Shown here one piece after another: positions 1 through 64,000 of a stretch of 64,000 nucleotides of DNA. Numbering within the stretch: the first letter of the stretch is position 1; each line of letters opens with the position of its first letter. The stretch is from Clostridiales bacterium (GTDB lineage Bacteria; Bacillota; Clostridia; Lachnospirales; Lachnospiraceae), in the NCBI GenBank assembly GCA_012839295.1, contig DUNO01000008.1:1-64000 (forward strand), in the 5' to 3' direction. The translations under genes and the position numbers were made by a program. A model generated the notes under the pieces. It worked only from the letters and a program-made list of their open reading frames with translations, ran no database searches and was not told the origin of the DNA.

Positions 1-130
1 CTCACATCGAATTAAATTCCTTTTCAGGAGAAAACATATCCATAGGGAATGATACAACCTCTCGTGTCATATAGTCGGTTATGGCTTCTTTTATCTTTTC
101 CCTAAAATAGCTTTCTTTGCGGATATCTGA
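1..130 (-). pseudogene. Fragment of an AgrA-like response regulator
   Basis: The minus strand reads a stretch containing YFREKIKEAITDYMTREVVS and then FSPEKEF. This matches residues 12-43 of the intact response regulator at 8892-9617 (HFRKEVKEAITDYMKRAGIS, then FSSGKEF), and the DNA is also clearly similar. The aspartate-pocket start (CDDE) is replaced by unrelated sequence, and the reading frame ends at the window edge. It is a broken duplicate receiver domain, part of the agr debris in this region. Whether more of the gene lies beyond position 1 cannot be seen. Confidence 0.7.
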
Positions 131-205
131 TATGGCTGAATTCCTATGAAACTGCCAATTTCCATCACTGCTACCGTGTAAATTCGTGACTTGCATTCGT
201 TAGAG

Positions 206-239
206 CGCAATATCATTAAGTTTACTTAATGATATTGCG
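206..239. repeat. Perfect 15-bp inverted repeat with 4-nt loop
   Basis: Arms at 206-220 (CGCAATATCATTAAG) and 225-239 are perfect reverse complements around a TTTA loop. There is no uridine tract on either side, so it is not a standard terminator. Short direct repeats (CGTTAGAGCG and CGTTAGAACG) flank it. It could be an operator, a mobile-element end or a leftover palindromic repeat. Confidence 0.75.
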
Positions 240-280
240 TTAGAACGTGCACCCGCCGGGCGCACCACCTAAATACATAA

Positions 281-300
281 ACCGCATATTTAAATGCGGT
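281..300 (-). terminator. Hairpin terminator after the lipoprotein remnant
   Basis: ACCGCAT and ATGCGGT pair across a short AT loop. On the minus strand the stem is followed by TTTATGTATTT. It lies ten bases after the stop of the broken lipoprotein gene at 310-481. Confidence 0.5.
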
Positions 301-309
301 CTACGGTAT

Positions 310-481
310 TTATAAATTATTTTCTTCGATTTTATACAGCTTATCAGGAGACAGAATGGCATCATAGTTCCCGGTGGAAGTTGGCTCTGCTGGTAGCGAG
401 GCATTCCCTAAATCATCCGAACAGCCAGACAAGCATAGATATTATCGTACAAATGGCAATCACATAAAACAATCGATACAA
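310..481 (-). pseudogene. Frameshifted small lipoprotein
   Basis: A strong ribosome site (AGGAGGAGG) precedes a TTG codon that opens a hydrophobic signal-like segment (LYRLFYVIAICTIISMLVW). A lipobox (CLSGCSDD) and a short mature region ending KIEENNL follow in the next frame. Joining them needs one frame change inside the signal peptide, so the gene is probably broken. It belongs to the run of small lipoproteins in this region (compare 5420-5911 and 12338-12769). The family is unknown. Confidence 0.4.
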
Positions 482-845
482 AGCCTCCTCCTTCCTATAG
501 TATACGAACTTCATTATTCAGTAATAAGATCTAATTGTAACAATAGACATTGTTGACTTGTTTAAGGTTTTACTTATCGATATATTTACCGCTTCCGGTT
601 AAGTCGTTTTCTAACCCATCAATTGTTAAAATCAATTTGGATTAAAAGAAATCAATATTGTTCCATTTTCAGAACTAATTTCCACCTTTGGGTTGGCTAT
701 TTTTTAATATATCCATTGCGCTGTTCTTTGGGCAAAGAATAAATAGTCTAATTCCAACCGCACTGTTAATGATTTTTTGAACTGTCACCAAATTGACCCC
801 AGTCTAGGTGAGCAACGATAGGATAGCGCATGAATCAATAACAGC
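482..845. other. Intergenic stretch with unresolved coding debris
   Basis: No complete gene is visible. The minus strand near 630-700 has a short open piece (IANPKVEISSENGTILISFN) without a start, which suggests decayed coding sequence. No clear RNA or repeat was seen. Confidence 0.3.
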
Positions 846-1394
846 TTAATATTCATCTTTCGAACTAGCTAAAGAATTTTGAATATATAATTCTCTTATA
901 ATTTGTTGATCTACAAAGATGTTTATTTTAAAAGAATATTGAGTATTTAATAATTTCTGCATGTCCTCAACGGTAATGATTGAAGGATAGGCTCCATAAG
1001 CTAAATATGATGTTTCTTCACTATTTTTCTTGGCTTGAATATAAGTTATAGCTGACATATTGCTACCTATGGCATTGGAGTATTCTTCAGGGTACTCTAT
1101 TTGAAGACCGATGTTCATATCCGGACTAATATCAGCTCCAGCCGGAAGCGTGTAGCTCAAAACGAAATTAAAGCCTTGTTTGTCTTTACTATCAATATCC
1201 ATATGGCCTTTTAGTACAGATAAGTCCTTAATGTGGATATTATTTATATAATCTGCCACATCTTTATTTACCGTTAGTTGAGAATCGTCTTTAACTTTTC
1301 CATTAGCAAAGAAATAACTATAACAGAAGAGCGAAACAGCAAGACTAATTAGAATTACTACAATTATTGATATTCTAAAAAATTTCATTTTCAT
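846..1394 (-). CDS. Hypothetical membrane-anchored protein (182 aa)
   Basis: One N-terminal hydrophobic segment (about residues 6-29, IVVILISLAVSLFCYSYFF) is followed by a soluble extracytoplasmic domain with no motif I recognise. There is no lipobox cysteine, so it is likely anchored by an uncleaved signal. Two ATG codons lie close together (MKMK) and neither has a strong ribosome site. It starts 25 bases after the broken membrane gene at 1420-1910, so both were probably co-transcribed. Function unknown. Confidence 0.6.
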   Translation of the reverse strand: MKMKFFRISIIVVILISLAVSLFCYSYFFANGKVKDDSQLTVNKDVADYINNIHIKDLSVLKGHMDIDSKDKQGFNFVLSYTLPAGADISPDMNIGLQIEYPEEYSNAIGSNMSAITYIQAKKNSEETSYLAYGAYPSIITVEDMQKLLNTQYSFKINIFVDQQIIRELYIQNSLASSKDEY

Positions 1395-1419
1395 TTTTAC
1401 GCCATCCCAGTAATAAGCA

Positions 1420-1910
1420 TTATTGTGTACTATCTATACTATATTCTATGCCTTTTGGTTTTTTAACATTACTAACTGTTAGATTAGATGAATAACCAAC
1501 CATGCCCATAATAGGCAAACCTATCTTTAGTCCATTATACCGCCAGCCTAACTCAAAACCAATACCATTCTTTTGTATTATTCTTACAGCATCTTGCACA
1601 TCTCCGAAATTTTGCATTCTAATCTTTTTCCAATTAAAACTTTATTATCCAAATTATCTTTATCCAATAACTCTTTGGCTTCTTTTACATCCTGCTGTGA
1701 AAAGAAACCAATCTCATTTTTGCCGAGATGATTATATTTATAATGACTAAACAAAATACCAATAATAAAAAGTATAGCCAAAAGATTACCAATAACAAAT
1801 TTTTTGATTTGCTTTTTCGTATAATTTGTTTTGATATACTTGAATAAAGCCATAATGATTAATTCCAAACAAATTAAATATAACAGAATGGTTAAGTACC
1901 ATAATATCAC
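1420..1910 (-). pseudogene. Frameshifted membrane protein, copy 1 of a paralogous pair
   Basis: The first part encodes two membrane segments, then HLGKNEIGFFSQQDVKEAKE, then KVLIGK. The frame is then lost and continues in another frame as MQNFGDVQDAVRIIQKNGIG and on to VKKPKGIEYSIDSTQ. The paralogue at 2437-2823 reads straight through this point (KVLIGKKIRMQNFGDIQDAV), so copy 1 carries a one-base deletion in a run of A. The start homologous to copy 2 is a GTG at 1910 with a weakened ribosome site. The ancestral protein was about 165 residues. Function unknown. Confidence 0.7.
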
Positions 1911-1982
1911 TACAAAACCCACTCCGTTAAGTTAAAAGGTTACATTTATTGGAGTACTAGTGCCAAGCACCATAACTTTTTT

Positions 1983-2111
1983 CTAGTGTATCTTCTCATT
2001 TACAATGTCGCCTACATTATGTATAATCCAGTACAGGCCATTTAATTTGTCTTCTTCCGTATGGTCTATGGTGACCGCAGGAAGTTTAGAGAAGTCACAT
2101 CCTGAAAAAAC
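1983..2111 (-). pseudogene. C-terminal remnant of a lipoprotein
   Basis: An open stretch reads VFSGCDFSKLPAVTIDHTEE and ends GDIVNEKIH. The FSGC box resembles a lipobox, but an in-frame stop lies just before it and no signal peptide is readable upstream. It is probably the mature part of a dead lipoprotein gene. The rest of 1923-2436 shows no gene. Confidence 0.35.
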
Positions 2112-2354
2112 TTAGGATTCAGAATTGGAATCAATTAATGGCCTTTTATGGCAATCCAAAAAATATGTAACAATATTTTTAACCCAAAAATAAAGGATTA
2201 TGAGCAGTAATGCAGAATTTCGGCAAATGTACACTTGTAAGAAGTCCGTTTATGTTTCTTCTTATCCGTCCTACGTAATGAATTAAAGATAATGGGGATG
2301 TATTTTGCAATAAACATGAGTGCTATCTCATGTCATTAGTTATAGGAAATCCTC

Positions 2355-2395
2355 AAAACCCCATTGATTTATGCTATAGTATGATGGGGAATTTT
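2355..2395 (-). terminator. Hairpin terminator downstream of paralogue copy 2
   Basis: CCCCAT at 2359 pairs with ATGGGG at 2384, flanked by A and T runs. On the minus strand the stem is followed by TTTTGAGG. It lies 42 bases after the stop of the gene ending at 2437. Confidence 0.5.
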
Positions 2396-2436
2396 GTACC
2401 AAATCTAACAATATGAAATAATATGCAGACCTATCT

Positions 2437-2823
2437 TTAGTCTATTATACCGGCATCGCCTAACTCAAAACCAATACCACTCTTTTGCATTATTCTTACA
2501 GCATCTTGTATATCTCCAAAATTTTGCATTCTAATTTTTTTCCCAATTAAAACTTTATAATTCAGATTATCTTTATCCAATAACTCTGTGGCTTCTTTTA
2601 CATCCTGCTGTGAAAAAAAACCAATTTCATTTTTGCCTAGATGATTATAATTATAATGACTAAATAAAATACCAATAATCAAAAACATAGCTAAAAGATT
2701 ACCAATGACAAATCTTTTGATTTGCTTTTTTGTATAGTTTTTTTTGACATACTTGAATAAAACCATAATGACTAATTCCAAACAAATTAAATATAATGGA
2801 ATGGTTAAATACCATAATAGCAT
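2437..2823 (-). pseudogene. Truncated membrane protein, copy 2 of the paralogous pair
   Basis: This copy has a good ribosome site (GGAGGG, seven bases before ATG), two hydrophobic segments and the same core as copy 1. After GFELG it diverges: a two-base insertion relative to copy 1 changes the frame, giving DAGIID and a stop. DNA similarity to copy 1 continues about 30 bases past that point. The last 40 or so residues of the ancestral protein are lost. A shortened product (128 aa) could still be made. Confidence 0.6.
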
Positions 2824-2945
2824 TACAAAATCCCTCCTTACAAACTTTTAGTAATTATAAATATTATACAATAAAAACTTTTTAAATGTCACTACTCATG
2901 CTAAAATATATATCACTGAATAGAAGTCAAATTTACGTATAAAAA

Positions 2946-2974
2946 GATTGCTGCCCGATGCCTGGGCAGCAATC
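2946..2974 (-). terminator. Strong intrinsic terminator
   Basis: GATTGCTGCCC and GGGCAGCAATC form a perfect 11-bp stem with a 7-nt loop. On the minus strand it is followed by TTTTTAT. It terminates the secreted-protein gene that ends at 2999. Confidence 0.85.
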
Positions 2975-2998
2975 AAAATCATTAAGTTTTGAAATTAA

Positions 2999-3679
2999 TT
3001 AACTCATAGACACACCAGCGTAAACAGGTATTGTTGCTGAAGTTTTTACTTCAATACCTGGTATAGTATAACTAAAATAGCATTTTCCTTTAAAAACCAC
3101 ATATGCATTTGGGCCAGCAGTTATAGAAAAGTATGATCCTTCATCAACCCACTGATCAAGGTTAATGGAAACTAAAGGTATGATATACGAATAGCCTATA
3201 TTAAGAATTGAACCATAATTGGCATCATACGAAAACTGTGCATATGCCGCAAGAGTGCAACTAGCAAAAGGGAAAAGGTCGTCAACTTTATAAATGGCAC
3301 GCACAGACTTTGTTACTGGCATTACAGAGTTGATTATCGTTTCGTTGTAAATTTGTGAACTATCTGAAACAAAAACGGATTTGTTTTCATTTAATTCTGC
3401 TTGATAATTTTCAATTTCTTTTTTAGATTGTGCCATTTTAGCTTGAAAAATCTCACATTCATTTTTAGCCCGCACAATTTCCGCATCAAATAATTCTTTT
3501 GTAATAGGCATAGCATCGGATGCGTCTACTATTTTCCACTCTATACCATATTGAGCATATATTTTGCTCATGGCATTTTCATATTCATTAATCGAAATTA
3601 AGTTCGACTGATCAGATTGTAATGTTGCTGCAAAAGCTGTTTCACATAACACCGAAAACACTATGGTTAAGCTTACCAC
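2999..3679 (-). CDS. Secreted hypothetical protein, 5' end apparently mutated
   Basis: The readable frame starts at a GTG and gives a hydrophobic segment ending ETAFA, then ATLQSDQS, a typical signal-peptidase site. A charged coiled-coil-like stretch follows (about 70-115), then a beta-rich C-terminal half. The GTG has no ribosome site. The natural start seems to be an ATG at 3712 with a good GGAG site eight bases before it, but codon 3 of that frame is TGA. The gene may therefore be silenced, poorly translated from the internal GTG, or affected by a sequence error. Family not recognised. Confidence 0.6.
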   Translation of the reverse strand: MVSLTIVFSVLCETAFAATLQSDQSNLISINEYENAMSKIYAQYGIEWKIVDASDAMPITKELFDAEIVRAKNECEIFQAKMAQSKKEIENYQAELNENKSVFVSDSSQIYNETIINSVMPVTKSVRAIYKVDDLFPFASCTLAAYAQFSYDANYGSILNIGYSYIIPLVSINLDQWVDEGSYFSITAGPNAYVVFKGKCYFSYTIPGIEVKTSATIPVYAGVSMS

Positions 3680-3995
3680 ACTTGAAATAAATAGTTTTTT
3701 GCTTCATTTCATTTTATTATCTCCTTTTCTATTTTTTTACATACACCAACTAATTACAAAAATGTCAATTATCTTTATTATAAGTTTATGTAATTTCTAG
3801 AGTAGATTCAATCAAAACTATATTATACTTCCAAATCTGCTTCCAGACTATAATCTAGGATACCGGTGCCAGACACCATGAACATAGCTGGAGGATTGAA
3901 TTTTTATTGTTTCAGGTTCTCTTTCCCAATGGCCTCACCCCCCTCTGTACAAGACAAAGCCGCACTTTTTCTATTGCCATTTTTTAAAGTCCAAT

Positions 3996-4264
3996 ACTTA
4001 CAGACACCGCTTCGGCAGCTTCACCATCTACTGTCACTGATACTCTCGATAGTTTTTGGATAAGAGAACATAATCAGTTCCACTAATACCACATGAATTT
4101 ACACTAACCCATTTTCCAGAACTATACTTTTCCAAATGTATTGTCCCACTGATTTCTCCTGAAGTCTTCATTGCTTCTATGTATACTGATGGATATAGTG
4201 TAGTTCCATTTGCTGAAATATTGGGTGTCATCTCAAGAATATTCAAAATCTCCCATACCCTTGC
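3996..4264 (-). pseudogene. Truncated and frameshifted DUF6147-like secreted protein
   Basis: The frame contains ISANGTTLYPSVYIEAMKTS and then EKYSSGKWVSVNS, closely matching the intact protein at 9957-10394 (ISANGTTLYPTVYIEAMKSS). The signal peptide is absent: the coding similarity begins just after the agrD stop. The 3' part (VTVDGEAAE) is in a different frame after a stop. It is a 5'-deleted, frameshifted copy joined to the end of agrD. Confidence 0.75.
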
Positions 4265-4265
4265 T

Positions 4266-4412
4266 CTACTTCTTATTTCCCGGCCGCTTTGGCTGATGAT
4301 AAATTCCGATACAAACAGGCGGCCAGCTATATGCATTTTTCTCGACCTCATTTCTAGCCACCTTCTCCACCAGTTTCAAAACTTGTTTACCAATCTTTTC
4401 GTTCGTCTTCAT
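4266..4412 (-). CDS. agrD: AgrD-type cyclic autoinducer peptide precursor
   Basis: The 48-residue precursor has an amphipathic basic leader (residues 1-25), then SWPPVC and the C-terminal recognition motif HQPKRP. The cysteine at 34 followed by IGIY fits the usual five-residue thiolactone ring (Cys34 to Tyr38) before the HQPK segment that AgrB cleaves. It has an AGGAGG site, and its ATG overlaps the agrB stop as ATGA, so the two are translationally coupled. The short ORF is easily missed. Ring boundaries are inferred from known AgrD proteins. Confidence 0.85.
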   Translation of the reverse strand: MKTNEKIGKQVLKLVEKVARNEVEKNAYSWPPVCIGIYHQPKRPGNKK

Positions 4413-4993
4413 TTCACTTTTACCTCCTGTTTTATTATTTTTGCTAAACAAAGCAGAATTGCGCATAAGATTACGCCGATTGACATATAAACAACATATA
4501 TTCCATCGAGTCCCAATACTGTTAATGATAGAATTATCATACCTTCCAAAAAACCCAACAATCTTGCAGCCTTTTTTGACTCATTTAGTTCATCCGTATC
4601 CATACCCATATTGGGATGATTCACGGTTCCAATAACCGCAATTAGCACTATCGAGAAAAATAGTACCCCGTACAAAAAAATTGGATTTTTTAAGAGTAGT
4701 ACAGCTATTTCCATTAATACAACATAGGTAAATACTGTTCCAAGATAACATTTCCAGAATTCATCTGCATGATATCCTCCAGTTCTTTTCCGCAACGAAA
4801 GGAAAAAAACTAAAAAGCAGATAGTTGGAACAATTCGTCTGAAAATCAATGCAATGAGAACTATTGTCCCAATAGTAATTACCCGTTCTGCCAGCGTAAT
4901 TAAGGCATATTCATAATGGTCGCAGGCTTCTCTGCTTATTAGTTGTTCTTCTTCCAACCGCCGGACTAATTCCAATACTATTCTTGAAACCAT
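4409..4993 (-). CDS. agrB: AgrB-type peptide-processing membrane protease
   Basis: AgrB is an integral membrane cysteine endopeptidase that removes the C-terminal tail of AgrD and forms the thiolactone. The protein has about five to six hydrophobic segments. The catalytic pair is visible in RTGGYHADEFWKCYLG, His75 and Cys82, with the same seven-residue spacing as in staphylococcal AgrB. The ATG at 4993 has an AGAGGTG site eight bases upstream; a TTG six bases earlier is less likely. It is followed directly by agrD and preceded by a candidate AgrA-box promoter. The family assignment is firm; the peptide specificity is not known. Confidence 0.9.
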   Translation of the reverse strand: MVSRIVLELVRRLEEEQLISREACDHYEYALITLAERVITIGTIVLIALIFRRIVPTICFLVFFLSLRKRTGGYHADEFWKCYLGTVFTYVVLMEIAVLLLKNPIFLYGVLFFSIVLIAVIGTVNHPNMGMDTDELNESKKAARLLGFLEGMIILSLTVLGLDGIYVVYMSIGVILCAILLCLAKIIKQEVKVK

Positions 4994-5059
4994 AATCAAT
5001 GCACCTCTTTCTTCTTAAGTAGAGTATAATATAAATATCTATTAATACAATTATCATGG

Positions 5060-5090
5060 CAGAAAATGGATACTCCAGAGCAGAAAACGG
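5060..5090 (-). promoter_or_regulatory. Candidate AgrA (LytTR) direct repeats before agrB
   Basis: On the minus strand CCGTTTTCTG (5081-5090) and CCATTTTCTG (5060-5069) are direct repeats exactly 21 bp apart. AgrA-family LytTR regulators bind two roughly 9-bp direct repeats with a 12-bp gap, the same period. An AT-rich region with TATATTATAC lies downstream, about 60 bases before agrB. The same arrangement recurs at 7514-7544. The assignment to AgrA is inferred. Confidence 0.6.
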
Positions 5091-5154
5091 CAGAATAATC
5101 TATTTCCATTTTCTCTCTTTTATGGTATCATACGAATAAAAAGGGGGTTACTAT

Positions 5155-5295
5155 ATGAATAGCATATTATTTTTGTCAATAATTTATTTAGTATTAGTTA
5201 TATTATTACTTGTAATCGGAGTTATAGTAATTTATGCGTTAAAATTATCTATTGATGCATTAAAGATATATATAAATAAAAACAAAAATACTTGA
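5155..5295 (+). CDS. Small single-span membrane protein (46 aa)
   Basis: A short plus-strand gene preceded by AAGGGGG seven bases before ATG. It encodes a hydrophobic helix (about residues 3-30, including LVLVILLLVIGVIVIYAL) and a basic tail ending INKNKNT. It stands alone, divergent from agrB across the AgrA-box region, so agr control is possible but unproven. Function unknown; it could be a small regulator or an immunity-type peptide. Confidence 0.55.
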   Translation: MNSILFLSIIYLVLVILLLVIGVIVIYALKLSIDALKIYINKNKNT

Positions 5296-5419
5296 GGATA
5301 AAAACAATATGGTACGGGCATTTCCATTTTGCATGTGCTAAACTTGAACTGTTTTATTGTCCGCTGTCACACTACGGCTTACTCTATTCGCCCCAGCTTA
5401 GCTGGGGGGATTAGGATTT

Positions 5420-5911
5420 TCATTCAAAACTAATTATATCTGTCAAATGAATAATATTTTCTTTTTCTTCTCCATTTTTATTGGTCCAAGTTATTACAAT
5501 TTTTTCATCTTTAAAAACAGATCTAATTTCATCATTACTCAAATCTCTGGATAAAAACATTATGTTGTTAGAATATAGGGCATTTCGACCTGGTGAATCA
5601 GATATTGTGTATTGACCAAACCAATAACGTTCAATGTCATACGAATTCATAACTAATGTAAAATCTGGTACACTTATGCTTCTATTTTCAATACTCTCGC
5701 TATTATTAACTTCTAACAAAAAATCAACCTTTCTAAAATCATCCTTTTCAAAACCTTCTGCATTAATGCTTTCAAAATCTTGATTGGTTAATGTAGTAAT
5801 AGTAAATGAAGACTTGATTTCCGGTTCGCCGGAAAGAACTGTTGGTTTACATGCTGACAAAATAATACTTATAAATAATATACAGAAAACAATCCATTGT
5901 TTTATATTCAT
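5420..5911 (-). CDS. Lipoprotein of unknown function (163 aa)
   Basis: The N-terminus has a signal peptide ending in the lipobox LSAC (Cys at about 21), so the protein is lipid-anchored on the outer membrane face. The mature region looks like a small beta-rich domain and includes WTNKNGEEKENIIHL near the end. It has a GGAG site before ATG. A short palindrome (CCCCAGCT/AGCTGGGG) lies at 5391-5407 after the stop, without a uridine tract. No catalytic motif was seen. Confidence 0.65.
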   Translation of the reverse strand: MNIKQWIVFCILFISIILSACKPTVLSGEPEIKSSFTITTLTNQDFESINAEGFEKDDFRKVDFLLEVNNSESIENRSISVPDFTLVMNSYDIERYWFGQYTISDSPGRNALYSNNIMFLSRDLSNDEIRSVFKDEKIVITWTNKNGEEKENIIHLTDIISFE

Positions 5912-6073
5912 TTATGAAATCTCCTTCTACTTCTAATGGTAAGTATTAACGCTAACGTTAGATGCTTACAAGCTTATACTACTCTGAATATTCCATCAAT
6001 TATGTTTATGTGAGCAATGAAATGTACATGTTTTTATATCGAAGTAATAATTAATAATATAACCCAAAATAGA

Positions 6074-6096
6074 GCGGTAGATATAAATACTACCGC
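6074..6096 (-). terminator. Intrinsic terminator
   Basis: GCGGTAG and CTACCGC pair perfectly, followed on the minus strand by TCTATTTT. It lies 17 bases after the stop of the secreted-protein gene. Confidence 0.75.
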
Positions 6097-6112
6097 CCGT
6101 TATGTTTAGAAG

Positions 6113-6931
6113 CTACCAAGTAATTGCGTTGTCAGAACCTTTTTCCCAGTTAGTTTCGACCGTTGATTGATGTACTACAAAACCAATACTCCCATTAACG
6201 CCTGTTCCTGAAAACGTTACTGTTGCAGAACCAGAAGTTGATATACTAGTAGTATTGAATGTATGAACATATTTGCTACCATAAACAAAATATCCAGACT
6301 GATTAGGAGTTACATAAACTGCAACGTATTGCGTAGGAGTAAACAATCCAAACCTATTATCGTCACAATTGAATAAAATGGTACCATTAGAAAATTGAGA
6401 TGAGTCTTTAAGCCAAACATAATAACTATCACTAACATTTGTTCCATAATAACTTGCCATGTTTGAATTGAAAAACATTCCTACAACATCATAGGTGGCG
6501 GGTCTATCTTCTGCATAGCCATTATTAGATATAGAACAATATAAACGATAGTATGGATCGTGGCCTCTATGAGCACTGTAGGATGTTAGTGTTATATTAC
6601 CAGGATATAATTGTTGCAATGTATACTGATCTTTTTGTTGAAAATCCACTTTAACACCGATCTTTTCCAGTTTTGCTTTTGCTTTGTTTTGATCAGGTTC
6701 TTCACTAATAAATTTGGTCAAATAATCATCAAACTCTTTGTCAGACATTTTGTCTATATCCGTTTTCATTTCTTCAAAGTCATCCTCACTTATTGAGGCC
6801 ATAGGAGTTCTTGATAAAGTATCGAGGGTTGTATCATTCTTCTCTTTTGCTAAAGCAGGAGATGACCACCCCATAAACAGCGTTGAAATAACAAGTAACA
6901 AAGCTAAATATTTCTTTTTTATTCTTATCAT
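6113..6931 (-). CDS. Secreted hypothetical protein (272 aa)
   Basis: A clear Sec signal peptide (MIRIKKKYLALLLVISTLF, cleavage near SSPALA) precedes an acidic, helical pro-like region (about 45-100) and a serine/threonine-, tyrosine- and glycine-rich beta domain to the C-terminus. The layout suggests a secreted protein with a propeptide, but no protease or binding motif is recognisable. It has its own terminator, so it is probably a single-gene unit. The neighbourhood of agr genes and other secreted proteins hints at a quorum-controlled secretome; that is inference. Confidence 0.65.
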   Translation of the reverse strand: MIRIKKKYLALLLVISTLFMGWSSPALAKEKNDTTLDTLSRTPMASISEDDFEEMKTDIDKMSDKEFDDYLTKFISEEPDQNKAKAKLEKIGVKVDFQQKDQYTLQQLYPGNITLTSYSAHRGHDPYYRLYCSISNNGYAEDRPATYDVVGMFFNSNMASYYGTNVSDSYYVWLKDSSQFSNGTILFNCDDNRFGLFTPTQYVAVYVTPNQSGYFVYGSKYVHTFNTTSISTSGSATVTFSGTGVNGSIGFVVHQSTVETNWEKGSDNAITW

Positions 6932-7401
6932 ATTAATTCTTGTATGATATATTTTAGAATCAAATAATCATACTCTCCTCTCTTTTAGATTTATTTTCAT
7001 TATATGTTTGTATATCAAAATTTCTTAACATCTACCTTATAATTCAATTCTTTCATTCAGCATATCATAATTGTCTTCTTAAAATAGATGTCATAGCGAT
7101 AGGACACTAACATCCTTTTAAAACACCGTTTGCCAAATACCCAAGAAATCTTCCCAAGCCAAAGTACATTTCCAGACATATGCCAGCCATACTAGTGTTG
7201 TGGCCGAAGGTTCGCCAAAAGATTTTATACCCTCCTCTCTAACATCCACTGGAACTGGATTCAGATAGAAGGCCTTTTATTCTTCCGCACTGTTTCCACT
7301 TCCATCAACATCCAAACACAACTGGGGAGTTAAACTTTTACTAATTTAAATTCTATTTCCCAATGGACACACCTCCCTCTAAAATTAAGACCATACTTTT
7401 T
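6932..7401. other. Intergenic region, decayed
   Basis: No convincing gene. The minus strand has a 27-codon open frame at 7107-7190 (MAGICLEMYFGLGRFLGYLA and on) without a good ribosome site before its ATG. At 7345-7400 a block resembles 3905-3970: both contain a GGGAGGTG-like run followed by CCATTGGGAAA. This suggests the two agr-associated loci once shared the same downstream gene. Confidence 0.4.
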
Positions 7402-7452
7402 ATTTACGCCTTTAAATCTCGGCCACTTTGGCTGATGATAAATCCCAATACA
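7402..7452 (-). pseudogene. agrD tail fused to a promoter by deletion
   Basis: The minus strand reads CIGIYHQPKWP, the C-terminal motif of AgrD, directly behind a GAAAGAGGTG ribosome site that belongs to agrB in the intact locus. An internal deletion therefore removed agrB and the agrD leader while keeping the promoter. The remnant has no start in frame and should be inactive. Confidence 0.75.
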
Positions 7453-7513
7453 AATCACCTCTTTCCTCTTAAGTAGAGTATAATATAAATATTCATTAAT
7501 GCAATTGGTATGG

Positions 7514-7544
7514 CAGAAAATGGATATCCCAGAGCAGAAAACGG
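7514..7544 (-). promoter_or_regulatory. Second copy of the candidate AgrA direct repeats
   Basis: CCGTTTTCTG and CCATTTTCTG repeats 21 bp apart, as at 5060-5090, in a block of roughly 85 similar bases. Here they lie just after the agrC stop and drive only the agrD remnant. The conserved spacing in a dead locus supports duplication of a whole agr promoter. Confidence 0.55.
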
Positions 7545-7571
7545 CAGAATAAAAAAAAGATTTATCAGTTT

Positions 7572-8891
7572 TCAAACTAATAAGTCTTCTTTTCGCGAAA
7601 AAATTATGATAGAAAATAAAAACTCTTTATTTTGCTCTTGTATGGCATAAGCCCCACCATATTTTTCGATAATTCTAATCACATTTTTGATCCCTACCCC
7701 ATGCTCTTCCGGCTTTGATACTTTTGTTGTCCTAATTTCTCCATCCACATAATGTATTTCATGGTTAAATGTGTTCTTGACTGAAATCACAAGGGCATCA
7801 TTTTCCTTAATAATCTTTAATTTTATTATCTTATTATCCGTACATTTTTCACACGCCTCAATTGCATTATCTAATAGATTTGATAATATCGTAATCATAT
7901 CCTCATCGCTGACCTGCACTTCTAAAAGATCATTTATTTTAAAAACAAACACAATACCTTTTTCAACCGCTTCCTGGTATTTGGTATTCAATATAGCATT
8001 TACAATCACGTTGTTTGTATCAACTGCATCCAATTCTTTATTCAGATTTCCATATATTTTTTGCACATACTCTTCCAGCTCCAAATACTGTTTTTTTGCC
8101 AGTAAGGATTCAATACATGTAATTTGATTTTTGAATTCATGTGTTTTCTGTTTTTGATTATCAAAATTTTCAGAAATAGAACGATACATATTTGCTTGGC
8201 TTTTTACCTGCATTTGAAACATCCTATTTTCATGCAGCTTTATTTCACGTTTTATAATGTCATTAATTAGATAAAACACCACAACATTAATTCCTACCAT
8301 GCCAAATGCACTTATGAAGAGTATATTTGCCTGTCCTGATGTTTCCACATGGCGAAATGCTGAGAGCATCGCTGAAATAATTATGATAGTAAACACCGGA
8401 AAAAACAAAAATCTTATCCATTCCGTATCAGCCAGCATTTCCATCGGTTTTTTCCAAAATTGCCTTCTTATGAACAGAATACATAAGAAAAGTAATGTTT
8501 TGCTCAGTAGAGCGACCAAAACACTCTCCATGTAATAGGGTTCTTCTATCATATCATTATTAGATAATAGCTTACTATTTATGGAGAAAGCAACGTAATC
8601 TACAGCCAACAATAAGCCCTCAAACAAAAATGCTAAAATAATGGATTTTTGAATGTTAAGCTTGATATGCCAAAACATAAAGAAGGAAAATACTGTAATC
8701 ATCGCTATCTGTCTTGCAATAAGATTACTTCGTAAAGAATAAACCACCAGAAGAGTGCATCCAGATAGCAATGCCATCTGGATCAAATTTATCCAGCCTT
8801 CATACCTCTTTTTTCCGAATGTTTCATAGAAAATTTTGCAACAAAAGATCTCAATAACAATCAATAATATATTCTGCAAATAAATCAACAT
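7572..8891 (-). CDS. agrC: AgrC-type sensor histidine kinase
   Basis: The protein has six or seven membrane helices in the first 210 residues, a coiled linker, and a GHKL ATPase domain. The phosphoacceptor is His251 in THEFKNQI, the N box is NLLDNAIEAC (Asn342) and the G box is HGVGIKNV (about 397-404). This is the HPK10/AgrC architecture that senses a cyclic peptide at the cell surface. Its ATG follows the response-regulator stop with no gap. The likely ligand is the AgrD product encoded 3 kb away, an inference from context. Confidence 0.85.
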   Translation of the reverse strand: MLIYLQNILLIVIEIFCCKIFYETFGKKRYEGWINLIQMALLSGCTLLVVYSLRSNLIARQIAMITVFSFFMFWHIKLNIQKSIILAFLFEGLLLAVDYVAFSINSKLLSNNDMIEEPYYMESVLVALLSKTLLFLCILFIRRQFWKKPMEMLADTEWIRFLFFPVFTIIIISAMLSAFRHVETSGQANILFISAFGMVGINVVVFYLINDIIKREIKLHENRMFQMQVKSQANMYRSISENFDNQKQKTHEFKNQITCIESLLAKKQYLELEEYVQKIYGNLNKELDAVDTNNVIVNAILNTKYQEAVEKGIVFVFKINDLLEVQVSDEDMITILSNLLDNAIEACEKCTDNKIIKLKIIKENDALVISVKNTFNHEIHYVDGEIRTTKVSKPEEHGVGIKNVIRIIEKYGGAYAIQEQNKEFLFSIIIFSRKEDLLV

Positions 8892-9617
8892 CTATATTTC
8901 TCCCTGATATACAACAAAGGTATCTTTAACCTCTTTATATCTTGCTTTTGAAATAACTAGTTCCTCCCCATTATTAAGAACAACCTTATATCGTAGAACC
9001 CTCTTTATATATTTCAAATTGACGAGAAAGCTTTGGTGGATCCTAACAAATTTATTATCGTCAATCTCTTTTTCGATCTGATTAAGGGTTTCATACATTG
9101 TGTAAGTCTTTAAATCAGCCTCCATGATATGGAATTCCAATTTATGAAGCCTGCTTTCTATGTACAATATCCTTTCTAAAGAAACTTCTTTTACCCCGTC
9201 ATTAAATTTAAATTCTTTTTTAACCACTTTGTAGTTTAATTTGTTTATAATGGCGTTCATACACTCATCAAGTGTCTTTTGAAAATTTTTATTATTTTTT
9301 AGTATATATCGAACCGCATCAACTCTATATCCTTCTAACGTGTAATTTACATATGCGCTCACGAATACAATAAATACCTCATTACTAATTTCACGAATCT
9401 TTTTAGCTACCACAATTCCATCTATTTCATTCATATGGATATCCAAAAAAACAATTGTGTACCGTATCATCCCAATCCCTAAATCTATAAATTCTTTTCC
9501 AGAAGAAAACGTATCAATATGGAATGAGATACCCGCCCGTTTCATATAATCGGTTATTGCTTCTTTTACTTCTTTCCTAAAATGACTTTCGTCATCACAA
9601 ACTGCAATATGAAACAT
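8892..9617 (-). CDS. agrA: AgrA-type LytTR response regulator
   Basis: An N-terminal receiver domain carries the acidic pocket (CDDE) and the phosphoacceptor Asp59 in FLDIHMNEIDG. A LytTR DNA-binding domain occupies about 135-238, including FVRIHQSFLVNLKYI. It is the first gene of a two-gene operon with the kinase. LytTR regulators bind paired direct repeats, and such repeats are present at 5060 and 7514. A broken duplicate of this gene lies at the left edge of the window. Confidence 0.85.
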   Translation of the reverse strand: MFHIAVCDDESHFRKEVKEAITDYMKRAGISFHIDTFSSGKEFIDLGIGMIRYTIVFLDIHMNEIDGIVVAKKIREISNEVFIVFVSAYVNYTLEGYRVDAVRYILKNNKNFQKTLDECMNAIINKLNYKVVKKEFKFNDGVKEVSLERILYIESRLHKLEFHIMEADLKTYTMYETLNQIEKEIDDNKFVRIHQSFLVNLKYIKRVLRYKVVLNNGEELVISKARYKEVKDTFVVYQGEI

Positions 9618-9812
9618 TATTTCCCCTCACTTTCTGTCGAATTCAAGCGTTTTTCTTTTATATGCAAAACTTTTCTTTATTTTGTTTTCCGCTATATATC
9701 GGCAATCCGAATACGAAACTTAGTTTTTCTTATAATATCCTTTTAATATCTTTCTGACTAATATTGTTATCAAAGAAACGGAAAGTCACAGGATATGTCG
9801 GGAATTTAACTC

Positions 9813-9848
9813 AGGGAGGGAGCAGATTTACTCGCTCTCTCCCTCCCT
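9813..9848. repeat. Inverted repeat in the agrA/DUF6147 gap
   Basis: AGGGAGGGAG (9813-9822) and CTCCCTCCCT (9839-9848) are perfect reverse complements around a 16-nt loop. Neither strand shows a clear uridine tract. It lies about 110 bases beyond the stop of the DUF6147 gene and may act as its terminator or as a barrier to readthrough into agrA. Confidence 0.6.
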
Positions 9849-9956
9849 AAAGGCTTATTTAATATTTTCTCGGTATAATTATGATTCCTAAAACCTCCAT
9901 CGTATAAAATGCCATTATAGAATTTAGCGTATAGCCAATTTAACAATCAGTCCCAT

Positions 9957-10394
9957 TTAAATTCCTATAGTGCCGGATACGCCTTCGGCAGCTTCGCCGT
10001 CAATGTTTACTGTCACCTTAGTACGATACGTTGACCCCGACATTCCCTCATGGGTTTTGGATATTAAAAGATAACCTGTTCCACTAATATACCACGAATT
10101 TACCCTAATCCATTCCCCCGCGTAATACTTTTCCACATACATTGTACCTGTGATTTTTCCTGAAGACTTCATTGCCTCTATGTATACCGTTGGATATAGG
10201 GTGGTCCCATTTGCTGAAATACCTACTGTAAACCCTAAAATATTCTGCCAGTATGGCGTAACAATCTGATAATCTGTGTTTACATTAACCATTTCTTGCT
10301 CTTTTACCTCCATTGCATATACTGGACCCGTAACCCCACTTCCAGCCACTAGTGCGGCTGTTATTGCCCCTATTGCTACTTTTTTTGCTCTCAT
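9957..10394 (-). CDS. Secreted DUF6147-like protein (145 aa)
   Basis: A signal peptide (MRAKKVAIGAITAALVAGSG, cleavage near VYA) is followed by a beta-rich domain with repeated SANGTTLYPTVYIEAMKSSG and YISGTGYLLISKTHEG. I recognise it as resembling DUF6147, a small secreted family in Lachnospiraceae of unknown function. It has a GGAGGA site before ATG. A dead copy lies behind agrD at 3996-4264, so this gene type has been linked to agr. Function unknown. Confidence 0.65.
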   Translation of the reverse strand: MRAKKVAIGAITAALVAGSGVTGPVYAMEVKEQEMVNVNTDYQIVTPYWQNILGFTVGISANGTTLYPTVYIEAMKSSGKITGTMYVEKYYAGEWIRVNSWYISGTGYLLISKTHEGMSGSTYRTKVTVNIDGEAAEGVSGTIGI

Positions 10395-10505
10395 TGAAAA
10401 ATCCTCCTTGTTTGTTTAGGTTCTTTTGCACCTTACCTATATAACGCACAAGGAGAAAAAAGGGGACATATTTTTTTAAATTATTTTATAATAATTTATT
10501 TTACT

Positions 10506-11489
10506 TTATTTTGTGATATTTTCTGCCATCTTTATAATTTCTTCTTTATTTATTTCTCCTACAATATGACATTCCACTCCATCTTGCGACCATACTATTA
10601 ACATCACTTCATCAATTTGCCACATGTATGCCCGGATGCCTTTTATATCAAGATCTTCTATTCCCACCTTTTCTGTATTATAATAATTATAATAAGAACT
10701 CATACTGCCAGATGATCTAACAAATCTTATAGTTATTCTCATGTTATTTTCATTTACATAACGATAACTTAATATTCCACCGCTCTCTTGCATATCGCTC
10801 AAAACAAATCCATCCGGGACATAGTTAATATTTAGATCCGTAAGTTCAATAGGATCATTTTGATCTGCATTATTCTGAGATTGGAATAGACTAAATTCAG
10901 GAAATGTCTCCAGTACCCAATCAAAGAATTTTGTACGAGCCTCCACGCTGACTACCAAAACAGAAGAAAATGCCAAAAACAGCACTAACAGAAAAATAGC
11001 TACCTGCTTCGCAACAAATAAAAACACCTTAGCCGGGCTTTTCTTTATGCTGATCTCTTTTAATTTTTGCCGGAAGGACTTTGAATACTCTGGCTTATAT
11101 ACAATCTTAGCGGAGTCATATTCCTTCATGATTCCTTCCAGCACCAGGTTACATGCTTCTTCCATGGATGCTGTAGCGATCCATGCATCCCTTAGCCCCA
11201 AAAGGCCTGACAACAGCTTCTCCAGATAATTCAATTTGCCCTGTGCATTCTCTGTTCCCAGCATCTCTTCTATTCCAGAGATGGTGTTATTAAAGCAATG
11301 CTTGAACAAAAGAATGCCTTGATATTCAAATGGCAGCAGGCTTATCTTGTTCGCTAATTGTTTTATCTGCAAAAGTGATAATGGCTGGCGCAGGACACTG
11401 TCCCTATCCCACTTTGCCATCCTTTGGAGCTCTGCTTGCAGGGACAGGCCGCCCACTTCTTTCATAATATCTTCTACTTTTTCAGGCAT
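10506..11489 (-). CDS. DUF4367 anti-sigma-like membrane protein
   Basis: The cytoplasmic N-terminal region (1-155) is helical and sigma-binding in arrangement. One transmembrane helix (about 155-183, AIFLLVLFLAFSSVLVVSV) and an extracellular DUF4367-like domain follow, the latter beginning at LTDLNINYVPDGFVL. Such proteins are encoded next to ECF sigma factors and hold them inactive. The ATG at 11489 overlaps the sigma stop and has an AAGGTGG site; an ATG 18 bases upstream is possible. The inducing signal is unknown. Confidence 0.7.
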   Translation of the reverse strand: MPEKVEDIMKEVGGLSLQAELQRMAKWDRDSVLRQPLSLLQIKQLANKISLLPFEYQGILLFKHCFNNTISGIEEMLGTENAQGKLNYLEKLLSGLLGLRDAWIATASMEEACNLVLEGIMKEYDSAKIVYKPEYSKSFRQKLKEISIKKSPAKVFLFVAKQVAIFLLVLFLAFSSVLVVSVEARTKFFDWVLETFPEFSLFQSQNNADQNDPIELTDLNINYVPDGFVLSDMQESGGILSYRYVNENNMRITIRFVRSSGSMSSYYNYYNTEKVGIEDLDIKGIRAYMWQIDEVMLIVWSQDGVECHIVGEINKEEIIKMAENITK

Positions 11490-12033
11490 TTTGTCCACCA
11501 CCTTCATAATAGGAGCGCAGCTTTTTCAAAATACGCTGTCCACGCTTCTTTGCTGCCTCTTCTGTAATATCTAATAGCTCAGCAATTTTTTTGAAGCTCA
11601 TATCATGAACAAAACGGAAATAAATAAAATTCCTCTCATCCTCCGGAAGGCTGTCCACACAAGAGAGCAATTTTTCTTTTTCAACGGTTTTGATATATTC
11701 TTCTTCCACATTATAGCTCTCATCATTATGCTCAAAGTAGTCTATATCCTCTGCATAAACGGCTTTTTTGCGCTGTCTTATAATATTCATGGTTTCATTC
11801 CTCAATATTATAACGCAGTAAGGCTCCCTTTGGGGACATGGTAAAGACGCTATCTTTTCTATATGCTCCATGATTTTTAAAAATGTTTGTGACACGGCCT
11901 CCTCTGCATCGCTATGGGACCTTAATATTCTAAAGGAAATATTGTACATTTTTACATTCATTTTTGAAAAGATTTGATTGACCAAATCCTTTTCAGCTTC
12001 TGACATTACACCGATCACTAATATTATTATCAA
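11482..12033 (-). CDS. ECF-like sigma-70 factor
   Basis: Region 2 (MYNISFRILRSHSDAEEAVS, with the FLKIMEHIEKI that follows) and region 4 (LPEDERNFIYFRFVHDMSFK and the KIAELLDITEEAAKKRGQRI helix-turn-helix) are clear. I place the start at TTG 12033 because GGGGGAGGA lies seven bases before it. The resulting hydrophobic N-terminus (IIILVIGVMSEAEKD) is common in this Firmicutes subgroup. An ATG at 12066 has no ribosome site. The gene overlaps its anti-sigma partner. Targets unknown. Confidence 0.75.
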   Translation of the reverse strand: MIIILVIGVMSEAEKDLVNQIFSKMNVKMYNISFRILRSHSDAEEAVSQTFLKIMEHIEKIASLPCPQREPYCVIILRNETMNIIRQRKKAVYAEDIDYFEHNDESYNVEEEYIKTVEKEKLLSCVDSLPEDERNFIYFRFVHDMSFKKIAELLDITEEAAKKRGQRILKKLRSYYEGGGQNA

Positions 12034-12337
12034 ATTAGTTCCTCCCCCATAATCCTTCCGTGTCATATTATGTCAGGTATTATTATATAATTGCATGTGA
12101 ATATTGTAAATAATGCTATTGACGATAAACGCAAATTTTTAAGTGACCAGCCACAAAAGTATGCTTCACGAGAGTATAGTGGCATATTAATGACACTTTA
12201 TTTTCTATGCCCCTATGCCCATTTTTAAATTAGATGCGAATAACAAATACATTGATTTTAATCAATTATATAATGTATAATATTACCATACATTTTGAAA
12301 TTGTTATTAATATGAAATCACTGAGAGGACGCTAAGA
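12034..12337. other. Divergent intergenic region
   Basis: An AT-rich gap between the sigma factor and the lipoprotein gene. TATAATATTACC at about 12279 is a likely -10 for the plus-strand lipoprotein. No RNA gene or repeat is evident. Confidence 0.4.
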
Positions 12338-12769
12338 ATGAAAAAACTGTCTTTATATGTCTTTGTAATAGTAATACTATTATTATCTTTGACTGGTTGC
12401 TCGAACAAGAAAATGACTGAAGATAAAAACACTTACTTTTATCTTGGGCAAAGTAATTCATGGTTGGTTATTTATTCTATAACAAAAGTGGAATCCACAT
12501 ATTATGATTCACTTTCTATTCAATATATTTTTGATGATAATAGCCCAAGTGAAAAAACCCAAAAAATAGGGCCTATAGAGTATCAATTAAATGGCAATTC
12601 TATGAAAGCTGAAAGTTCCTATCCACAAGAGCTTCAAGGTGTCGGCAATTTTCATACAGGTAGTATAATGAATGCTGATGCTATTAAAATTACATTTGAT
12701 AAAGAAATGGATTTATCTATTCAGTGGCAAGATAATAAAGAGAGCATAACGCTTAAAAGGCAGGATTAA
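12338..12769 (+). CDS. Lipoprotein of unknown function (143 aa)
   Basis: The signal peptide ends in LTGCSNKK, a standard lipobox with Cys at 21. The mature part (about 120 residues) is beta-rich, with SIQWQDNKESITLKR at the end. It is layered like the lipoprotein at 5420-5911 but not obviously homologous. It is a single gene with its own terminator and lies divergent from the sigma/anti-sigma pair, which makes it a possible regulon member. That link is inference. Confidence 0.65.
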   Translation: MKKLSLYVFVIVILLLSLTGCSNKKMTEDKNTYFYLGQSNSWLVIYSITKVESTYYDSLSIQYIFDDNSPSEKTQKIGPIEYQLNGNSMKAESSYPQELQGVGNFHTGSIMNADAIKITFDKEMDLSIQWQDNKESITLKRQD

Positions 12770-12844
12770 TTAGTTTGCAATCTTTTACATCGTGAAGCAA
12801 GGAAGCGAAATAAACTCCCTCCTTAAATCTATACTATAGACGGT

Positions 12845-12886
12845 AAAACAGAGGTAAACCTTATTGACAAGGTTTACCTCTGTTTT
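12845..12886. terminator. Strong bidirectional terminator
   Basis: AAAACAGAGGTAAACCTT and its reverse complement form a perfect 18-bp stem with a 6-nt loop. A and T runs at both ends serve convergent genes at 12338-12769 (plus) and 12930-13694 (minus). Confidence 0.9.
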
Positions 12887-12929
12887 ATTGTTCCTGATAT
12901 CCTACACTCTACTTTAGATGTTCTCTACT

Positions 12930-13694
12930 TTAGATATTCCCTACCAGAAAGTCCTTTAATACGCCTGCCGCTTCCCTGATATAATAATTCAAGGTCAGGA
13001 TCTGATCCGAGGGAGCCGCCAAGCCCTGAGCCTGCGGTAAACCCTGCTTTCTTGCAATGCTTATTGCCCGGAAGACATGGAAGCCATTGGTTACAATGAC
13101 AAGGTCAGGCGCTTCCCCTTCCATCAGCAATTTGCTGTACCTGATGTTCTCCGCCGTATTCGTGGAGCTTTCCTCCTTGATAATCCGTTCCGGCGCGATT
13201 CCTCCCTCCTCCAGATAGATCCTCATGGCCTCCGCCTCCGTGATATCCTCACCAGGCCCTTGCCCTCCGGATACGATTACCTGGGTCTGGGGATTGTCCT
13301 CAAGATATTCCAGGGCGGTATCCAACCGCTTCTTTAAGGATTTTGTTATTGTCGTCCCCCTGACCTGGGCTCCAAGGACGATGGCATAATCCGCCCCTGC
13401 TTCTGCATCCTGATTGGAATAATAGATAATTGTCCCTTCAACCAGAATGAAAATGCAGAGGCCAATGGCCACGGCAGCAGTAACAATGTAATTCAATATG
13501 CTGGGCAGCTTTATATTATGGTTCAGCATATATTTTAAAATGCACCCCAAAAGAAGCAGCCCCAGCCCAGCAAAGATCCAAAAGCCTGCAAATGCCGTTC
13601 CGATCCCCGCATAAATGGTGATCAGTCCATAGTATAAAAGGCATAGGATGCCTAAAACGATGCAGATTCCAAACAGCAAGCTCATGTCCACCAT
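12930..13694 (-). CDS. YdcF-family (DUF218) membrane protein
   Basis: Three or four hydrophobic segments in the first 85 residues precede a DUF218 domain starting at ADYAIVLGAQVRGTT and containing VIVSGGQGPGEDITEAEAMR and NTAENIRYSK. The family (SanA/ElyC/YdcF-like) is linked to the cell envelope, but its exact reaction is unsettled. The ATG at 13694 sits very close to AAAGGA; an in-frame ATG nine bases later is equally likely. It follows tex on the same strand with a 23-base gap. Confidence 0.8.
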   Translation of the reverse strand: MVDMSLLFGICIVLGILCLLYYGLITIYAGIGTAFAGFWIFAGLGLLLLGCILKYMLNHNIKLPSILNYIVTAAVAIGLCIFILVEGTIIYYSNQDAEAGADYAIVLGAQVRGTTITKSLKKRLDTALEYLEDNPQTQVIVSGGQGPGEDITEAEAMRIYLEEGGIAPERIIKEESSTNTAENIRYSKLLMEGEAPDLVIVTNGFHVFRAISIARKQGLPQAQGLAAPSDQILTLNYYIREAAGVLKDFLVGNI

Positions 13695-13717
13695 TTCCTT
13701 TCAATTGCAGCGTGATT

Positions 13718-16117
13718 TTACAGCTTCATCGTCAGCTGGATCCTCTTCTTCGCCAAATCAATGCTTAGGACCTTCACATCCACAATATCCCCAACGCTGA
13801 CCACATCCAGTGGATGCTTTACGAATTTCCTATTGGACAGCTCGGAGATATGAACCAGACCATCCTGGTGTACACCGATGTCTACGAAAGCACCAAAGTC
13901 AATGACATTCCGCACCGTTCCCTTTAAGACCATGCCCTCCGTCAGATCCTTCATCTCTAAGACATCAGTCCTTAGGATCGGCTTTGGCATCTCATCCCTG
14001 GGATCCCTGCCCGGCTTTTCAAGCTCCTTGATGATATCCATTAATGTAATCTCACCAACGCCCAGCTCCTCGGCTAATTTATGCTTATCCTTGATCTTTC
14101 TTCCGATTGTGATAATCTCTTCCTCACGCTCCATCAGCGCTAAGGAAGAATTCTTCCTTCCGGCTTCCTCCTGCCCAGAGACTGGCGTACTGCCGACGGC
14201 TGCTGCCAGGGCTTTGGCAAAGGCAGTGTTCTGGTTCTTCACGGTAATGCCCTGTTGCTTTTTCTTTCCTGCCCTGGATTCCTCTTTTCTTGCTGCTCCG
14301 TTTGCCCCGTTGTCTTTCTCACCAGGCTGCTTTGGATCCTTCCCCTGGGCTTTCTGCTTCAAGGCCTGAGCCTGTATTTCCTTTACATCCTCCAAAGACA
14401 TACCCAGCTTCGTAAGCAATGAGCTAGTCGCCTCATAGGACTCCGGATGGACACCGGTCGCATCCAAGGGATTATCCCCGCCTTGGATTCTCATAAAGCC
14501 TGCACATTGCTCAAATGCCTTAGGCCCTAATTTGCCCACCTTCAAAAGCTCCTTACGGCTTCGGAACCTTCCATTGGCCTCCCGGTAAGCAACGATATTC
14601 TTGGCAATTGTCTTGTTGATGCCGGATACATGCTCAAGGAGGGACACGGAGGCAGTATTTAGATCAACGCCCACCTTATTAACGCAGCCCTCTACCACGC
14701 CGGAGAGAACCTCGCCCAGCTTTTTCTGGTTCATATCATGCTGGTACTGTCCCACCCCGATGGACTGGGGATCTATCTTGACCAACTCTGCCAAGGGATC
14801 CTGCAGCCTTCTCGCGATGGAAGCGGCGCTCCTCTGCCCCACGTCAAAGTTAGGGAATTCCTCCGTCGCCAGCTTGCTGGCAGAATAAACAGAGGCACCA
14901 GCCTCATTAACAATGATATATTTGATCGGCTTATTAATCTCCTTTAACAGCTCAACGATTATCATCTCAGATTCCCTTGACGCGGTACCGTTGCCCACGG
15001 AGATCAGTGTAATATTATATTTATCAATCAGCTTCTTAAGAACGGCCTTTGCTTCCGCCACCTTATTCTGGGGTGCCGTGGGATAGATGACAACGGTATC
15101 CAGAACCTTTCCCGTACTGTCAACGACGGCCAGCTTACAGCCCGTCCGGAAGGCCGGATCCCAGCCAAGGACAACTTGTCCTGCAATGGGAGGCTGCATC
15201 AGAAGCTGGACAAGGTTCTTTCCAAATACCTTGATCGCCCCGTCCTCTGCCTTCTCCGTCAGGTCATTCCTGATCTCCCTCTCTATGGCAGGGGCGATAA
15301 GCCTCTTATAGCTGTCCAGGATGGTCGCCTTCAGAATATCCTCCGTGTGTTCATTTCCCTTTATAATAACCTTCGTTTCCAGATATCTGAGAATCCTTTC
15401 CTCGGGAGCCAGAATCTTAACCGTCAGTATCTTCTCAGTCTCCCCACGGTTAATGGCCAGCACCCTATGGCCTGCCAGCTTCTCAATTCCTTCCTCAAAG
15501 TTATAGTACATCTCATAGACGGACTGCTGCTTCTCATCCTTCGCCGTGGAAGTAAGCTTCCCTTCCTTTACTGTCAGCTCACGGATATAGCTGCGGAACT
15601 CCGCCTCATCAGAAATCTCCTCCGCCAGGATATCCATAGCTCCCGCAATGGCTTCCTCCACCGTACGGACTTCCTTCTCCTCGGACAAATACCCTTGGGC
15701 CACATTAGCCACCGGCTCCGTAATCTCCTGGGCACGGATCGCCTCCGCAAGCCCATCCAGGCCCTTCTCCTTCGCTATCGTCGCCCTTGTCCTCCTCTTC
15801 GGACGGTAGGGACGATACAAATCCTCTACTACCACCAAGGTCGCCGCCGCCAGGATCTGCTCCTTCAATTCCTCCGTCAGCTTCCCTTGCTCCTCTATGC
15901 TTCCAAGAACCTGCTCCTTCTTCTCCTCCAAATTCCTCAAATACTGGAGCCTCTCATGCAAATTCCTGAGCTGCTCATCATCCAAGGAACCGGTAACCTC
16001 CTTACGGTATCTTGCAATAAAGGGTATTGTATTCCCCTCATCGATCAGCTGCACTGCAGCCTCAACCTGCTCCAAGCGTATTCCTAGTTCCTCTTTTATC
16101 TGTTTTAATATATCCAT
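13718..16117 (-). CDS. tex: Tex-family RNA-binding transcription accessory protein
   Basis: The full Tex layout is visible: an N-terminal helical region, a YqgF-like RNase H fold (VLGWDPAFRTGCKLAVVDST), helix-hairpin-helix motifs (LEHVSGINKTIAKNIVAYRE) and a C-terminal S1 domain (GMVLKGTVRNVIDFGAFVDI). At 799 residues it is longer than the usual 710-780. The extra length is a charged, low-complexity insert of about 80 residues (about 580-660, rich in K, Q and G) between the HhH and S1 parts. Tex binds nucleic acid and affects transcription and stress tolerance. Confidence 0.92.
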   Translation of the reverse strand: MDILKQIKEELGIRLEQVEAAVQLIDEGNTIPFIARYRKEVTGSLDDEQLRNLHERLQYLRNLEEKKEQVLGSIEEQGKLTEELKEQILAAATLVVVEDLYRPYRPKRRTRATIAKEKGLDGLAEAIRAQEITEPVANVAQGYLSEEKEVRTVEEAIAGAMDILAEEISDEAEFRSYIRELTVKEGKLTSTAKDEKQQSVYEMYYNFEEGIEKLAGHRVLAINRGETEKILTVKILAPEERILRYLETKVIIKGNEHTEDILKATILDSYKRLIAPAIEREIRNDLTEKAEDGAIKVFGKNLVQLLMQPPIAGQVVLGWDPAFRTGCKLAVVDSTGKVLDTVVIYPTAPQNKVAEAKAVLKKLIDKYNITLISVGNGTASRESEMIIVELLKEINKPIKYIIVNEAGASVYSASKLATEEFPNFDVGQRSAASIARRLQDPLAELVKIDPQSIGVGQYQHDMNQKKLGEVLSGVVEGCVNKVGVDLNTASVSLLEHVSGINKTIAKNIVAYREANGRFRSRKELLKVGKLGPKAFEQCAGFMRIQGGDNPLDATGVHPESYEATSSLLTKLGMSLEDVKEIQAQALKQKAQGKDPKQPGEKDNGANGAARKEESRAGKKKQQGITVKNQNTAFAKALAAAVGSTPVSGQEEAGRKNSSLALMEREEEIITIGRKIKDKHKLAEELGVGEITLMDIIKELEKPGRDPRDEMPKPILRTDVLEMKDLTEGMVLKGTVRNVIDFGAFVDIGVHQDGLVHISELSNRKFVKHPLDVVSVGDIVDVKVLSIDLAKKRIQLTMKL

Positions 16118-16384
16118 ATCCCATACTCCTCATATCAAAATGGCATCTTGTTTTATTCTTAAAGCATAATAATACCACCCCAAGAGCCGAAAATCAACCG
16201 CAAACACTCAATTCCACACCATCTGGGTCTTATTGACGGCATAGTTAACAGGCAGCCTACGCCCATGCTTTACTTTCAGAATATTACCATATAGCCAACA
16301 TAAATCACATATATACCACATGTCAATATCATTCGCATGCGCCACACCATAACCTAACGCGGCTGTTGCCCAAAAAACTCCCCA

Positions 16385-16485
16385 GGAAGGAAGGGCGGCC
16401 TGCTCCCCATAATGCACTGTTTGACAGACTTATGCTTGGATTTGTCGGTCAACCTGTATGGGGGGAGCAGGCCGCCCTTCCTTCC
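16385..16485. repeat. Long hairpin with 24-bp perfect arms downstream of lysC
   Basis: Arms at 16385-16408 (GGAAGGAAGGGCGGCC and on to CCCC) and 16462-16485 are perfect reverse complements. The 53-nt loop itself contains GTTTGAC and GTCAAC, which can pair, giving a branched structure. It begins 28 bases after the lysC stop on the minus strand. No uridine tract follows, so it is not a simple terminator. The remaining sequence at 16118-16384 shows no gene. Confidence 0.8.
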
Positions 16486-16513
16486 CTTCACAACCTAAAA
16501 CCCAACAGCCTCA

Positions 16514-17725
16514 CTACATCGCCATCAAAAACTTATCATGCACCGCATTCATCGCCCTATCCACCTGCGTCTCATCAATCAAAACCGTAACCCTAATCTC
16601 CGAGGTCGAAATCATCTTAATATTCACCCCAACATCATACAAGGCCTCGAACATCTTCGACGCAATCCCCGCATTGGACATCATGCCCGCACCGACGATG
16701 GAGACCTTCGCAACCTCCCTCTCAGTATCAATCTTCTGGCATTTCAAGCTTCCTTCCCTGCGGCTTTCCAGGATTCCCACCGCCTCCTCAAGGTCATCCT
16801 CCTTAATCGTAAAGGAAATATCCTTCGTACCATCCCTGCCTATGGACTGCAGTATAATATCTACATTAATATTATGGTTTGCCAGAAGATTAAACAGCTT
16901 AAAGGCTACTCCAGGCTGATCCTCCAGCCCAACTACGGATATCCTCGCCGTGTTTTTATCACAGGCCACACCGCTGACAAGCATTTTTTCCATGTTCACT
17001 ACCTCCTTGACTATTGTTCCCTCTGTGTGGTTTAAGCTGGAGCGCACCACTAACTGCACCCCGAACTTCTTCGCCATTTCCACGGATCTGTTATGCAGTA
17101 CGCCAGCCCCCAGGGAAGCCAGCTCCAGCATCTCATCATAGGTTATCTGCTCCAGCTTTCTTGCATTTGCAACAATTCTTGGATCCGCCGTATATACCCC
17201 ATCCACATCCGTAAAAATCTCACAGGCATCCGCATGAAGCGCCGCCGCCAAAGCCACGGCTGTTGTATCAGATCCGCCTCTTCCAAGGGTAGTGTAATCG
17301 TCAAATTTATTGACGCCCTGGAAGCCGGTTACAATAACCACACGCTTGCTTTCCAGCTCATTTTGAATCCTCTCCGTATCAATCCGCTTCAGCCTTGCAT
17401 TGCCATAGACGGATGTGGTATGCATTGCCACCTGGTATGCATTTAAGGAAACCGCCGGTACCCCCAGGGCATCCAGGGCCATGGCCATCAGTGCTACAGA
17501 GACCTGCTCGCCTGTGACCACAAGCATGTCAACCTCCCGTTTGGATGCATTGGGGTTAATATCCCTGGCCATGTCAAGCAGCGCATCCGTCTGCTTTCCC
17601 ATAGCCGACAGGACTACTACAACCTCATTCCCCTTTTTATATTCATCCCTGATCCTTTCAGCAACGCCAAGGATCCTTTCCCGATTCGCTACTGATGTCC
17701 CTCCAAATTTCTTTACTATAAGCAT
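16514..17725 (-). CDS. lysC: Aspartate kinase
   Basis: The enzyme phosphorylates L-aspartate, the first step to lysine, threonine and methionine. The N-terminus has the kinase motif VKKFGGTSVA, with the catalytic region containing TTLGRGGSDTTAVALAAAL. Two ACT domains follow: VVGLEDQPGVAFKLF starts the first and VSIVGAGMMSNAGIASK the second. The length (403) is normal. A GAGGGAGG site precedes ATG. The gene lies just beyond the mobile element, separated by it from apgM, hom and the ACT gene, so it now needs its own promoter within 17726-18000. Confidence 0.95.
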   Translation of the reverse strand: MLIVKKFGGTSVANRERILGVAERIRDEYKKGNEVVVVLSAMGKQTDALLDMARDINPNASKREVDMLVVTGEQVSVALMAMALDALGVPAVSLNAYQVAMHTTSVYGNARLKRIDTERIQNELESKRVVIVTGFQGVNKFDDYTTLGRGGSDTTAVALAAALHADACEIFTDVDGVYTADPRIVANARKLEQITYDEMLELASLGAGVLHNRSVEMAKKFGVQLVVRSSLNHTEGTIVKEVVNMEKMLVSGVACDKNTARISVVGLEDQPGVAFKLFNLLANHNINVDIILQSIGRDGTKDISFTIKEDDLEEAVGILESRREGSLKCQKIDTEREVAKVSIVGAGMMSNAGIASKMFEALYDVGVNIKMISTSEIRVTVLIDETQVDRAMNAVHDKFLMAM

Positions 17726-17832
17726 CGCTGCCTCCCTCTAGCCAAAAGAAACATAGACTATTATCTATTTCCAAGGGATATCTTCCATCCACCGAATCGA
17801 AATACTTTGACATTAGCCTATGCTTCTCTTTT

Positions 17833-17852
17833 TGTTTACCATATATTTTATT
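17833..17852. other. Candidate attL core
   Basis: A 20-bp sequence beginning TGTTTACC and ending ATTTTATT matches 33094-33113 at 18 of 20 positions in the same orientation. The two copies would bound a 15.2-kb element. The sequence is AT-rich, so chance similarity is possible. No better long direct repeat was seen between the two flanks. Confidence 0.3.
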
Positions 17853-17988
17853 CGGATTGTTTCTTTTTATGATTTCTTGCTACTTCTAGTAGCTTCTCGT
17901 AAAGTCTTATAAATTAAGGCTTCCATGGGTTTATGCCTTGCTATCGTTTTGTAATTTGTTGTTACATTTTATATCATTTGGGATTTGT

Positions 17989-18006
17989 GTCCGTTAAAAG
18001 TCCGTT
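17989..18006 (+). other. Left-end GTCCGTT repeat pair (integrase arm-type candidate)
   Basis: GTCCGTT occurs at 17989 and 18000, period 11. The same pair with the same period is present at the right end (32964 and 32975). Phased short repeats just inside both ends are typical arm-binding sites of tyrosine integrases. Confidence 0.5.
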
Positions 18007-18017
18007 AGGAGAAAGGG

Positions 18018-18041
18018 AACAGCACCCCGAAGGATGCTGTT
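18018..18041 (-). terminator. Terminator with UUCG tetraloop
   Basis: A 10-bp stem (AACAGCATCC/GGGTGCTGTT) closes a TTCG loop on the minus strand, right at the stop of the DUF2335 gene and followed by CCCTTTCTCC. The uridine tract is weak, but the stem is very stable. It ends the leftward transcript of the element. Confidence 0.65.
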
Positions 18042-18496
18042 TATTTTTCATCATCATTTTCATTACTTTTATTTCTAGTCCCATATATAAAGACAGATAC
18101 CAAGCCTCCTAGACCTCCCGCTCCCAACACTGTGGATTCTAATGTTCTTCCATTCAGTCCGAGAATCAAACTTACTATTAATGAAATTGCCCCAATAAGA
18201 AAACCAAACAATATACCCATAAAGCTATCGCGGGTTCCAGAATCAATTATTTTCCTCTCTGTTCTTTGCCTATGCGAAGCTTGTTGTTCAGCCATTATCA
18301 ATATTCGATTAGCAAATGTAGGGTCTATCTCATTATATTCAGCCAACACCTCTGGAGATGGTATTGGTCCCATGTGTAGACTTCTTTTCTCAAAAGTGGT
18401 AACTGCTGTTTCAGATTCCCCATGATCTTCATATTGATGCGTAATATCATTATCATCATCGTTCTCTTCTACCAGCTCCAACGCATTCAAACTCAT
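18041..18496 (-). CDS. DUF2335-family membrane protein
   Basis: The central motif GPIPSPEVLAEYNEIDPTFA with ILIMAEQQASHRQRTE after it is the DUF2335 signature. Two hydrophobic segments follow (SFMGILFGFLIGAISLIVSL and a glycine-rich helix). I use the ATG at 18496 because GGGGGG lies six bases upstream; an ATG 21 bases earlier also has a site. The family is found in phages, islands and chromosomes and is uncharacterised. It overlaps the upstream 74-aa ORF and ends the element's leftward genes. Confidence 0.7.
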   Translation of the reverse strand: MSLNALELVEENDDDNDITHQYEDHGESETAVTTFEKRSLHMGPIPSPEVLAEYNEIDPTFANRILIMAEQQASHRQRTERKIIDSGTRDSFMGILFGFLIGAISLIVSLILGLNGRTLESTVLGAGGLGGLVSVFIYGTRNKSNENDDEK

Positions 18497-18680
18497 CAAT
18501 AGCCCCCCGAATATCATCTCCTACGGCTTCCCAGTCTAGCAACATAGCCTCCCTGTCTGCTTCAACCTCATCTTTCTGGATTTCAAACTTCTTTTTATTT
18601 ATTGTTGATCCCAGATCTAAAATTCTGGACATACCCTCAATGAAATTAGGGATACCTCTCATATAATGGCTTTTATACAT
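18456..18680 (-). CDS. Hypothetical protein (74 aa)
   Basis: A small charged, helical protein (FEIQKDEVEADREAMLLDWE) with an AGGAGGT site seven bases before ATG. It overlaps the DUF2335 gene by about 40 bases, suggesting coupled translation. Not recognised. Confidence 0.55.
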   Translation of the reverse strand: MYKSHYMRGIPNFIEGMSRILDLGSTINKKKFEIQKDEVEADREAMLLDWEAVGDDIRGAIDEFECVGAGRRER

Positions 18681-19063
18681 ACTTGCACCTCCTATTACTT
18701 AGTACGACAAAGCACTTGTTTGTATTATATTTATACCAAACATTAGATTAAAATGCAACACATTTCCTATATTTAGCCTATCCTTTATTATTCTTTATTA
18801 TATTATACACCTATCATCCATATTCTTCAATGAATTTCACAAAGAGACACCTGCCGGAGTAAGTGCCCGTCTGCTCTGCATGCAGAATGCTATTCATTTA
18901 CATGCTGCCGGTGAACGGCTGTGTTATCCGTATTGTTGCGTAAAACCCCCAAGGGGAGGTATCGACTACATAGGTCCCGGCATTATATGTCTAAGGTGGG
19001 CGGTGAAATGCCGTATACCGTCACAGGAATCCCCTTCACGAAAGATAATGTCTCGCAATCAAT
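18681..19063. other. Intergenic region in the element
   Basis: No gene is supported. The minus strand has an open continuation after the 59-aa ORF stop (VKGIPVTVYGISPPTLDI) without a ribosome site, perhaps an old reading-frame extension. A plus-strand 99-codon frame here has no ribosome site and odd composition. Confidence 0.3.
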
Positions 19064-19243
19064 TCACTTTTCATGAAGGAGGATCCGCAGCTCCTGCCCC
19101 ATCACTTCCCCGATCCGGTACGTCAGCCGACCGCCCCAGGGATACCGTGATTTACCGTAGCCCTTACGCTTTTTCTTAGCTCTCTCAATAGCTTCCCCGG
19201 CCGTCCTATCTATGTAATGCTCATGGTTCTTATACGCTGCCAT
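19064..19243 (-). CDS. Hypothetical basic protein (59 aa)
   Basis: A small gene with AGGAGGT directly before ATG, overlapping the last 14 bases of the sigma-factor gene. The product is basic (RAKKKRKGYGKSRYPWGGRL) and ends ELRILLHEK. The overlap suggests translational coupling with the sigma factor. It may be a small DNA- or RNA-binding partner, but no family is recognised. Confidence 0.55.
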   Translation of the reverse strand: MAAYKNHEHYIDRTAGEAIERAKKKRKGYGKSRYPWGGRLTYRIGEVMGQELRILLHEK

Positions 19244-20120
19244 ACCTCCTCATGTCCTCCTCGTTCCTGATCGCTATGCTTTCCACTATGGAAGTGCCGG
19301 TATACCTGAAACTGCTTAAGCTGCCCCGGTACCCCCTGGCATAGTTAACTTCAAACCGCTCCTCCAGATGCCTGGTTATCCTTGAGCGCCTGAGCTTCCT
19401 TAATGCGCTGCCTTCTATCTGCCTGGCCATATCCCTAGACTTCCCGATCTGTTCCCCTGTCTGCTCTAAGGTCAGCCCTTTCCGGAATCTTGCCGTGATA
19501 ACAAAATTCTCCTCCTGGGTAACGTTATCCTTCACGATCTGCCACAGCTCCGTCCTCTTGCTCCGCTCGATCATACTGTCAGTAACGTCATTTTCTATGT
19601 CAATGCTGTAATCCCTTACCGTGTCCCCCAGCTCCAGATCCTCGGTACCAGGAAGGCATTCATCCAGGCTCTGGATCCGGTCAGCATGGACGGCTTTCTT
19701 GACCTCTTCCAATGCTTTCTTTCCCACACTGAGGTAATAGCATAATTCACGGTCCGTCGGTTTCCTCCCCAGCTCCTGCTGGAAGGCTTCCATTACCCTG
19801 TGATACTTCCGGATGTTGCCCTGCATAGCTGCAGGGATCCTGATGCAGCGCCCATTGTTTTCAAGATATCTCTGGATTGCCTGCCTGATCCAGTAGGAGG
19901 CATATGTCATGAACTTTACCCCTGCTGTTTCCTCATAACGCTTCACGGCTTCATACAGCCCGAAATAGGCTTCCTGGAGTAAATCGTCCATTTCATCCCG
20001 GAAGGCATACCTACGGACAATTTTGAAGATAAGGCGGTAGTTCTGTTGATAGAGCTGTTCCATATTATCACCTGGATTAATATCCTGCTGGATCCGTCCC
20101 ACTAATTCCTCGTTGGTCAT
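19230..20120 (-). CDS. Phage-type sigma-70 factor (regions 2-4)
   Basis: Region 2 spans YRLIFKIVRRYAFRDEMDDL to MTYASYWIRQAIQRYLENNG and is followed by a region-3-like segment (GRKPTDRELCYYLSVGKKAL). Region 4 is an HTH around LEQTGEQIGKSRDMARQIEG. The 296-residue protein has no region 1.1. The ATG at 20120 has a GGGGAGGAG site. It is the last large gene of the element's late transcript, which suggests delayed or positive-feedback control of element promoters. Its target promoters are unknown; phased repeats lie just upstream. Confidence 0.8.
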   Translation of the reverse strand: MTNEELVGRIQQDINPGDNMEQLYQQNYRLIFKIVRRYAFRDEMDDLLQEAYFGLYEAVKRYEETAGVKFMTYASYWIRQAIQRYLENNGRCIRIPAAMQGNIRKYHRVMEAFQQELGRKPTDRELCYYLSVGKKALEEVKKAVHADRIQSLDECLPGTEDLELGDTVRDYSIDIENDVTDSMIERSKRTELWQIVKDNVTQEENFVITARFRKGLTLEQTGEQIGKSRDMARQIEGSALRKLRRSRITRHLEERFEVNYARGYRGSLSSFRYTGTSIVESIAIRNEEDMRRYGSV

Positions 20121-20178
20121 GATATCTCCTCCCCTTTGTTTCATGTTGAAATCATACTAGGAATTACCAGGCTGCCAC

Positions 20179-20317
20179 GTTAACATTAGTTAACAATACA
20201 CCTTAGCATTTCTTAGCATCCACCATCCCCACCAACCTTAGGGTTTCTTAGGGGTTTTAACCTTAACAATTCTTAACATTTTGTATGCAACGTTCCTTAA
20301 AAAGTGTGCAACGTTCC
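20179..20317. promoter_or_regulatory. Ten-base-phased direct repeat doublets before the sigma gene
   Basis: Four doublets with a 10-bp period lie in a row: GTTAACATTA/GTTAACAATA (20179), CTTAGCATTT/CTTAGCATCC (20202), CTTAGGGTTT/CTTAGGGGTT (20237) and CTTAACAATT/CTTAACATTT (20262). Then GCAACGTTCC occurs twice, 21 bp apart (20287 and 20308). The helical phasing is typical of protein binding sites. A GTTAACAATAGTTAACA doublet also occurs at 25632, within the coding region of the 55-aa ORF. Confidence 0.65.
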
Positions 20318-20414
20318 GAACGCTATCACCAGGAAACATGGGCTGTATATCGACTTTTCAAAGCTGAAAGGGCTGCATTCGTTTTGTTTTGAGTTGTTTT
20401 GTACAATATCTCAT

Positions 20415-21140
20415 TTACCTCTTTCTATCCTCCATAACCTTTTCAAGAAGCTGCTGCAGCTCCAGGATCTTCTTGTCCTGTACATCAGTTCGGATAGCAC
20501 CCAGGACAGCATTACCGGCAGTAATGATTGTATTGGCTTTCTTTGTGTCCATATCACCGCTTGCGACCATGTCGATCACTGAAAGAAGCAGATCACGGAT
20601 TCCGGAAGGATCATCTTTGCTTTCGTCCCGGGTCTGACTGATCCGGCTGTCCGGCTGCCCTCCCCATTCCTTCACCTTGCGATTTTTAAGCCAGAAGATC
20701 TGAGCCGTAGTATCCGGAGCCATGTCCTTCATCTTTCTTTCAACAAGTACAGACTTAGTTTTTGGGAACTTCTCTCTTGCCAGCATCAGCTCCGAGTCCG
20801 TGGCATCTGGATGCTCAAACTTATACTTATTCATATACTCATCAAGCTTCTCGTGATACTCGCCCTGATCCATCGGTACACTTATATATTTATCTTCGTT
20901 AAAGGAATAGCCCAGCGCCCTTTTCAAAAGAGCATTCTCAACCTGAATATCAATAACCGCCTTACCTCTTTTTAAGGACTCCGAAATCTCCGGATACCTC
21001 TTTTTCCATTCGTAGAGTGTCGACGGAACAATGCTCATATTCTGGGCTATCTGCTCATCCGTCAGACCGTCCCTCGCCCAGGCTTCTAATTGAAGCAAGC
21101 CTTCCGGAGAGATCCAGTATTCATATTTTCCTTTTGCCAT
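20415..21140 (-). CDS. Small-terminase-like HTH protein
   Basis: The N-terminus has an HTH of the phage small-terminase type (GLLQLEAWARDGLTDEQIAQ, NMSIVPSTLYEWKKRYPEIS), followed by NALLKRALGY and a segment ending QIFWLKNRKVKEWGG, a common end of the TerS-like core. The C-terminus has a DIMVASGD-type helical region. TerS recognises the pac site on phage DNA. No large-terminase gene follows, which is normal in satellites that borrow the helper's motor. The ATG at 21140 has an AAGGAAGTGA site. Confidence 0.7.
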   Translation of the reverse strand: MAKGKYEYWISPEGLLQLEAWARDGLTDEQIAQNMSIVPSTLYEWKKRYPEISESLKRGKAVIDIQVENALLKRALGYSFNEDKYISVPMDQGEYHEKLDEYMNKYKFEHPDATDSELMLAREKFPKTKSVLVERKMKDMAPDTTAQIFWLKNRKVKEWGGQPDSRISQTRDESKDDPSGIRDLLLSVIDMVASGDMDTKKANTIITAGNAVLGAIRTDVQDKKILELQQLLEKVMEDRKR

Positions 21141-21159
21141 CCAGCTCACTTCCTTTCCT

Positions 21160-21429
21160 TTAGACTGCATCACAATCAGTTACAATAATCTTTATTTCCG
21201 ACTCGTTCGGGTATTCCTCAAATACCTTGTGAATTTCCGATATTGCTTCATCATATGTATTATGAAAGCTCTCTATAATCCTTGTACCGCTATAGCGAAC
21301 ACCATCCCAGAGAATAAGATTACAGTTCCAGGTGCCGTTTATATGATCTATGCTGCCAAAAATGAGTTTCTCTCGCTTAGCTTCAAAAGCTCCTTTTGCC
21401 TTTACGATTAATTGATCAATCTTCGCCAT
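21160..21429 (-). CDS. Hypothetical protein (89 aa)
   Basis: A compact protein starting MAKIDQLIVKAKGAFEAKRE and ending IIVTDCDAV, with an alternating strand/helix pattern. GGTGAAGGT precedes the ATG, which closely follows the stop of the 38-aa ORF. It is in the packed late operon between the tape measure and TerS-like genes. Not recognised. Confidence 0.55.
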   Translation of the reverse strand: MAKIDQLIVKAKGAFEAKREKLIFGSIDHINGTWNCNLILWDGVRYSGTRIIESFHNTYDEAISEIHKVFEEYPNESEIKIIVTDCDAV

Positions 21430-21433
21430 ACCT

Positions 21434-21550
21434 TCACCTATATTTTCTACCAATCAGTTTAAGCTCCATCTCATAAGCCTGCTTAACCAGCTTATCTTTA
21501 TTTATTAAATGAGCATTATTCTTTTTCGGGTTCTTCATGGAACTCTTCAT
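21434..21550 (-). CDS. Small basic protein (38 aa)
   Basis: AAAGGAG lies seven bases before ATG. The product is basic (MKSSMKNPKKNNAHLINKDK to LIGRKYR). It overlaps the end of the 71-aa gene upstream in another frame, as is common in phage late operons. Function unknown. Confidence 0.45.
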   Translation of the reverse strand: MKSSMKNPKKNNAHLINKDKLVKQAYEMELKLIGRKYR

Positions 21551-21731
21551 CCTTATGCTCCTTTCTTGCCTTGCCGGCCAGCTCCTGGAATCTCTCTTCT
21601 GGAAGATCAGTATAAGCCAGCTCAATAAGTTCGGCGGTTGTTAGCTTGCTGAAATCATACTGATCCAGTTCATCCCCTCTGATTCCAGCAACTACCCTGG
21701 CCTGTTGAATCAACTTGTCTATGCCTTTCAT
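21516..21731 (-). CDS. Hypothetical acidic protein (71 aa)
   Basis: A helical, acidic protein (DELDQYDFSKLTTAELIELA, ending EEPEKE) directly downstream of the tape measure gene, overlapping it by four bases. Its position resembles that of small tail-assembly proteins, but those usually precede the tape measure gene. Not assigned. Confidence 0.55.
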   Translation of the reverse strand: MKGIDKLIQQARVVAGIRGDELDQYDFSKLTTAELIELAYTDLPEERFQELAGKARKEHKDEEFHEEPEKE

Positions 21732-23584
21732 GTATGCACCCCTTCCGCTGCTACCGCAATCTGCTCCTGAAGTATCCTGCTCATGCGCGAATACATTGCA
21801 TCGGTGTCAGCCTCCTTACTGATCGGACCGGTAAACTTTACAGATATCTTCGGAGCCAGTGTAGCGGTGGAAAATTTATTGACAAATTCACGCTCGGCCA
21901 GGTCACGGAGGTATCCTATATCTTCCTTGTCCATGCTTACATTCACATTCCCCTTGGATCCAGTACCTTCAACAACCGCAGGATATTGCTTCGTGCCTGT
22001 ATCCTCATTATTCGTGATTTTGTCTAATAGTTCATTCCACTTGCCGGTGACATTACCGTAGATGCTACTTCCTTTTTCCCATGTATCGGTATAGTCCATT
22101 CTATCAAGCTTATTCTCACTCAGGTCAACCCGGTCAATCTTATATTTGGCTTCCCCTGCCAGATCACCCGTATTCCCGATGATGAAACCCTTGAAGTTCT
22201 CCAGGGCTCCGGATATCCCTGTACCAAATATCTGGTCAATGACACTGGCAAGACCTTTCAGTAGATCGATGACGTTGGCTACGAAATCGTTGAATACTCG
22301 ACTCGCGGAGCCGATAGGATCATGCCATACATTTGCGAAGAATTCCGCAAAGCCTGCAAAAATATTATAAAGTGACTGTACGATGTCCGTTATGCCATTC
22401 CATAGCCCTGTAAACACGTTGTAGACGATCGCAACAGCAACCCCCACTATACCTCCGATAGCTCCGAAGATTTCCTCCCAGGTTGCTCCGAAGTCTCGTG
22501 CCGCCATTATGACGAGACCGATTACTGCGATTATCAGGAGTAGAGGCCAATAAGCCATTAACCATGCCGTGGCTTGTGCCGCCAATGCGGTTACCGTTTC
22601 CCATATCTTTGCTATAATTGCAGCCATGTATACAACCGCCACTATCTCTAATATTGTTTTAATAGCCGGCCAGTTACCTATTACAAAATCAATTACACCT
22701 CCGACCGCATCAGCTATCATATTGAAACCTGCAATCACTTTATTAATGAAGGACATAAACTGATCAGTGTTTATCAACTTGTTTACCTTCTCTATTAACC
22801 CGGAAAATGCGCTGAGGCCTCCATTTTTTATATCGTTCCAGTAGCTTGCAAAAGTATTTGGAAGGTCTGAAAATTTATCATTAATATCATCTCCAGCCAT
22901 GAAAAGAGCGTTTTTAATAATGTTGGCCGTTATTTTACTTTCAGCTCCCAATTCTTTTAATTCACCTTTGGATACACCCATATATTTTGCAATAGCATCA
23001 TACAGTATAGGTGCATTTTCACTTATTGATGTAAGTTCATCACCCTGGAGCCGTCCGGATGCCATTGCCTGAGTTAATTGCAGCATAGCAGATTGTTGCG
23101 AACCGGTATCTGCGCCTCCCAGTTTAAAGGATTTTTGCATCAATTCCGTAAAAGCGATGGTTTCATCATTGGATTTAAAAGCATCTCCGGCTAGTAATCC
23201 CAATTTAGAGACCGCTCCAGCCATACTGGTATATGATCCCTTTGCGCGATCCGCTGCAGCAAAAATCTTATCCTGGAGCTCTGCTTGGGTTTGTAAACCA
23301 TCATTAATTAAATCAAGCCTGGCCGCTGTGTTCATGTAAGTGTCTGATATATCCGCACCTTTGACAGCACCGGCAATCATAGCGGCTACGCTAAGGAATT
23401 TACTGAGACCGGAACTCCCCTTATTCGCACTAGCTTCAGTTGCTTCAAGCTTTTTATTAAATTTATCTGTTGCTCCGCTTGCCTGAAGGATTTTATTAGT
23501 GGCCTTATCCGTTTTCTGAATTATCTGTGTCAATGGTCCTGAATATCCATTAAGGATCTTAAACATTGCCGATAGAGTCGCCAT
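21728..23584 (-). CDS. Phage tail tape measure protein
   Basis: The N-terminal tape-measure domain is clear: QLTQAMASGRLQGDELTSIS, then YMGVSKGELKELGAESKITA. Two hydrophobic blocks (about 315-400) match the membrane-penetrating part of tape measure proteins. The protein sets tail length in siphophages and myophages. At 618 residues it is short, predicting a tail of roughly 90 nm at about 0.15 nm per residue. No other tail gene is recognisable in the element. The start follows the 113-aa gene with almost no gap. Confidence 0.85.
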   Translation of the reverse strand: MATLSAMFKILNGYSGPLTQIIQKTDKATNKILQASGATDKFNKKLEATEASANKGSSGLSKFLSVAAMIAGAVKGADISDTYMNTAARLDLINDGLQTQAELQDKIFAAADRAKGSYTSMAGAVSKLGLLAGDAFKSNDETIAFTELMQKSFKLGGADTGSQQSAMLQLTQAMASGRLQGDELTSISENAPILYDAIAKYMGVSKGELKELGAESKITANIIKNALFMAGDDINDKFSDLPNTFASYWNDIKNGGLSAFSGLIEKVNKLINTDQFMSFINKVIAGFNMIADAVGGVIDFVIGNWPAIKTILEIVAVVYMAAIIAKIWETVTALAAQATAWLMAYWPLLLIIAVIGLVIMAARDFGATWEEIFGAIGGIVGVAVAIVYNVFTGLWNGITDIVQSLYNIFAGFAEFFANVWHDPIGSASRVFNDFVANVIDLLKGLASVIDQIFGTGISGALENFKGFIIGNTGDLAGEAKYKIDRVDLSENKLDRMDYTDTWEKGSSIYGNVTGKWNELLDKITNNEDTGTKQYPAVVEGTGSKGNVNVSMDKEDIGYLRDLAEREFVNKFSTATLAPKISVKFTGPISKEADTDAMYSRMSRILQEQIAVAAEGVHT

Positions 23585-23585
23585 A

Positions 23586-23924
23586 TTACCATCCCTTCTT
23601 TAATAGCTTTAAATCAGGATATATAAACTCAGCCACACGATATTTTTTATTTTTTATCCTTAGCTTTGCATTATCCGTATATACAATCTCCAGATAGTCA
23701 ACCGGTCTATATATACCCTCAATGAATAATCTAACTGCACTCATAGCGCCAATGGCGAACTTGATTGCTTCTTCCAAGTTATCCCCGAATCTCTGTAATA
23801 TCCCAAAATCAGCTTTATCTTTTAAATCATTATCCAACGGTTGGATGCCCCTGATACTGACAACTACAAAGTTATTATCATGGTAGTCAATCTGGATAAA
23901 ATCTCTTCTTTCATATAATTCCAT
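23586..23924 (-). CDS. Hypothetical protein (112 aa)
   Basis: Starts MELYERRDFIQIDYHDNNFV and ends YPDLKLLKKGW. The mix of strands and helices is undistinguished. GGAAGG lies ten bases before this ATG; an in-frame TTG nine bases upstream is too close to it. It lies immediately before the tape measure gene, the place where tail-assembly chaperones are often found, but I see no slippery frameshift signal. Confidence 0.55.
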   Translation of the reverse strand: MELYERRDFIQIDYHDNNFVVVSIRGIQPLDNDLKDKADFGILQRFGDNLEEAIKFAIGAMSAVRLFIEGIYRPVDYLEIVYTDNAKLRIKNKKYRVAEFIYPDLKLLKKGW

Positions 23925-23992
23925 TATTATCAATCCTTCCTTTCATACAAAGCCCCTCACAGCGCACCATAGAGCCATGAGGGGCAGCACTG

Positions 23993-24241
23993 TTATTCTG
24001 TTTCTATTGCAGCATTGACCAGGGCAAACATTTCTTCCAGACATTCTTTCGCTGCTATTAAGGGGATCCCATCCGGGGCATATCCCAGTACATCAAGATT
24101 AGGACCAAGGACAGCCGTCTGCTTATCATTTGTTATGATAAGGTTATTACAGAAACTCATACCCAGTTTTCCGTAGATAGTTCCTTGATCCGGATCACTA
24201 TCATAATGGAATGTTACTCTTTTTCTATCTTTCATAGCCAT
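23993..24241 (-). CDS. Hypothetical protein (82 aa)
   Basis: Small protein with FHYDSDPDQGTIYGKLGMSF in the first half and an acidic C-terminal helix. A GAGGAG site lies just before ATG; an in-frame ATG six bases later is also possible. It is packed into the late operon, seven bases after the 71-aa gene upstream. Not recognised. Confidence 0.5.
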   Translation of the reverse strand: MAMKDRKRVTFHYDSDPDQGTIYGKLGMSFCNNLIITNDKQTAVLGPNLDVLGYAPDGIPLIAAKECLEEMFALVNAAIETE

Positions 24242-24248
24242 GTTCTCC

Positions 24249-24464
24249 TCATCCTATAATTGTGCCAGGGGCATAATATTTGTTCTTGTCAGTAGCTTCC
24301 TCAAGATCTGCTAAATCCTGACCGGTTGCATCGGCAAAGGAGATCAGAATATTCTGCAGTTCCTTCTCATAAGCAGAATGCTTACCGTGGGTTGTCACAA
24401 TCTTGTTTCTCTCAACTCTCATGTACTCAATGAACCAATCATATAATTCTTCGTATGTTGTCAT
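24249..24464 (-). CDS. Hypothetical protein (71 aa)
   Basis: Starts MTTYEELYDWFIEYMRVERN and is mostly helical. AGGAGGATTATAAGGT precedes ATG. It lies between the 234-aa and 82-aa ORFs with short gaps. Not recognised. Confidence 0.5.
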   Translation of the reverse strand: MTTYEELYDWFIEYMRVERNKIVTTHGKHSAYEKELQNILISFADATGQDLADLEEATDKNKYYAPGTIIG

Positions 24465-24478
24465 ACCTTATAATCCTC

Positions 24479-25183
24479 CTATTTCATTATGTTGTATTTA
24501 TGGATATCTTCTACAGCCACTCTCACGTTGGATGAAAGATTCCGCGCTTCGACTTCCTTAACGATATTGTCCCAGGAGATCATGACCGGTCTCACTGTAT
24601 CCCCTACTATCTCCTGAAAACAGAGCATAGATGATACTAGCTGCCTCAGTGCAACAATTGTCTTAATTGCCTCATCGATCTGTCCAGTTATGTAATCAAC
24701 AGCCTCATACTCCGGAAGCGGAGCAATGAATTTACCATCCTTATATCCATTCCTGGCTTTATGCTCGATCTGGACCAGTCTGCAGATATTCATATCCAGG
24801 TAATTCTCCTTGTAGTACTCTAGCAGCTCCTCATCTTTCATGACCTTCAGCTCTTTTTCGATGAAGGATAATTCCAAGGGATCCGTGATTGCGGTAACTG
24901 GTGCAATATCCTTGATATATTTCTCCCTCAGTTCCTTAAGACGGGTCAAGCTGCCATCCAGTGCCGCGACATTGATATTCTTCATCTCAACCAGCAAGGC
25001 TGCCTTATTCTCTTTCACATACTCAACAGCATAAATATTGCGTGTCTGCTGATAGTGCAATAATCCATAGCTGGCCAGCCTTGTATTGATCTCCCTGATC
25101 ATGCCCGAATAGTCCAGAATGATCTTCTGGATATCGCTGAGGTACTGACCTCTTTGTGCTTGTGTGATCTCTCTTAGTTTCAT
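24479..25183 (-). CDS. Hypothetical helical protein, first gene of the late operon
   Basis: A 234-residue, almost wholly helical protein (for example QYLSDIQKIILDYSGMIREI and ELSFIEKELKVMKDEELLEY). AAAGGAG precedes ATG. It is the first gene after the leader and terminator at 25305-25420, so its expression should depend on that leader. It could be structural or a scaffold-like protein, but nothing in the sequence proves this. Confidence 0.55.
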   Translation of the reverse strand: MKLREITQAQRGQYLSDIQKIILDYSGMIREINTRLASYGLLHYQQTRNIYAVEYVKENKAALLVEMKNINVAALDGSLTRLKELREKYIKDIAPVTAITDPLELSFIEKELKVMKDEELLEYYKENYLDMNICRLVQIEHKARNGYKDGKFIAPLPEYEAVDYITGQIDEAIKTIVALRQLVSSMLCFQEIVGDTVRPVMISWDNIVKEVEARNLSSNVRVAVEDIHKYNIMK

Positions 25184-25304
25184 AGTCTCTCTTCTCCTTT
25201 AGATAATTAGATTGTTTGTCCTTTCGCCCACTGTATGATCATACAAGCCTTTTATCCTCATGCTCAGGAGCCGGATCTGGGAGAAAGGAGAGTTTTTGGA
25301 ATAA

Positions 25305-25408
25305 ACAAAAAGACGCAAGAACAACCGGAGCTTAACTCCTGATCATTCCCACGTCTCTTAAATAAGACTTCCAACTTTCGTTGGGGTACTTAAGTATTCA
25401 TTTATTCT
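25305..25408 (-). ncRNA. Structured leader with terminator before the late operon
   Basis: A minus-strand promoter (TTGATA at 25438-25443, 17-bp gap, TATAAT at 25415-25420) predicts a transcript from about 25408. It first forms a hairpin (CTTAA/TTAAG enclosing CCAAC-GAAA-GTTGG). A second hairpin has AGACG/CGTCT outside and GGAG/CTCC inside, and is followed by TTTTTG. The late genes start about 120 bases further on. This is the layout of an attenuator or antitermination target. No known riboswitch class is recognised. Confidence 0.6.
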
Positions 25409-25414
25409 ACTTGT

Positions 25415-25443
25415 ATTATATCATCTATAGCAGGGTATATCAA
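25415..25443 (-). promoter_or_regulatory. Sigma-A-type promoter of the late operon
   Basis: TTGATA and TATAAT with exact 17-bp spacing on the minus strand, upstream of the structured leader and the 234-aa gene. It looks like a housekeeping promoter rather than one for an unusual sigma factor. Confidence 0.7.
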
Positions 25444-25497
25444 GTGGAAGGTTAGCATCACAGCCGATTCTAATATGCATTTTCACGCATTAAAACA

Positions 25498-25534
25498 GGG
25501 GCTAGCCTATCATCTTTGTATGATAAACAGCCCC
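25498..25534 (-). terminator. Terminator of the early operon
   Basis: GGGGCT/AGCCCC and TATCAT/ATGATA pair in one hairpin, followed by TGTTTTAAT on the minus strand. It separates the early replication-type genes from the late promoter. Confidence 0.7.
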
Positions 25535-25543
25535 TTAAATTCA

Positions 25544-25711
25544 CTATTTAAGCTCTATATAAGCCTTTTTATACCTACCCTGATTATTCTTTGCAACCTT
25601 AACATTTCTAATCATCGGTTCAAGGAGGTTAACAATAGTTAACAGATCCTGATCGCTAATGTATGATACTTTTATTTTAGCTGTTATCCTGATCAGCTCC
25701 CTTCCGGTCAC
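25544..25711 (-). CDS. Small basic protein (about 55 aa, start uncertain)
   Basis: The open frame reads AKIKVSYISDQDLLTIVNLL and ends RYKKAYIELK, a pattern I have seen in small phage proteins. A GTG at 25711 is possible but lacks a ribosome site. AAGGGAGCTGATCAGGATA resembles the AAAGGAGCTGATCGGAGTG start of the next gene upstream, so the real start may be the rare codon ATA at about 25688. The phased GTTAACA doublet lies inside this gene. Confidence 0.4.
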   Translation of the reverse strand: MTGRELIRITAKIKVSYISDQDLLTIVNLLEPMIRNVKVAKNNQGRYKKAYIELK

Positions 25712-25853
25712 TCAGCATAAGATTAAGCGCTAACGCTTGTATCAGTTCCAGATCACCCAGATTGTCTATGTTCTCAATTATCGCACTGATCTGATCCCGG
25801 CAATCATTCAGAAGCTCCTTGTGATCTACTACGGTTAAATATACTTTATTCAC
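25677..25853 (-). CDS. Hypothetical acidic protein (58 aa)
   Basis: I place the start at GTG 25853, nine bases after AAAGGAG. The product starts MNKVYLTVVDHKELLNDCRD and is mostly helical. A longer frame upstream of it overlaps the zinc-ribbon gene and is not needed. It overlaps both neighbours by a few bases. Function unknown. Confidence 0.5.
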   Translation of the reverse strand: MNKVYLTVVDHKELLNDCRDQISAIIENIDNLGDLELIQALALNLMLSDRKGADQDNS

Positions 25854-26007
25854 TCCGATCAGCTCCTTTCCGGATCCGTGGCTGGTAGATGCTGCCACAG
25901 ATGTAAAGGTACCGGCCACACACCGGGCAGCTCTCTGTATTCATATTATGATATGTATTACATTTCAGACACTTCCGGGAATCATTAATCATAGGTGATC
26001 TACTCAT
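25846..26007 (-). CDS. Zinc-ribbon micro-protein (53 aa)
   Basis: Two CxxC pairs are present: KCLKCNTYHNMNTESCPVCG. This is a treble-clef or rubredoxin-like zinc knuckle. The ATG overlaps the stop of the preceding gene (ATGA) and has an AAGGTG site. Such micro-proteins occur in phage early regions, sometimes as inhibitors of host enzymes; no specific role can be assigned. Confidence 0.6.
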   Translation of the reverse strand: MSRSPMINDSRKCLKCNTYHNMNTESCPVCGRYLYICGSIYQPRIRKGADRSE

Positions 26008-26498
26008 TGGGACACCTTCTTTCTCCTGGCTCTCTCAGCCTTAACTCCCTGGATGTATCCCCAGTTGTAGGCATCAATGAGTTTAAAGGTTGATTCATGC
26101 TCGAAATCGTCAATTGCGTATATCATGTCCATCTGATCATAAAAAGCCTTCTGGCGTCCTATCATACTGAAATTTCTTTCGAGTTGCTCAAATCTGGCGT
26201 TTTGCTCTCTCATCCAGATTACTTTGTCCAAAAGATCAAGCGTTGTAGAAAGGCTTTTCATGGTTGACTCCACATCCTTCCGGATCTCAGGCCTTCTACT
26301 TTTATCAGCCTTAAGATATATCCTTGATATCATTAAATAAACGTCCGCATCCTCACGATTACTGTTCAGTATCAGCATGTCCTCACTTGGATCATAAAAC
26401 AGACTCACCGTCGCTGGATCCTCAATTTCTTTATCAACCAGATCCTCTATGCTGCAGGACTGGATCCGTAATTCTTCATTTACTATTGAATAACTCAT
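26004..26498 (-). CDS. Hypothetical protein (164 aa)
   Basis: The N-terminal half is mixed, then a long helical region (KDVESTMKSLSTTLDLLDKV) and a basic end (GVKAERARRKKVSQ). AAAGGAGAAAATTGT precedes ATG. It belongs to the early operon and is coupled to the zinc-ribbon gene through ATGA. Not recognised. Confidence 0.55.
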   Translation of the reverse strand: MSYSIVNEELRIQSCSIEDLVDKEIEDPATVSLFYDPSEDMLILNSNREDADVYLMISRIYLKADKSRRPEIRKDVESTMKSLSTTLDLLDKVIWMREQNARFEQLERNFSMIGRQKAFYDQMDMIYAIDDFEHESTFKLIDAYNWGYIQGVKAERARRKKVSQ

Positions 26499-26631
26499 AC
26501 AATTTTCTCCTTTTCTACTTGCGCCGGAGAATCACCTATGATAGATTAAAGGTGTAATTCCGGCTATTTTGCTGTGTTTACGGGTTACATTTGCCCTTTC
26601 TCGGTGGTGGTGCACTGGGAAGGGCTTTTTC

Positions 26632-26802
26632 TTAATTCCCATGGACGGAAGCCACCACACTCAGGAATGTCCTTCCCTGGAATGAATCCGTGATGCTGTC
26701 CAGGGTATCATTGAGGCGGTCAAGCTGCTCATTCTGCGCCTGGATCCCCTTATTGATGCCCTGTAAGGCTTCCAGGATGGATTTTAATAATTCATCGTTC
26801 AT
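26632..26802 (-). CDS. Small coiled-coil protein (56 aa)
   Basis: The product (MNDELLKSILEALQGINKGI, then QAQNEQLDRLNDTLDSITDS) shows a clear heptad pattern, so a coiled coil is likely. GGAGCGAG precedes ATG. It lies in the early operon between the zinc-binding protein and the 164-aa ORF. Function unknown. A hairpin with GCCCTT/AAGGGC and a T tract on the plus strand lies just after its stop (about 26591-26632). Confidence 0.5.
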   Translation of the reverse strand: MNDELLKSILEALQGINKGIQAQNEQLDRLNDTLDSITDSFQGRTFLSVVASVHGN

Positions 26803-26823
26803 TTACTCGCTCCTTCCATTTTT

Positions 26824-27126
26824 CTAATCTCTCCACAATTCATTGATATCGCCTGATAGGATTTCATCATCAGTAAAGGTTACACCCTTGTGAAACTGAA
26901 AAACTTTTGAAAATCTGTGTCCATCCTCACAGGTGAATATTACTTTAACGATAGCTCCCCTGTGCAGGTTCTCCACCTTGTGGTTCTCTACTCTGCCTCC
27001 GCCAATTTCCATAACCTCACCACCCTGGTTAATCATCACACTATGAAGATGGCAGTTCTGGCACTCACACACCGGACAACACATTACATTATCTGGTTTT
27101 GCTCCACTTTCATAAAAGTTGTACAT
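26824..27126 (-). CDS. Cysteine-rich zinc-binding protein (100 aa)
   Basis: The N-terminus carries MCCPVCECQNCHLH, a dense cysteine/histidine cluster, and a second possible ligand set appears as TCEDGH. The start at 27126 overlaps the end of the DUF3987 gene and has an AAGGGGAAG site. Co-translation with the DUF3987 protein suggests a partner role in element replication, which is inference. Confidence 0.55.
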   Translation of the reverse strand: MYNFYESGAKPDNVMCCPVCECQNCHLHSVMINQGGEVMEIGGGRVENHKVENLHRGAIVKVIFTCEDGHRFSKVFQFHKGVTFTDDEILSGDINELWRD

Positions 27127-28711
27127 TGTCTTCCCCTTCCTTTTGAACCTTTTGCAATTCATACTCTGGATTGATTTCAATAATATCAGATGGTCTGCCA
27201 CTATTTGAATTGTCCTTGTAAATCCGAATGTATCCGTGGTTTACCAATTCATCCAGTCCCGGCTTCATTTCATCGGCTGTTTTAAACCTTCTACACAAAC
27301 GAAGCAAATCTCTTTTTGTAATGGTTTTGTCACATTTGTCACGTTTGTCACAGCACCTAAGAATATATTTTGCATCCTTGATTTCCTGTGCTTCCGTCAG
27401 TCCTGCAATCTGAAAAGCAGCAATTGCATGATCAAGAAAATACTTCCCTATACTGATGGCTTCATTCATTGTCTGCCCAGTCAATTCAGTCGTGGGAGTG
27501 GATGCCAAATGCTTGACACAATGTAAGATTGCAGCTATCCTCATTGTTTGTCCGTGAAATTTTCCAGCCCAATCCTCAATTTCTTCATAATCATCCAGTA
27601 ATTTACTTTCTATCTCATTGGCAAATGATTCACTTAATATATTAGCCTCCTTGCTGAACCGAATTGTCCTTGTCTCAAACTTCCAATCCCTCAGAGATAA
27701 CAAATTGTTAACAAGATCCTTATAGGCCTTTCTAATATTAGGATTTATAGGTTTGGAATTATATCTTCGTTTTCCAACAATGGAAGAGGGTAAGGAATAT
27801 AAAAACCTTGCAAGCAATCCCCTTTCTCTAAATTCCTTGTTCTGCATAGCATCACTTGCAACTACTGGTTGTGTCATAATCAATAGTGTTAACAAAGGAT
27901 TATTGATACTCTCACCTTTCCTCCCTATCCGGTCAGAAGAATATGGCTCACCTGAATATGATTTTAAGAAAATATCAATATTTGGCTGATTATTGTATCT
28001 CCCTGCCATCATGCCGAATATTCCACCTTCGGCAGTAACAATGGATATACGCTCATTATTTTCCTCCATGATTTTGACCAGGGCTTCCGTTGTAACATCA
28101 TCAACTATAATCCTTAATGGCGTTACTTCCTCCAGTTCATCAAGATCCTTTTGAGCTTCTATGACATCCTTTACAGATGTGTTCTTTTTATTTCCTACAA
28201 CAGCCTTTTTTAAAGAATCCACCTTTTTAGATAGAATATCCTTTTTGATGAGATACTCAGCTATTTCTGGCTGCTTCTCCTTATTTACTTCATCAACATA
28301 TTTATAGACTGGGTCTGTTATCTCCTTCATAGTAGGGGACTTTCGCTCTGATGGTCTGGCAATAACCAGTATGTACAGATTAAGTGGCTCCTTCCAGTCT
28401 TCTTTAGGCTGAACATAAAACTCACCCTGCAAACATAAAGCCATGATCCCTAATATTGCCACTGCAACCATATCAATAGATACCTGCAGGGATTCGGCAA
28501 CCGCTATAGAATAATCTCTAATAACAGCAGGGAAGGCTTCTATTGGGAAAGTTAATAATTGATTTATACCGGGTGTGACAAATGTGACAAAAGGGACAAA
28601 ACCATTTTTATCCAACCCTAAATCTGATTCTTCCTCTGGAATCCTTCTTTCGCATTCTCTAATAATGTCAACAAATCGCTGTTGGTCAAATTCTGTAAAT
28701 TCCTTTTCCAA
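27110..28711 (-). CDS. DUF3987 (YfjI-like) replication-type protein
   Basis: A 533-residue protein with the DUF3987 core: LNLYILVIARPSERKSPTMK resembles a Walker A loop, followed by IIVDDVTTEALVKIMEENNE and TAEGGIFGMMAGRYNN. A winged-helix-like end (KRDLLRLCRRFKTADEMKPG) follows. DUF3987 proteins occur in prophages and islands and are thought to be primase-helicase-like ATPases. The frame opens with TTG at 28711 very close to GGTGGAGGA, and overlaps the 126-aa gene by 94 bases, so the true start may lie downstream. Confidence 0.75.
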   Translation of the reverse strand: MEKEFTEFDQQRFVDIIRECERRIPEEESDLGLDKNGFVPFVTFVTPGINQLLTFPIEAFPAVIRDYSIAVAESLQVSIDMVAVAILGIMALCLQGEFYVQPKEDWKEPLNLYILVIARPSERKSPTMKEITDPVYKYVDEVNKEKQPEIAEYLIKKDILSKKVDSLKKAVVGNKKNTSVKDVIEAQKDLDELEEVTPLRIIVDDVTTEALVKIMEENNERISIVTAEGGIFGMMAGRYNNQPNIDIFLKSYSGEPYSSDRIGRKGESINNPLLTLLIMTQPVVASDAMQNKEFRERGLLARFLYSLPSSIVGKRRYNSKPINPNIRKAYKDLVNNLLSLRDWKFETRTIRFSKEANILSESFANEIESKLLDDYEEIEDWAGKFHGQTMRIAAILHCVKHLASTPTTELTGQTMNEAISIGKYFLDHAIAAFQIAGLTEAQEIKDAKYILRCCDKRDKCDKTITKRDLLRLCRRFKTADEMKPGLDELVNHGYIRIYKDNSNSGRPSDIIEINPEYELQKVQKEGEDNVQLL

Positions 28712-28998
28712 TCCTCCACCGCCTTTTTCTGTCTTTCTTTAAAATCTTTGTCCAGCTCCTTTCTATACCATTCAGCAACCTTCTTCATTTCTGCATCATC
28801 ATTCGCCTTCCATGCAGCATACCAGGCATTGTACCGGTCAGCTACATCCTTCCTGCCGATTCCGGTCAGCTTGACGGCTACCGCTTCCAGGAAGGGCTTG
28901 TCGTACATGGAATATCCCAGAACCTTCTTGAAGAATGCTTCATCAAATACCGTGTCCTGGCTAATGCCGTCATAAAATGATTGCTTATTTACTGCCAC
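28618..28998 (-). CDS. Hypothetical charged protein (126 aa)
   Basis: Begins MAVNKQSFYDGISQDTVFDE and is rich in lysine, glutamate and aromatic residues (AWYAAWKANDDAEMKKVAEW). It follows the HTH gene with no gap and overlaps the DUF3987 start. It is probably an accessory protein for the element's replication. Not recognised. Confidence 0.5.
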   Translation of the reverse strand: MAVNKQSFYDGISQDTVFDEAFFKKVLGYSMYDKPFLEAVAVKLTGIGRKDVADRYNAWYAAWKANDDAEMKKVAEWYRKELDKDFKERQKKAVEDWKRNLQNLTNSDLLTLLENAKEGFQRKNQI

Positions 28999-29244
28999 CT
29001 ACTCACCTACTCGCCTTAATTTACCGTAATTCACTTGTTCCGGCTCCTTTACCTCCTGATCACCGGATAAGTACTCCAGAAGCTTATCTAGGTTGACCAG
29101 CTGCTTCCGGCCAGCATGGAATACCGGGACCTTGTTCTGCTTCACCAGGCCACGAAGGTAATACTCTGTAATGCAACTTTCTGGATCCTCCTGGCGAAGG
29201 TACTCCATACAGCCTGAAATTGTTCTCATTCTAGTTAATGCCAT
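28999..29244 (-). CDS. Excisionase-like HTH protein
   Basis: The segment CITEYYLRGLVKQNKVPVFH followed by AGRKQLVNLDKLLEYL is a MerR/Xis-type winged-helix pattern. I use the ATG at 29244; the upstream GTG frame start contains the ribosome site (AAAGGAG) itself. In the context of an integrase it could be the directionality factor, or it could help replication initiation. Confidence 0.55.
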   Translation of the reverse strand: MALTRMRTISGCMEYLRQEDPESCITEYYLRGLVKQNKVPVFHAGRKQLVNLDKLLEYLSGDQEVKEPEQVNYGKLRRVGE

Positions 29245-29261
29245 ATTATCCCATTCTCCTT

Positions 29262-29570
29262 TCACGTAGTCTCTGTTAATTCCATCATGAGGTCTTGTAG
29301 CAGCTCCTGGCCACTATCGTTGGGTGTGATTTCAAATCGCACCCTTCCATGGATATCCTTAAATGTTAACCCCAATTCCTTCATTGCCTTCTCCCTGAAA
29401 AACAGAAACCAGCTTTCGCCTATTCTGCGTTTAGCCATCTTCCCATCACAATCCGTTCTGAGGCTCCGGCTTGCTTCTCGGTAATAGCATCTACCATTCG
29501 ATGCATCACGTTCGTAATTAACATTTTCGAAAACGAAGTCATTCTCGTTAATAAAGAATGTGCTATTCAT
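29262..29570 (-). CDS. Hypothetical protein (102 aa)
   Basis: Starts MNSTFFINENDFVFENVNYE and contains SRSLRTDCDGKMAKRRIGES. GGGGGATTTT precedes ATG. Early-operon gene between Rha and the HTH gene; its stop is just after the HTH gene's ribosome site. Not recognised. Confidence 0.5.
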   Translation of the reverse strand: MNSTFFINENDFVFENVNYERDASNGRCYYREASRSLRTDCDGKMAKRRIGESWFLFFREKAMKELGLTFKDIHGRVRFEITPNDSGQELLQDLMMELTETT

Positions 29571-29584
29571 AAAATCCCCCTTCC

Positions 29585-30241
29585 TTAACCAGCTATACCA
29601 ATCGCAACCACACTGTTTAATTGTTCCGCTTTAGCTTTACAATCCTTGAATATGTCATGGTGGTCTTTATTCTCATCCATGCCGGCCTGAATGATCTGAG
29701 CAAAGATGTTCTCGATCAGCTTCAGGTAGTTCAATTGCATTATAGTAGCTTCATCAACATGCTTAATTCCAACCGTCTTATTGGCTAAGGTGGTATAGTT
29801 GGTATATAGGTTCTTATACCCTCGGCTGCCACGATTCTTTGCGTATTCCACAAGCTCCTTAATGATTGCTGTCTCTGCCAACCTCACCGGCTTACCTTCC
29901 TTCCGGAAGAATTGCCATTCCTCTGTAGATTGTTCCTGGAGCAGTCGGCGCATGGCATAGAACTGGCGGACAAGCTCCGTTTTAAAGTCAACAACCTTAT
30001 CCGTATTCTTAAGTAGCGTAATAAGGAATGTTGCCTGCTCTTCATTCAAATCAAATATTTCCTCCGGTCTACCGCCGGTACTTTCTGTCTGATGTGCGCC
30101 CAAAAGTCCAAACCGCATGAGCCTATCAGAATACTTCCTTATTGCATCTTTTATCCTTCTGTGATTTATGCCGGTACCCTCCGCAATAATTAAGCTATCA
30201 GTAAATACCTCTTTCCCTTTCAGAATAACTAAATCCTGCAA
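29585..30241 (-). CDS. Rha-family phage regulatory protein
   Basis: The N-terminal segment KGKEVFTDSLIIAEGTGINH followed by IRKYSDRLMRFG and ending TFLITLLKNTDKVVDFKTEL is the Rha family pattern. The C-terminal half is helical. I place the start at TTG 30241, nine bases after AAGGAGG; an ATG 30 bases upstream has no site. Rha proteins are lysogeny-associated regulators, first noted as interfering with phage growth when a host factor is absent. Confidence 0.7.
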   Translation of the reverse strand: MQDLVILKGKEVFTDSLIIAEGTGINHRRIKDAIRKYSDRLMRFGLLGAHQTESTGGRPEEIFDLNEEQATFLITLLKNTDKVVDFKTELVRQFYAMRRLLQEQSTEEWQFFRKEGKPVRLAETAIIKELVEYAKNRGSRGYKNLYTNYTTLANKTVGIKHVDEATIMQLNYLKLIENIFAQIIQAGMDENKDHHDIFKDCKAKAEQLNSVVAIGIAG

Positions 30242-30422
30242 TAACGATTTCCTCCTTTTCCTTGATATCATTTATTATTACAGATTCCAATTTTTTAAAC
30301 TTTTTCTCCACAGCTTTTCTGTGCGATATTGCACAATACAGTTCCCTGGCTCTCAGATCAGCCAATATTCAGATTTTCTTTACCCTGGCAGAGCTGCCGG
30401 GTGATAGTTGTTATGTAGCAAC

Positions 30423-30617
30423 TTAGTTCTCGATCAGCTCGGTTACATCGACTTCCAAAGCTGCAGCAAGTCGTCCAATTGTCTGCGGTCTAGCTACTGA
30501 TCCATTTCTAAGTTTGCTTAAAGTAATAACATTTACTCCGCTTTTCTTAGATAAATCTTTAGCACTCATACATTTAGTTGCCAATATAATATCGAATTTC
30601 TTATTATTCAGTTTCAC
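30423..30617 (-). CDS. Cro-like XRE-family HTH protein
   Basis: A 64-residue single-domain HTH: CMSAKDLSKKSGVNVITLSK then LRNGSVARPQTIGRLAAALE. It is divergent from the CI-like repressor across a shared operator region. It likely acts as the early switch protein. GGGGG precedes ATG. Confidence 0.8.
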   Translation of the reverse strand: MKLNNKKFDIILATKCMSAKDLSKKSGVNVITLSKLRNGSVARPQTIGRLAAALEVDVTELIEN

Positions 30618-30642
30618 TTCAATCCCCCTTTCTATTTACCAC

Positions 30643-30681
30643 TTTCAACAGTATAATACCGCTTTTAACAGTATATGTCAA
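30643..30681 (-). promoter_or_regulatory. Early promoter overlapped by repressor-site candidates
   Basis: On the minus strand TTGACA (30676-30681) and TATTAT (30653-30658) are 17 bp apart. Two direct repeats, TTTCAACAGTATA and TTTTAACAGTATA, 20 bp apart, lie over this promoter (30643 and 30663). They are good operator candidates for the CI/Cro pair. Confidence 0.65.
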
Positions 30682-30707
30682 TCATATTTTATTAATTAAT
30701 TTTATAC

Positions 30708-30736
30708 TTGTGTTATACCCAAATTAGTGATACTAT
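30708..30736 (+). promoter_or_regulatory. Promoter of the CI-like repressor
   Basis: TTGTGT (30708-30713), a 17-bp gap, and TACTAT (30731-30736) face right, 34 bases before the repressor ATG with its GGAGGT site. Confidence 0.5.
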
Positions 30737-30769
30737 AATTACATATTTGTTTCATACGGAGGTATTAAT

Positions 30770-31264
30770 ATGAGTTCATTTGAAATATTTCAAAGTAGAA
30801 TAAAAGAGTTGCGAGAAGAGAGAGGAATGACCCAAAAGGATTTTAGTGAATTTATTGGCATCTCACAACAAACCCTATCAGGCTATGAAAGAGGAGTAAC
30901 TACTCCCTCACCTGATGCTTTAAGAAACATTGCAGAAAAATGCAATATATCAGTAGACTGGTTATTAGGATTAAGCGATAAGAAATACTTGACTTATAAA
31001 ATCGAAACTTACTCGGATCTGTTTGGAGAATTGATAAAATTATACGATGCAAAAAGATTTGAAATTGAAACAATGGCTTCAAACAAGGTTCTTAATTTAA
31101 CCGTTCTTACCTTTGATGATATTGTAATTCCAAAGTTTATGGAGGATTGGATGAATATATTAGCACTACGATATAATCGCTCCGTGGATGATGAATTATA
31201 TAGCATTTGGCTTGAAAGAACGCTCGCTAAATATGATATTCCTATAGAAAATGACAGTAATTAA
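30770..31264 (+). CDS. CI-like XRE-family repressor
   Basis: The N-terminal HTH is clear: LREERGMTQKDFSEFIGISQ then QTLSGYERGVTTPSPDALRN, ending SVDWLLGLSD. The remaining 90 residues are helical without a LexA-type peptidase pair, so release by RecA cleavage is unlikely. An antirepressor or satellite-style helper signal is a better guess. It is divergent from the cro-like gene. Confidence 0.8.
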   Translation: MSSFEIFQSRIKELREERGMTQKDFSEFIGISQQTLSGYERGVTTPSPDALRNIAEKCNISVDWLLGLSDKKYLTYKIETYSDLFGELIKLYDAKRFEIETMASNKVLNLTVLTFDDIVIPKFMEDWMNILALRYNRSVDDELYSIWLERTLAKYDIPIENDSN

Positions 31265-31382
31265 AAGCAATCCCAGCGTACCACCGCCAGCACCAACACA
31301 TTGACAGCATAATATGTTTAACCGGGCAGCCGGTGGGGCGCTTCCTTCCGTCCTGAGTCTTGCAGGAAGGGGGTTGGTGCCA

Positions 31383-31472
31383 ATGTATATTACATATAGT
31401 GATTTATTTACTTTTGTAATCATGCTTGCAGCTATAATAACCCTTGTCAGAAATGACAGGCACAAAAAATAG
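31383..31472 (+). CDS. Small hydrophobic type I toxin-like peptide (29 aa)
   Basis: The peptide has one membrane helix (DLFTFVIMLAAIITLV) and a charged tail (RNDRHKK), the pattern of TxpA/holin-like toxins of Firmicutes. AGGGGG lies nine bases before ATG. The stop is followed at once by a strong hairpin (GCGCC/GGCGC), and an antisense promoter lies downstream on the other strand. This gene plus the antisense RNA form a TxpA/RatA-like pair. Toxicity is inferred. Confidence 0.65.
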   Translation: MYITYSDLFTFVIMLAAIITLVRNDRHKK

Positions 31473-31560
31473 CGCCCCTGCTCTCGTAAAGTAAGGCGCT
31501 ATTTTGTAACTTATTTTCACCAGGGCGGATAGGTTCGAGCTATCCTCCGGCTGTCTTGTT
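31465..31560 (-). ncRNA. Antisense RNA (RatA-like antitoxin candidate)
   Basis: A consensus promoter faces left: TTGACA (31590-31595), 17 bp, TATAAT (31567-31572). The transcript would begin near 31560 and end at a hairpin with TATTTTTTG after the GCGCC stem (stem about 31466-31504). It would overlap the 3' end of the toxin mRNA. A GGATAGCTCGAACCTATCC hairpin lies inside. This matches the layout of type I antitoxins that pair with the toxin mRNA 3' region. Confidence 0.65.
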
Positions 31561-31566
31561 AAGCAT

Positions 31567-31595
31567 ATTATACTCCATTAGCGTAGTAATGTCAA
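31567..31595 (-). promoter_or_regulatory. Consensus promoter of the antisense RNA
   Basis: Perfect -35 TTGACA and perfect -10 TATAAT with 17-bp spacing on the minus strand. There is no ORF behind it, which points to a non-coding RNA. Confidence 0.8.
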
Positions 31596-31604
31596 TGTTG
31601 TAAA

Positions 31605-31634
31605 AAGCCGCCCCGGCGGTAACCAGGGCGGCTT
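31605..31634 (-). terminator. Hairpin terminator upstream of the antisense promoter
   Basis: AAGCCGCCC and GGGCGGCTT form a 9-bp GC-rich stem, followed by TTTTT on the minus strand. It would shield the antisense RNA unit from readthrough from the integrase side. Confidence 0.6.
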
Positions 31635-31652
31635 AAACGATACCATATAAGC

Positions 31653-31705
31653 AAGAGCCTATACAATATACCTTCGACAAGTATTATTGTACCATACAGG
31701 CTCTT
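31653..31705. repeat. Inverted repeat in the integrase leader
   Basis: AAGAGCCT and AGGCTCTT form the outer stem; TACAATA and TATTGTA form an inner stem. It lies 20-80 bases before the integrase start and could be an operator, an Xis/Int site or a translational control hairpin. Confidence 0.5.
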
Positions 31706-31736
31706 TCAATACAATACAGAAAGGATGTTTGATACA

Positions 31737-32948
31737 ATGGCAAGCAAAACCCCCAGAAAAGACAAAAACGGCAATGTTACCTCATACCAGATCGAGGTCT
31801 ACCGTGGCCGGGATTCCGAAGGGAAGAAGCTCAAACCCTATAGCATGACCTGGCAGATCCCGGAAGGATGGAAATCGGAAAACAAAATCAAGAAAGAACT
31901 TGACCGTGTGGCAGCACAATTTGAAATCGACTGCAAGGCCGGGATCGTTCCTTTGGAGAAGAAAACCTTCAAGCAATACAGTGACTATGTCATAGAGCTG
32001 AAAGAACGTGACCTCAAACATAGGACAGTCCACCGGTATAAGCAGCTCCTGGAGCGTATCAATGGAGAAATCGGTTATATGAATCTAGCAGACATGACCG
32101 GCGAGCATCTCAATCGGCTATATATAAAACTCGGTAAACCCGGCGCCAACAAGAGAACCGGAGAGCCACTTTCCCCACAGACCATCCATCTCTATCACCG
32201 GATTATCCACATGATCTTTGCCCAGGCGGTGAAAGAACATATCTTCTTGTATAATATAGCCAATACAGCCACTCCCCCAAAAATGGAGAAGCGTGAAGCG
32301 GAGTTCTTTGAACTGGAGGAGGTATTGGCTATCCGGGACGCATTAATCCAGCAGCCTTTGAAATGGCAGGCCATCACGGATCTGCTGATTGATACCGGAG
32401 CCAGGCGAGGCGAAATCCTTGGGCTTAAATGGGAGAACATAGACTTTAAGAATAATAAGATCGAGATCAAAGGCAACCTACAGTACACCCCAGAACAGGG
32501 GATTTACCTGGAGGATTCCACTAAAACCGATGAAGATAGGACTGTTACCATTGCGCCGGAGATAATGCGGATACTGGCCGCATACCGAAAGGAGCAATTG
32601 CAGTATAAATTACAGTGTGGTGATTTCTGGACTGAAACCGGCTTCTGTTTCACCCAGGAGAACGGCACACCTATGCACCCAAGCCAGGTCAATGTATGGC
32701 AGCAAAGATTTTCACAGGACTACTCCCTTCCCCATATCCATCCACACAAGTTTAGGCACACCCAGGCAAGCCTATTATATTTCTCCGGCGAGGATCCGGT
32801 TACCATATCAAATCGGCTGGGCCATAAGCACGTAAGCACTACACAGAACATTTATGGCCATATCATGAAGGGTGCCGATGAACGTGCCTCTGACAAGATA
32901 GCGTCCATGTTATACCGGAACAATCCCCCAAGCAGTGAAGCCAAATGA
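31737..32948 (+). CDS. Tyrosine recombinase/integrase
   Basis: An N-terminal arm-binding region, a SAM-like core-binding domain (KQYSDYVIELKERDLKHRTV) and a catalytic domain are present. The catalytic residues are visible: Arg in DTGARRGEILGLKW, His-x-x-Arg in HPHKFRHTQASLLYF, His in LGHKHVSTTQ and Tyr in NIYGHI. The ATG at 31737 is preferred over one 12 bases upstream that sits too close to AAAGG. It is followed by repeats and a terminator at the right end of the element. Confidence 0.93.
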   Translation: MASKTPRKDKNGNVTSYQIEVYRGRDSEGKKLKPYSMTWQIPEGWKSENKIKKELDRVAAQFEIDCKAGIVPLEKKTFKQYSDYVIELKERDLKHRTVHRYKQLLERINGEIGYMNLADMTGEHLNRLYIKLGKPGANKRTGEPLSPQTIHLYHRIIHMIFAQAVKEHIFLYNIANTATPPKMEKREAEFFELEEVLAIRDALIQQPLKWQAITDLLIDTGARRGEILGLKWENIDFKNNKIEIKGNLQYTPEQGIYLEDSTKTDEDRTVTIAPEIMRILAAYRKEQLQYKLQCGDFWTETGFCFTQENGTPMHPSQVNVWQQRFSQDYSLPHIHPHKFRHTQASLLYFSGEDPVTISNRLGHKHVSTTQNIYGHIMKGADERASDKIASMLYRNNPPSSEAK

Positions 32949-32981
32949 CCGTTTTTATATTTTGTCCGTTATTTGTCCGTT
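32947..32981 (+). other. Right-end GTCCGTT repeats (integrase arm-type candidate)
   Basis: GTCCGTT at 32964 and 32975 has the same 11-bp period as the left-end pair. A related GACCGTT lies at 32947, overlapping the integrase stop. Confidence 0.5.
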
Positions 32982-33028
32982 TTTCACCCACTAAGATTGC
33001 TCTTTAGCTTCATATTTTACAATGCATA

Positions 33029-33060
33029 AAAGCCCTACAACCACTGAGTTGTAAGGCTTT
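33029..33060 (+). terminator. Terminator after the integrase
   Basis: AAAGCCCTACAAC pairs with GTTGTAAGGCTTT (one mismatch), followed by CTTCTTT on the plus strand. Confidence 0.65.
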
Positions 33061-33093
33061 CTTCTTTGTCGTATCCAAGAGATTTGAATATTC

Positions 33094-33113
33094 TGTTTAC
33101 CTAATATTTTATT
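33094..33113. other. Candidate attR core
   Basis: Matches 17833-17852 at 18 of 20 positions. It overlaps the last codons of apgM, so integration would leave that gene's 3' end intact or rebuild it. Weak evidence because the sequence is AT-rich. Confidence 0.3.
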
Positions 33114-34311
33114 GTGTGATTAATCTATTAATGACTGTATAACCTTCTAAAACTACATTTCCGCTTAACTTTGCCTCAGCCTCATTATATCTCCAGCTGT
33201 TGCTTTGCTTTGCCCTGCTGTCATACAGTAAATAGGGTACCGGGTCGCTGGTATGGGTCCGGCAACGGATGGGTGTGGGATGATCCGGCATGATAAGCAT
33301 CCGGTACTCAGCCCCTGCTTTGTCCATCTCCTCCATAATCACCTTAATGACCCTCTGGTCCAGGTATTCTATTGACTTCACTTTATTCGCGATGTTACCC
33401 TGGTGCCCCATCTCGTCCGGCGCTTCCACATGGACGTAGACAAAATCATAATCCTCCTTCAGCAGTACCTCTACCGCTGCAAGAGCCTTCCCTTCATAAT
33501 TGGTGTGAAGGGTTCCATCAGCACCTTCCACCTCGATTACCTTCATGCCTGCACCGACGGCAATACCCTTTAGCAGATCCACCGCTGAGATCATGGCTCC
33601 CTTTTGCCCTGTCTTTTCTTCAAAGGAGGTTAGGGCTGGCTTGGTTCCGGCACCCCAGAACCAGATCGAGTTTGCTTTGTTTAGACCCTTTGCCTTTCTT
33701 GCTTCATTGATCGGGTGGTTATTTAGGATCTCATAGCTTTTCTTCATCATTTCCCTTAGGGCTGCGTCCCCGGGAAGGTATTCCCCGATCACCCTGCCTA
33801 AGATATCATGGGGCTGTGACAGCTCCACTACCTCACCCTTCTCCCAGATGGTCAAATGGCGGTAGCTGGTGCCCACATAGAATTTATAAATATCATCCTC
33901 AAGCTCTTTTCTTACGGCTGCAATAAGCTCTGCCGCTTCCTCCGTGGATATTTCCCCGGCGCTGTGGTCTTCCATCGTCAGCTCCTCATAGGGCTTATCT
34001 TCCCCGGATAGAGTTACCACATTGCAGCGGAGGGCGATATCCGTGGGCTTCATATCCACACCGATGCTTAAGGCCTCAAGGGGTGAACGCCCGGAATAAT
34101 ATACCTTAGGGTTATAGCCCAGCACGGCAAGGTTTGCCGTGTCGCTTCCCGGCTTCATGCCCTCCGGGATCGTATGGGCAAGCCCCAGCTCAGACCACTG
34201 TGCAAGCTGGTCCAGCTGCGGCGTATCCGCTGCCATCAGCGGTGTTTTATTACCTAAAGCTTCTAATGGCTCATCGGCCATGCCATCACCTAGTACAATA
34301 ATATATTTCAT
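33109..34311 (-). CDS. apgM: Cofactor-independent phosphoglycerate mutase family (proposed homoserine kinase)
   Basis: An alkaline-phosphatase-fold protein: GDGMADEPLEALGNKTPLMA near the start, PGSDTANLAVLGYNP with the catalytic serine region, VHVEAPDEMGHQG and MPDHPTPIRCRTHTSDPVPY as metal-binding segments. The subgroup found beside hom and lysC in clostridia has been proposed to be a homoserine kinase (TIGR02535), which would fit here since no thrB is visible. It follows hom on the minus strand and is cut off from lysC by the mobile element. Confidence 0.88.
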   Translation of the reverse strand: MKYIIVLGDGMADEPLEALGNKTPLMAADTPQLDQLAQWSELGLAHTIPEGMKPGSDTANLAVLGYNPKVYYSGRSPLEALSIGVDMKPTDIALRCNVVTLSGEDKPYEELTMEDHSAGEISTEEAAELIAAVRKELEDDIYKFYVGTSYRHLTIWEKGEVVELSQPHDILGRVIGEYLPGDAALREMMKKSYEILNNHPINEARKAKGLNKANSIWFWGAGTKPALTSFEEKTGQKGAMISAVDLLKGIAVGAGMKVIEVEGADGTLHTNYEGKALAAVEVLLKEDYDFVYVHVEAPDEMGHQGNIANKVKSIEYLDQRVIKVIMEEMDKAGAEYRMLIMPDHPTPIRCRTHTSDPVPYLLYDSRAKQSNSWRYNEAEAKLSGNVVLEGYTVINRLITQ

Positions 34312-34344
34312 ATCCCCAGTCCTTTCTTTGAGACAAGCCTTTTC

Positions 34345-35559
34345 CTAGAACCTAACCCGAATCATACTGAGGACATCTGCCAGGCTGCTTTTCTTCTCAT
34401 TTAATTCCTGTTCCGTCATGTCGGAGGTGATGAATGCGTATTCACCGGATACTCCCTCTGCCCTTACTTCCTCTACCTGGCCAAACAATGCTGCAACCTG
34501 TTCTTTCACTTTAGCATTATCCTTAATACGGAGGAAGAACCTGTGCTGGATCCGGTCTATATTGGTTAATTCCAGCTTCTTGCTGCTCCATATGGTCCAG
34601 ATATTCTTATTTAGATGCTTTGCAGCGTCCACCACGTCCGCAACCACCGCACTTGCAGTGGGCAGTTTACCGGCTCCGCTGCCATAGAACATGACATCGC
34701 CGATTACATTGCCCTTGACAAAAATTCCGTTGAACACGTTATTTACGCTGTACAAAGGATGATCGGCCCGGATCATCACCGGCGCTACCATAGCATAGAC
34801 CTGCTCATCCTCACGGATGCTGGATGCAAAGAGCTTAATTCTTGCTCCCAGCGCCTTTGCATAGCGGATATCAATATCGGATATCTTCGTGATACCCTCT
34901 GTATAAATATCCTCAAAATCCACCTGCATGCCAAAGGCAAGGGAGGATAGGATCGCTATTTTCCTGCAGGCATCATGGCCTTCCACGTCCGCCTCCGGGT
35001 TGCGCTCCGCAAAGCCAAGCTTCTGCGCCTCTGCAAGGGCCGTATCAAAGTCCACGCCCTCATCACTCATTTTCGATAATATATAGTTCGTTGTACCATT
35101 TAAGATACCTGTGATTTCCATGATCTCATCAGCCGTTAAGGACTGGTTTAGAGGACGGATAATTGGGATACCGCCGCCAACGCTGGCTTCAAACAAGAAG
35201 TTCAAGCCTCTTTCCTTCGCTATGTTAAGCAGCTCCGCACCATGCTTTGCGACCAGCTCCTTATTTGACGTAACGACACTCTTTCCCTTTAGGAGGGCAT
35301 TTTTCACAAAGGTATATGCAGGCTCTACTCCTCCCATATGTTCGCAGACAATTAATACTTCCGGATCGTCCAGGATAATATTAATATCATGGACTACCTT
35401 GTCCCTGATAGGATCCCCGGGAAAATCCCTTAAATCAAGTACATATTTTACCTCAATGGAATCCCCTGCTCTTTTTGCTATACTGTCACTGTTTGTTTTT
35501 AAAACCTCTACCACACCAGAGCCTATGGTGCCGTATCCTAAGACTGCAATATTAACCAT
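34345..35559 (-). CDS. hom: Homoserine dehydrogenase
   Basis: The N-terminal NAD(P)-binding motif is VLGYGTIGSGVVEVL. The catalytic core includes KSVVTSNKELVAKHGAELLN and GILNGTTNYILSKM, with the substrate-site segment NPEADVEGHDACRK. A C-terminal ACT domain (IQHRFFLRIKDNAK) gives feedback control, probably by threonine. The start is the ATG at 35559 with GGAGG; the longer frame upstream is not needed. It lies between the ACT-domain gene and apgM. Confidence 0.95.
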   Translation of the reverse strand: MVNIAVLGYGTIGSGVVEVLKTNSDSIAKRAGDSIEVKYVLDLRDFPGDPIRDKVVHDINIILDDPEVLIVCEHMGGVEPAYTFVKNALLKGKSVVTSNKELVAKHGAELLNIAKERGLNFLFEASVGGGIPIIRPLNQSLTADEIMEITGILNGTTNYILSKMSDEGVDFDTALAEAQKLGFAERNPEADVEGHDACRKIAILSSLAFGMQVDFEDIYTEGITKISDIDIRYAKALGARIKLFASSIREDEQVYAMVAPVMIRADHPLYSVNNVFNGIFVKGNVIGDVMFYGSGAGKLPTASAVVADVVDAAKHLNKNIWTIWSSKKLELTNIDRIQHRFFLRIKDNAKVKEQVAALFGQVEEVRAEGVSGEYAFITSDMTEQELNEKKSSLADVLSMIRVRF

Positions 35560-35664
35560 CACTGTTCCTCCATTTCCTGCTGTAACCAATCCTATTCTTT
35601 TTAATGGGCCGGTGTGCACTTACCACGGACTTCCCGCGGACATTTCAGGGCCGGCCCCATGAGC

Positions 35665-36105
35665 TTATTCTCTCGATACCAGCTTCACATAATGAATCCC
35701 ATCCATCGCCTCAATCGCATCCATCAGGACTGAGGTACTGTCTGTCTGGGGCAATATCTCAATACTCAGGGTAAGAAGGGCGATCCCATTTACCGGAATA
35801 CTCTGATGGATGGTCAGAATATTAGCCTCACATTTTGCCACCTGGTTTAATACCTTGGATAGCAGCCCCGGCCTGTCATCCATCTGGAGCATGAAGGTAA
35901 TTGTCTTACCTCTGGTATTCTCATAAAAGGGGAATATATCATCCCGGTACTTATAAAATGAGCTTCTACTTATTTCAACGGCATCCGTTGCTTCCTGGAC
36001 CGTCATGACACGTTCTGAATCCAGAAGCCGCTTAGCCTCAACTACCTTTAACAATACTTCGGGCACAGCCTTTTTCTTAACAATAAAATACTGGTCACCA
36101 TTCAT
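35665..36105 (-). CDS. ACT-domain protein (PheB-like, UPF0735 type)
   Basis: A small N-terminal HTH-like part (VQEATDAVEISRSSFYKYRD) is followed by an ACT domain (RPGLLSKVLNQVAKCEANIL). This family regularly precedes hom in clostridia and probably senses an amino acid. AGGAGG precedes ATG. It is the first gene of the threonine-branch operon. Confidence 0.85.
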   Translation of the reverse strand: MNGDQYFIVKKKAVPEVLLKVVEAKRLLDSERVMTVQEATDAVEISRSSFYKYRDDIFPFYENTRGKTITFMLQMDDRPGLLSKVLNQVAKCEANILTIHQSIPVNGIALLTLSIEILPQTDSTSVLMDAIEAMDGIHYVKLVSRE

Positions 36106-36373
36106 GTATTAGCACCTCCTGCGTTTATAGATGCAGATTCCCGTATCAGATGAATCATCTGTATTTATCTCAAATACAACTGTCTTTCCTAGAAAGATAT
36201 ACTATCATAGTTTTCCGCATAATGCAACACTATTTTGACAGGATGCTTCCCCATATTCCAGTTTTGTCACATATGCTTGATTCTATCATGTAATTATAAA
36301 AATTTTTGTATAAAAATAAATTCAAGAAATCTGCTCCAATAAATAAAGTAATTCCAAATAACTTGTATCACAT

Positions 36374-36425
36374 TTTTCTATATCATACTTTTCTATATCA
36401 TACTTTTCTATATCACACTTTTCTG
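36374..36425. repeat. 15-bp tandem repeat
   Basis: TTTTCTATATCATAC is repeated three times (36374, 36389, 36404) plus a partial fourth copy. It lies in the intergenic region between the ACT gene and glnQ; the rest of 36106-36520 shows no gene. Confidence 0.7.
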
Positions 36426-36522
36426 CACAAAAAGCGATTGCCCCTATATGACAACCGCCTTTCCCATATTCTCTATAATATGATTTGCCCAGAAAAAACT
36501 CCCTGATATTAAATACTAACGC

Positions 36523-36648
36523 GGTGAATCTGGGTGCGGATAGATCCATCTGGGCGCAGACCGGGCCTCCCGTGGTTGCCTGCACTTGGCAATCATGGGA
36601 GGTTAAAGGCAAGCCCAGATGGATCTATCCGCATCCAGATTTACCTCA
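36523..36648. repeat. Very long hairpin downstream of glnQ
   Basis: Outer arms of about 33 bp match at 31 positions (core GCGGATAGATCCATCTGGGC on the left, its reverse complement on the right). An inner stem (CCTCCCGTGGTTGCC/GGCAATCATGGGAGG) forms the cap. It begins about 30 bases after the glnQ stop on the minus strand. There is no uridine tract. Confidence 0.8.
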
Positions 36649-36678
36649 CAGCCTAAATCCAGCCATCTATCGCTCAAA

Positions 36679-37401
36679 TCATAATATTTTCGACAAAAAT
36701 TCCTTCAGCCTTGGATGCTTCGGATTGTCAAAAAACTCATCCGGTACATTTTCTTCCACAATCTTGCCTTCATCAATAAACAGGATACGGGTTGCCACCT
36801 TCTTGGCAAAACGCATCTCATGGGTGACAACTACCATCGTCATCCCTTCCTCTGCTAATTGCGTCATTAAATCAAGAACCTCTCCCACCATCTCCGGGTC
36901 AAGGGCAGAGGTCGGTTCATCAAAAAGCATTACATCCGGATTCATGGCAAGAGCCCGGACAATGGCAATACGCTGCTTTTGTCCGCCGGACAATTGGTTT
37001 GGATATGCATCCGCTTTTTCCGTCAGGCCGATCCGTTTTAGCAGCTCCAATGCCTTTTGCTCAGCTTCCTGCTGGTTCATCATGCCAAGCTTTACCGGAG
37101 CCAGCGTTATATTCTCCATGACGGACAGATGGGGGAACAGGTTAAACTGCTGGAACACCATTCCCATCTTTTGGCGCATCTTATTAATATCGGTCTTTTT
37201 ATCCGTAATGTTATTGCCCTCGAACCAGATCTCCCCTCCCGTGGGTACCTCTAATAGGTTGAGGCAGCGAAGGAAGGTGGATTTTCCTGAACCGGAGGGA
37301 CCTATGACGACAACCTTTTCCCCTTTTTTGATGGTTATGTCAATGCCGTCTAAAACCTTATGGGAACCAAATGCCTTTTGGAGATTTCTAGTTTCGATCA
37401 C
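36679..37401 (-). CDS. glnQ: Polar amino-acid ABC transporter ATPase
   Basis: Walker A is [14 protein letters not shown], the Q loop is near [14 protein letters not shown], the signature is [15 protein letters not shown] and Walker B is [17 protein letters not shown]. The start is GTG 37401, ten bases after AAAGGAGG; it overlaps the permease stop. It energises uptake by the permease and binding protein encoded upstream. The substrate (glutamine, glutamate, cystine or arginine) cannot be told from sequence. Confidence 0.92.
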
Positions 37402-38077
37402 CTCTGGCCATCCTCCTTTCAAATACTGATAAGAGCTTTGTCAATCCCATTACCATGACCAAGTAGCAGGCTGCTGCTATAATCAGTGGGGGAAGGATAT
37501 CCCAAGTCCTTGAGCCAATATACTGTGCCGCCTTTGTCAGATCAGTTACGGCGATAACTCCCGCCACCGAGGTTTCCTTAATCAATACAATAAACTCGTT
37601 GCCAAGGGCAGGAAGTATGTTCCGTATTGCCTGGGGCAGGATAATCATACGCATGGTCTGAATATAGTTTAATCCCAGGGAACGGCCTGCCTCCATCTGC
37701 CCCTTATCTATGGATTCAATACCGGCACGGATTATTTCCGCAACATACGCGCCGGAATTAATGCCAAAGCAGACAGCACCTACAACAATTTCATTGGTAT
37801 TACGTGATGTAAATATCAGGTTATAAATAATCAATAATTGCACCATCAATGGTGTACCACGAATAATGGTAATATATACATTACAAATCCCGGAAATCCA
37901 TTTCATCTTTGAATTTGCAGCCGAAACATTTACTACAGCGACCAGGACACCAATGGCAATTCCGAGGGCAATTGCCAGTAGGGATATTAAGACCGTTACC
38001 TTGATACCGCCTAGATAAGCCATGTATCTTTGATCCACAATGAGGGCGTTGTAAAAGGCTTCTTTTAATTTCTCCAA
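37388..38077 (-). CDS. Polar amino-acid ABC transporter permease
   Basis: A five-helix membrane protein with the HisMQ/GlnP-type coupling motif ([20 protein letters not shown]) and [32 protein letters not shown] precedes ATG. It lies between the binding-protein gene and the ATPase gene, and a 61-bp repeat unit separates it from the binding-protein gene. Confidence 0.9.
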
Positions 38078-38116
38078 TTTCTTACCTCCTGTTTTTATTT
38101 TACTTTACATAGAGAT

Positions 38117-38145
38117 GGAGGCTGTCGGTTTCGCTAACAGCCTCC
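38117..38145. repeat. Intercistronic hairpin in the amino-acid transporter operon
   Basis: GGAGGCTGT and ACAGCCTCC pair around an 11-nt loop. There is no uridine tract, so it more likely stabilises or processes the mRNA between the binding-protein and permease cistrons. Confidence 0.6.
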
Positions 38146-38208
38146 TATTATCCTTTTCGCTCCTGATGTATGTCCGGGTGTACTGCTGCATCCATAATTA
38201 GACAGTAT

Positions 38209-38280
38209 ACTAACGAACATTTGGCCTTTAGGTCACTCAATGTCGGATGTGAAATGATCTTCATTTGATCTTCATTTCAC
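38209..38280. repeat. 61-bp-type intergenic repeat, one unit
   Basis: A single unit: ACTAACGAACATTTGGCC, then GGTCACTCAATGTCGG, then GTGAAATGA with a duplicated ATCTTCATTT and TTCAC. The same unit occurs at 48586-48713 and 56445-56607. It sits between the binding-protein and permease genes. Confidence 0.85.
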
Positions 38281-38293
38281 AATAGTCTAATTA

Positions 38294-39073
38294 TTACTTG
38301 CTGCCCGTATGAGCCGCAATAATCTGATCCATTTTACCGCTGGTCTTTAAGTCTTCAATCACCGCATTAATCGAATCCAATAATTTCTTATTGCCTTCCT
38401 TCACTGCAATCGCATATTTATCCTGGAACAAGGTACCATCCATGATTGCCAGCTCCGGATTGGATGCTGCTAATTCCTCCGCGGGATACTGGTCCATGAT
38501 GATACAGTCAATCTTACCGTTCTTTAAATCCTCTGCTGCCTGGGCAAACTTGGTGTAGCGCTTAACTTCCTTATATTCTACATTCTCTTCCACATAGAAG
38601 TCCGCAATGTTTCCCTGCTGCACGCCAATAATTTTATCTGCAAGCCCCTCATTATCAACGGTAGCCACTGCAGGATTTGCCGCATTAACAACGATTACCT
38701 CAGTAGAGTCAACATATTCCACAGAGAAATCCATCACCTCATCACGCTCTGCGTCTATGGATACACCCGCCGCAACAAAATCTACGGTTCCCTTTTGTAC
38801 CGCTAAGAGGGCACCATCAAAATCCATGTTTTTAATTACTAGTTTTTTGCCCATGCTGTCTGCAATTGCCTGTGCAATATCCATATCAATGCCTACAACC
38901 TTATCGCCTTCCATGTACTCGTATGGTGCAAAGCCAGCCTCCGTACCGACAATGAGGGTATCACTTTCCGCCTCCGCACCGCCAGGCGTATCACCTTCTG
39001 CTTTCTTACAGCCTGCAAACATTGTTACAGCCATAGCCGCCACAAGTGCCATGCTAATTAATTTTTTCTTCAT
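38294..39073 (-). CDS. Amino-acid-binding lipoprotein of the ABC transporter
   Basis: The signal peptide ends in the lipobox MFAGCKK. The mature protein is a family-3 solute-binding protein: LIVGTEAGFAPYEYMEGDKV, VVGIDMDIAQAIADSMGKKL and KNMDFDGALLAVQKGTVDFV. It delivers a polar amino acid to the permease. It is the first gene of the operon. Confidence 0.92.
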   Translation of the reverse strand: MKKKLISMALVAAMAVTMFAGCKKAEGDTPGGAEAESDTLIVGTEAGFAPYEYMEGDKVVGIDMDIAQAIADSMGKKLVIKNMDFDGALLAVQKGTVDFVAAGVSIDAERDEVMDFSVEYVDSTEVIVVNAANPAVATVDNEGLADKIIGVQQGNIADFYVEENVEYKEVKRYTKFAQAAEDLKNGKIDCIIMDQYPAEELAASNPELAIMDGTLFQDKYAIAVKEGNKKLLDSINAVIEDLKTSGKMDQIIAAHTGSK

Positions 39074-39155
39074 AATCCATTCTCCCTTTTTCCCTTTACT
39101 TTTGGCATAACAATGCCATATGTTTAACTATTATCTTCGCTTATACTTTATCCGG

Positions 39156-39641
39156 CTAGGCCTCCTGGTTCATCCGGTTCCTTACTATTCCCATCTCGGA
39201 TTTTATCCTGTCTTCCTCTTCCTGGGCCATAATATTATTCTGGTCAAGTGCAAGTATCAGCCTGCCGCCCACATTAGAAACAAACTTAACATAAGAAGTG
39301 TTCAGGTTTTTCAGTATGACGGGAAATTCATTCATCTGATCCTGCTCCAGCTCCACGATTTCCTTCATCTGGTCAACCTCATACGCCACCAGCATCCCCT
39401 GGGTTTTTGCGATGATATAACGGGTGTTATCATCTGCCGGAATGTCCGGCAAGCCGAATTTTCTGCGGAGGCTGTAGACCGGTATGGTCTCCCCTCTTAA
39501 CTGAATGATACCCTTAAAATTCTTTGGGATATTAGCCACAGGTAAAATCGGAATAACCTTTTCTATGGTGTTGACATCCATAATGTCAAAGCCATATTCC
39601 CTATCTCCAAGAGCAAAAACCGCCTGCTTTGTGCTCTGCAT
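39156..39641 (-). CDS. cheW: CheW-type chemotaxis coupling protein
   Basis: A 161-residue CheW domain: AVFALGDREYGFDIMDVNTI, PNFKGIIQLRGE-like segment (PKNFKGIIQLRGETIPVYSL) and ANVGGRLI-like end. CheW links receptors to CheA. The ATG at 39641 has an AAGGAGG site seven bases upstream; this site is the last arm of a four-unit hairpin array. No other che gene is adjacent. Confidence 0.88.
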   Translation of the reverse strand: MQSTKQAVFALGDREYGFDIMDVNTIEKVIPILPVANIPKNFKGIIQLRGETIPVYSLRRKFGLPDIPADDNTRYIIAKTQGMLVAYEVDQMKEIVELEQDQMNEFPVILKNLNTSYVKFVSNVGGRLILALDQNNIMAQEEEDRIKSEMGIVRNRMNQEA

Positions 39642-39648
39642 AATCAAT

Positions 39649-39760
39649 CCTCCTTCGATTTTAAGGAGGGTTTTTCCTCCTTCGACTTTAAGGAGGGTTT
39701 TTCCTCCTTCGACTTTTTAGAGGATTTCTCCTCCTTCGATTTTTAAGGAGGTACCCCTCC
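39649..39760 (-). repeat. Four-unit Shine-Dalgarno/anti-Shine-Dalgarno hairpin array
   Basis: Units starting at 39649, 39676, 39703 and 39731 (period 27-28) each contain CCTCCTTCGA and TTTAAGGAGG or a close variant. On the minus strand each unit is a hairpin pairing CCTCCTT with AAGGAGG. The last AAGGAGG is the ribosome site of cheW. On the plus strand each unit is followed by TTTTT, so it could also act as stacked terminators. It lies between the prfB stop and cheW. Confidence 0.8.
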
Positions 39761-39780
39761 TTATGGATCTTATCTTATGA

Positions 39781-40897
39781 TTATGATATGGAACTTTGTG
39801 CATTCCATTTTAAATATGCGTTAATAAAGGGATCCAGATTTCCGTCCAACACACTAATTGCGTTACCCACTTCTTCATTCGTACGGTGATCCTTCACTAA
39901 CGTATAAGGCTGCATTACATAGGACCTGATTTGGTTCCCCCATGCAATGTCCTTTACTTCACCACGGATTCCTGATATTTTCTCCATATTCTCTTGCTGC
40001 TTCAGCAAATAAAGCTTTGCCTTAAGCATTTTCATTGCCTTATCCTTGTTCTGCAATTGGGAGCGCTCATTTTGGCACTGTACCACAATATTGGTTGGAA
40101 TATGGGTGATCCGCACCGCTGAAGAGGTCTTATTTACATGCTGTCCTCCCGCACCGCTGGAACGGTACGTATCAATTCGGAGCTCCTCCTCGTTAACCTC
40201 AATATCAATATCATCCTCAATATCCGGCATAACGTCACAGGACACAAAGGAGGTTTGCCGTTTCCCTGCTGCATTAAAGGGTGAGATGCGCACAAGACGA
40301 TGCACCCCGCGCTCCGACTTTAAATACCCGTAGGCATTTTCACCGTTTATCTGCAGGGTTACCGATTTAAAGCCTGCCTCATCACCGTCCAGGAAATCTA
40401 TCATTTCCGTAGTAAAGCCCTTTTTATCGGCCCAGCGCTGGTACATCCGGCATAACATGCTTGCCCAGTCACAGCTCTCCGTTCCGCCGGCTCCGGCATG
40501 AAGGGTCAATATTGCATTATATTTGTCATATTCCCCGGACAGCAGCGTCCGCAGCTTCAGGTTGTCAAGGTCACTGATAAAAATATTTAAGGCCTCTTCA
40601 ATCTCCGGAATTAAGCTGTCATCGTTTTCTTCATAGCCCATCTGGATCAGGGTCTGAACATCCTCATAATCCCTCTGAAGATGCTCATATTCTCCAATCA
40701 CATCCTTCAGGTTCTTCAGCTCCTTCATAAACACCTGGGCTCTGTCAGCATCATCCCAAAAGCCATGTTCTTCCATGGTCTGTTCAATCTCTGTCACGCG
40801 ATCTTTCTTTTTCGCGAGGTCAAAGTGAATCCCCCACTTCAATTAATGGTTTTTCATAAAGGCTGAGCGTATATTTAAACTGATCCAATTCTACCAC
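39781..40897 (-). CDS. prfB: Peptide chain release factor 2, programmed +1 frameshift
   Basis: The short first frame starts at GTG 40897 (site GAGGTG) and reads VVELDQFKYTLSLYEKPLIE to GDSL, then meets TGA at 40820-40822. The CTT-TGA-C context with GGGGG five bases upstream is the classic RF2 autoregulatory +1 site. The main frame continues with DLAKKKDRVTEIEQTMEEHG. GAGGQHVNKTSSAVRITHIP is the GGQ loop and RISPFNAAGKRQTSF includes the SPF tripeptide that reads UGA and UAA. Function is certain. Confidence 0.95.
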
Positions 40898-40973
40898 TAA
40901 ATCACCTCTTTTTTGTATTATATATTACAGTTTATAATAATTCAATTGTTTTTGTATAAAAATTCATCAAGTA

Positions 40974-43547
40974 TTATGCATTTCTGCCGCAACAGTGTTT
41001 ATATTTCCTTCCGCTGCCGCAAGGACATGGATCATTTGGCTGGATCTTCTTTCCTGCCCTCTTTACAGGAGCATTGGCAAGGGTTTCATCCTTGTTTGTA
41101 CCGGTTACTTTTGCTACCTGCTCCCTTTCTACCTTCTGCTCAATCCTTACATGCATCAGAGCCTTGACCGTATCCTCACGGATGGCACTGATCATGGAGT
41201 CAAACATATCAAAGCCCTGGAACTTGTATTCCACAACAGGCTGGCGCTGGCCATAGGCCATTAAACCAATGCCCTGGCGCAATTGATCCATATCGTCAAT
41301 ATGATCCATCCATTTGCGGTCAATCACCTTCAGCAGGATGACGCGCTCTATCTCCCTGATCTGTTCAATCTCAGGGAATTCCAGTTCCTTTTCTTCATAT
41401 AGCTTTACCGCATCCTCTTTCAGCAGTTGGATCAGGTCATTCTTCTTCATGCCGCGGAGCTGCTCCGGTGTAAATTCTACCTTTGGCAGGGGGATAATCG
41501 GAAGCAGCAGCTCTCCAAGCTCTCCAAAATTCCAATCCTGGGGGCTTTGGTCTTCACTGATACAGGTATTGACACAGTCCTCCACTATTTCTGTAATCAT
41601 GCGGTAGATGGTATCGCGCATGCTTTCGCCATCCAGAACCTTTCTTCTTTCCGCGTAAATAATCTCTCTTTGCTCATTATTTACCTGGTCATATTCCAGC
41701 AGGTTCTTTCTAATACCATAGTTATTGCTTTCTATTTTCTTCTGGGCTCTCTCGATTGCCGTGGTCAGCATCTTATGCTCGATCTGTTCACCCTCCGGTA
41801 AACCAAGGGAGTTGAACATCACCATTAACCGTTCGGAACCGAAAAGTCTCATCAGGTCGTCTTCCAGGGAAATAAAGAACCGGGATTCACCAGGATCTCC
41901 CTGCCTGCCGGCACGTCCGCGCAGCTGGTTATCAATACGCCTTGCCTCGTGCCGTTCCGTACCGATAATCTTTAGCCCGCCGACTTCCTTTACCCCTTCA
42001 CCAAGCTTAATATCGGTACCACGTCCTGCCATATTTGTAGCAATTGTTACCGCACCGAACTGGCCGGCATCAGCAACAATTTCCGCTTCCAGCTCATGGA
42101 ACTTGGCGTTCAATACCTTATGCGGTATATTGTGCTTCTTTAAGATATCGCTGATTTCCTCGGATGATTCAATTGTAATGGTACCGACCAGCACCGGTTG
42201 TCCCTTTTTATGGGATTCGATAATTTCCTTTATAATAGCAGCCAGCTTTTCTTTTCTTGTCTTATATACTGAATCCTGGTGGTCAATACGGGCTACGGGG
42301 AGATTTGTGGGAACCTCAATTACGTCCATTCCATAAATTTCCCTGAACTCCTTCTCTTCCGTCAGGGCGGTACCTGTCATACCGGACTTTTTCTTATACT
42401 TATTAAAGAAGTTCTGGAAGGTGATGGTCGCCAGGGTTTTACTCTCCCTTTTTACCTTTACGTTTTCCTTTGCTTCAATGGCCTGATGCAGGCCGTCACT
42501 GTAACGTCTGCCCGGCATAATACGGCCTGTAAATTCGTCTACGATTAAAACCTCATCGTCCTTTACCACATAGTCCTTATCCCTAAACATTAAGTTATGT
42601 GCGCGGAGGGCAAGGATGATGTTATGCTGGATCTCAAGATTCTCAGGATCGGCAAGGTTCTCCAGGTTAAAGAATTTCTCAACCTTCTTCACGCCTTCCT
42701 CTGTAAGATGGACATTCTTTTCCTTCTCATTTACGATAAAGTCGCCGGTCTCCTGGATATCTTCCTTCATCAGGGCAGCCATCTTTGTTAATTCCGCACT
42801 GGCTTCACCCTTCTTTAGCTGTCTTGCTATGATATCACATACCCGGTACAGGTCTGTTGATTTGCCGCTCTGTCCAGAGATGATCAACGGGGTTCTGGCC
42901 TCATCAATTAAGATGGAGTCAACCTCGTCGATAATTGCATATTGAAGATCCCTCTGCACTAACTGCTCTTTATAGATAACCATGTTGTCCCTTAGATAGT
43001 CAAATCCCAATTCATTATTCGTAGCGTAGGTAATGTCACAGGCATATGCTTCCCTTCTCTCATCCTTCTCCAGGCTGTTTAAAATGACGCCAACGGACAG
43101 GCCTAAGAATTCATGGATTTTTCCCATCCATTCAGCATCACGCTTAGCCAGGTAGTCGTTTACCGTCACGACATGTACACCCTTGCCCTCCAATGCATTT
43201 AAATAGGATGGCAGGGTTGCTACTAAGGTCTTTCCTTCACCGGTACGCATCTCCGTGATACGTCCCTGATGGAGTATAATACCACCAATTAACTGGACAC
43301 GGTAATGCCTTAATCCAATTACCCTTTTGGCAGCTTCGCGCACGGTTGCATAGGCTTCCACCAACAGGTCGTCCACGGTTTCTCCATTTTTTAGCCTATT
43401 TTTAAATTCTGTCGTTTTTGCTTTTAATTCCTCATCCGACAATTTTATATATTCTGGTTCTAATGCCTCAATTTTATCTACAATCGGTAAAATTCGTCTT
43501 ACTTCGCGTTCACTATGAGTTCCAAAAATCTTTTCGACTAAGCTCAT
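40974..43547 (-). CDS. secA: Preprotein translocase ATPase SecA
   Basis: Walker A is in [20 protein letters not shown] and the DEAD region in [20 protein letters not shown]. The preprotein cross-linking and helical-wing regions follow, and the C-terminus carries the zinc motif [20 protein letters not shown] that binds SecB or the ribosome. The length (857) is typical. It drives protein export through SecYEG. A good ribosome site (AGGAGTGAACAAAAC) precedes ATG. Confidence 0.96.
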
Positions 43548-43802
43548 GTTTTGTTCACTCCTGTACTGCTACATATTTGATTCAGAATTGTTCAACTGTT
43601 ATTGTAACATTCTACTTCCTACTATTCAACTTAATTTTCTATAAACTAAGTCACATCACAACCCCCATCATATCATATGTTTCCGCATCGGTAAAGAAAA
43701 ACGTACATGAACGTTTTTCCAGTCAGGCCAGGGCAGCCATGGATCAGCTGGCAGCTTTACCTGTCCCGGATGAACTCTCCACCGCTATGGCAGCCCGGCG
43801 AA

Positions 43803-43835
43803 AAGGGTGCCTCCCGTATCCACGGGTGCACCCTT
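43803..43835 (-). terminator. Intrinsic terminator after hpf
   Basis: On the minus strand AAGGGTGC and GCACCCTT pair, with CCCG/CGGG extending the stem, followed by TTCG. A shorter AT-rich palindrome (AAAAACGT/ACGTTTTT) lies at 43697-43718. The rest of 43548-43883 is the secA upstream region; nothing else was seen. Confidence 0.6.
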
Positions 43836-43883
43836 AGTAATAGCAATTATTCCATTAAACCCTTATCCTATAAAACTTCAATC

Positions 43884-44411
43884 CTAGTACTCCGGCTCAA
43901 TCAAGCCGTAGGTACTTCCTTTTCTCTTATAAACTACATTGACTTCATCCGTCTGTGCATTGCGGAATACATAAAAGCTATGTCCCAGCAGCTCCATCTG
44001 TATGCAGGCTTCTTCTGCATCCATGGGCTTAATTGCAAAACGCTTGGTTTTTACAATTTTGACAGTATCATCCTCATAATAATCATCCTCCATAAAGGTC
44101 TGGTTGAAATTAGAGGAGGCCTGCTTATGGTCAATTAATTTGTTTTTGTATTTTCTGAGTTGACGTTCGATAATCTCTTCCACCAAATCGATTGATACAT
44201 ACATATCGTTACTTACCTGCTCAGCTCTTATAATATTCCCTTTAACTGGTATTGTTACCTCAATTTTCTGTCTCTCTTTTTCCACGCTGAGTGTTACATG
44301 AATTTCAGTGTCAGGAGTAAAGTATCTCTCAAGTTTACCGATCTTTTCATATACAGCCGTCTTCAAGCCTTCTGTTACATCAATATTCTTACCGCTGATA
44401 ATATAACGCAT
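43884..44411 (-). CDS. hpf: Ribosome hibernation-promoting factor, long form
   Basis: The N-terminal RaiA domain (IISGKNIDVTEGLKTAVYEK) and a C-terminal dimerisation domain (IVKTKRFAIKPMDAEEACIQ, then LLGHSFYVFRNAQTDEVNVV) are both present, so it is the long form that makes 100S ribosomes in Firmicutes. A tandem repeat lies just upstream. Confidence 0.93.
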   Translation of the reverse strand: MRYIISGKNIDVTEGLKTAVYEKIGKLERYFTPDTEIHVTLSVEKERQKIEVTIPVKGNIIRAEQVSNDMYVSIDLVEEIIERQLRKYKNKLIDHKQASSNFNQTFMEDDYYEDDTVKIVKTKRFAIKPMDAEEACIQMELLGHSFYVFRNAQTDEVNVVYKRKGSTYGLIEPEY

Positions 44412-44461
44412 AATGCCCCAACTCCTTTTTGACTTTCTTGTTAGCAGGAATACTTCCTATG

Positions 44462-44528
44462 CTAGCATTAATGTTTCCAGTGCTGGCATTTGCCAGCATT
44501 AATGTTTCTAATACTAACATTTGCTAGC
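44462..44528. repeat. Two 31-bp tandem repeats upstream of hpf
   Basis: Units at 44462-44492 and 44493-44523 share AGCATTAATGTTTC and CATTTG, with a third CTAGC at 44524. A perfect hairpin (TGCTGGC-ATTT-GCCAGCA) sits at the junction, and GCTAGCA/TGCTAGC bound the block. It lies 50-117 bases before hpf, in its promoter or leader. Confidence 0.75.
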
Positions 44529-44847
44529 TTCATTATAGCATAAGCCATAAGAAGTGACAAGCTACTTTGTTTTAATTTGACAGCTGGGCAGTGATTCCTG
44601 CGGTTAACTCATATTTTTCTGCATCAATATGCACCTAATTCCTCTATTTTCAATATATTCCAGATTATTATGTTATTGGGGTATAGTTTTTTCTTAATTC
44701 CGATACTCATTTTTATATTTTCCGACAATAGGGAAGTCAAGCAGAAAAATCAAAGTTTTTGTCCCGGCCAATCGATTTATCATAAGTTACAAAACGCACT
44801 TTCGCAATTGACACAGATTTTAACGTCCGACACAAGTAGTGGGTTAC

Positions 44848-45167
44848 TGTGGATAATGTGGATAAAGTCGTGTATAACTTCATTTTATATAAATATCAGG
44901 CCTCTTCCCTGTGGATAACTTTTTGATAACTCCTGACAGAGGGACCCCTTCCCTCCGTTCTTTTCTTTTTTTTCCAGGGTTTTTGTGCAAATTGTACATG
45001 CCTCTTTTTGTCAATAGGTCTTTATGATATTTTTTTCAAAAGGAAAAATGCATGAAAATTAACTCAAATCCATTCAATTTATCTTTTATTACTGTATTTA
45101 TCATAATATTTAGACTTCATGTCCAATAGCTCAAAAACACATTTCCTCAATTTTCAAGTTATCCACA
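44848..45167. other. Cluster of four perfect DnaA boxes
   Basis: TTATCCACA or its complement TGTGGATAA occurs at 44848-44856, 44857-44865 (head to tail), 44910-44918 and 45159-45167, plus a near match at 44870. The region is AT-rich and has no gene between hpf and the PilZ gene. It could be a DnaA titration or regulatory site. dnaA itself is not in the window. Confidence 0.7.
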
Positions 45168-45205
45168 GGCCGTTAATTATTTCAAAAGAGATAAACCGAC
45201 AATCA

Positions 45206-45248
45206 AAAAGCTGCCAAAACCGGTACTGGACCGGCCTTGGCAGCTTTT
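45206..45248 (-). terminator. Terminator after the PilZ gene
   Basis: AAAAGCTGCC and GGCAGCTTTT pair, with an inner CCGGT/ACCGG stem. A and T runs at both ends make it possibly bidirectional. It lies six bases after the stop of the PilZ gene. Confidence 0.85.
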
Positions 45249-45254
45249 CATAAT

Positions 45255-45674
45255 CTATTGCTTATTATCATGCTTTGCTGTATTTTCCCCTGTTGTATGT
45301 TCCCCTGCTTCACTTTCTTTTAATTTAATCTCGTAATGATCTATTTTATCCGCCAGAAAAGGTGCCAGCCCAACAAATGTGGCTCCGTATATCTTTCTGT
45401 CATTCTCGGAAATATGGGCACGGACAATTTGTATCACGGCATGAAAAAACTCCCCGTCACCAAGATTGATTCTAGTCCTGAAATAATAGCCTAAGGGTAA
45501 GCTGGCTTCGCTCAGAAATCCGATACCCGTTTTAGATATGTCAAATACTTCGACATCTGCATTCAAATCCCTTATTACAACATAGTCCTGCTTAAAAACT
45601 TCGTCAACCTCTAAATGGAGGTCAATGGGAAGTCTTTTATATTTTCTACGTTCCATTGAAGCTTCGCCCTGCAT
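45255..45674 (-). CDS. PilZ-domain protein (c-di-GMP receptor candidate)
   Basis: The PilZ motifs are visible: RRKYKRLPIDLHLEV (RxxxR) and VFDISKTGIGFLSE (DxSxxG). These bind cyclic di-GMP. The protein is a single PilZ domain with an acidic tail. AAGGGGG precedes ATG. It may control motility or exopolysaccharide, in keeping with flagellar genes nearby, but no partner is evident. Confidence 0.85.
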   Translation of the reverse strand: MQGEASMERRKYKRLPIDLHLEVDEVFKQDYVVIRDLNADVEVFDISKTGIGFLSEASLPLGYYFRTRINLGDGEFFHAVIQIVRAHISENDRKIYGATFVGLAPFLADKIDHYEIKLKESEAGEHTTGENTAKHDNKQ

Positions 45675-45987
45675 GGGATCCCCCTTTTCTTTTCAAAGAA
45701 AGAGTCTTTTCTTTCTTCTCCCCACCGTTATTGTGTTAGTCAGGTATATTTTAACATAAATTGAATCAACTTCCAACCTAATATTTTTTGGCCCTTGCTA
45801 CCGCTTATATCAATTGGACATTCCTCCTGTATAGCTCTTAGCAGATATATTTAATCGGTACTCCGGCATTTGTCCACAGAGCAAACAAAAGGAGCAGAGT
45901 ATTTAAAATACCCTGCCCAATTTAGGATTTCCGGAGCATCAGCCCAGCTAAATGGCACTGGTTTCGAAGCATGCTCCTATTTCATTA

Positions 45988-47310
45988 TTAATTTATGACT
46001 CTTCTGACACAGTATATATTACGGTACTTATATTGTGAGGTGATGATACCCTGGCGGGAATTTGCCGCATGGACAATCATTCCGTTACCTATGTACATTG
46101 CAACATGGTTAACTGTACCGCTGCTGTTTGCATAGAATACCAGGTCTCCAGGTAATATGTCACTTTCACTTACCTTCTTTCCGGCAGATGCTGCCTGGCT
46201 CCTGGAATCTCTTGGAATGCTATAGCCGAAGTCCCTGTAAACCGATTGTACAAAGCCTGAGCAATCCGTCCCTTTAGTTAAGCTTGTACCACCATATACA
46301 TAACGGTTACCAACGAACTTCAGTGCATATTTTACTACCTTACTCCTTGATTCTGAGGATGAGCCTGAGGATGAGGAATCATCCGATGAGCTACTGGAGG
46401 AGCTGTCTGAAGAACTACTGGAGGAGCTGTCCGAGCTGCTGGAGGAATTATTATTGGTTTCCCTCGCTGCCTCTTCAGCTGCTTTTTGTGCCTTTCTTTC
46501 TGCTGCCTTCCTCTCGGCTTCCTTCCGTTCTGCTTCTTCCTGGGCAAGCTCCAGCTTTCTTTGGGCTTCCGCCGCTTCAGCCTCTGCCTGCAGCTTCAGG
46601 ATTCTATTCTCTTCTTCGACTGATATCGCATATTTGAAATCAACCGAAATATTTATTAATTCCTTGCCATCTACTACCTTTTTAACAAAACCGGTAAAAT
46701 CAGAACCGGTATCTTCATCCGTACCAAGGAGAATCTCAACCCATTCATCCTCCTCGTTAATTACAATATATTTTTCACCGATGGGAATCAGTGTCAAAAT
46801 AGATGATTCAGTACTTGGTTTTTCGCGGACCCTTAAGGTCTGGGTATTGACCGTTGCCCACTTGGTAGCATATTTATCAACCATTGATTCTGCGTCATCA
46901 CCGATCGCCAGAAAATCCATTGCAATGTAACCCTCTACATCGCCGGATTTAATTTTCACCCAACCTCCTTCTAAGGTATCCAGAATATCTGCTGCACATC
47001 CGCGGTAGAGCTTCCCGACTACTTCACTTTCTGTGGAAGGCTCCTTCCTTACATTAACATAATTATCGGCAATCGATACGCCAAGATTGGCGTAGGGTGA
47101 TTCAATCTTCTGACTTAATATTTCAATGGATGCACTATACGCGCTCTCTAGTTCTTCAATCGATGCATTTTGTAAAATTGCTGCTATTCCTGCCACGCCC
47201 TGCTCGGCATATGCCGTCTCTTCTGCATGGGCTTTGCTTGTCGGAATCATAATACACGCCACGGCTGACGCTATGTATACTACAGTTTTAATAGCCTTGC
47301 TTCCTCTCAC
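45988..47310 (-). CDS. SH3/NlpC-P60 peptidoglycan hydrolase
   Basis: A signal peptide (cleavage after SKAHA) is followed by two bacterial SH3 domains (NYVNVRKEPSTESEVVGKLY and TQTLRVREKPSTESSILTLI). Next come a charged coiled coil (about 240-295), a serine-rich linker of about 40 residues and a C-terminal NlpC/P60 domain. The catalytic cysteine is in GTDCSGFVQSVYRDFG and the histidine in TVNHVAMYIGNGM. It cleaves peptide stems of the wall. The start is GTG 47310, seven bases after GGGAGG. Confidence 0.9.
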   Translation of the reverse strand: MRGSKAIKTVVYIASAVACIMIPTSKAHAEETAYAEQGVAGIAAILQNASIEELESAYSASIEILSQKIESPYANLGVSIADNYVNVRKEPSTESEVVGKLYRGCAADILDTLEGGWVKIKSGDVEGYIAMDFLAIGDDAESMVDKYATKWATVNTQTLRVREKPSTESSILTLIPIGEKYIVINEEDEWVEILLGTDEDTGSDFTGFVKKVVDGKELINISVDFKYAISVEEENRILKLQAEAEAAEAQRKLELAQEEAERKEAERKAAERKAQKAAEEAARETNNNSSSSSDSSSSSSSDSSSSSSSDDSSSSGSSSESRSKVVKYALKFVGNRYVYGGTSLTKGTDCSGFVQSVYRDFGYSIPRDSRSQAASAGKKVSESDILPGDLVFYANSSGTVNHVAMYIGNGMIVHAANSRQGIITSQYKYRNIYCVRRVIN

Positions 47311-47508
47311 GTACCTACCTCCCAAGTATCATACGTACTCTAATTACACATTGTCCCATGAACCAATAAATTGTTACAAAATTATTACATTCATCGAGGT
47401 AATTATAATATATATGACACATTATGTCAATGAGATTTAGACTAAAACTGTAGAATTATTTGGTTTTTATTTTCGACATAAACTCCGATTCCTCGGGTTT
47501 CTTATAGT

Positions 47509-48426
47509 TTAAAACTGGTTTAAATACTTTTCTACCGCTGTAATGGCATTGGCACCGTCAGCAGCTGCCGTAATAATTTGTCTAAGATCCTTGGTTCTGA
47601 TATCTCCGGCCGCATAAATGCCTGGGACATTCGTCTCACAATTTTCGCCAGCAATAATGTATCCGGCTCCATCAGTCTCCACAACCTTCTTATATACCTC
47701 AGAATTCGGCAGGTAGCCCACTGCGATAAAGACACCTGCCACGTCGTAGCTGGTCTGTTCCTCCGTCTTAATATTCTTTACCTCAATGGATTCCACCTTA
47801 TCCCCGCCATTTATTTTACGGACAACGCTGTCCCAGAGTACTGTTACATTGGGCAGCTCCAGAAGCCTTGTGGCCAGATGCCTGGAAGCGCGGAACTGAT
47901 CCCTCCGGTGGATGACATAGACCTGCTCACAAATTCTTGCAAGGAAAATGGCATCCTCCAACGCAACATCCCCGCCGCCGATTACCGCCACCTTCTTGTT
48001 TTTAAAGAAGGCTCCATCACAGGTTGCACAGTAGGATACCCCCATACCGGCCAGCTCCACCTCTCCCGGCACATCCAAATGCCTGGGGGTTCCGCCGGTG
48101 GCAATGATCACGCTCTTCGCCTCATAGCTCGTTCCATTGTCCAGGGTAACGATCTTGAGGTTTTTGTCCAAAGAAAAATCGGATACCTCGCCGTCTACGA
48201 AGGTTGCCCCCAGCTTATCCGCATGCTCACGGAATTTAACGCTTAACTCAAATCCGCCAATCCCCGGGATTCCCGGATAATTATCCACTTCATAGGTATT
48301 AATGACCTGGCCTCCGCTTAAACCGGCTTTCTCTATTACCAGTACGCTAAGCTCAGCCCTCTTTGCATAAATTGCGGCAGATAAACCTGCCGGCCCCGAA
48401 CCAATGATAATAACATCATAAACCAT
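47509..48426 (-). CDS. trxB: Thioredoxin reductase
   Basis: The FAD motif is IGSGPAGLSAAIYAKRAELS, the redox-active pair is in SYCATCDGAFFKNKKV and the NADPH motif is VIGGGDVALEDAIFL. The end GIYAAGDIRTKDLRQIITAA is typical. The length (305) is normal. It reduces thioredoxin with NADPH. AGGAGG precedes ATG; it appears monocistronic. Confidence 0.95.
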   Translation of the reverse strand: MVYDVIIIGSGPAGLSAAIYAKRAELSVLVIEKAGLSGGQVINTYEVDNYPGIPGIGGFELSVKFREHADKLGATFVDGEVSDFSLDKNLKIVTLDNGTSYEAKSVIIATGGTPRHLDVPGEVELAGMGVSYCATCDGAFFKNKKVAVIGGGDVALEDAIFLARICEQVYVIHRRDQFRASRHLATRLLELPNVTVLWDSVVRKINGGDKVESIEVKNIKTEEQTSYDVAGVFIAVGYLPNSEVYKKVVETDGAGYIIAGENCETNVPGIYAAGDIRTKDLRQIITAAADGANAITAVEKYLNQF

Positions 48427-48585
48427 ACTTTATTCCTCCTTTGATTAAAAATTAATTGTCTATTATAAAAGCTGCATAAATACACCCTGTATTACAAAAG
48501 CTTGATTGATTTCTATAAAATTCGTGGTATAATTTATCCATAGCTATAACTAATATTAATTATAGCTGATTGACACCAAATTATT

Positions 48586-48713
48586 CACTAACGATCATTT
48601 GGCCGCTAGGTCACGGGGTGTCGGAGGTGAAATATTCTGTATTTCACACTAACGAACATTTGGCCGTCAGGTCACGGAGTGTCGGAGGTGAAATGATCTT
48701 CATTTCACACTAT
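48586..48713. repeat. 61-bp-type intergenic repeat, two tandem units
   Basis: Two units, starting at 48586 and 48647 (period 61). Each has CACTAACGA, CATTTGGCC, GGTCACGG, GTGTCGGAGGTGAAAT and a terminal GTGAAAT/ATTTCAC hairpin. They lie directly before yjfB on the plus strand and upstream of trxB on the minus strand. Confidence 0.85.
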
Positions 48714-48736
48714 CCTGTGTGAGAAAGGAGCAGCCT

Positions 48737-48919
48737 ATGCAAATCGCATCTTTACCCGTATCGACTACAGCGTACCAACAGGCCAGCAGCCCTGCCATCG
48801 GTATGGCGGTGTTATCCAAAGCGCTGGATTCTGCCATGGTTTCCGGACAAAACATGATAAAAATGATGGAACAGTCTGTTAACCCTGACCTAGGCACTAA
48901 TATAGACATAAGGATCTGA
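48737..48919 (+). CDS. yjfB: YjfB-like putative motility protein (60 aa)
   Basis: A small protein (MQIASLPVSTTAYQQASSPA, then IGMAVLSKALDSAMVSGQNM) matching the YjfB putative motility family. The ATG at 48737 has an AAAGGAG site; the frame start 18 bases earlier contains that site. In Bacillus its homologue belongs to the sigma-D motility regulon. Exact role unknown. Confidence 0.75.
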   Translation: MQIASLPVSTTAYQQASSPAIGMAVLSKALDSAMVSGQNMIKMMEQSVNPDLGTNIDIRI

Positions 48920-48944
48920 ACCATACCCTATTATGATAGGATTT

Positions 48945-48984
48945 AAAAATATGACAATGATTATATAATCATTGTCATATTTTT
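48945..48984. terminator. Bidirectional terminator
   Basis: A 40-base perfect palindrome built on ATATGACAATGATTA with A and T runs at its ends. It serves yjfB (plus) and the convergent methyltransferase gene (minus). Confidence 0.85.
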
Positions 48985-49002
48985 CTACTGTATAGAATGC
49001 TT

Positions 49003-49596
49003 TTATTCTTCCATCCCAAGCTTTCTTATCAGTGCATAAATCCAGGTCTTATCGCTGTCCGGCCTTGAATCCTCGCATTTCTGCAGCTCAAGCAATTCAA
49101 GGTTCTCATGCTTTAGGATTAATTCCTTTAAAGCCCTCGTCCTGTAATCTGTATAATATCGTCCGTCCCGCTCACCCTCAAAATCACCATACCTGAAGGA
49201 CATGAACAAAACGCCGTTAATTTTCAAGCTGTCAATCACTTTATTAAATATATCATCTATCCTGCTGCTTGGTACATGCAATAAGGATGCACAAGCCCAT
49301 ATTCCGTCAAAAACCTCTTTAAAGTCAATCTCATCGAACGACAGCTGCAATACATCCTGTCCAATATGTATGCTGGCCAGCTCGCACATTTCCTCGGATG
49401 CATCCATTGCAGTTACATCAAAGCCATGGGAAATAAAATACGCGCTGTCCCGTCCTGAGCCGCATCCAAGATCCAGGATGCTTCCACCTTCGGGTAACAG
49501 GCTGGAGAATTTATCCCAGCTGTCCTGCATATCAATGTCCACAGTTTCTTCAAAATAATCTGCTGCGTTCTGATTATAATACTCTATCGAGTCCAA
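49003..49596 (-). CDS. Class I SAM-dependent methyltransferase
   Basis: Motif I is ILDLGCGSGRDSAYF and the acidic post-motif is VTAMDASEEMCELA, as in the methyltransferase 11/25 group. The N-terminus (YYNQNAADYFEETVDIDM) resembles Tam/UbiE-like small-molecule methyltransferases. The substrate is unknown. GGGAGGGATAATTAA precedes the start region. Confidence 0.85.
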   Translation of the reverse strand: MDSIEYYNQNAADYFEETVDIDMQDSWDKFSSLLPEGGSILDLGCGSGRDSAYFISHGFDVTAMDASEEMCELASIHIGQDVLQLSFDEIDFKEVFDGIWACASLLHVPSSRIDDIFNKVIDSLKINGVLFMSFRYGDFEGERDGRYYTDYRTRALKELILKHENLELLELQKCEDSRPDSDKTWIYALIRKLGMEE

Positions 49597-49794
49597 TTAA
49601 TTATCCCTCCCTAATCCACCTTAAGGCGGATTGTATTAAACAAAGCTATTATAACAAATCTGCCGGAATAATTCCAGCATTTTTGTAAAATGTCTTGTAA
49701 CACGAAAAAAGGCTGTTAAAATTCTGGCAAAAATGTTATACTTTTCTATGGTATTCGTTAGACATTATAAATTATTTTTAGGAAAGGCATTAAT

Positions 49795-50520
49795 ATGTAT
49801 AGTTTTAACAGCAGGGTTCGCTACAGTGAGCTAAACCACAGGAAGGGACTATTGGATTGTTCTTCAATTATAAATTATTTTCAGGACTGCAGCACCTTCC
49901 AGTCAGAGGATTTAAACCAGGGACTGGCATATCTGCAGGCCGCCAACCGGGTGTGGCTCCTTAACAGCTGGCAGCTTAATATACTAAAACCGGCCAGGCT
50001 GGGTGATAATATCCTTATTGGGACATGGGCATACGATTTTAAAGGCTTCTATGGCTACCGTAATTTCATCATGAAAAATGACCTGGATGAGGTTCTTGCA
50101 GTCGCGAACTCCATATGGGTCTATGTGGATACCAGCTCCGGTAAGCCGACACGTATCCCAAAGGATTACGCCGCAACCTCCGGATATGGCTTTGAACCGG
50201 CTTATCCGATGGAACAAGCCCAGCGGAAGATTGATTTCCCGGAAAAGTATGAGGCTCTTGAGCCATTCGTGGTTACAAAATCGAATATCGATTCCTATAA
50301 CCATGTCAATAACGGCCAGTATGTGAAGCTGGCAGAGGAATATCTCCCGGATGATTTTATTGTCCGGAAAATGCGTGTTGAATACCGCGCACAGGCGACT
50401 TTAGGAAAAATCATAATCCCCTTGCTCGCTGTTAACAATAATTTCCATACAATCGCACTGGCCGATGAGCAGCATAACCCTTATGCCATCGTAGAATTCC
50501 ATGGCAGCCCCTATGACTGA
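49795..50520 (+). CDS. Acyl-ACP thioesterase
   Basis: A double hot-dog protein of the bacterial acyl-ACP thioesterase family: RVRYSELNHRKGLLDCSSII at the start and SNIDSYNHVNNGQYVKLAEE in the second half, containing the Asn-His catalytic residues. It releases fatty acids from acyl-carrier protein. GGAAAGGC precedes ATG. It is followed by cvfB on the same strand. Confidence 0.88.
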   Translation: MYSFNSRVRYSELNHRKGLLDCSSIINYFQDCSTFQSEDLNQGLAYLQAANRVWLLNSWQLNILKPARLGDNILIGTWAYDFKGFYGYRNFIMKNDLDEVLAVANSIWVYVDTSSGKPTRIPKDYAATSGYGFEPAYPMEQAQRKIDFPEKYEALEPFVVTKSNIDSYNHVNNGQYVKLAEEYLPDDFIVRKMRVEYRAQATLGKIIIPLLAVNNNFHTIALADEQHNPYAIVEFHGSPYD

Positions 50521-50591
50521 CCACAGGTATTGTATCAATGTATCAAGGATCCTGACAGGATACCAAAATAGAAAGGATAATAAATAGTAAT

Positions 50592-51431
50592 ATGATAGAA
50601 TTAGGAAAGTATCAGACTCTTGAGGTAGTTAAAAAAACAGATTTCGGCTTCTATCTGGGTGAGCCAGGAGGAGATGCCAGGCACACCATCCTTCTTCCCA
50701 TAAAGGAGGCGCCGGAAGGGAGCGCGCTTGGCGACCAATTAACTGTATTTATCTACAAAGACTCAGAGGACCGGGAAATCGCGACCACTGCTGAGGTTCC
50801 CCTTACTGTCGGCGGCCTTGCCGTATTAACTGTAAAGGATGTCAGTCCCGTTGGAGCCTTCTTGGATTGGGGCCTGATGAAGGACTTACTTCTGCCCTAC
50901 AAGGAGCAGGCCCGGAAGGTTGAGGAAGGAGACCAGGTCCTAGTCTCACTTTATATCGACAAAAGCAGCCGCCTCTGCGCAACGATGAAGGTATACGATC
51001 AGTTGTCAACAGGCTCCGAATATAAGAAGGATGACCAGGTGACCGGTACCGTTTACGATTTCATCGATGCTTTCGGTGCGTTTGTAGCCGTGGATAACAA
51101 GTATTCTGCCATGATACCAAAAAATGAGCTTTTCACCTCCGTTAAAATCGGTGATACCATTACGGCCCGTGTGCTGGAGGTCCGTGAAGACGGCAAGCTG
51201 ACTCTCAGCCTGAGGGAGAAATCCTATCTGCAGATGGATGCGGATTCTGAATTGGTACTGGCAAAGCTAACAGCTGCCGGAGGCTCCCTGCCCTACGGCG
51301 ACCATTCTTCCCCTGAGGCTATTAAGGCTGAATTCAAGCTAAGCAAAAATGCATTCAAAAGAGCCATCGGTAAATTATATAAAGCAGGTACCATTTCAAT
51401 CACCGATAACGGAATCCGGTTGGTGAAATAA
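50592..51431 (+). CDS. cvfB: CvfB-family S1 RNA-binding protein
   Basis: Tandem S1-type domains (GGLAVLTVKDVSPVGAFLDW, then GTVYDFIDAFGAFVAVDNKY) and a C-terminal winged helix (SPEAIKAEFKLSKNAFKRAI) match CvfB/YitL. It binds RNA. GAAAGGATAATAAATAGTA precedes ATG. Confidence 0.9.
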   Translation: MIELGKYQTLEVVKKTDFGFYLGEPGGDARHTILLPIKEAPEGSALGDQLTVFIYKDSEDREIATTAEVPLTVGGLAVLTVKDVSPVGAFLDWGLMKDLLLPYKEQARKVEEGDQVLVSLYIDKSSRLCATMKVYDQLSTGSEYKKDDQVTGTVYDFIDAFGAFVAVDNKYSAMIPKNELFTSVKIGDTITARVLEVREDGKLTLSLREKSYLQMDADSELVLAKLTAAGGSLPYGDHSSPEAIKAEFKLSKNAFKRAIGKLYKAGTISITDNGIRLVK

Positions 51432-51447
51432 TACCTGCCCCATGCCA

Positions 51448-51873
51448 TTATAATTCTCTGCGGTTACCATTCTTATCTAAGAAGCGCATCTTGGGACTCT
51501 CTCTGGGGTCCCTATTTTGCTGCACCGGTTTCTCCGAAGGATATAGTTCAGTAAGCCCCTTTGCCAGTTTATCCTTGCAGGCCTTACAAAAGCGCCCTGT
51601 CTTAATCGTAACCCCACAGCCTTCACACTCCAGCCCGATCATGGAGTCATCTGCAAAAGCAAGCCTTTCCTCCCTGATCCACTGCTTGATCTGTGCAACA
51701 CTTACATTCAGCTCCTCCGATACTTCCTGGATACCTACCCTCGGATGATCATAGACATATTCTTTTACCTCCTCGAATTTCACATCCAAGGCTGCTGCAC
51801 ATGAAGGGCACAAGGGCGGCCCTGACAGATAATTAAATAATTTACCACACCCCTTACAATTCCTGACTTCCAT
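51448..51873 (-). CDS. yvyF: YvyF-like flagellar operon protein
   Basis: Two zinc-ribbon pairs (RNCKGCGKLFNYLSGPPLCP and CEGCGVTIKTGRFCKAC) flank a MerR-like HTH (IQEVSEELNVSVAQIKQWIR). This matches the YvyF/TIGR03826 family found near flagellar genes and comF. It may be a flagellar regulator. AGGAGGTAAGT precedes ATG; comF lies upstream. Confidence 0.82.
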   Translation of the reverse strand: MEVRNCKGCGKLFNYLSGPPLCPSCAAALDVKFEEVKEYVYDHPRVGIQEVSEELNVSVAQIKQWIREERLAFADDSMIGLECEGCGVTIKTGRFCKACKDKLAKGLTELYPSEKPVQQNRDPRESPKMRFLDKNGNRREL

Positions 51874-51962
51874 ACTTACCTCCTTTGTAATTATACAGGA
51901 AGCAAATGCAGCTTCCTATCATTGGTATGCCCCAGGCCTACTTTACGCAGCAGAAGCGGTGC

Positions 51963-52685
51963 CTAAAAACCTCTTCCTATGCATAAAACGATAAAATAGA
52001 CCTCTGAAACTCCCCGGGACTTTAAAATATTGGTGCATGCCTCAATGGTACTGCCGGTTGTATAAATATCATCCACCAGCAAAAGCCTCACCAGCTCCCG
52101 GCCATGCCTTCTGGCAGCCGCCTCATTCCACAGGAAGGCACCCATAAGATTTTTCAGGCGCTCTATATCGCTCAGCTCCTTCTGTGGCATTGTTTTCTTA
52201 TTGCGCAGCAGCAGGTCGGAAATCACCGGAACCCCAGCCATTTTCCCAATGCCCCTGGCAAGAATGTCCGCCTGGTTATAACCGCGTTCCAGGTATTTGC
52301 TCCGATGGACCGGAACCGGAACGATAGCATCAGGCTTCATCCTTTTTATTCTATCACTGTACCTTGCGGCTACCTCCTCAATATAAAAGGCTGCATATTC
52401 CTTCCTGCCATGATACTTAAAGTTGGCAATGGACCTCTTCATCGTATCATTGTAAGCCCAGACTGCATATCCCCTGTCAAAATGATATGCCTTTCTTTCA
52501 CAGTCACCACAGTATTCCTTTTCTTCCTGCTCTAAGGGCTTACTGCATTTCATGCAGCTGGGCTCCTGGATATACGGCAGCCCTGCCTTACAGGAGGGGC
52601 AGCTCTTATTTCCCTTAGGAACTGCAATATCACCGCACAAGGGGCATCTTACCGGATAAATGATATCAAGAATTTCCCGAAACAA
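51963..52685 (-). CDS. comF: ComF-family phosphoribosyltransferase-like protein
   Basis: An N-terminal zinc finger (RCPLCGDIAVPKGNKSCPSC, then CMKCSKPLEQEEKEYCGDCE) and a PRT domain with LLLVDDIYTTGSTIEACTNI as PRPP loop. ComF supports DNA uptake in competent bacteria. It lies between the nucleotidyltransferase and yvyF genes on the same strand. Confidence 0.88.
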   Translation of the reverse strand: MFREILDIIYPVRCPLCGDIAVPKGNKSCPSCKAGLPYIQEPSCMKCSKPLEQEEKEYCGDCERKAYHFDRGYAVWAYNDTMKRSIANFKYHGRKEYAAFYIEEVAARYSDRIKRMKPDAIVPVPVHRSKYLERGYNQADILARGIGKMAGVPVISDLLLRNKKTMPQKELSDIERLKNLMGAFLWNEAAARRHGRELVRLLLVDDIYTTGSTIEACTNILKSRGVSEVYFIVLCIGRGF

Positions 52686-52700
52686 GGATCGACCCCCGTC

Positions 52701-53612
52701 CTATGCGAATAATTTATGGGGATAATCCCCCTTATCGATCAAAGCCTGGATGGAATCCACTACGACCTTCTTATCCTCTTTATAGGTCACCCCAAACCAG
52801 CGGTCCCTCGTTGTCAATACGGATACCTCCACTTCACCGGCCTTTACAAGCTCACCTACCTGGGTTGGGAGAAGGTATTCCTTCTTTAGCTCATTCTCAC
52901 CCAGCTTGGATAAAAAGGTCACAAAGCCCTTCTCCAGGTATCCGAAAATCTCCGGTTTAAAGCCCCACATGTTCATCGATACTACGCTTTGCAGGTCTAT
53001 CGTAATATCCCCGCCTTCATTGTTCTTTGCAGCGGCATGGTCTCCCTTAGGCACGATTCCTGATGTTTCTACGATATCAACAAGCTTCCCGGCCTCATTT
53101 GCCTTGCATACGCCGCGGGTAACTGCGCCATTCTCACTTAAGGTATTTCCCAAGATAAATCCTGCCATACAATACTCATTATTTTGATGGGAAGGATCAT
53201 TCAGGAAATCATATACGAGCTTAAATGCTTCTTTTCCATAGTAATCATCCGCATTAATAACTGCAAAGGGCTCCTGTACAATATCCTTACAGCAAAGCAC
53301 TGCCTGCCCGGTTCCCCAGGGCTTCGTCCTCTCCAGGGGCTTCTTAAAGCCTTCCGGAAGATTATCAAGCTCCTGGAATACATATTCCACTTTAATTAAT
53401 TTTTCAATACGGTTTCCGATAATCTCTTTAAAATCCTTTTCCAGATCCTTGCGTATAATAAATACAACCTTATTAAACCCTGCCCTCATCGCATCGTAAA
53501 TGGAATAATCCATGATAATCTCCCCGCCCGGGCCAACGGGCTCAAGCTGCTTGATCCCTCCATACCTACTCCCCATACCTGCTGCCATAATTACTAATGT
53601 TGTCTCCGCCAA
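52701..53612 (-). CDS. Sugar-phosphate nucleotidyltransferase-like protein
   Basis: The N-terminal nucleotide-binding motif is LVIMAAGMGSRYGGIKQLEP, and AVINADDYYGKEAFKLVYDF holds the metal-binding Asp pair. It belongs to the NTP_transferase group with UTP-glucose-1-phosphate-type folds; the sugar is not identifiable. I place the start at TTG 53612, seven bases after GGAGGA. Fifteen bases 3' of its stop is comF. Confidence 0.82.
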   Translation of the reverse strand: MAETTLVIMAAGMGSRYGGIKQLEPVGPGGEIIMDYSIYDAMRAGFNKVVFIIRKDLEKDFKEIIGNRIEKLIKVEYVFQELDNLPEGFKKPLERTKPWGTGQAVLCCKDIVQEPFAVINADDYYGKEAFKLVYDFLNDPSHQNNEYCMAGFILGNTLSENGAVTRGVCKANEAGKLVDIVETSGIVPKGDHAAAKNNEGGDITIDLQSVVSMNMWGFKPEIFGYLEKGFVTFLSKLGENELKKEYLLPTQVGELVKAGEVEVSVLTTRDRWFGVTYKEDKKVVVDSIQALIDKGDYPHKLFA

Positions 53613-53779
53613 CGCTATCTCCTCCAAATCCGGTTTATTATCTCTATCAATACTGTAAGAACATTATACATAGGGTTTCCAATTTTATCAAGCTTCCTTT
53701 TACCGGCTTCCAGATATTCTCAGACCCATTTCCTATATTAATTCCCTGGTCTATTCCTATCCACATAGCCAAGATATCC

Positions 53780-55996
53780 TTACCGGAATTCCTTGATCCG
53801 CCCACATAACCCTGAATAGCGGCTTTGCTCGCTCTTGTTATCGATCATGAATTGCAGCATGGAATCACTGCCAACGATCATAACACAGCTTTTTGCCCTT
53901 GTGACCGCAGTATAGAGCAGGTTCCTGTTAAACAGAAGCCTTGGGCCGTCTAACAGCGGTAAAATCACGGCTGGATATTCGCTTCCCTGGGATTTATGGA
54001 TGGTTATTGCATAGGCCAGCTCCAGCTCATCTAACTGGCTGAAGCTATATTCCACCAGGCGGTTGTCATCAAACTCCACCAGCACATGCTCCGAGAACAG
54101 GTTGATCTCCTTGATCTCTCCCGCATCTCCGTTGAACACTCCTGTGCCATTCTGTGATACGATACCAAACTGGTTTCTGATCTCCCAGGTGACCTGGTAA
54201 TTGTTCTTAATCTGCATTACCTTGTCACCTTCACGAAACCTTATATCGTGGTATTCCTTTTCCCTCTTATCCTTGGATGGCGGATTTAAGGCCTGCTGTA
54301 ATATCTGGTTTAAGCGTTCCACTCCCAGTTCCCCCTTCCTCATGGGGGTTAAAACCTGGATGTCAAAGGGTCTGGCCTTTACATAGTTCGGAAGCTTATT
54401 CTTAATCAGGTTTACCATGACCGCTGCGATTACATCCGGGTGCCCGCGCTTCAGGAAAAAGAAATCCTTACTTTTATTATCCAGGCGGATATGCTCCCCA
54501 TCATTTATTTTATGGGCATTGACAATGATATCACTGTCCGCCGCCTGGCGGAAGATCTTAGAGAGCTTGACCACGTTAAAGGTATGGGAGTTGATTATAT
54601 CCCGCAGCACATTGCCAGGCCCCACACTGGGCAGCTGGTTGACATCCCCTACCAGTATCAGCCTCGTACCTACGGCTACAGCCTTTAATAGTGCATGCAT
54701 CAGGCTGATATCCACCATGGACATCTCATCGATGATGAGGACATCGGTTTCCAGGGGATTCATTTCATTCCTCTCAAAGGAAAAGCGGTTCTCCCCGTCA
54801 TCAGCCAGCTTGGAAAGCTCCAATAGGCGATGGATTGTCTTCGCCTCATAGCCGGTGGTTTCCGTCATCCTTTTGGCCGCCCTTCCCGTGGGAGCTGCAA
54901 GAAGAATATCCATTCCCTCTGATTCAAAGAATTTAATGATAGTGTTAATTGTGGTCGTCTTTCCAGTACCGGGACCTCCCGTAATGATAAGCAGACCATT
55001 GCCTGCCGCTTCTGTCACTGCTACCTTCTGCTGCTCTTCAAGCTCGATCTCAAATTGCTGCTCAATGGAGGATACCCTGCGGCGTATGCTTTCCGTCGGA
55101 ACATCATACCTGATATTCAGATCATGGAGCATCCGGGCAATGTTTAGCTCCATATAATAATAGGCAGAGGAATAAACCAGCCTATGCTCATCCTCTTCCT
55201 TTATAATAACCTTCTTTTCCAACATTAATGCATTCAACTGGTGCAAAACCAGGTTATCATCTGCCAGCAGCAAGGCCTTCGCCCGCATTTGCAGCTCCTG
55301 CTCCGGGAGATATACATGCCCTTCTGCGCTGGCCTGGAGGAGTACATAGAGAATCCCGGCTTTAACCCGGTAAGCACAGTCACTGCCGATGCCAGCCCTT
55401 CTTGCAATCTCATCCGCCGTCTTAAAGCCAACTCCTGCGATATCCTCTGCCAGCCTGTAGGGATTCTCCTTTAAGATTTCATACATTCTGGGCCCATATT
55501 CAGAAAATATTTTCACCGCCAGGTTACCCGTAATATTGTACTGCTGCAGAAACATCATGGCATCCCGCATATCCCGTTTTTCTTCGAACTGCCTGTAAAT
55601 ATCCTTTGCCATACGTTCGCTGATGCCTTTTATTTCTACGAGCCTCTCCGGCTCTTCCTCTATAATGCGGAAGGTATCCAGCTTGAACTTTTTGACGATC
55701 CTTGCGGCCAGCGCCTCACCGATGCCCTTGATCGCGCCTGAGCCTAAATACCTTTCAACGGAGAATAAGTCCTCCGGCTGTTTTACATCATAGCTTTCAA
55801 TTAAAAACTGTTGTCCGTATACGGCATGCTCTGTATAGCTGCCTTTGGCATGAATAAATTCGCCCTCGCTTATGAAGGGAAAGCTGCCCACGCAGGTTAA
55901 CTCCTCTTCCCCCATATGAAGGCTGAGTACCGTATATCCATTCTCTTCGTTCCGGTATATGACCCGCTCGATATATCCTTCCACCAATTCCGCCAT
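53780..55996 (-). CDS. recD2: RecD2-type SF1B DNA helicase
   Basis: N-terminal OB-like and HhH segments (YLGSGAIKGIGEALAARIVK) are followed by Walker A GGPGTGKTTTINTIIKFFES, Walker B VLIIDEMSMVDISLMHALLK and motif VI-like ELAYAITIHKSQGSEYPAVI and LYTAVTRAKSCVMIVG. At 738 residues it is a full-length RecD2, the 5'-3' helicase of genomes lacking RecBC. It helps in repair and fork restart. Confidence 0.93.
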   Translation of the reverse strand: MAELVEGYIERVIYRNEENGYTVLSLHMGEEELTCVGSFPFISEGEFIHAKGSYTEHAVYGQQFLIESYDVKQPEDLFSVERYLGSGAIKGIGEALAARIVKKFKLDTFRIIEEEPERLVEIKGISERMAKDIYRQFEEKRDMRDAMMFLQQYNITGNLAVKIFSEYGPRMYEILKENPYRLAEDIAGVGFKTADEIARRAGIGSDCAYRVKAGILYVLLQASAEGHVYLPEQELQMRAKALLLADDNLVLHQLNALMLEKKVIIKEEDEHRLVYSSAYYYMELNIARMLHDLNIRYDVPTESIRRRVSSIEQQFEIELEEQQKVAVTEAAGNGLLIITGGPGTGKTTTINTIIKFFESEGMDILLAAPTGRAAKRMTETTGYEAKTIHRLLELSKLADDGENRFSFERNEMNPLETDVLIIDEMSMVDISLMHALLKAVAVGTRLILVGDVNQLPSVGPGNVLRDIINSHTFNVVKLSKIFRQAADSDIIVNAHKINDGEHIRLDNKSKDFFFLKRGHPDVIAAVMVNLIKNKLPNYVKARPFDIQVLTPMRKGELGVERLNQILQQALNPPSKDKREKEYHDIRFREGDKVMQIKNNYQVTWEIRNQFGIVSQNGTGVFNGDAGEIKEINLFSEHVLVEFDDNRLVEYSFSQLDELELAYAITIHKSQGSEYPAVILPLLDGPRLLFNRNLLYTAVTRAKSCVMIVGSDSMLQFMIDNKSEQSRYSGLCGRIKEFR

Positions 55997-56099
55997 GGGT
56001 TCCTCCGCAATAATATGTTAAAAAGTCATTTCAACCGGATCCCTTTTGCCTGGACTTAGGATTGAAATGACTTAAAAAGTCTTATTTACAGTGCGTAGT

Positions 56100-56429
56100 T
56101 TATGAATTACGTTTCATTGATTCATAAAGCATCCGGGCTATGCCCAGGCTCTGGCTTTCCGTTGCAGCCTCAGCATATTTTTCATAAAGCATGTCGCCAA
56201 ACTGGGTAAGATAGGCGTTCTCCTTTTCCTCGTCATCCTTCATTATGGTTTTCTCCATTCCCTTAAAAACCTGTTCCAGAAGATAGGATTCAAAGCTTTT
56301 ACAAGCCTCCATCAGCTCTTCATCGGTAGCAGAGCTATTATTTAATGCCTGGGTTATGTTATCTGTTTTACCCGTATTGCCCAGCATATTTGTATATAAG
56401 GACGAACCAGCGTCAATGGAAATACTCAT
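56100..56429 (-). CDS. flgJ: FlgJ-like rod-binding protein
   Basis: A 109-residue protein of the rod-binding (Rod-binding/FlgJ N-terminal) type: SSATDEELMEACKSFESYLL and EQVFKGMEKTIMK, ending ARMLYESMKRNS. There is no muramidase domain, as in many Firmicutes. It follows the FlhP gene and a block of 61-bp repeats. Confidence 0.82.
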   Translation of the reverse strand: MSISIDAGSSLYTNMLGNTGKTDNITQALNNSSATDEELMEACKSFESYLLEQVFKGMEKTIMKDDEEKENAYLTQFGDMLYEKYAEAATESQSLGIARMLYESMKRNS

Positions 56430-56444
56430 ATTGCATCCCTCCGT

Positions 56445-56607
56445 CTAACGGCCATTTGGCTTAGGCCACTCTTCATTTCACACTAACGGACATTTGACCG
56501 CCAGGTCACTCAATGTCGGATGTGAAATATTCTATATTTCACACTAACGAACATTTGACCCTTAGGTCACTCAATGTCGGATGTGAAATGATCTTCATTT
56601 CACACTA
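56445..56607. repeat. 61-bp-type intergenic repeat, two full units and a remnant
   Basis: Full units start at 56481 and 56542 (period 61); a shortened unit lies at 56445-56480. Units read CACTAACGGACATTTGACC or CACTAACGAACATTTGACC, then GGTCACTCAATGTCGG, then a GTGAAAT/ATTTCAC hairpin. They fill the gap between flhP and the flgJ-like gene in one operon. Confidence 0.9.
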
Positions 56608-56608
56608 T

Positions 56609-57505
56609 TTACCTTAAATTATTTGCCTGCTTCAGCATTTCGTCTGCTGCAGTAATAACCTTGGAATTCATTTCATAGGCACGCTGTGCAACAATTAAAC
56701 CCACCATTTCATCCACTGTCTGCACATTGGAGGCCTCCAGGTATTTAGACCTGATGGTGCTGGTTTTCAACGTCCCATCCTCAGATTCCAGGCGTGCCTC
56801 TCCGGAAGCATCCGTACTTTTAAGCAGGCTGTCCGAGAGCTTTTGCAGACCATTGGGATTGTTAAATTGGGCAAGACCTATGCGGATTCCGATAGGAATT
56901 GTTTGATTCTGCTCATCCTGGTTTTCTTCAGCATTTGCCTCTTCCCCTGCTGCTTCCTCCCCATCTTCCGTAGGGGCAGGGGTTGTACTATTTGTTCTGT
57001 TCGTATAATACAGCTCCCCATATTCGTTGATGGTAATATCAGTCACATTATAAGCCTCATCCAAGACGATGGGCTCTCCATCCGTGTCAAGAACCGGATA
57101 CCCTTCTGCCGTGGCAAGGGTCATTCCCTCCGGGCCCCGGGCAAACTGGAATGCACCGTTACGGGTGTATGCAACCTCCCCATCCGGGGTCTGCACCATG
57201 AAGAAGCCTTTTCCGCTAATGGCAAAGTCAGTATCATTCCCTGTCTCTGAAAAGGTACCCTGGGTAAACTGGGTTGAGATAGCGGAATTACGGACTCCCA
57301 GACCCACCTGTATTCCTGATGGCTTCGGATTACCGTTATTATCCGTGGATTGCTCCTGTATGGTCTGATACAATAAGGATTTAAATTCCGCTGTCTGCTT
57401 CTTATATCCTGTCGTATTAATATTTGCCAAATTATTTGATATAACATCAACATTGGTCTGCTGACTTGTCATTCCGGACGCCGCCGTCCACAGGGCTCTC
57501 ATCAT
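56609..57505 (-). CDS. flhP: Flagellar hook-basal body protein (FlgG/FlhP type)
   Basis: N-terminal rod motif MRALWTAASGMTSQQTNVDV ISNNLANINTTGYKK in two pieces, and C-terminal VDEMVGLIVAQRAYEMNSKV are typical of FlgG/FlgF family rod proteins. An acidic insert of about 30 residues (171-202, rich in E, A and Q) lies in the central domain. The flhO gene is immediately upstream, as in Bacillus. Secreted by the flagellar export system. Confidence 0.88.
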   Translation of the reverse strand: MMRALWTAASGMTSQQTNVDVISNNLANINTTGYKKQTAEFKSLLYQTIQEQSTDNNGNPKPSGIQVGLGVRNSAISTQFTQGTFSETGNDTDFAISGKGFFMVQTPDGEVAYTRNGAFQFARGPEGMTLATAEGYPVLDTDGEPIVLDEAYNVTDITINEYGELYYTNRTNSTTPAPTEDGEEAAGEEANAEENQDEQNQTIPIGIRIGLAQFNNPNGLQKLSDSLLKSTDASGEARLESEDGTLKTSTIRSKYLEASNVQTVDEMVGLIVAQRAYEMNSKVITAADEMLKQANNLR

Positions 57506-57549
57506 AAGTTAATTCCTCCAACATAAAGGCTCGCATGACTTTTGCGAAA

Positions 57550-58323
57550 CTATACACGGCCAACAGAGTTCGCTGCCAGCTCAAGTGTCTTATCAATTGA
57601 TGTTATCATCTTCTGGTTTGCCTCATAGGCTCTTGTGATATTAATCATATTTACCATTTGGGATACTACGTTCACATTGGACTGCTCCGTATACCCCTGT
57701 CTCACCGAGGCGCTCACGTCGGTTTCCACCGCACCCTCCAGTGTCCCGTATCTGGTATCTCCTACATTAACTAAATAGTTATAGTCTTCAAAATCTGCTA
57801 TTTTCAGGGTGTCCACATAGTTGCCATCAGCATAGATTGCGCCGGTAGCATCAATAACCACATCGACTGCGTCTGTGGGAATTGTAATCCCACCGCCTTC
57901 ACCCATAAGGTGGTTTCCGTCTTCATCCACAAGCCGGCCGTCCTTTGTCATGGTAAAGGAGCCATTCCGTGTGTACTGTGTACTTACGTTTCCTGCTTTG
58001 TCCGTTACTTCCAGGGCGAAAAATCCTTTTCCCTCCAAAGCAAGATCATAGGTGTTCCCAGTCTGCCTAAGGGAGCCCTGCCTATGGTCCGTATAGGTTT
58101 CCCCGAGCTTAACGCCCAGGCTCATATATCCGATGGGACGGTCATAATAAGCCTCTGAGGAGTCCTTTATCTTAATCGTAAGCAAATCATCAAAGGATTG
58201 GCTTGTTACGTTCTGTACCTTGTAACCGGTCGTAGCAGCATTTGCAATATTATTTGAGATGATGTCCAGCCTTTTTTGCTCGTTTGCCATTCCCGTATAG
58301 GCTGTAAACAGACCTCTTACCAT
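57550..58323 (-). CDS. flhO: Flagellar hook-basal body protein (FlgF/FlhO type)
   Basis: MVRGLFTAYTGMANEQKRLD at the start with ISNNIANAATTGYK, and VVSQMVNMINITRAYEANQK at the end, are the paired coiled-coil segments of distal rod proteins. The ATG at 58323 has an AAAGGGG site; the frame start nine bases earlier is GTG and overlaps that site. It lies between mbl and flhP, the conserved Bacillus/clostridial order. Confidence 0.86.
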   Translation of the reverse strand: MVRGLFTAYTGMANEQKRLDIISNNIANAATTGYKVQNVTSQSFDDLLTIKIKDSSEAYYDRPIGYMSLGVKLGETYTDHRQGSLRQTGNTYDLALEGKGFFALEVTDKAGNVSTQYTRNGSFTMTKDGRLVDEDGNHLMGEGGGITIPTDAVDVVIDATGAIYADGNYVDTLKIADFEDYNYLVNVGDTRYGTLEGAVETDVSASVRQGYTEQSNVNVVSQMVNMINITRAYEANQKMITSIDKTLELAANSVGRV

Positions 58324-58370
58324 GCTATCCACCCCTTTCTATCTCATGTAACCAGATTTTTTTAACGATA

Positions 58371-59360
58371 CTAATCTCTTTTTCCGGAGAGGAATTCAAC
58401 AAATTTGCCTGTACCAATAGCAACCGCTGTCATAGGCTCTTCCGCCGTCATCGTTGTGATGCCTGTCTTCTCCTCGATTAACTGCTCCAGGCCATATAGC
58501 AGGCATCCGCCGCCAGTTAATACAATACCCCTGTCAGCGATATCCGCTGCAAGCTCCGGCGGGGTCTTTTCTAATACACTGTGTACCGCTTCCACGATCT
58601 GGGACGTAGTTTCCCTTAAAGCCTCCTCTGTTTCTTCAGAAGAAACCGCAATTGTCTTTGGAAGACCGGTTACCAGGTTACGGCCCCTAACCTCCATGGA
58701 GATGGACTCCGGCCTGCGGTAGGCCGAACCAATCTTTATCTTAATATCCTCTGCCGTCCTTTCACCGATCAACAGATTATGCTTCTTTCTCATATACCTT
58801 ACAATAGCGTCATCAAAATCATCACCGGCAATCTTTACGGACGTACTTACTACAGTGCCGCCCAGGGAGATTACGGCGATATCCGTCGTACCGCCTCCGA
58901 TATCTACGATCATGTTACCGCAGGGTCTGGATATATCAATGCCTGCTCCTATGGCTGCCGCGATGGGTTCCTCGATAATGGCAACCTCCCTTGCTCCTGC
59001 TGCATAGGTTGCATCCTCTACTGCTTTTTTCTCAACCTCAGTAACACCGCTCGGTACGCAGACACTGATTCTTGGCTTCCTGAATCTCTGCTTACCAACG
59101 GCCTTCTGGATAAAATATTTCAACATCTTTTCAGTTACTGTATAATCTGAAATAACACCCTGTCTTAAAGGACGAACCGCCACGATATTTCCCGGTGTCC
59201 TACCAAGCATTAACCTTGCCTCTTCGCCAATTGCTTTTATTTTATTGGAATCCCTGTCAAAGGCAACAACGGATGGCTCCTTCAACACAACTCCCTTTCC
59301 CTTTATATAAACTAATACACTGGCCGTACCTAAATCAATGCCGATATCACTGCCCAACAT
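58371..59360 (-). CDS. mbl: MreB/Mbl-family cell-shape actin
   Basis: Actin-fold motifs: DIGIDLGTASVLVYIKGKGV, NMIVDIGGGTTDIAVISLGG and LAADIADRGIVLTGGGCLLY. A 329-residue protein of usual length. It forms membrane filaments guiding side-wall synthesis. The ATG at 59360 has an AAAGGAGA site. Its position before flhO-flhP favours the name mbl over mreB. Confidence 0.9.
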   Translation of the reverse strand: MLGSDIGIDLGTASVLVYIKGKGVVLKEPSVVAFDRDSNKIKAIGEEARLMLGRTPGNIVAVRPLRQGVISDYTVTEKMLKYFIQKAVGKQRFRKPRISVCVPSGVTEVEKKAVEDATYAAGAREVAIIEEPIAAAIGAGIDISRPCGNMIVDIGGGTTDIAVISLGGTVVSTSVKIAGDDFDDAIVRYMRKKHNLLIGERTAEDIKIKIGSAYRRPESISMEVRGRNLVTGLPKTIAVSSEETEEALRETTSQIVEAVHSVLEKTPPELAADIADRGIVLTGGGCLLYGLEQLIEEKTGITTMTAEEPMTAVAIGTGKFVEFLSGKRD

Positions 59361-59686
59361 AATATATCTCCTTTCCTTTCCATGCATCTGCATGAACAAG
59401 TAGCTTCCTTTGATTTTTGCCGAGATTACAATTTAATATGATGATTACGAACTCGGGTAGATGTATAGTATTATTTTCTTCCAATCTTCGGCAACTTAAA
59501 CATATACGAATATATTATATACATAATATTCGATTTTTTCAAAGGAAATTTTCAAAAGTTTGATTTTAGGCCCTTTTCCGAGCTTTTCAAAGTTAAGAAT
59601 TGAGGCTTATCAGGAAATGTATTATAATATTAGCTATGAGGCATTGCTTTTTACTTCTATTCCTCTTTAATTTAAAGGAGTTTACC

Positions 59687-60196
59687 ATGAACCATACTGC
59701 AAGCATAATGAAAAAAGAAATCCGGGCAATTGCCAGCTACCGGGCGTTGATTATCAGTAAGGCATTTATTAGTATCCTGCTTGGCATTGTGACCTTATAT
59801 CTGGCTTACTTCAGATATCCGGCTTCCCCCCTGTATATCCTGCTGCTGCTTAATGCTCTTCCTCCTATCCTAAAATTTGCCTTCCAGGATTATGCAAAGC
59901 GTTATCCCAACAAGCTGCTGCTCGGAATCACACAGGATACCGATTTCACCCTAAACTACCTGAAGGGAAAATATAAGTACTCTAAACCGGGTTCTGTATC
60001 TAATTCTGTTTCCTATATAATCGCGCTCTTCCTGATGTGCTTATGGCAGCTGCAGTACAGCCGTTCAGGCAATACCGGCCCATACATGACCTTGGTCCCG
60101 GTCACCATCATGGCAGCTGGTCTGGGGCTTCGTTTCTTATCCGCCCTGCTTTATAATTTTAAGCTGCATTACGATATATCCCATAACAAAATGTAG
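59687..60196 (+). CDS. Hypothetical integral membrane protein (169 aa)
   Basis: Four likely membrane helices (for example KAFISILLGIVTLYLAYF and SPLYILLLLNALPPILKFAF). A basic loop (LKGKYKYSKPGSVSN) and a C-terminal HYDISHNKM end. The ATG at 59687 has an AAAGGAG site. It is a single plus-strand gene between mbl and tuf. Not recognised. Confidence 0.65.
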   Translation: MNHTASIMKKEIRAIASYRALIISKAFISILLGIVTLYLAYFRYPASPLYILLLLNALPPILKFAFQDYAKRYPNKLLLGITQDTDFTLNYLKGKYKYSKPGSVSNSVSYIIALFLMCLWQLQYSRSGNTGPYMTLVPVTIMAAGLGLRFLSALLYNFKLHYDISHNKM

Positions 60197-60295
60197 ACCT
60201 TCCACCTTCCTCAAATATATATCGGCGGTATCGCCTGTATTCTTAAGGCGCATGATCCATATTTCCCAGAACATGTGCCCATCAGCCACACAAAG

Positions 60296-60336
60296 AAACC
60301 CCCAGGTTCCTTATATCAAAGGGACTTGGGGGTTTT
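60296..60336. terminator. Terminator of tuf (bidirectional)
   Basis: AAACCCCCAGGT pairs with ACTTGGGGGTTT, with T and A runs at both ends. It ends tuf on the minus strand and serves the membrane-protein gene on the plus strand. Confidence 0.85.
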
Positions 60337-60354
60337 CTTAATTATGATTCAATA

Positions 60355-61548
60355 TTATTCAACGATTGTAGCAACCTTACCGGAACCTACTGTTCTACCA
60401 CCCTCACGGATAGCGAAGCCTAAACCTTGCTCCATAGCGATTGGATGAATCAATTCGATTGACATCTCAATGTTATCGCCAGGCATACACATCTCTACAC
60501 CTGCAGGAAGGTTACAAACACCAGTTACGTCAGTTGTTCTGAAATAGAACTGAGGTCTGTAGTTGTTGAAGAAAGGAGTATGACGTCCACCTTCTTCTTT
60601 TGTTAAAACGTAAACCTGAGCAGTGAATTTCTTGTGGCACTTGATTGAGCCTGGTTTGCAAAGAACCTGTCCTCTTTCGATTTCGTTTCTCTGAACACCA
60701 CGAAGAAGTGCACCGATGTTATCACCAGCCTGAGCCTCATCAAGAAGCTTACGGAACATCTCGATACCGGTACAAACAACTTTACGTGTCTCTTCCTTGA
60801 TACCAACGATTTCAACTTCCTCAGATACATGAAGAACACCACGCTCAACACGGCCTGTAGCAACTGTACCACGGCCAGTGATGGAGAATACGTCCTCTAC
60901 AGGCATTAAGAAAGGCTTATCTGTCTCTCTCTGAGGATCCGGAATCCAAGTGTCAACTGCATCGAATAATTCAACAATCTTGTCACCCCAAGAGCTTGAA
61001 GGATCTTCAAGAGCCTTAAGAGCAGAACCTTGGATGATAGGAGTATCATCGCCAGGGAACTCATACTCATTTAAAAGGTCTCTGATTTCCATCTCTACTA
61101 ATTCAAGTAACTCCGGATCATCAACCATGTCACACTTGTTCATGAATACTACGATATAAGGTACACCTACCTGACGGGAAAGTAAGATGTGCTCTTTTGT
61201 CTGAGCCATAACACCGTCAGTAGCAGCAACAACAAGGATAGCGCCGTCCATCTGAGCAGCACCAGTGATCATGTTCTTAACGTAGTCAGCATGTCCTGGG
61301 CAGTCAACGTGTGCATAGTGACGAGCCTTTGACTCGTACTCAACGTGGGATGTGGATATTGTGATTCCTCTTGCCTTCTCTTCCGGAGCCTTGTCGATCT
61401 GGTCGAATGCGATAGCCTCACCAGTACCTAATCTCTCATGAAGAGTCTTTGTGATAGCTGCTGTAAGGGTTGTTTTACCATGGTCAACGTGACCGATGGT
61501 ACCGATATTACAATGTGGTTTTGATCTGTTAAATTTAGCCTTAGCCAT
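60355..61548 (-). CDS. tuf: Elongation factor Tu
   Basis: G1 motif [19 protein letters not shown]3 [12 protein letters not shown] and G4 MNKCDMVDD are all intact. Domains 2 and 3 follow, ending [10 protein letters not shown]. The length (397) is normal. It carries aminoacyl-tRNA to the ribosome. GGAGGA precedes ATG by a short gap. Confidence 0.98.
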
Positions 61549-61727
61549 TTTTTAACGTCCTCCTTTAAAATTTATGCTATTAGCAAATGTTTATGCCCCC
61601 GGAGACAATTCTTGTCCTCCGCTTGAAGGGCTTGTTTATATTGCCTCATATGCCCTATTATATTTCAAGTAAGAAATATTTTCAAGCACAAAGATTGATA
61701 TACACATATTTTTAACTAGTTTACAGC

Positions 61728-63845
61728 TTATTTACCCTTTGTGGATAAAACTTTCTCTTGTACATTCTTCGGAACCTGTTCATAGGATGCGAAGAACATG
61801 GAATAAGCACCACGGCCCTGTGTCTTGGAACGGAGGGTTGTAGAGTATCCGAACATCTCAGATAACGGAACAAATCCTCTGATTAACTTGGTACCGTTGA
61901 TGTCCTCCGTGCCTTCAATACGGCCACGGCGGGAGCTGATATCACCGATTACGTCACCCATGTAATCCTCAGGAACAGTAACCTCTACCCTCATGATAGG
62001 CTCAAGAAGTACGGCACCACCTTTGTGCATCGCATCCTTGAACGCCATGGAACCGGCAATCTTGAACGCCATTTCACTGGAGTCGACCTCATGGTAAGAA
62101 CCGTCATAACAGGTAGCCTTGATACCGAGCACCGGATATCCGCCAAGCACACCAGCCTTGGTAGCTTCCTGGATACCGGCATCAACTGCAGGGATGTATT
62201 CCTTAGGAATCGCACCACCAACAATTGCATTAACGAATTCGTAGGTCTTTTCTGCATTAGCATCCATCGGCTCAAAGCGAACCTTACAGTGTCCGTACTG
62301 ACCACGACCACCGGACTGCTTAGCATATTTGCTGTCAACCTCAACCATCTTAGTAAAGCCTTCCTTGTATGCAACCTGAGGTGCACCAACGTTAGCCTCT
62401 ACCTTAAACTCACGGAGAAGTCTGTCTACGATAATTTCAAGATGGAGCTCGCCCATACCTGCAATAATGGTCTGGCCGGTTTCTTCATCCGTATAAGTCC
62501 TGAAGGTAGGATCTTCTTCAGCAAGCTTTGCTAAAGCTTCACCCATCTTGTCCTGACCAGCCTTTGTCTTAGGCTCGATAGCTACGTTGATAACCGGTTC
62601 AGGGAATTCCATGGACTCTAAGATTACAAAATGCTTCTCATCACAAAGTGTATCACCGGTTGTAGTACCCTTTAAGCCTACTGCAGCTGCGATATCACCG
62701 GAATAAACCTTCTCAAGGTCTTCCCTCTTATTGGCGTGCATCTGGAGAATACGTCCAACACGCTCCTTCTTATTCTTTGTGGAGTTTAATACGTAGGACC
62801 CTGAATTCAAGGTACCGGAGTAAACCCTAAAGAAGGCCAGCTTTCCAACGAATGGATCGGCCATAATCTTAAATGCCAATGCCGCAAAAGGTTCTTCATC
62901 GGAAGATTTCTTGTGAATCTCATTGCCGTTCTCATCAACACCCTTGATATCCGGGATATCGGTAGGTGCCGGCATGTACTCAATTACAGCATCCAATAAT
63001 TTTTGTACACCTTTATTCCTATATGCAGAACCACAGAGTACGGGAATGATCTGAGTGCTGATTGTAGCGCTTCTTAATCCAGCCTTTAACTCTGCTGTTG
63101 TAGGCTCTTCGCCCTCTAAGAATTTCTCAATCAGGTCATCATCTGTCTCACAGATGGACTCAATCATTGCTGCCCTGTATAATTCCGCCTCATCCTTCAT
63201 ATCCTCAGGAATCTCTTTGATTTCGATCTGCTCACCCTTATCATCCATATAATAATAAGCCTTCATCTCGAATAAATCGATGACTCCCTTGAAGGTATCT
63301 TCTTTGCCGATTGGTAACTGAATCGGGACTGCATTCTTGCCCAATCTGCTCTTGATCATACCTACAACGTTGAAAAAGTCTGCGCCGGAAATGTCCATCT
63401 TATTAACGAACGCCATTCTCGGAACGTTGTATTTATCAGCCTGACGCCATACTGTCTCAGACTGGGGTTCAACACCACCCTTTGCACAGAACACACCAAC
63501 TGCACTATCAAGTACACGCAGGGAACGCTCAACCTCAACAGTGAAGTCTACGTGTCCAGGTGTATCAATAATGTTGATACGATGCTCTAATGCGCCAGGA
63601 ATCTTATTGTGCTCAAACTCTTGTGTCCAGTGACATGTGGTAGCCGCTGATGTAATAGTGATACCTCTCTCCTGTTCCTGCTCCATCCAGTCCATGGTTG
63701 CAGTACCCTCGTGAGTATCACCAATTTTGTAGTTAACACCGGTATAGTACAAAATACGCTCGGTAAGAGTAGTCTTACCTGCATCAATATGCGCCATAAT
63801 ACCGATATTTCTGGTTCTCTCTAACGGATATTCTCTTCCTGCCAA
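61728..63845 (-). CDS. fusA: Elongation factor G
   Basis: The true start is TTG 63845, eight bases after AAGGAGG, giving the usual [21 protein letters not shown] longer frame to 63923 has no site and lacks homology. G1 is [16 protein letters not shown]3 [16 protein letters not shown] and G4 VNKMD. It catalyses ribosome translocation. rpsG lies just upstream and tuf downstream, the standard str-operon order. Confidence 0.97.
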
Positions 63846-63960
63846 GGATAATTCCTCCTTAATTCTTGACAAACGAATTCCCGGCAAGGAATTACCAACT
63901 AAATTCCTTTGCAGAAAATCCATCTTGCTTTAACAAACATTGATAAATATTAATTTATCT

Positions 63961-64000
63961 TTACCATCTGTAATGGGCAAATGCCTTATTAGCGTCTGCC
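63961..64000 (-). CDS. rpsG: Ribosomal protein S7, 3' end
   Basis: The minus strand reads ADANKAFAHYRW then a stop, the conserved C-terminus of S7. Only the last 12 codons are inside the window. The gene's position before fusA supports the call. Confidence 0.85.
   Translation of the reverse strand, partial: ADANKAFAHYRW

Follow-up and report, generated by a model that had tools for sequence, protein, structure and literature searches.

The window analysed here, a stretch of 64,000 nucleotides, carries between lysC and apgM an integrated element of about 15.26 kb (15,261 bp) at about 17,852-33,112. These borders were set from imperfect 23-nt flanking repeats (17830-17852 and 33091-33113, 20/23 identical in a local match) and from the empty site of the same-genus genome G012 (locus L131), where the sequence is uninterrupted. 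The genes lysC and apgM are also directly adjacent and insert-free in G006, G003 and G016, and the same adjacency was searched for in G004 and not found. The initial annotation had rightly described a discrete element, but its borders have been moved to the positions given here. The host is a gut-type bacterium and the element is chromosomal. Its features are as follows, with E-values after the family names.

17830..17852, no strand: attL-like repeat, matching 33091-33113, with an empty counterpart in G012
18041..18517, minus: moron-like DUF2335 membrane protein (PF10097 3.7e-14; phrog_3996 4.3e-32)
18456..18680, minus: 74-aa protein (phrog_27385, of unknown function, 5.8e-4)
19064..19243, minus: o59, small gene beside the sigma gene (siblings: L192 62%, L193 58%)
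19230..20144, minus: sigma-70 family factor with regions 2, 3 and 4 (PF04542 3.3e-16, PF04539 3.4e-7, PF04545 4.4e-10); identity 64% to L192, 61% to L059, 50% to L156, 49% to L193
20415..21173, minus: TerS, small terminase subunit (phrog_309 1.2e-55); residues 187-252 (the last ~65 aa) share ~55% identity with a protein of 74 aa encoded on its own in L156
21160..21453, minus: o97 (L156 45%; tblastn match in L137)
21516..21731, minus: o71b, 4-nt overlap with the TMP gene (L156 58%)
21728..23584, minus: tape measure protein (TMP), 618 aa (PF20155, TMP_3, 5.9e-42; phrog_1068 2.1e-149)
23586..23933, minus: o115, immediately upstream of the TMP gene, near the tail assembly chaperone position of phages
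23993..24241, minus: o82, ORF with no family assigned
24249..24464, minus: o71a (L156 62%)
24479..25183, minus: o234, possible distant member of SatX, a protein type of the second group of loci described below (L156 58%)
25544..26498, minus: o55b, o80, o53 and o164, four small early genes in an order conserved in siblings (L192: o164, o80, o55b; L194: o164, o53, o55b)
26632..27201, minus: o56 and o125 (o56 50% in L192; o125 a 29-aa match only)
27110..28711, minus: DUF3987 helicase/primase-like replication protein (PF13148 5.9e-101; phrog_2373 6.5e-88; L192 53%)
28618..29570, minus: early genes o126 (L192 64%, L194 72%), o88 (L192 47%) and o102 (no relative seen by tblastn against the siblings)
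29585..30271, minus: Rha-type regulator/antirepressor (PF09669 6.1e-18; phrog_2657 4.6e-32)
30423..30617, minus: Cro-like HTH protein (tblastn relatives in L048, L053 and L192)
30770..31264, plus: divergent CI-like repressor (PF01381 1e-19)
31725..32948, plus: tyrosine integrase (PF00589 7.2e-26), with copies elsewhere in the same genome in L129 (89%) and L128 (86%)
33091..33113, no strand: attR-like repeat; the homology of the L129 copy stops at 33113

All 27 ORFs counted as genes are stop-free, the coding fraction is 0.846, and the genes are mostly tightly packed. Twenty of them were scanned against Pfam and PHROGs, the remaining seven being 53-80 aa long, and the matches confirmed the inventory first proposed for the locus (integrase, CI/Cro, Rha, DUF3987 protein, TerS, 618-aa TMP and sigma-70 factor), with Cro identified by its tblastn relatives. 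The accompanying statement that no portal, capsid, large terminase, tail tube or lysis gene is recognisable was also borne out: besides TMP and TerS, none of these 20 ORFs matched at E <= 0.05 a family for head, connector, large terminase, tail or lysis functions, and a tblastn search with hallmark proteins over the 15,261-bp element returned the TMP as its sole match, with no head, connector, sheath, tube or baseplate gene. Since the only ORFs longer than 235 aa are those for the integrase, the DUF3987 protein, the TMP, the sigma factor and TerS, all of which are identified, a portal or large terminase of normal size cannot hide among the unknowns. No PADLOC family was found at E <= 0.01 among the ten window proteins examined. 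Judged by its sequence, the element would count as a satellite in the general sense, because it is compact and integrated, its mobility and replication genes are intact, and it has no virion gene set.

PICIs (SaPI-like) are elements of ~15 kb with an integrase, divergent repressor genes, their own replication gene and a TerS, and without head genes; they are not known to encode a tail structural protein or a sigma-70 factor. The window element is PICI-like in its size of ~15 kb, its integrase, its CI (plus strand) and Cro (minus strand), its DUF3987 protein, its phrog_309 TerS and its lack of head genes, but it differs in possessing a tail structural gene, the full-length TMP, and a sigma factor with regions 2-4. 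It differs also from the cf-PICIs, which build capsid and packaging machine themselves with genes for capsid, portal and large terminase, in that it contains neither a match to any of these three nor an ORF of fitting size.

Related elements and the place of the tape measure gene

Elements with the same backbone share between six and 13 of the 27 window proteins (tblastn E <= 0.1: 13 in L192, 9 in L194, 6 each in L193 and L156). No TMP was seen in L192, L194 or L156, which indicates that the TMP is not essential to the backbone. L193 carries a TMP of another family (best match phrog_1293, E 2.4e-44, with phrog_1068 absent among its 25 matches), and this TMP is flanked by the sigma factor on one side and by the protein at the SatX position on the other, which is the place of the window TMP, the window having o71b, o97 and TerS in addition. 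The two families are partly connected, since the window and L193 TMPs both match phrog_58 and phrog_1272. The L193 TMP also shares a match to phrog_1293 with the TMP of L195, an element in which scaffold, MCP, TMP (PF10145 1.9e-20; phrog_13339 1.5e-123), the C-terminal module of TerS and a sigma factor occur together; of the capsid-type genes, L195, L160 and L168 have only MCP and scaffold. L048, L149, L158 and L162 likewise combine a lone TMP with TerS and a sigma factor, in agreement with the earlier view that the element is satellite-like rather than the product of random decay.

A second group of loci with lone TMPs, comprising 30 partly redundant loci across Bacillota, was retrieved through an orphan gene, here called “pre”, that lies directly upstream of the TMP gene. 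Cultured carriers of this group include Falcatimonas sp. MSJ-15, Tepidibacillus decaturensis Z9 and Caloramator quimbayensis USBA 833. A TMP is present in 30/30 of these loci, and none of eight contractile-tail hallmarks is present in 29/30, where the contigs of L140, L142, L143, L146, L147 and L148 end at the TMP and leave its 3' side unseen. At least two hallmarks were found in 52/55 comparison TMP loci, or in 48/51 when L037, L043, L050 and L051, from which the tail queries were taken, are removed; the three misses are L112, which is itself a satellite, L093, which is ambiguous, and L092, which has a distant tail type. A sigma factor occurs in 16/30 of the “pre” loci and an integrase in 17/30, several contigs being cut. 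TerS was found by tblastn in 12/30, of which five match the window TerS, three of them through the C-terminal module alone; the full set of TerS, sigma factor and TMP is therefore not universal. The number of independent elements is below 30, because three of the loci belong to the “pre” profile itself (L157 is the contig of L048, L160 is the contig of L053, and L138 is 100% identical to L112 in the compared proteins) and others are near-copies (L141-L143; L147 and L161).

When the “pre” profile was run against 397 Lachnospiraceae genomes, its four matches were the three profile-source elements and a weak match in G491 (7.6e-6), so that none lies at an ordinary tail cluster among the fetched loci. 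Neither SatX (one query sequence) nor “pre” (two query sequences) was found in phages. The predicted fold of SatX is good (pLDDT 86.6, pTM 0.70), and the model has zero matches at E <= 0.001 in BFVD and PDB. The profile of the L192 protein in the SatX place matches SatX weakly (E 0.0026), and that of its L193 counterpart gives no match (E 0.27).

A lone TMP accompanied by a SatX-type protein characterises the “pre” group, many members of which also have TerS and a sigma factor. The window element has TerS, sigma factor and TMP; no “pre” gene lies directly upstream of its TMP, and the similarity of its o234 to SatX is weak (hhalign E 5.8e-4, with a probability of only 29%). Modelled alone, o234 folds poorly (mean pLDDT 46.3), and its helix order resembles that of SatX, which is no proof; matches to it are absent from phage and plasmid records, and scans of viral contigs with o234 and with the L048 sigma factor returned zero relatives. 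For o115 there is no family at E <= 0.05, there are zero matches among 50,697 phage records, and no relatives were found. In profile comparisons neither o115 (E 0.11) nor “pre” (E 0.12, probability 0.5%) matches an XkdN-type chaperone, and o115 does not match “pre” either (hhalign against the “pre” profile A3, E 0.14). This profile has zero matches in the window's own genome (G000), and no phage chaperone is recognisable beside the window TMP.

Descent of the tape measure protein

The window TMP covers positions 57-705 of the 706 in the phrog_1068 profile and is therefore full length. Of the 80 loci whose TMP ORF is at least 400 aa long, 70 went into a TMP tree; those left out as partial, near-copies or distant were L027, L033, L034, L037, L054, L092, L106, L143, L146 and L153, and TMPs that are cut or split (L140, L145, L148, L163 and L168) were never included. 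In this tree the satellite TMPs are scattered among those of phages; its starred branches force at least 12 changes of the satellite label, where labels were assigned by the analyst on gene content. AU tests on 38 rows chosen from the 70 reject a single satellite clade (p-AU 1.0e-63, or 7.8e-11 without the window). These sequences show that TMPs have passed repeatedly between satellites and phages. The dN/dS ratios of three pairs of satellite TMPs, which do not include the window TMP, are 0.25, 0.39 and 0.24, indicating that the TMPs of other satellites are under purifying selection; in the comparison for the window TMP the synonymous sites are saturated.

These results bear on the possibility that the element is the shrunken remnant of one contractile-tailed prophage, in which TMP, TerS and sigma factor survived by chance when the head and connector genes and most of the tail genes were lost. 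The rows of the tree closest to the window TMP are indeed phage TMPs, with a top identity of 55%, and decay does occur in these elements, since a related element in the same genome, L129, is remnant-like (integrase, CI and Cro) and the sigma match in L194 extends over just 114 aa. Such a remnant would not, however, be expected to have all its genes open and mostly tightly packed, and lone-TMP elements recur in several Bacillota families with an integrase-to-TMP span of 10.5-12.6 kb in the 15 measured. Together with the siblings that lack a TMP or carry one from another family, the interleaved tree and the purifying selection on the three satellite pairs, the existence of this lone-TMP group makes the decay of a single prophage unlikely.

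A probable satellite with its own tape measure protein

The closest functional parallel is found in the PLE satellites of Vibrio cholerae, for which a recent report (Nature 2026, PMC12987554) describes a satellite-encoded TMP in chimeric tails; the PLE TMP was detected in virions, and tmp deletions lower transduction by 96, 99 and about 99.9%. The same source mentions further putative tmp genes, both in Vibrio satellites other than PLE and, in the legend of Extended Data Fig. 10, in cf-PICIs. The window element resembles PLE in being a satellite with an alternative TMP and without tail tube or sheath genes in a contractile-tail context, and chimeric tails would be expected. It is unlike PLE in its Lachnospiraceae host, in its CI/Cro-Rha regulation, as in temperate elements, and in its TerS, sigma-70 factor and DUF3987 protein, and it has no recognisable TAC, whereas PLEs, which parasitise the lytic phage ICP1, have a TAC beside the TMP and some a baseplate hub (PMC12987554).

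The best explanation, and one that we consider probable, is that the element is an integrated phage satellite, a kind of element carried in the particles of a helper phage, and that it inserts its own TMP into tails made by the helper. We infer the helper, the packaging and the incorporation of the TMP, while the gene content, the borders, the empty site and the recurrent design are read directly from the DNA. CI would hold the satellite silent until a helper relieves repression through Rha or through a helper factor; the integrase would then excise the element, the DUF3987 protein would replicate it, and the satellite sigma factor would switch on its late genes. TerS would direct the helper's large terminase onto satellite DNA, and the satellite TMP would be threaded into tails otherwise composed of helper proteins, giving satellite particles with chimeric tails. 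That related parasites have acquired TMPs repeatedly suggests such a placement of their own TMP in tails taken from a virus.

A different tail length, which the initial annotation had proposed as the outcome, is not clearly predicted relative to the nearest phage lineage, because the 618 aa of the window TMP are close to the 606-612 aa of the nearest three phage TMPs and the 606-632 aa of the nearest five. PLE tails are ~10 nm shorter than those of ICP1, consistent with a TMP that differs by 95 aa (PMC12987554), and complete TMPs of the second group range from 642 to 1044 aa, but given the lengths in its own lineage it is very unlikely that the window TMP sets a tail length unlike the helper's. 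The gain is probably independence from the helper's TMP, which might allow the satellite to evade TMP-directed defences or provide an alternative route for DNA across the cell membrane.

The TMP could instead be a weapon that competes with or poisons the tail assembly of the helper or of a rival phage and has no place in satellite particles. Mobile elements are known to carry defences that act on tail assembly (Tai, PMC11364771; a virion-assembly inhibitor, PMC10884400; Rta, PMC12987554), and siblings of the window element hold defence-type genes: in L192 an FRG-domain protein (PF08867 1.5e-20) directly precedes the sigma factor, and L193 has at its far end a SIR2-like protein (PF13289 6.1e-25). 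This is nevertheless a rather unlikely account of a TMP that is full length, in a group that has acquired TMPs of many lineages with a satellite-type gene upstream, and given that the PLE protein is present in the virion.

Incorporation of a satellite TMP into helper tails is not the new satellite strategy that had been supposed, since it is published for PLEs; it was shown only in 2026 and in that one system. What is new in elements of the window type is the capsid-less Bacillota members, the exchangeable TMP slot, the orphan proteins and the sigma factor. No report of such elements in Clostridia or of a satellite sigma factor was found in open PMC text, an absence that carries little weight. 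It seems somewhat more probable than its converse that these elements constitute capsid-less Bacillota satellites with a swappable TMP slot, which have repeatedly acquired from phages TMPs that belong to at least two families, often encode a satellite sigma factor, and possess the orphan proteins SatX or “pre”, which possibly load the satellite TMP. If this is true, these satellites leave the particle to the helper and provide the sole protein that measures the tail and guides DNA through the membrane. Related backbones that lack a TMP, hold one of contractile-tail type or hold one from another family form a natural comparative series, in which the advantage of a private TMP becomes testable as escape from TMP-directed defence, as host entry or as helper choice, and SatX and “pre” may serve as marker genes for locating such satellites in gut and thermophilic Bacillota.

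The suggested search for a prophage in the same genome whose tail genes would match was negative for this TMP family: at E <= 0.001 the window's own match is the sole phrog_1068 match in its genome. Of the two sheath genes in that genome, one lies in a tailocin-like locus, which encodes a divergent TMP-like protein of 450 aa and within the 20 kb examined gave no match to a portal, capsid or large terminase, and the other in an eCIS-like locus; a co-resident helper with the TMP family of the window is accordingly rejected. This counts against the satellite reading, as does the failure to recognise a phage chaperone beside the window TMP. Late sigma factors control tail clusters of the PBSX/tailocin type, Xpf being that of PBSX. 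In L091, a tailocin-like locus, a sigma-70 gene lies immediately upstream of the sheath gene and, unlike the window with its TMP only, the locus holds a whole tail cluster.

Gene content and borders of the element

The gene list of the initial annotation (integrase, CI, Cro, Rha, DUF3987, small terminase subunit TerS, sigma-70 factor and tape measure protein, TMP) proved to be real in Pfam and PHROGs scans, with Cro recognized through tblastn kin only, and the TMP spans positions 57-705 of its 706-position PHROG profile. No further virion gene was found at E ≤ 0.05 with Pfam and PHROGs in the 20 of 27 ORFs scanned, and the largest ORF without an assignment encodes 234 aa, well short of what a portal, large terminase or sheath usually measures. 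A 33-nt inverted repeat (27320-27352 and 28574-28606, 91% identical) lies close to both ends of the DUF3987 gene.

The element is carried on contig C6 of a 6.36-Mb genome, G000. Blast comparison with same-genus genomes showed that in G012 the lysC side (to ~17852) joins the apgM side (from ~33094) without an insert. Both element borders carry a 23-nt repeat whose copies, TTTTGTTTACCATATATTTTATT and TTCTGTTTACCTAATATTTTATT, differ at three positions, and a single copy of it is present at the G012 joint; the repeat and the uninterrupted site together define an element of ~15.26 kb. Among the five relatives compared, lysC and apgM are also adjacent in G006, G003 and G016, while in G004 the apgM side alone was detected. 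Two more copies of the integrase occur elsewhere in G000, one (89%) in a stub that also encodes CI and Cro, the other (86%) in a locus which reaches its contig end and has the small ORF o88 in common with the window.

Siblings with the same backbone

When 195 relatives were queried with the window sigma factor, TerS and small ORF o234, matches beyond the window's own genome were obtained in three genomes for sigma (E ≤ 1e-60), seven for TerS (E ≤ 1e-10) and one for o234. The same-genus locus L192 matches 13 of the 27 window proteins, with the order kept from CI to o55b, past which lie a 198-aa protein, an FRG-domain protein, sigma (64%) and o59 (62%); no TMP was seen there. Nor was one seen in the same-genus locus L194, where early genes occur together with the C-terminal module of TerS and a 114-aa sigma match, perhaps from a broken gene. 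In L193, from the same family, o126, o164 and o55b are followed by 207-aa and 125-aa proteins, a 575-aa TMP of a family other than the window's (phrog_1293, E 2.4e-44), and then sigma and o59. On the contig L156 (G006:C2; 12,504 bases, 12.5 kb), ParA- and primase-helicase-like proteins, judged by eye from the ORFs, accompany a set of window-type late genes (o97, o71b, C-terminal part of TerS, sigma, o234, o71a), and there is no TMP; its ends seem to overlap, and this plasmid-like contig is possibly a satellite on a plasmid.

On this gene content, the window element is one of a group of mosaics whose TMP is a late gene that can be absent or exchanged for another, a pattern hard to reconcile with the falling apart of one prophage. 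The earlier preference for a satellite over random decay is borne out. It is most fittingly placed, as a new form, within an already known satellite kind; searches of open PMC papers turned up none describing elements of this type in Bacillota, or a satellite sigma factor.

The FRG-domain protein of L192 (7835-8716) and a SIR2-like protein of L193 (401-2011) are possible anti-phage cargo. The 18.4-kb viral contig L059 carries a sigma factor 61% like the window's, a TerS-like protein nearby and resolvase-, ParA- and FtsK/Rep-like proteins (judged by eye), has no TMP match, and reads as a mixed plasmid/satellite element.

A second group of lone-TMP elements

Relatives of the window TMP on viral contigs all lie in ordinary contractile-tail clusters (13/13). 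TMP loci were present in 27 of 195 genomes of relatives and 61 of 397 family-member genomes, and examination of the stronger ones yielded three additional lone-TMP elements, L048 (G109), L053/L094 (G080) and L112 (G452), the first two from genomes sharing the window genome's family code f1. All three have, immediately upstream of the TMP, a common orphan gene, 'pre' (129-148 aa in profile A3). A scan with 'pre' gave 18 loci from viral contigs and 12 from genome contigs, drawn from Lachnospiraceae, Oscillospiraceae, Tepidibacillus, Vallitalea, Caloramator, Alkaliphilus, Bacillus and Clostridium, and one locus in a MAG labelled Gastranaerophilales. Against 397 Lachnospiraceae genomes the 'pre' profile matched four, namely the three elements partly used to build it and, weakly, G491 (7.6e-6), so the remaining genomes with TMP loci are without 'pre' at E ≤ 0.001.

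The most complete gene order is integrase(-), CI(-), Cro, D5-type primase-helicase, small genes, TerS, the orphan SatX (212-257 aa, profile A6), sigma, 'pre' and TMP. By tblastn at E 1e-3, and with many of the 30 contigs cut, TMP was present in 30/30 loci, integrase in 17/30, sigma and primase each in 16/30, TerS and CI each in 12/30 and Cro in 9/30; some other members have TerS-type HTH proteins (e.g. L150, phrog_2538, E 8e-8). Eight contractile-tail hallmark queries had zero matches in 29 of the 30 loci, while at least two tail hallmarks were matched in 52 of 55 other TMP loci used as controls (48/51 when loci supplying queries are excluded). The sole exception, L136, has XkdP, Q, S and T after the TMP, and is perhaps a satellite with a larger tail share or a phage source of 'pre'. 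XkdR occurs in eight of the 30 loci, L136 included, and head hallmarks in three: major capsid protein and scaffold in L160 (the contig of L053) and L168, and a short MuF-like match in L161.

Within L136 the 'pre'-TMP block and XkdP, XkdQ, XkdR, XkdS and XkdT occupy 88-6883. The small elements L053/L160, L168 and L195 have scaffold, major capsid protein and TMP, with no portal or large terminase match in the DNA examined. Eight second-group loci encode, after the TMP, a protein of 553-676 aa whose start is signal-like (L048 13118, L053 12093, L139 13264, L150 13228, L151 11386, L152 8910, L158 12347, L162 13103); it has a 'DGDVI'-like motif, gave no Pfam family at E ≤ 0.01 in the two tested, and is possibly cargo.

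In 50,697 phage records, SatX (one sequence), 'pre' (two) and the window ORFs o234 and o115 had no tblastn match at E 0.01. The predicted SatX structure is confident and helical with a beta hairpin, and a fold search with it gave no match. The window o234, 58% identical to an L156 protein, may be a distant SatX, as suggested by an hhalign comparison (E 5.8e-4, probability just 29%).

Origin and possible use of the tape measure genes

A quick tree was built from 70 TMPs: 46 from phages or tailocins, 20 satellite-like and 4 unclear. It involves mosaic proteins and labels assigned from gene content; in it, satellite TMPs are dispersed among phage TMPs, with at least 12 label changes for the satellites forced by starred branches. 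An origin in one clade is rejected (p-AU 1.0e-63; 7.8e-11 without the window). The window TMP falls in a 99-starred set of 11 together with ten TMPs of phages or tailocins and with no other satellite TMP, which points to a separate capture. The TMP dN/dS in three satellite pairs is 0.25 (L053-L139), 0.39 (L053-L137) and 0.24 (L142-L144), above integrase (0.04) and 'pre' (0.21 and 0.08) and well under 1, which argues for use of the gene by these satellites; dN/dS of the window's own TMP is saturated.

PMC12987554 reports that the TMP of the Vibrio cholerae satellites PLE takes the place of the helper TMP in satellite virions, and that its loss lowers transduction by 96-99.9%. By analogy, the particle would probably draw head, tube, sheath and baseplate from a helper and the TMP from the satellite. 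Such a TMP must suit the tube and baseplate of the helper, and this would account for repeated uptake from phages. The tail-length remodelling proposed initially is not supported for the window element; an own TMP might instead let the satellite evade defences aimed at TMPs or enter other hosts, or might harm the helper. The sigma factor would most simply be a late regulator, since in L091, a tailocin-like locus of the same family, a sigma-70 gene sits immediately before the sheath gene.

Two loci elsewhere in the window's genome resemble contractile systems. L171 (G000:C2:52001-72000) is tailocin-like over ~7.6-20 kb of the locus, with CI, sheath, tube, XkdN, XkdP-U and a 450-aa divergent protein where the TMP would sit, and without a portal, capsid or large terminase match. 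For L172 (G000:C63:14001-34000), ORFs judged by eye and one Pfam sheath match suggest an extracellular contractile injection system.
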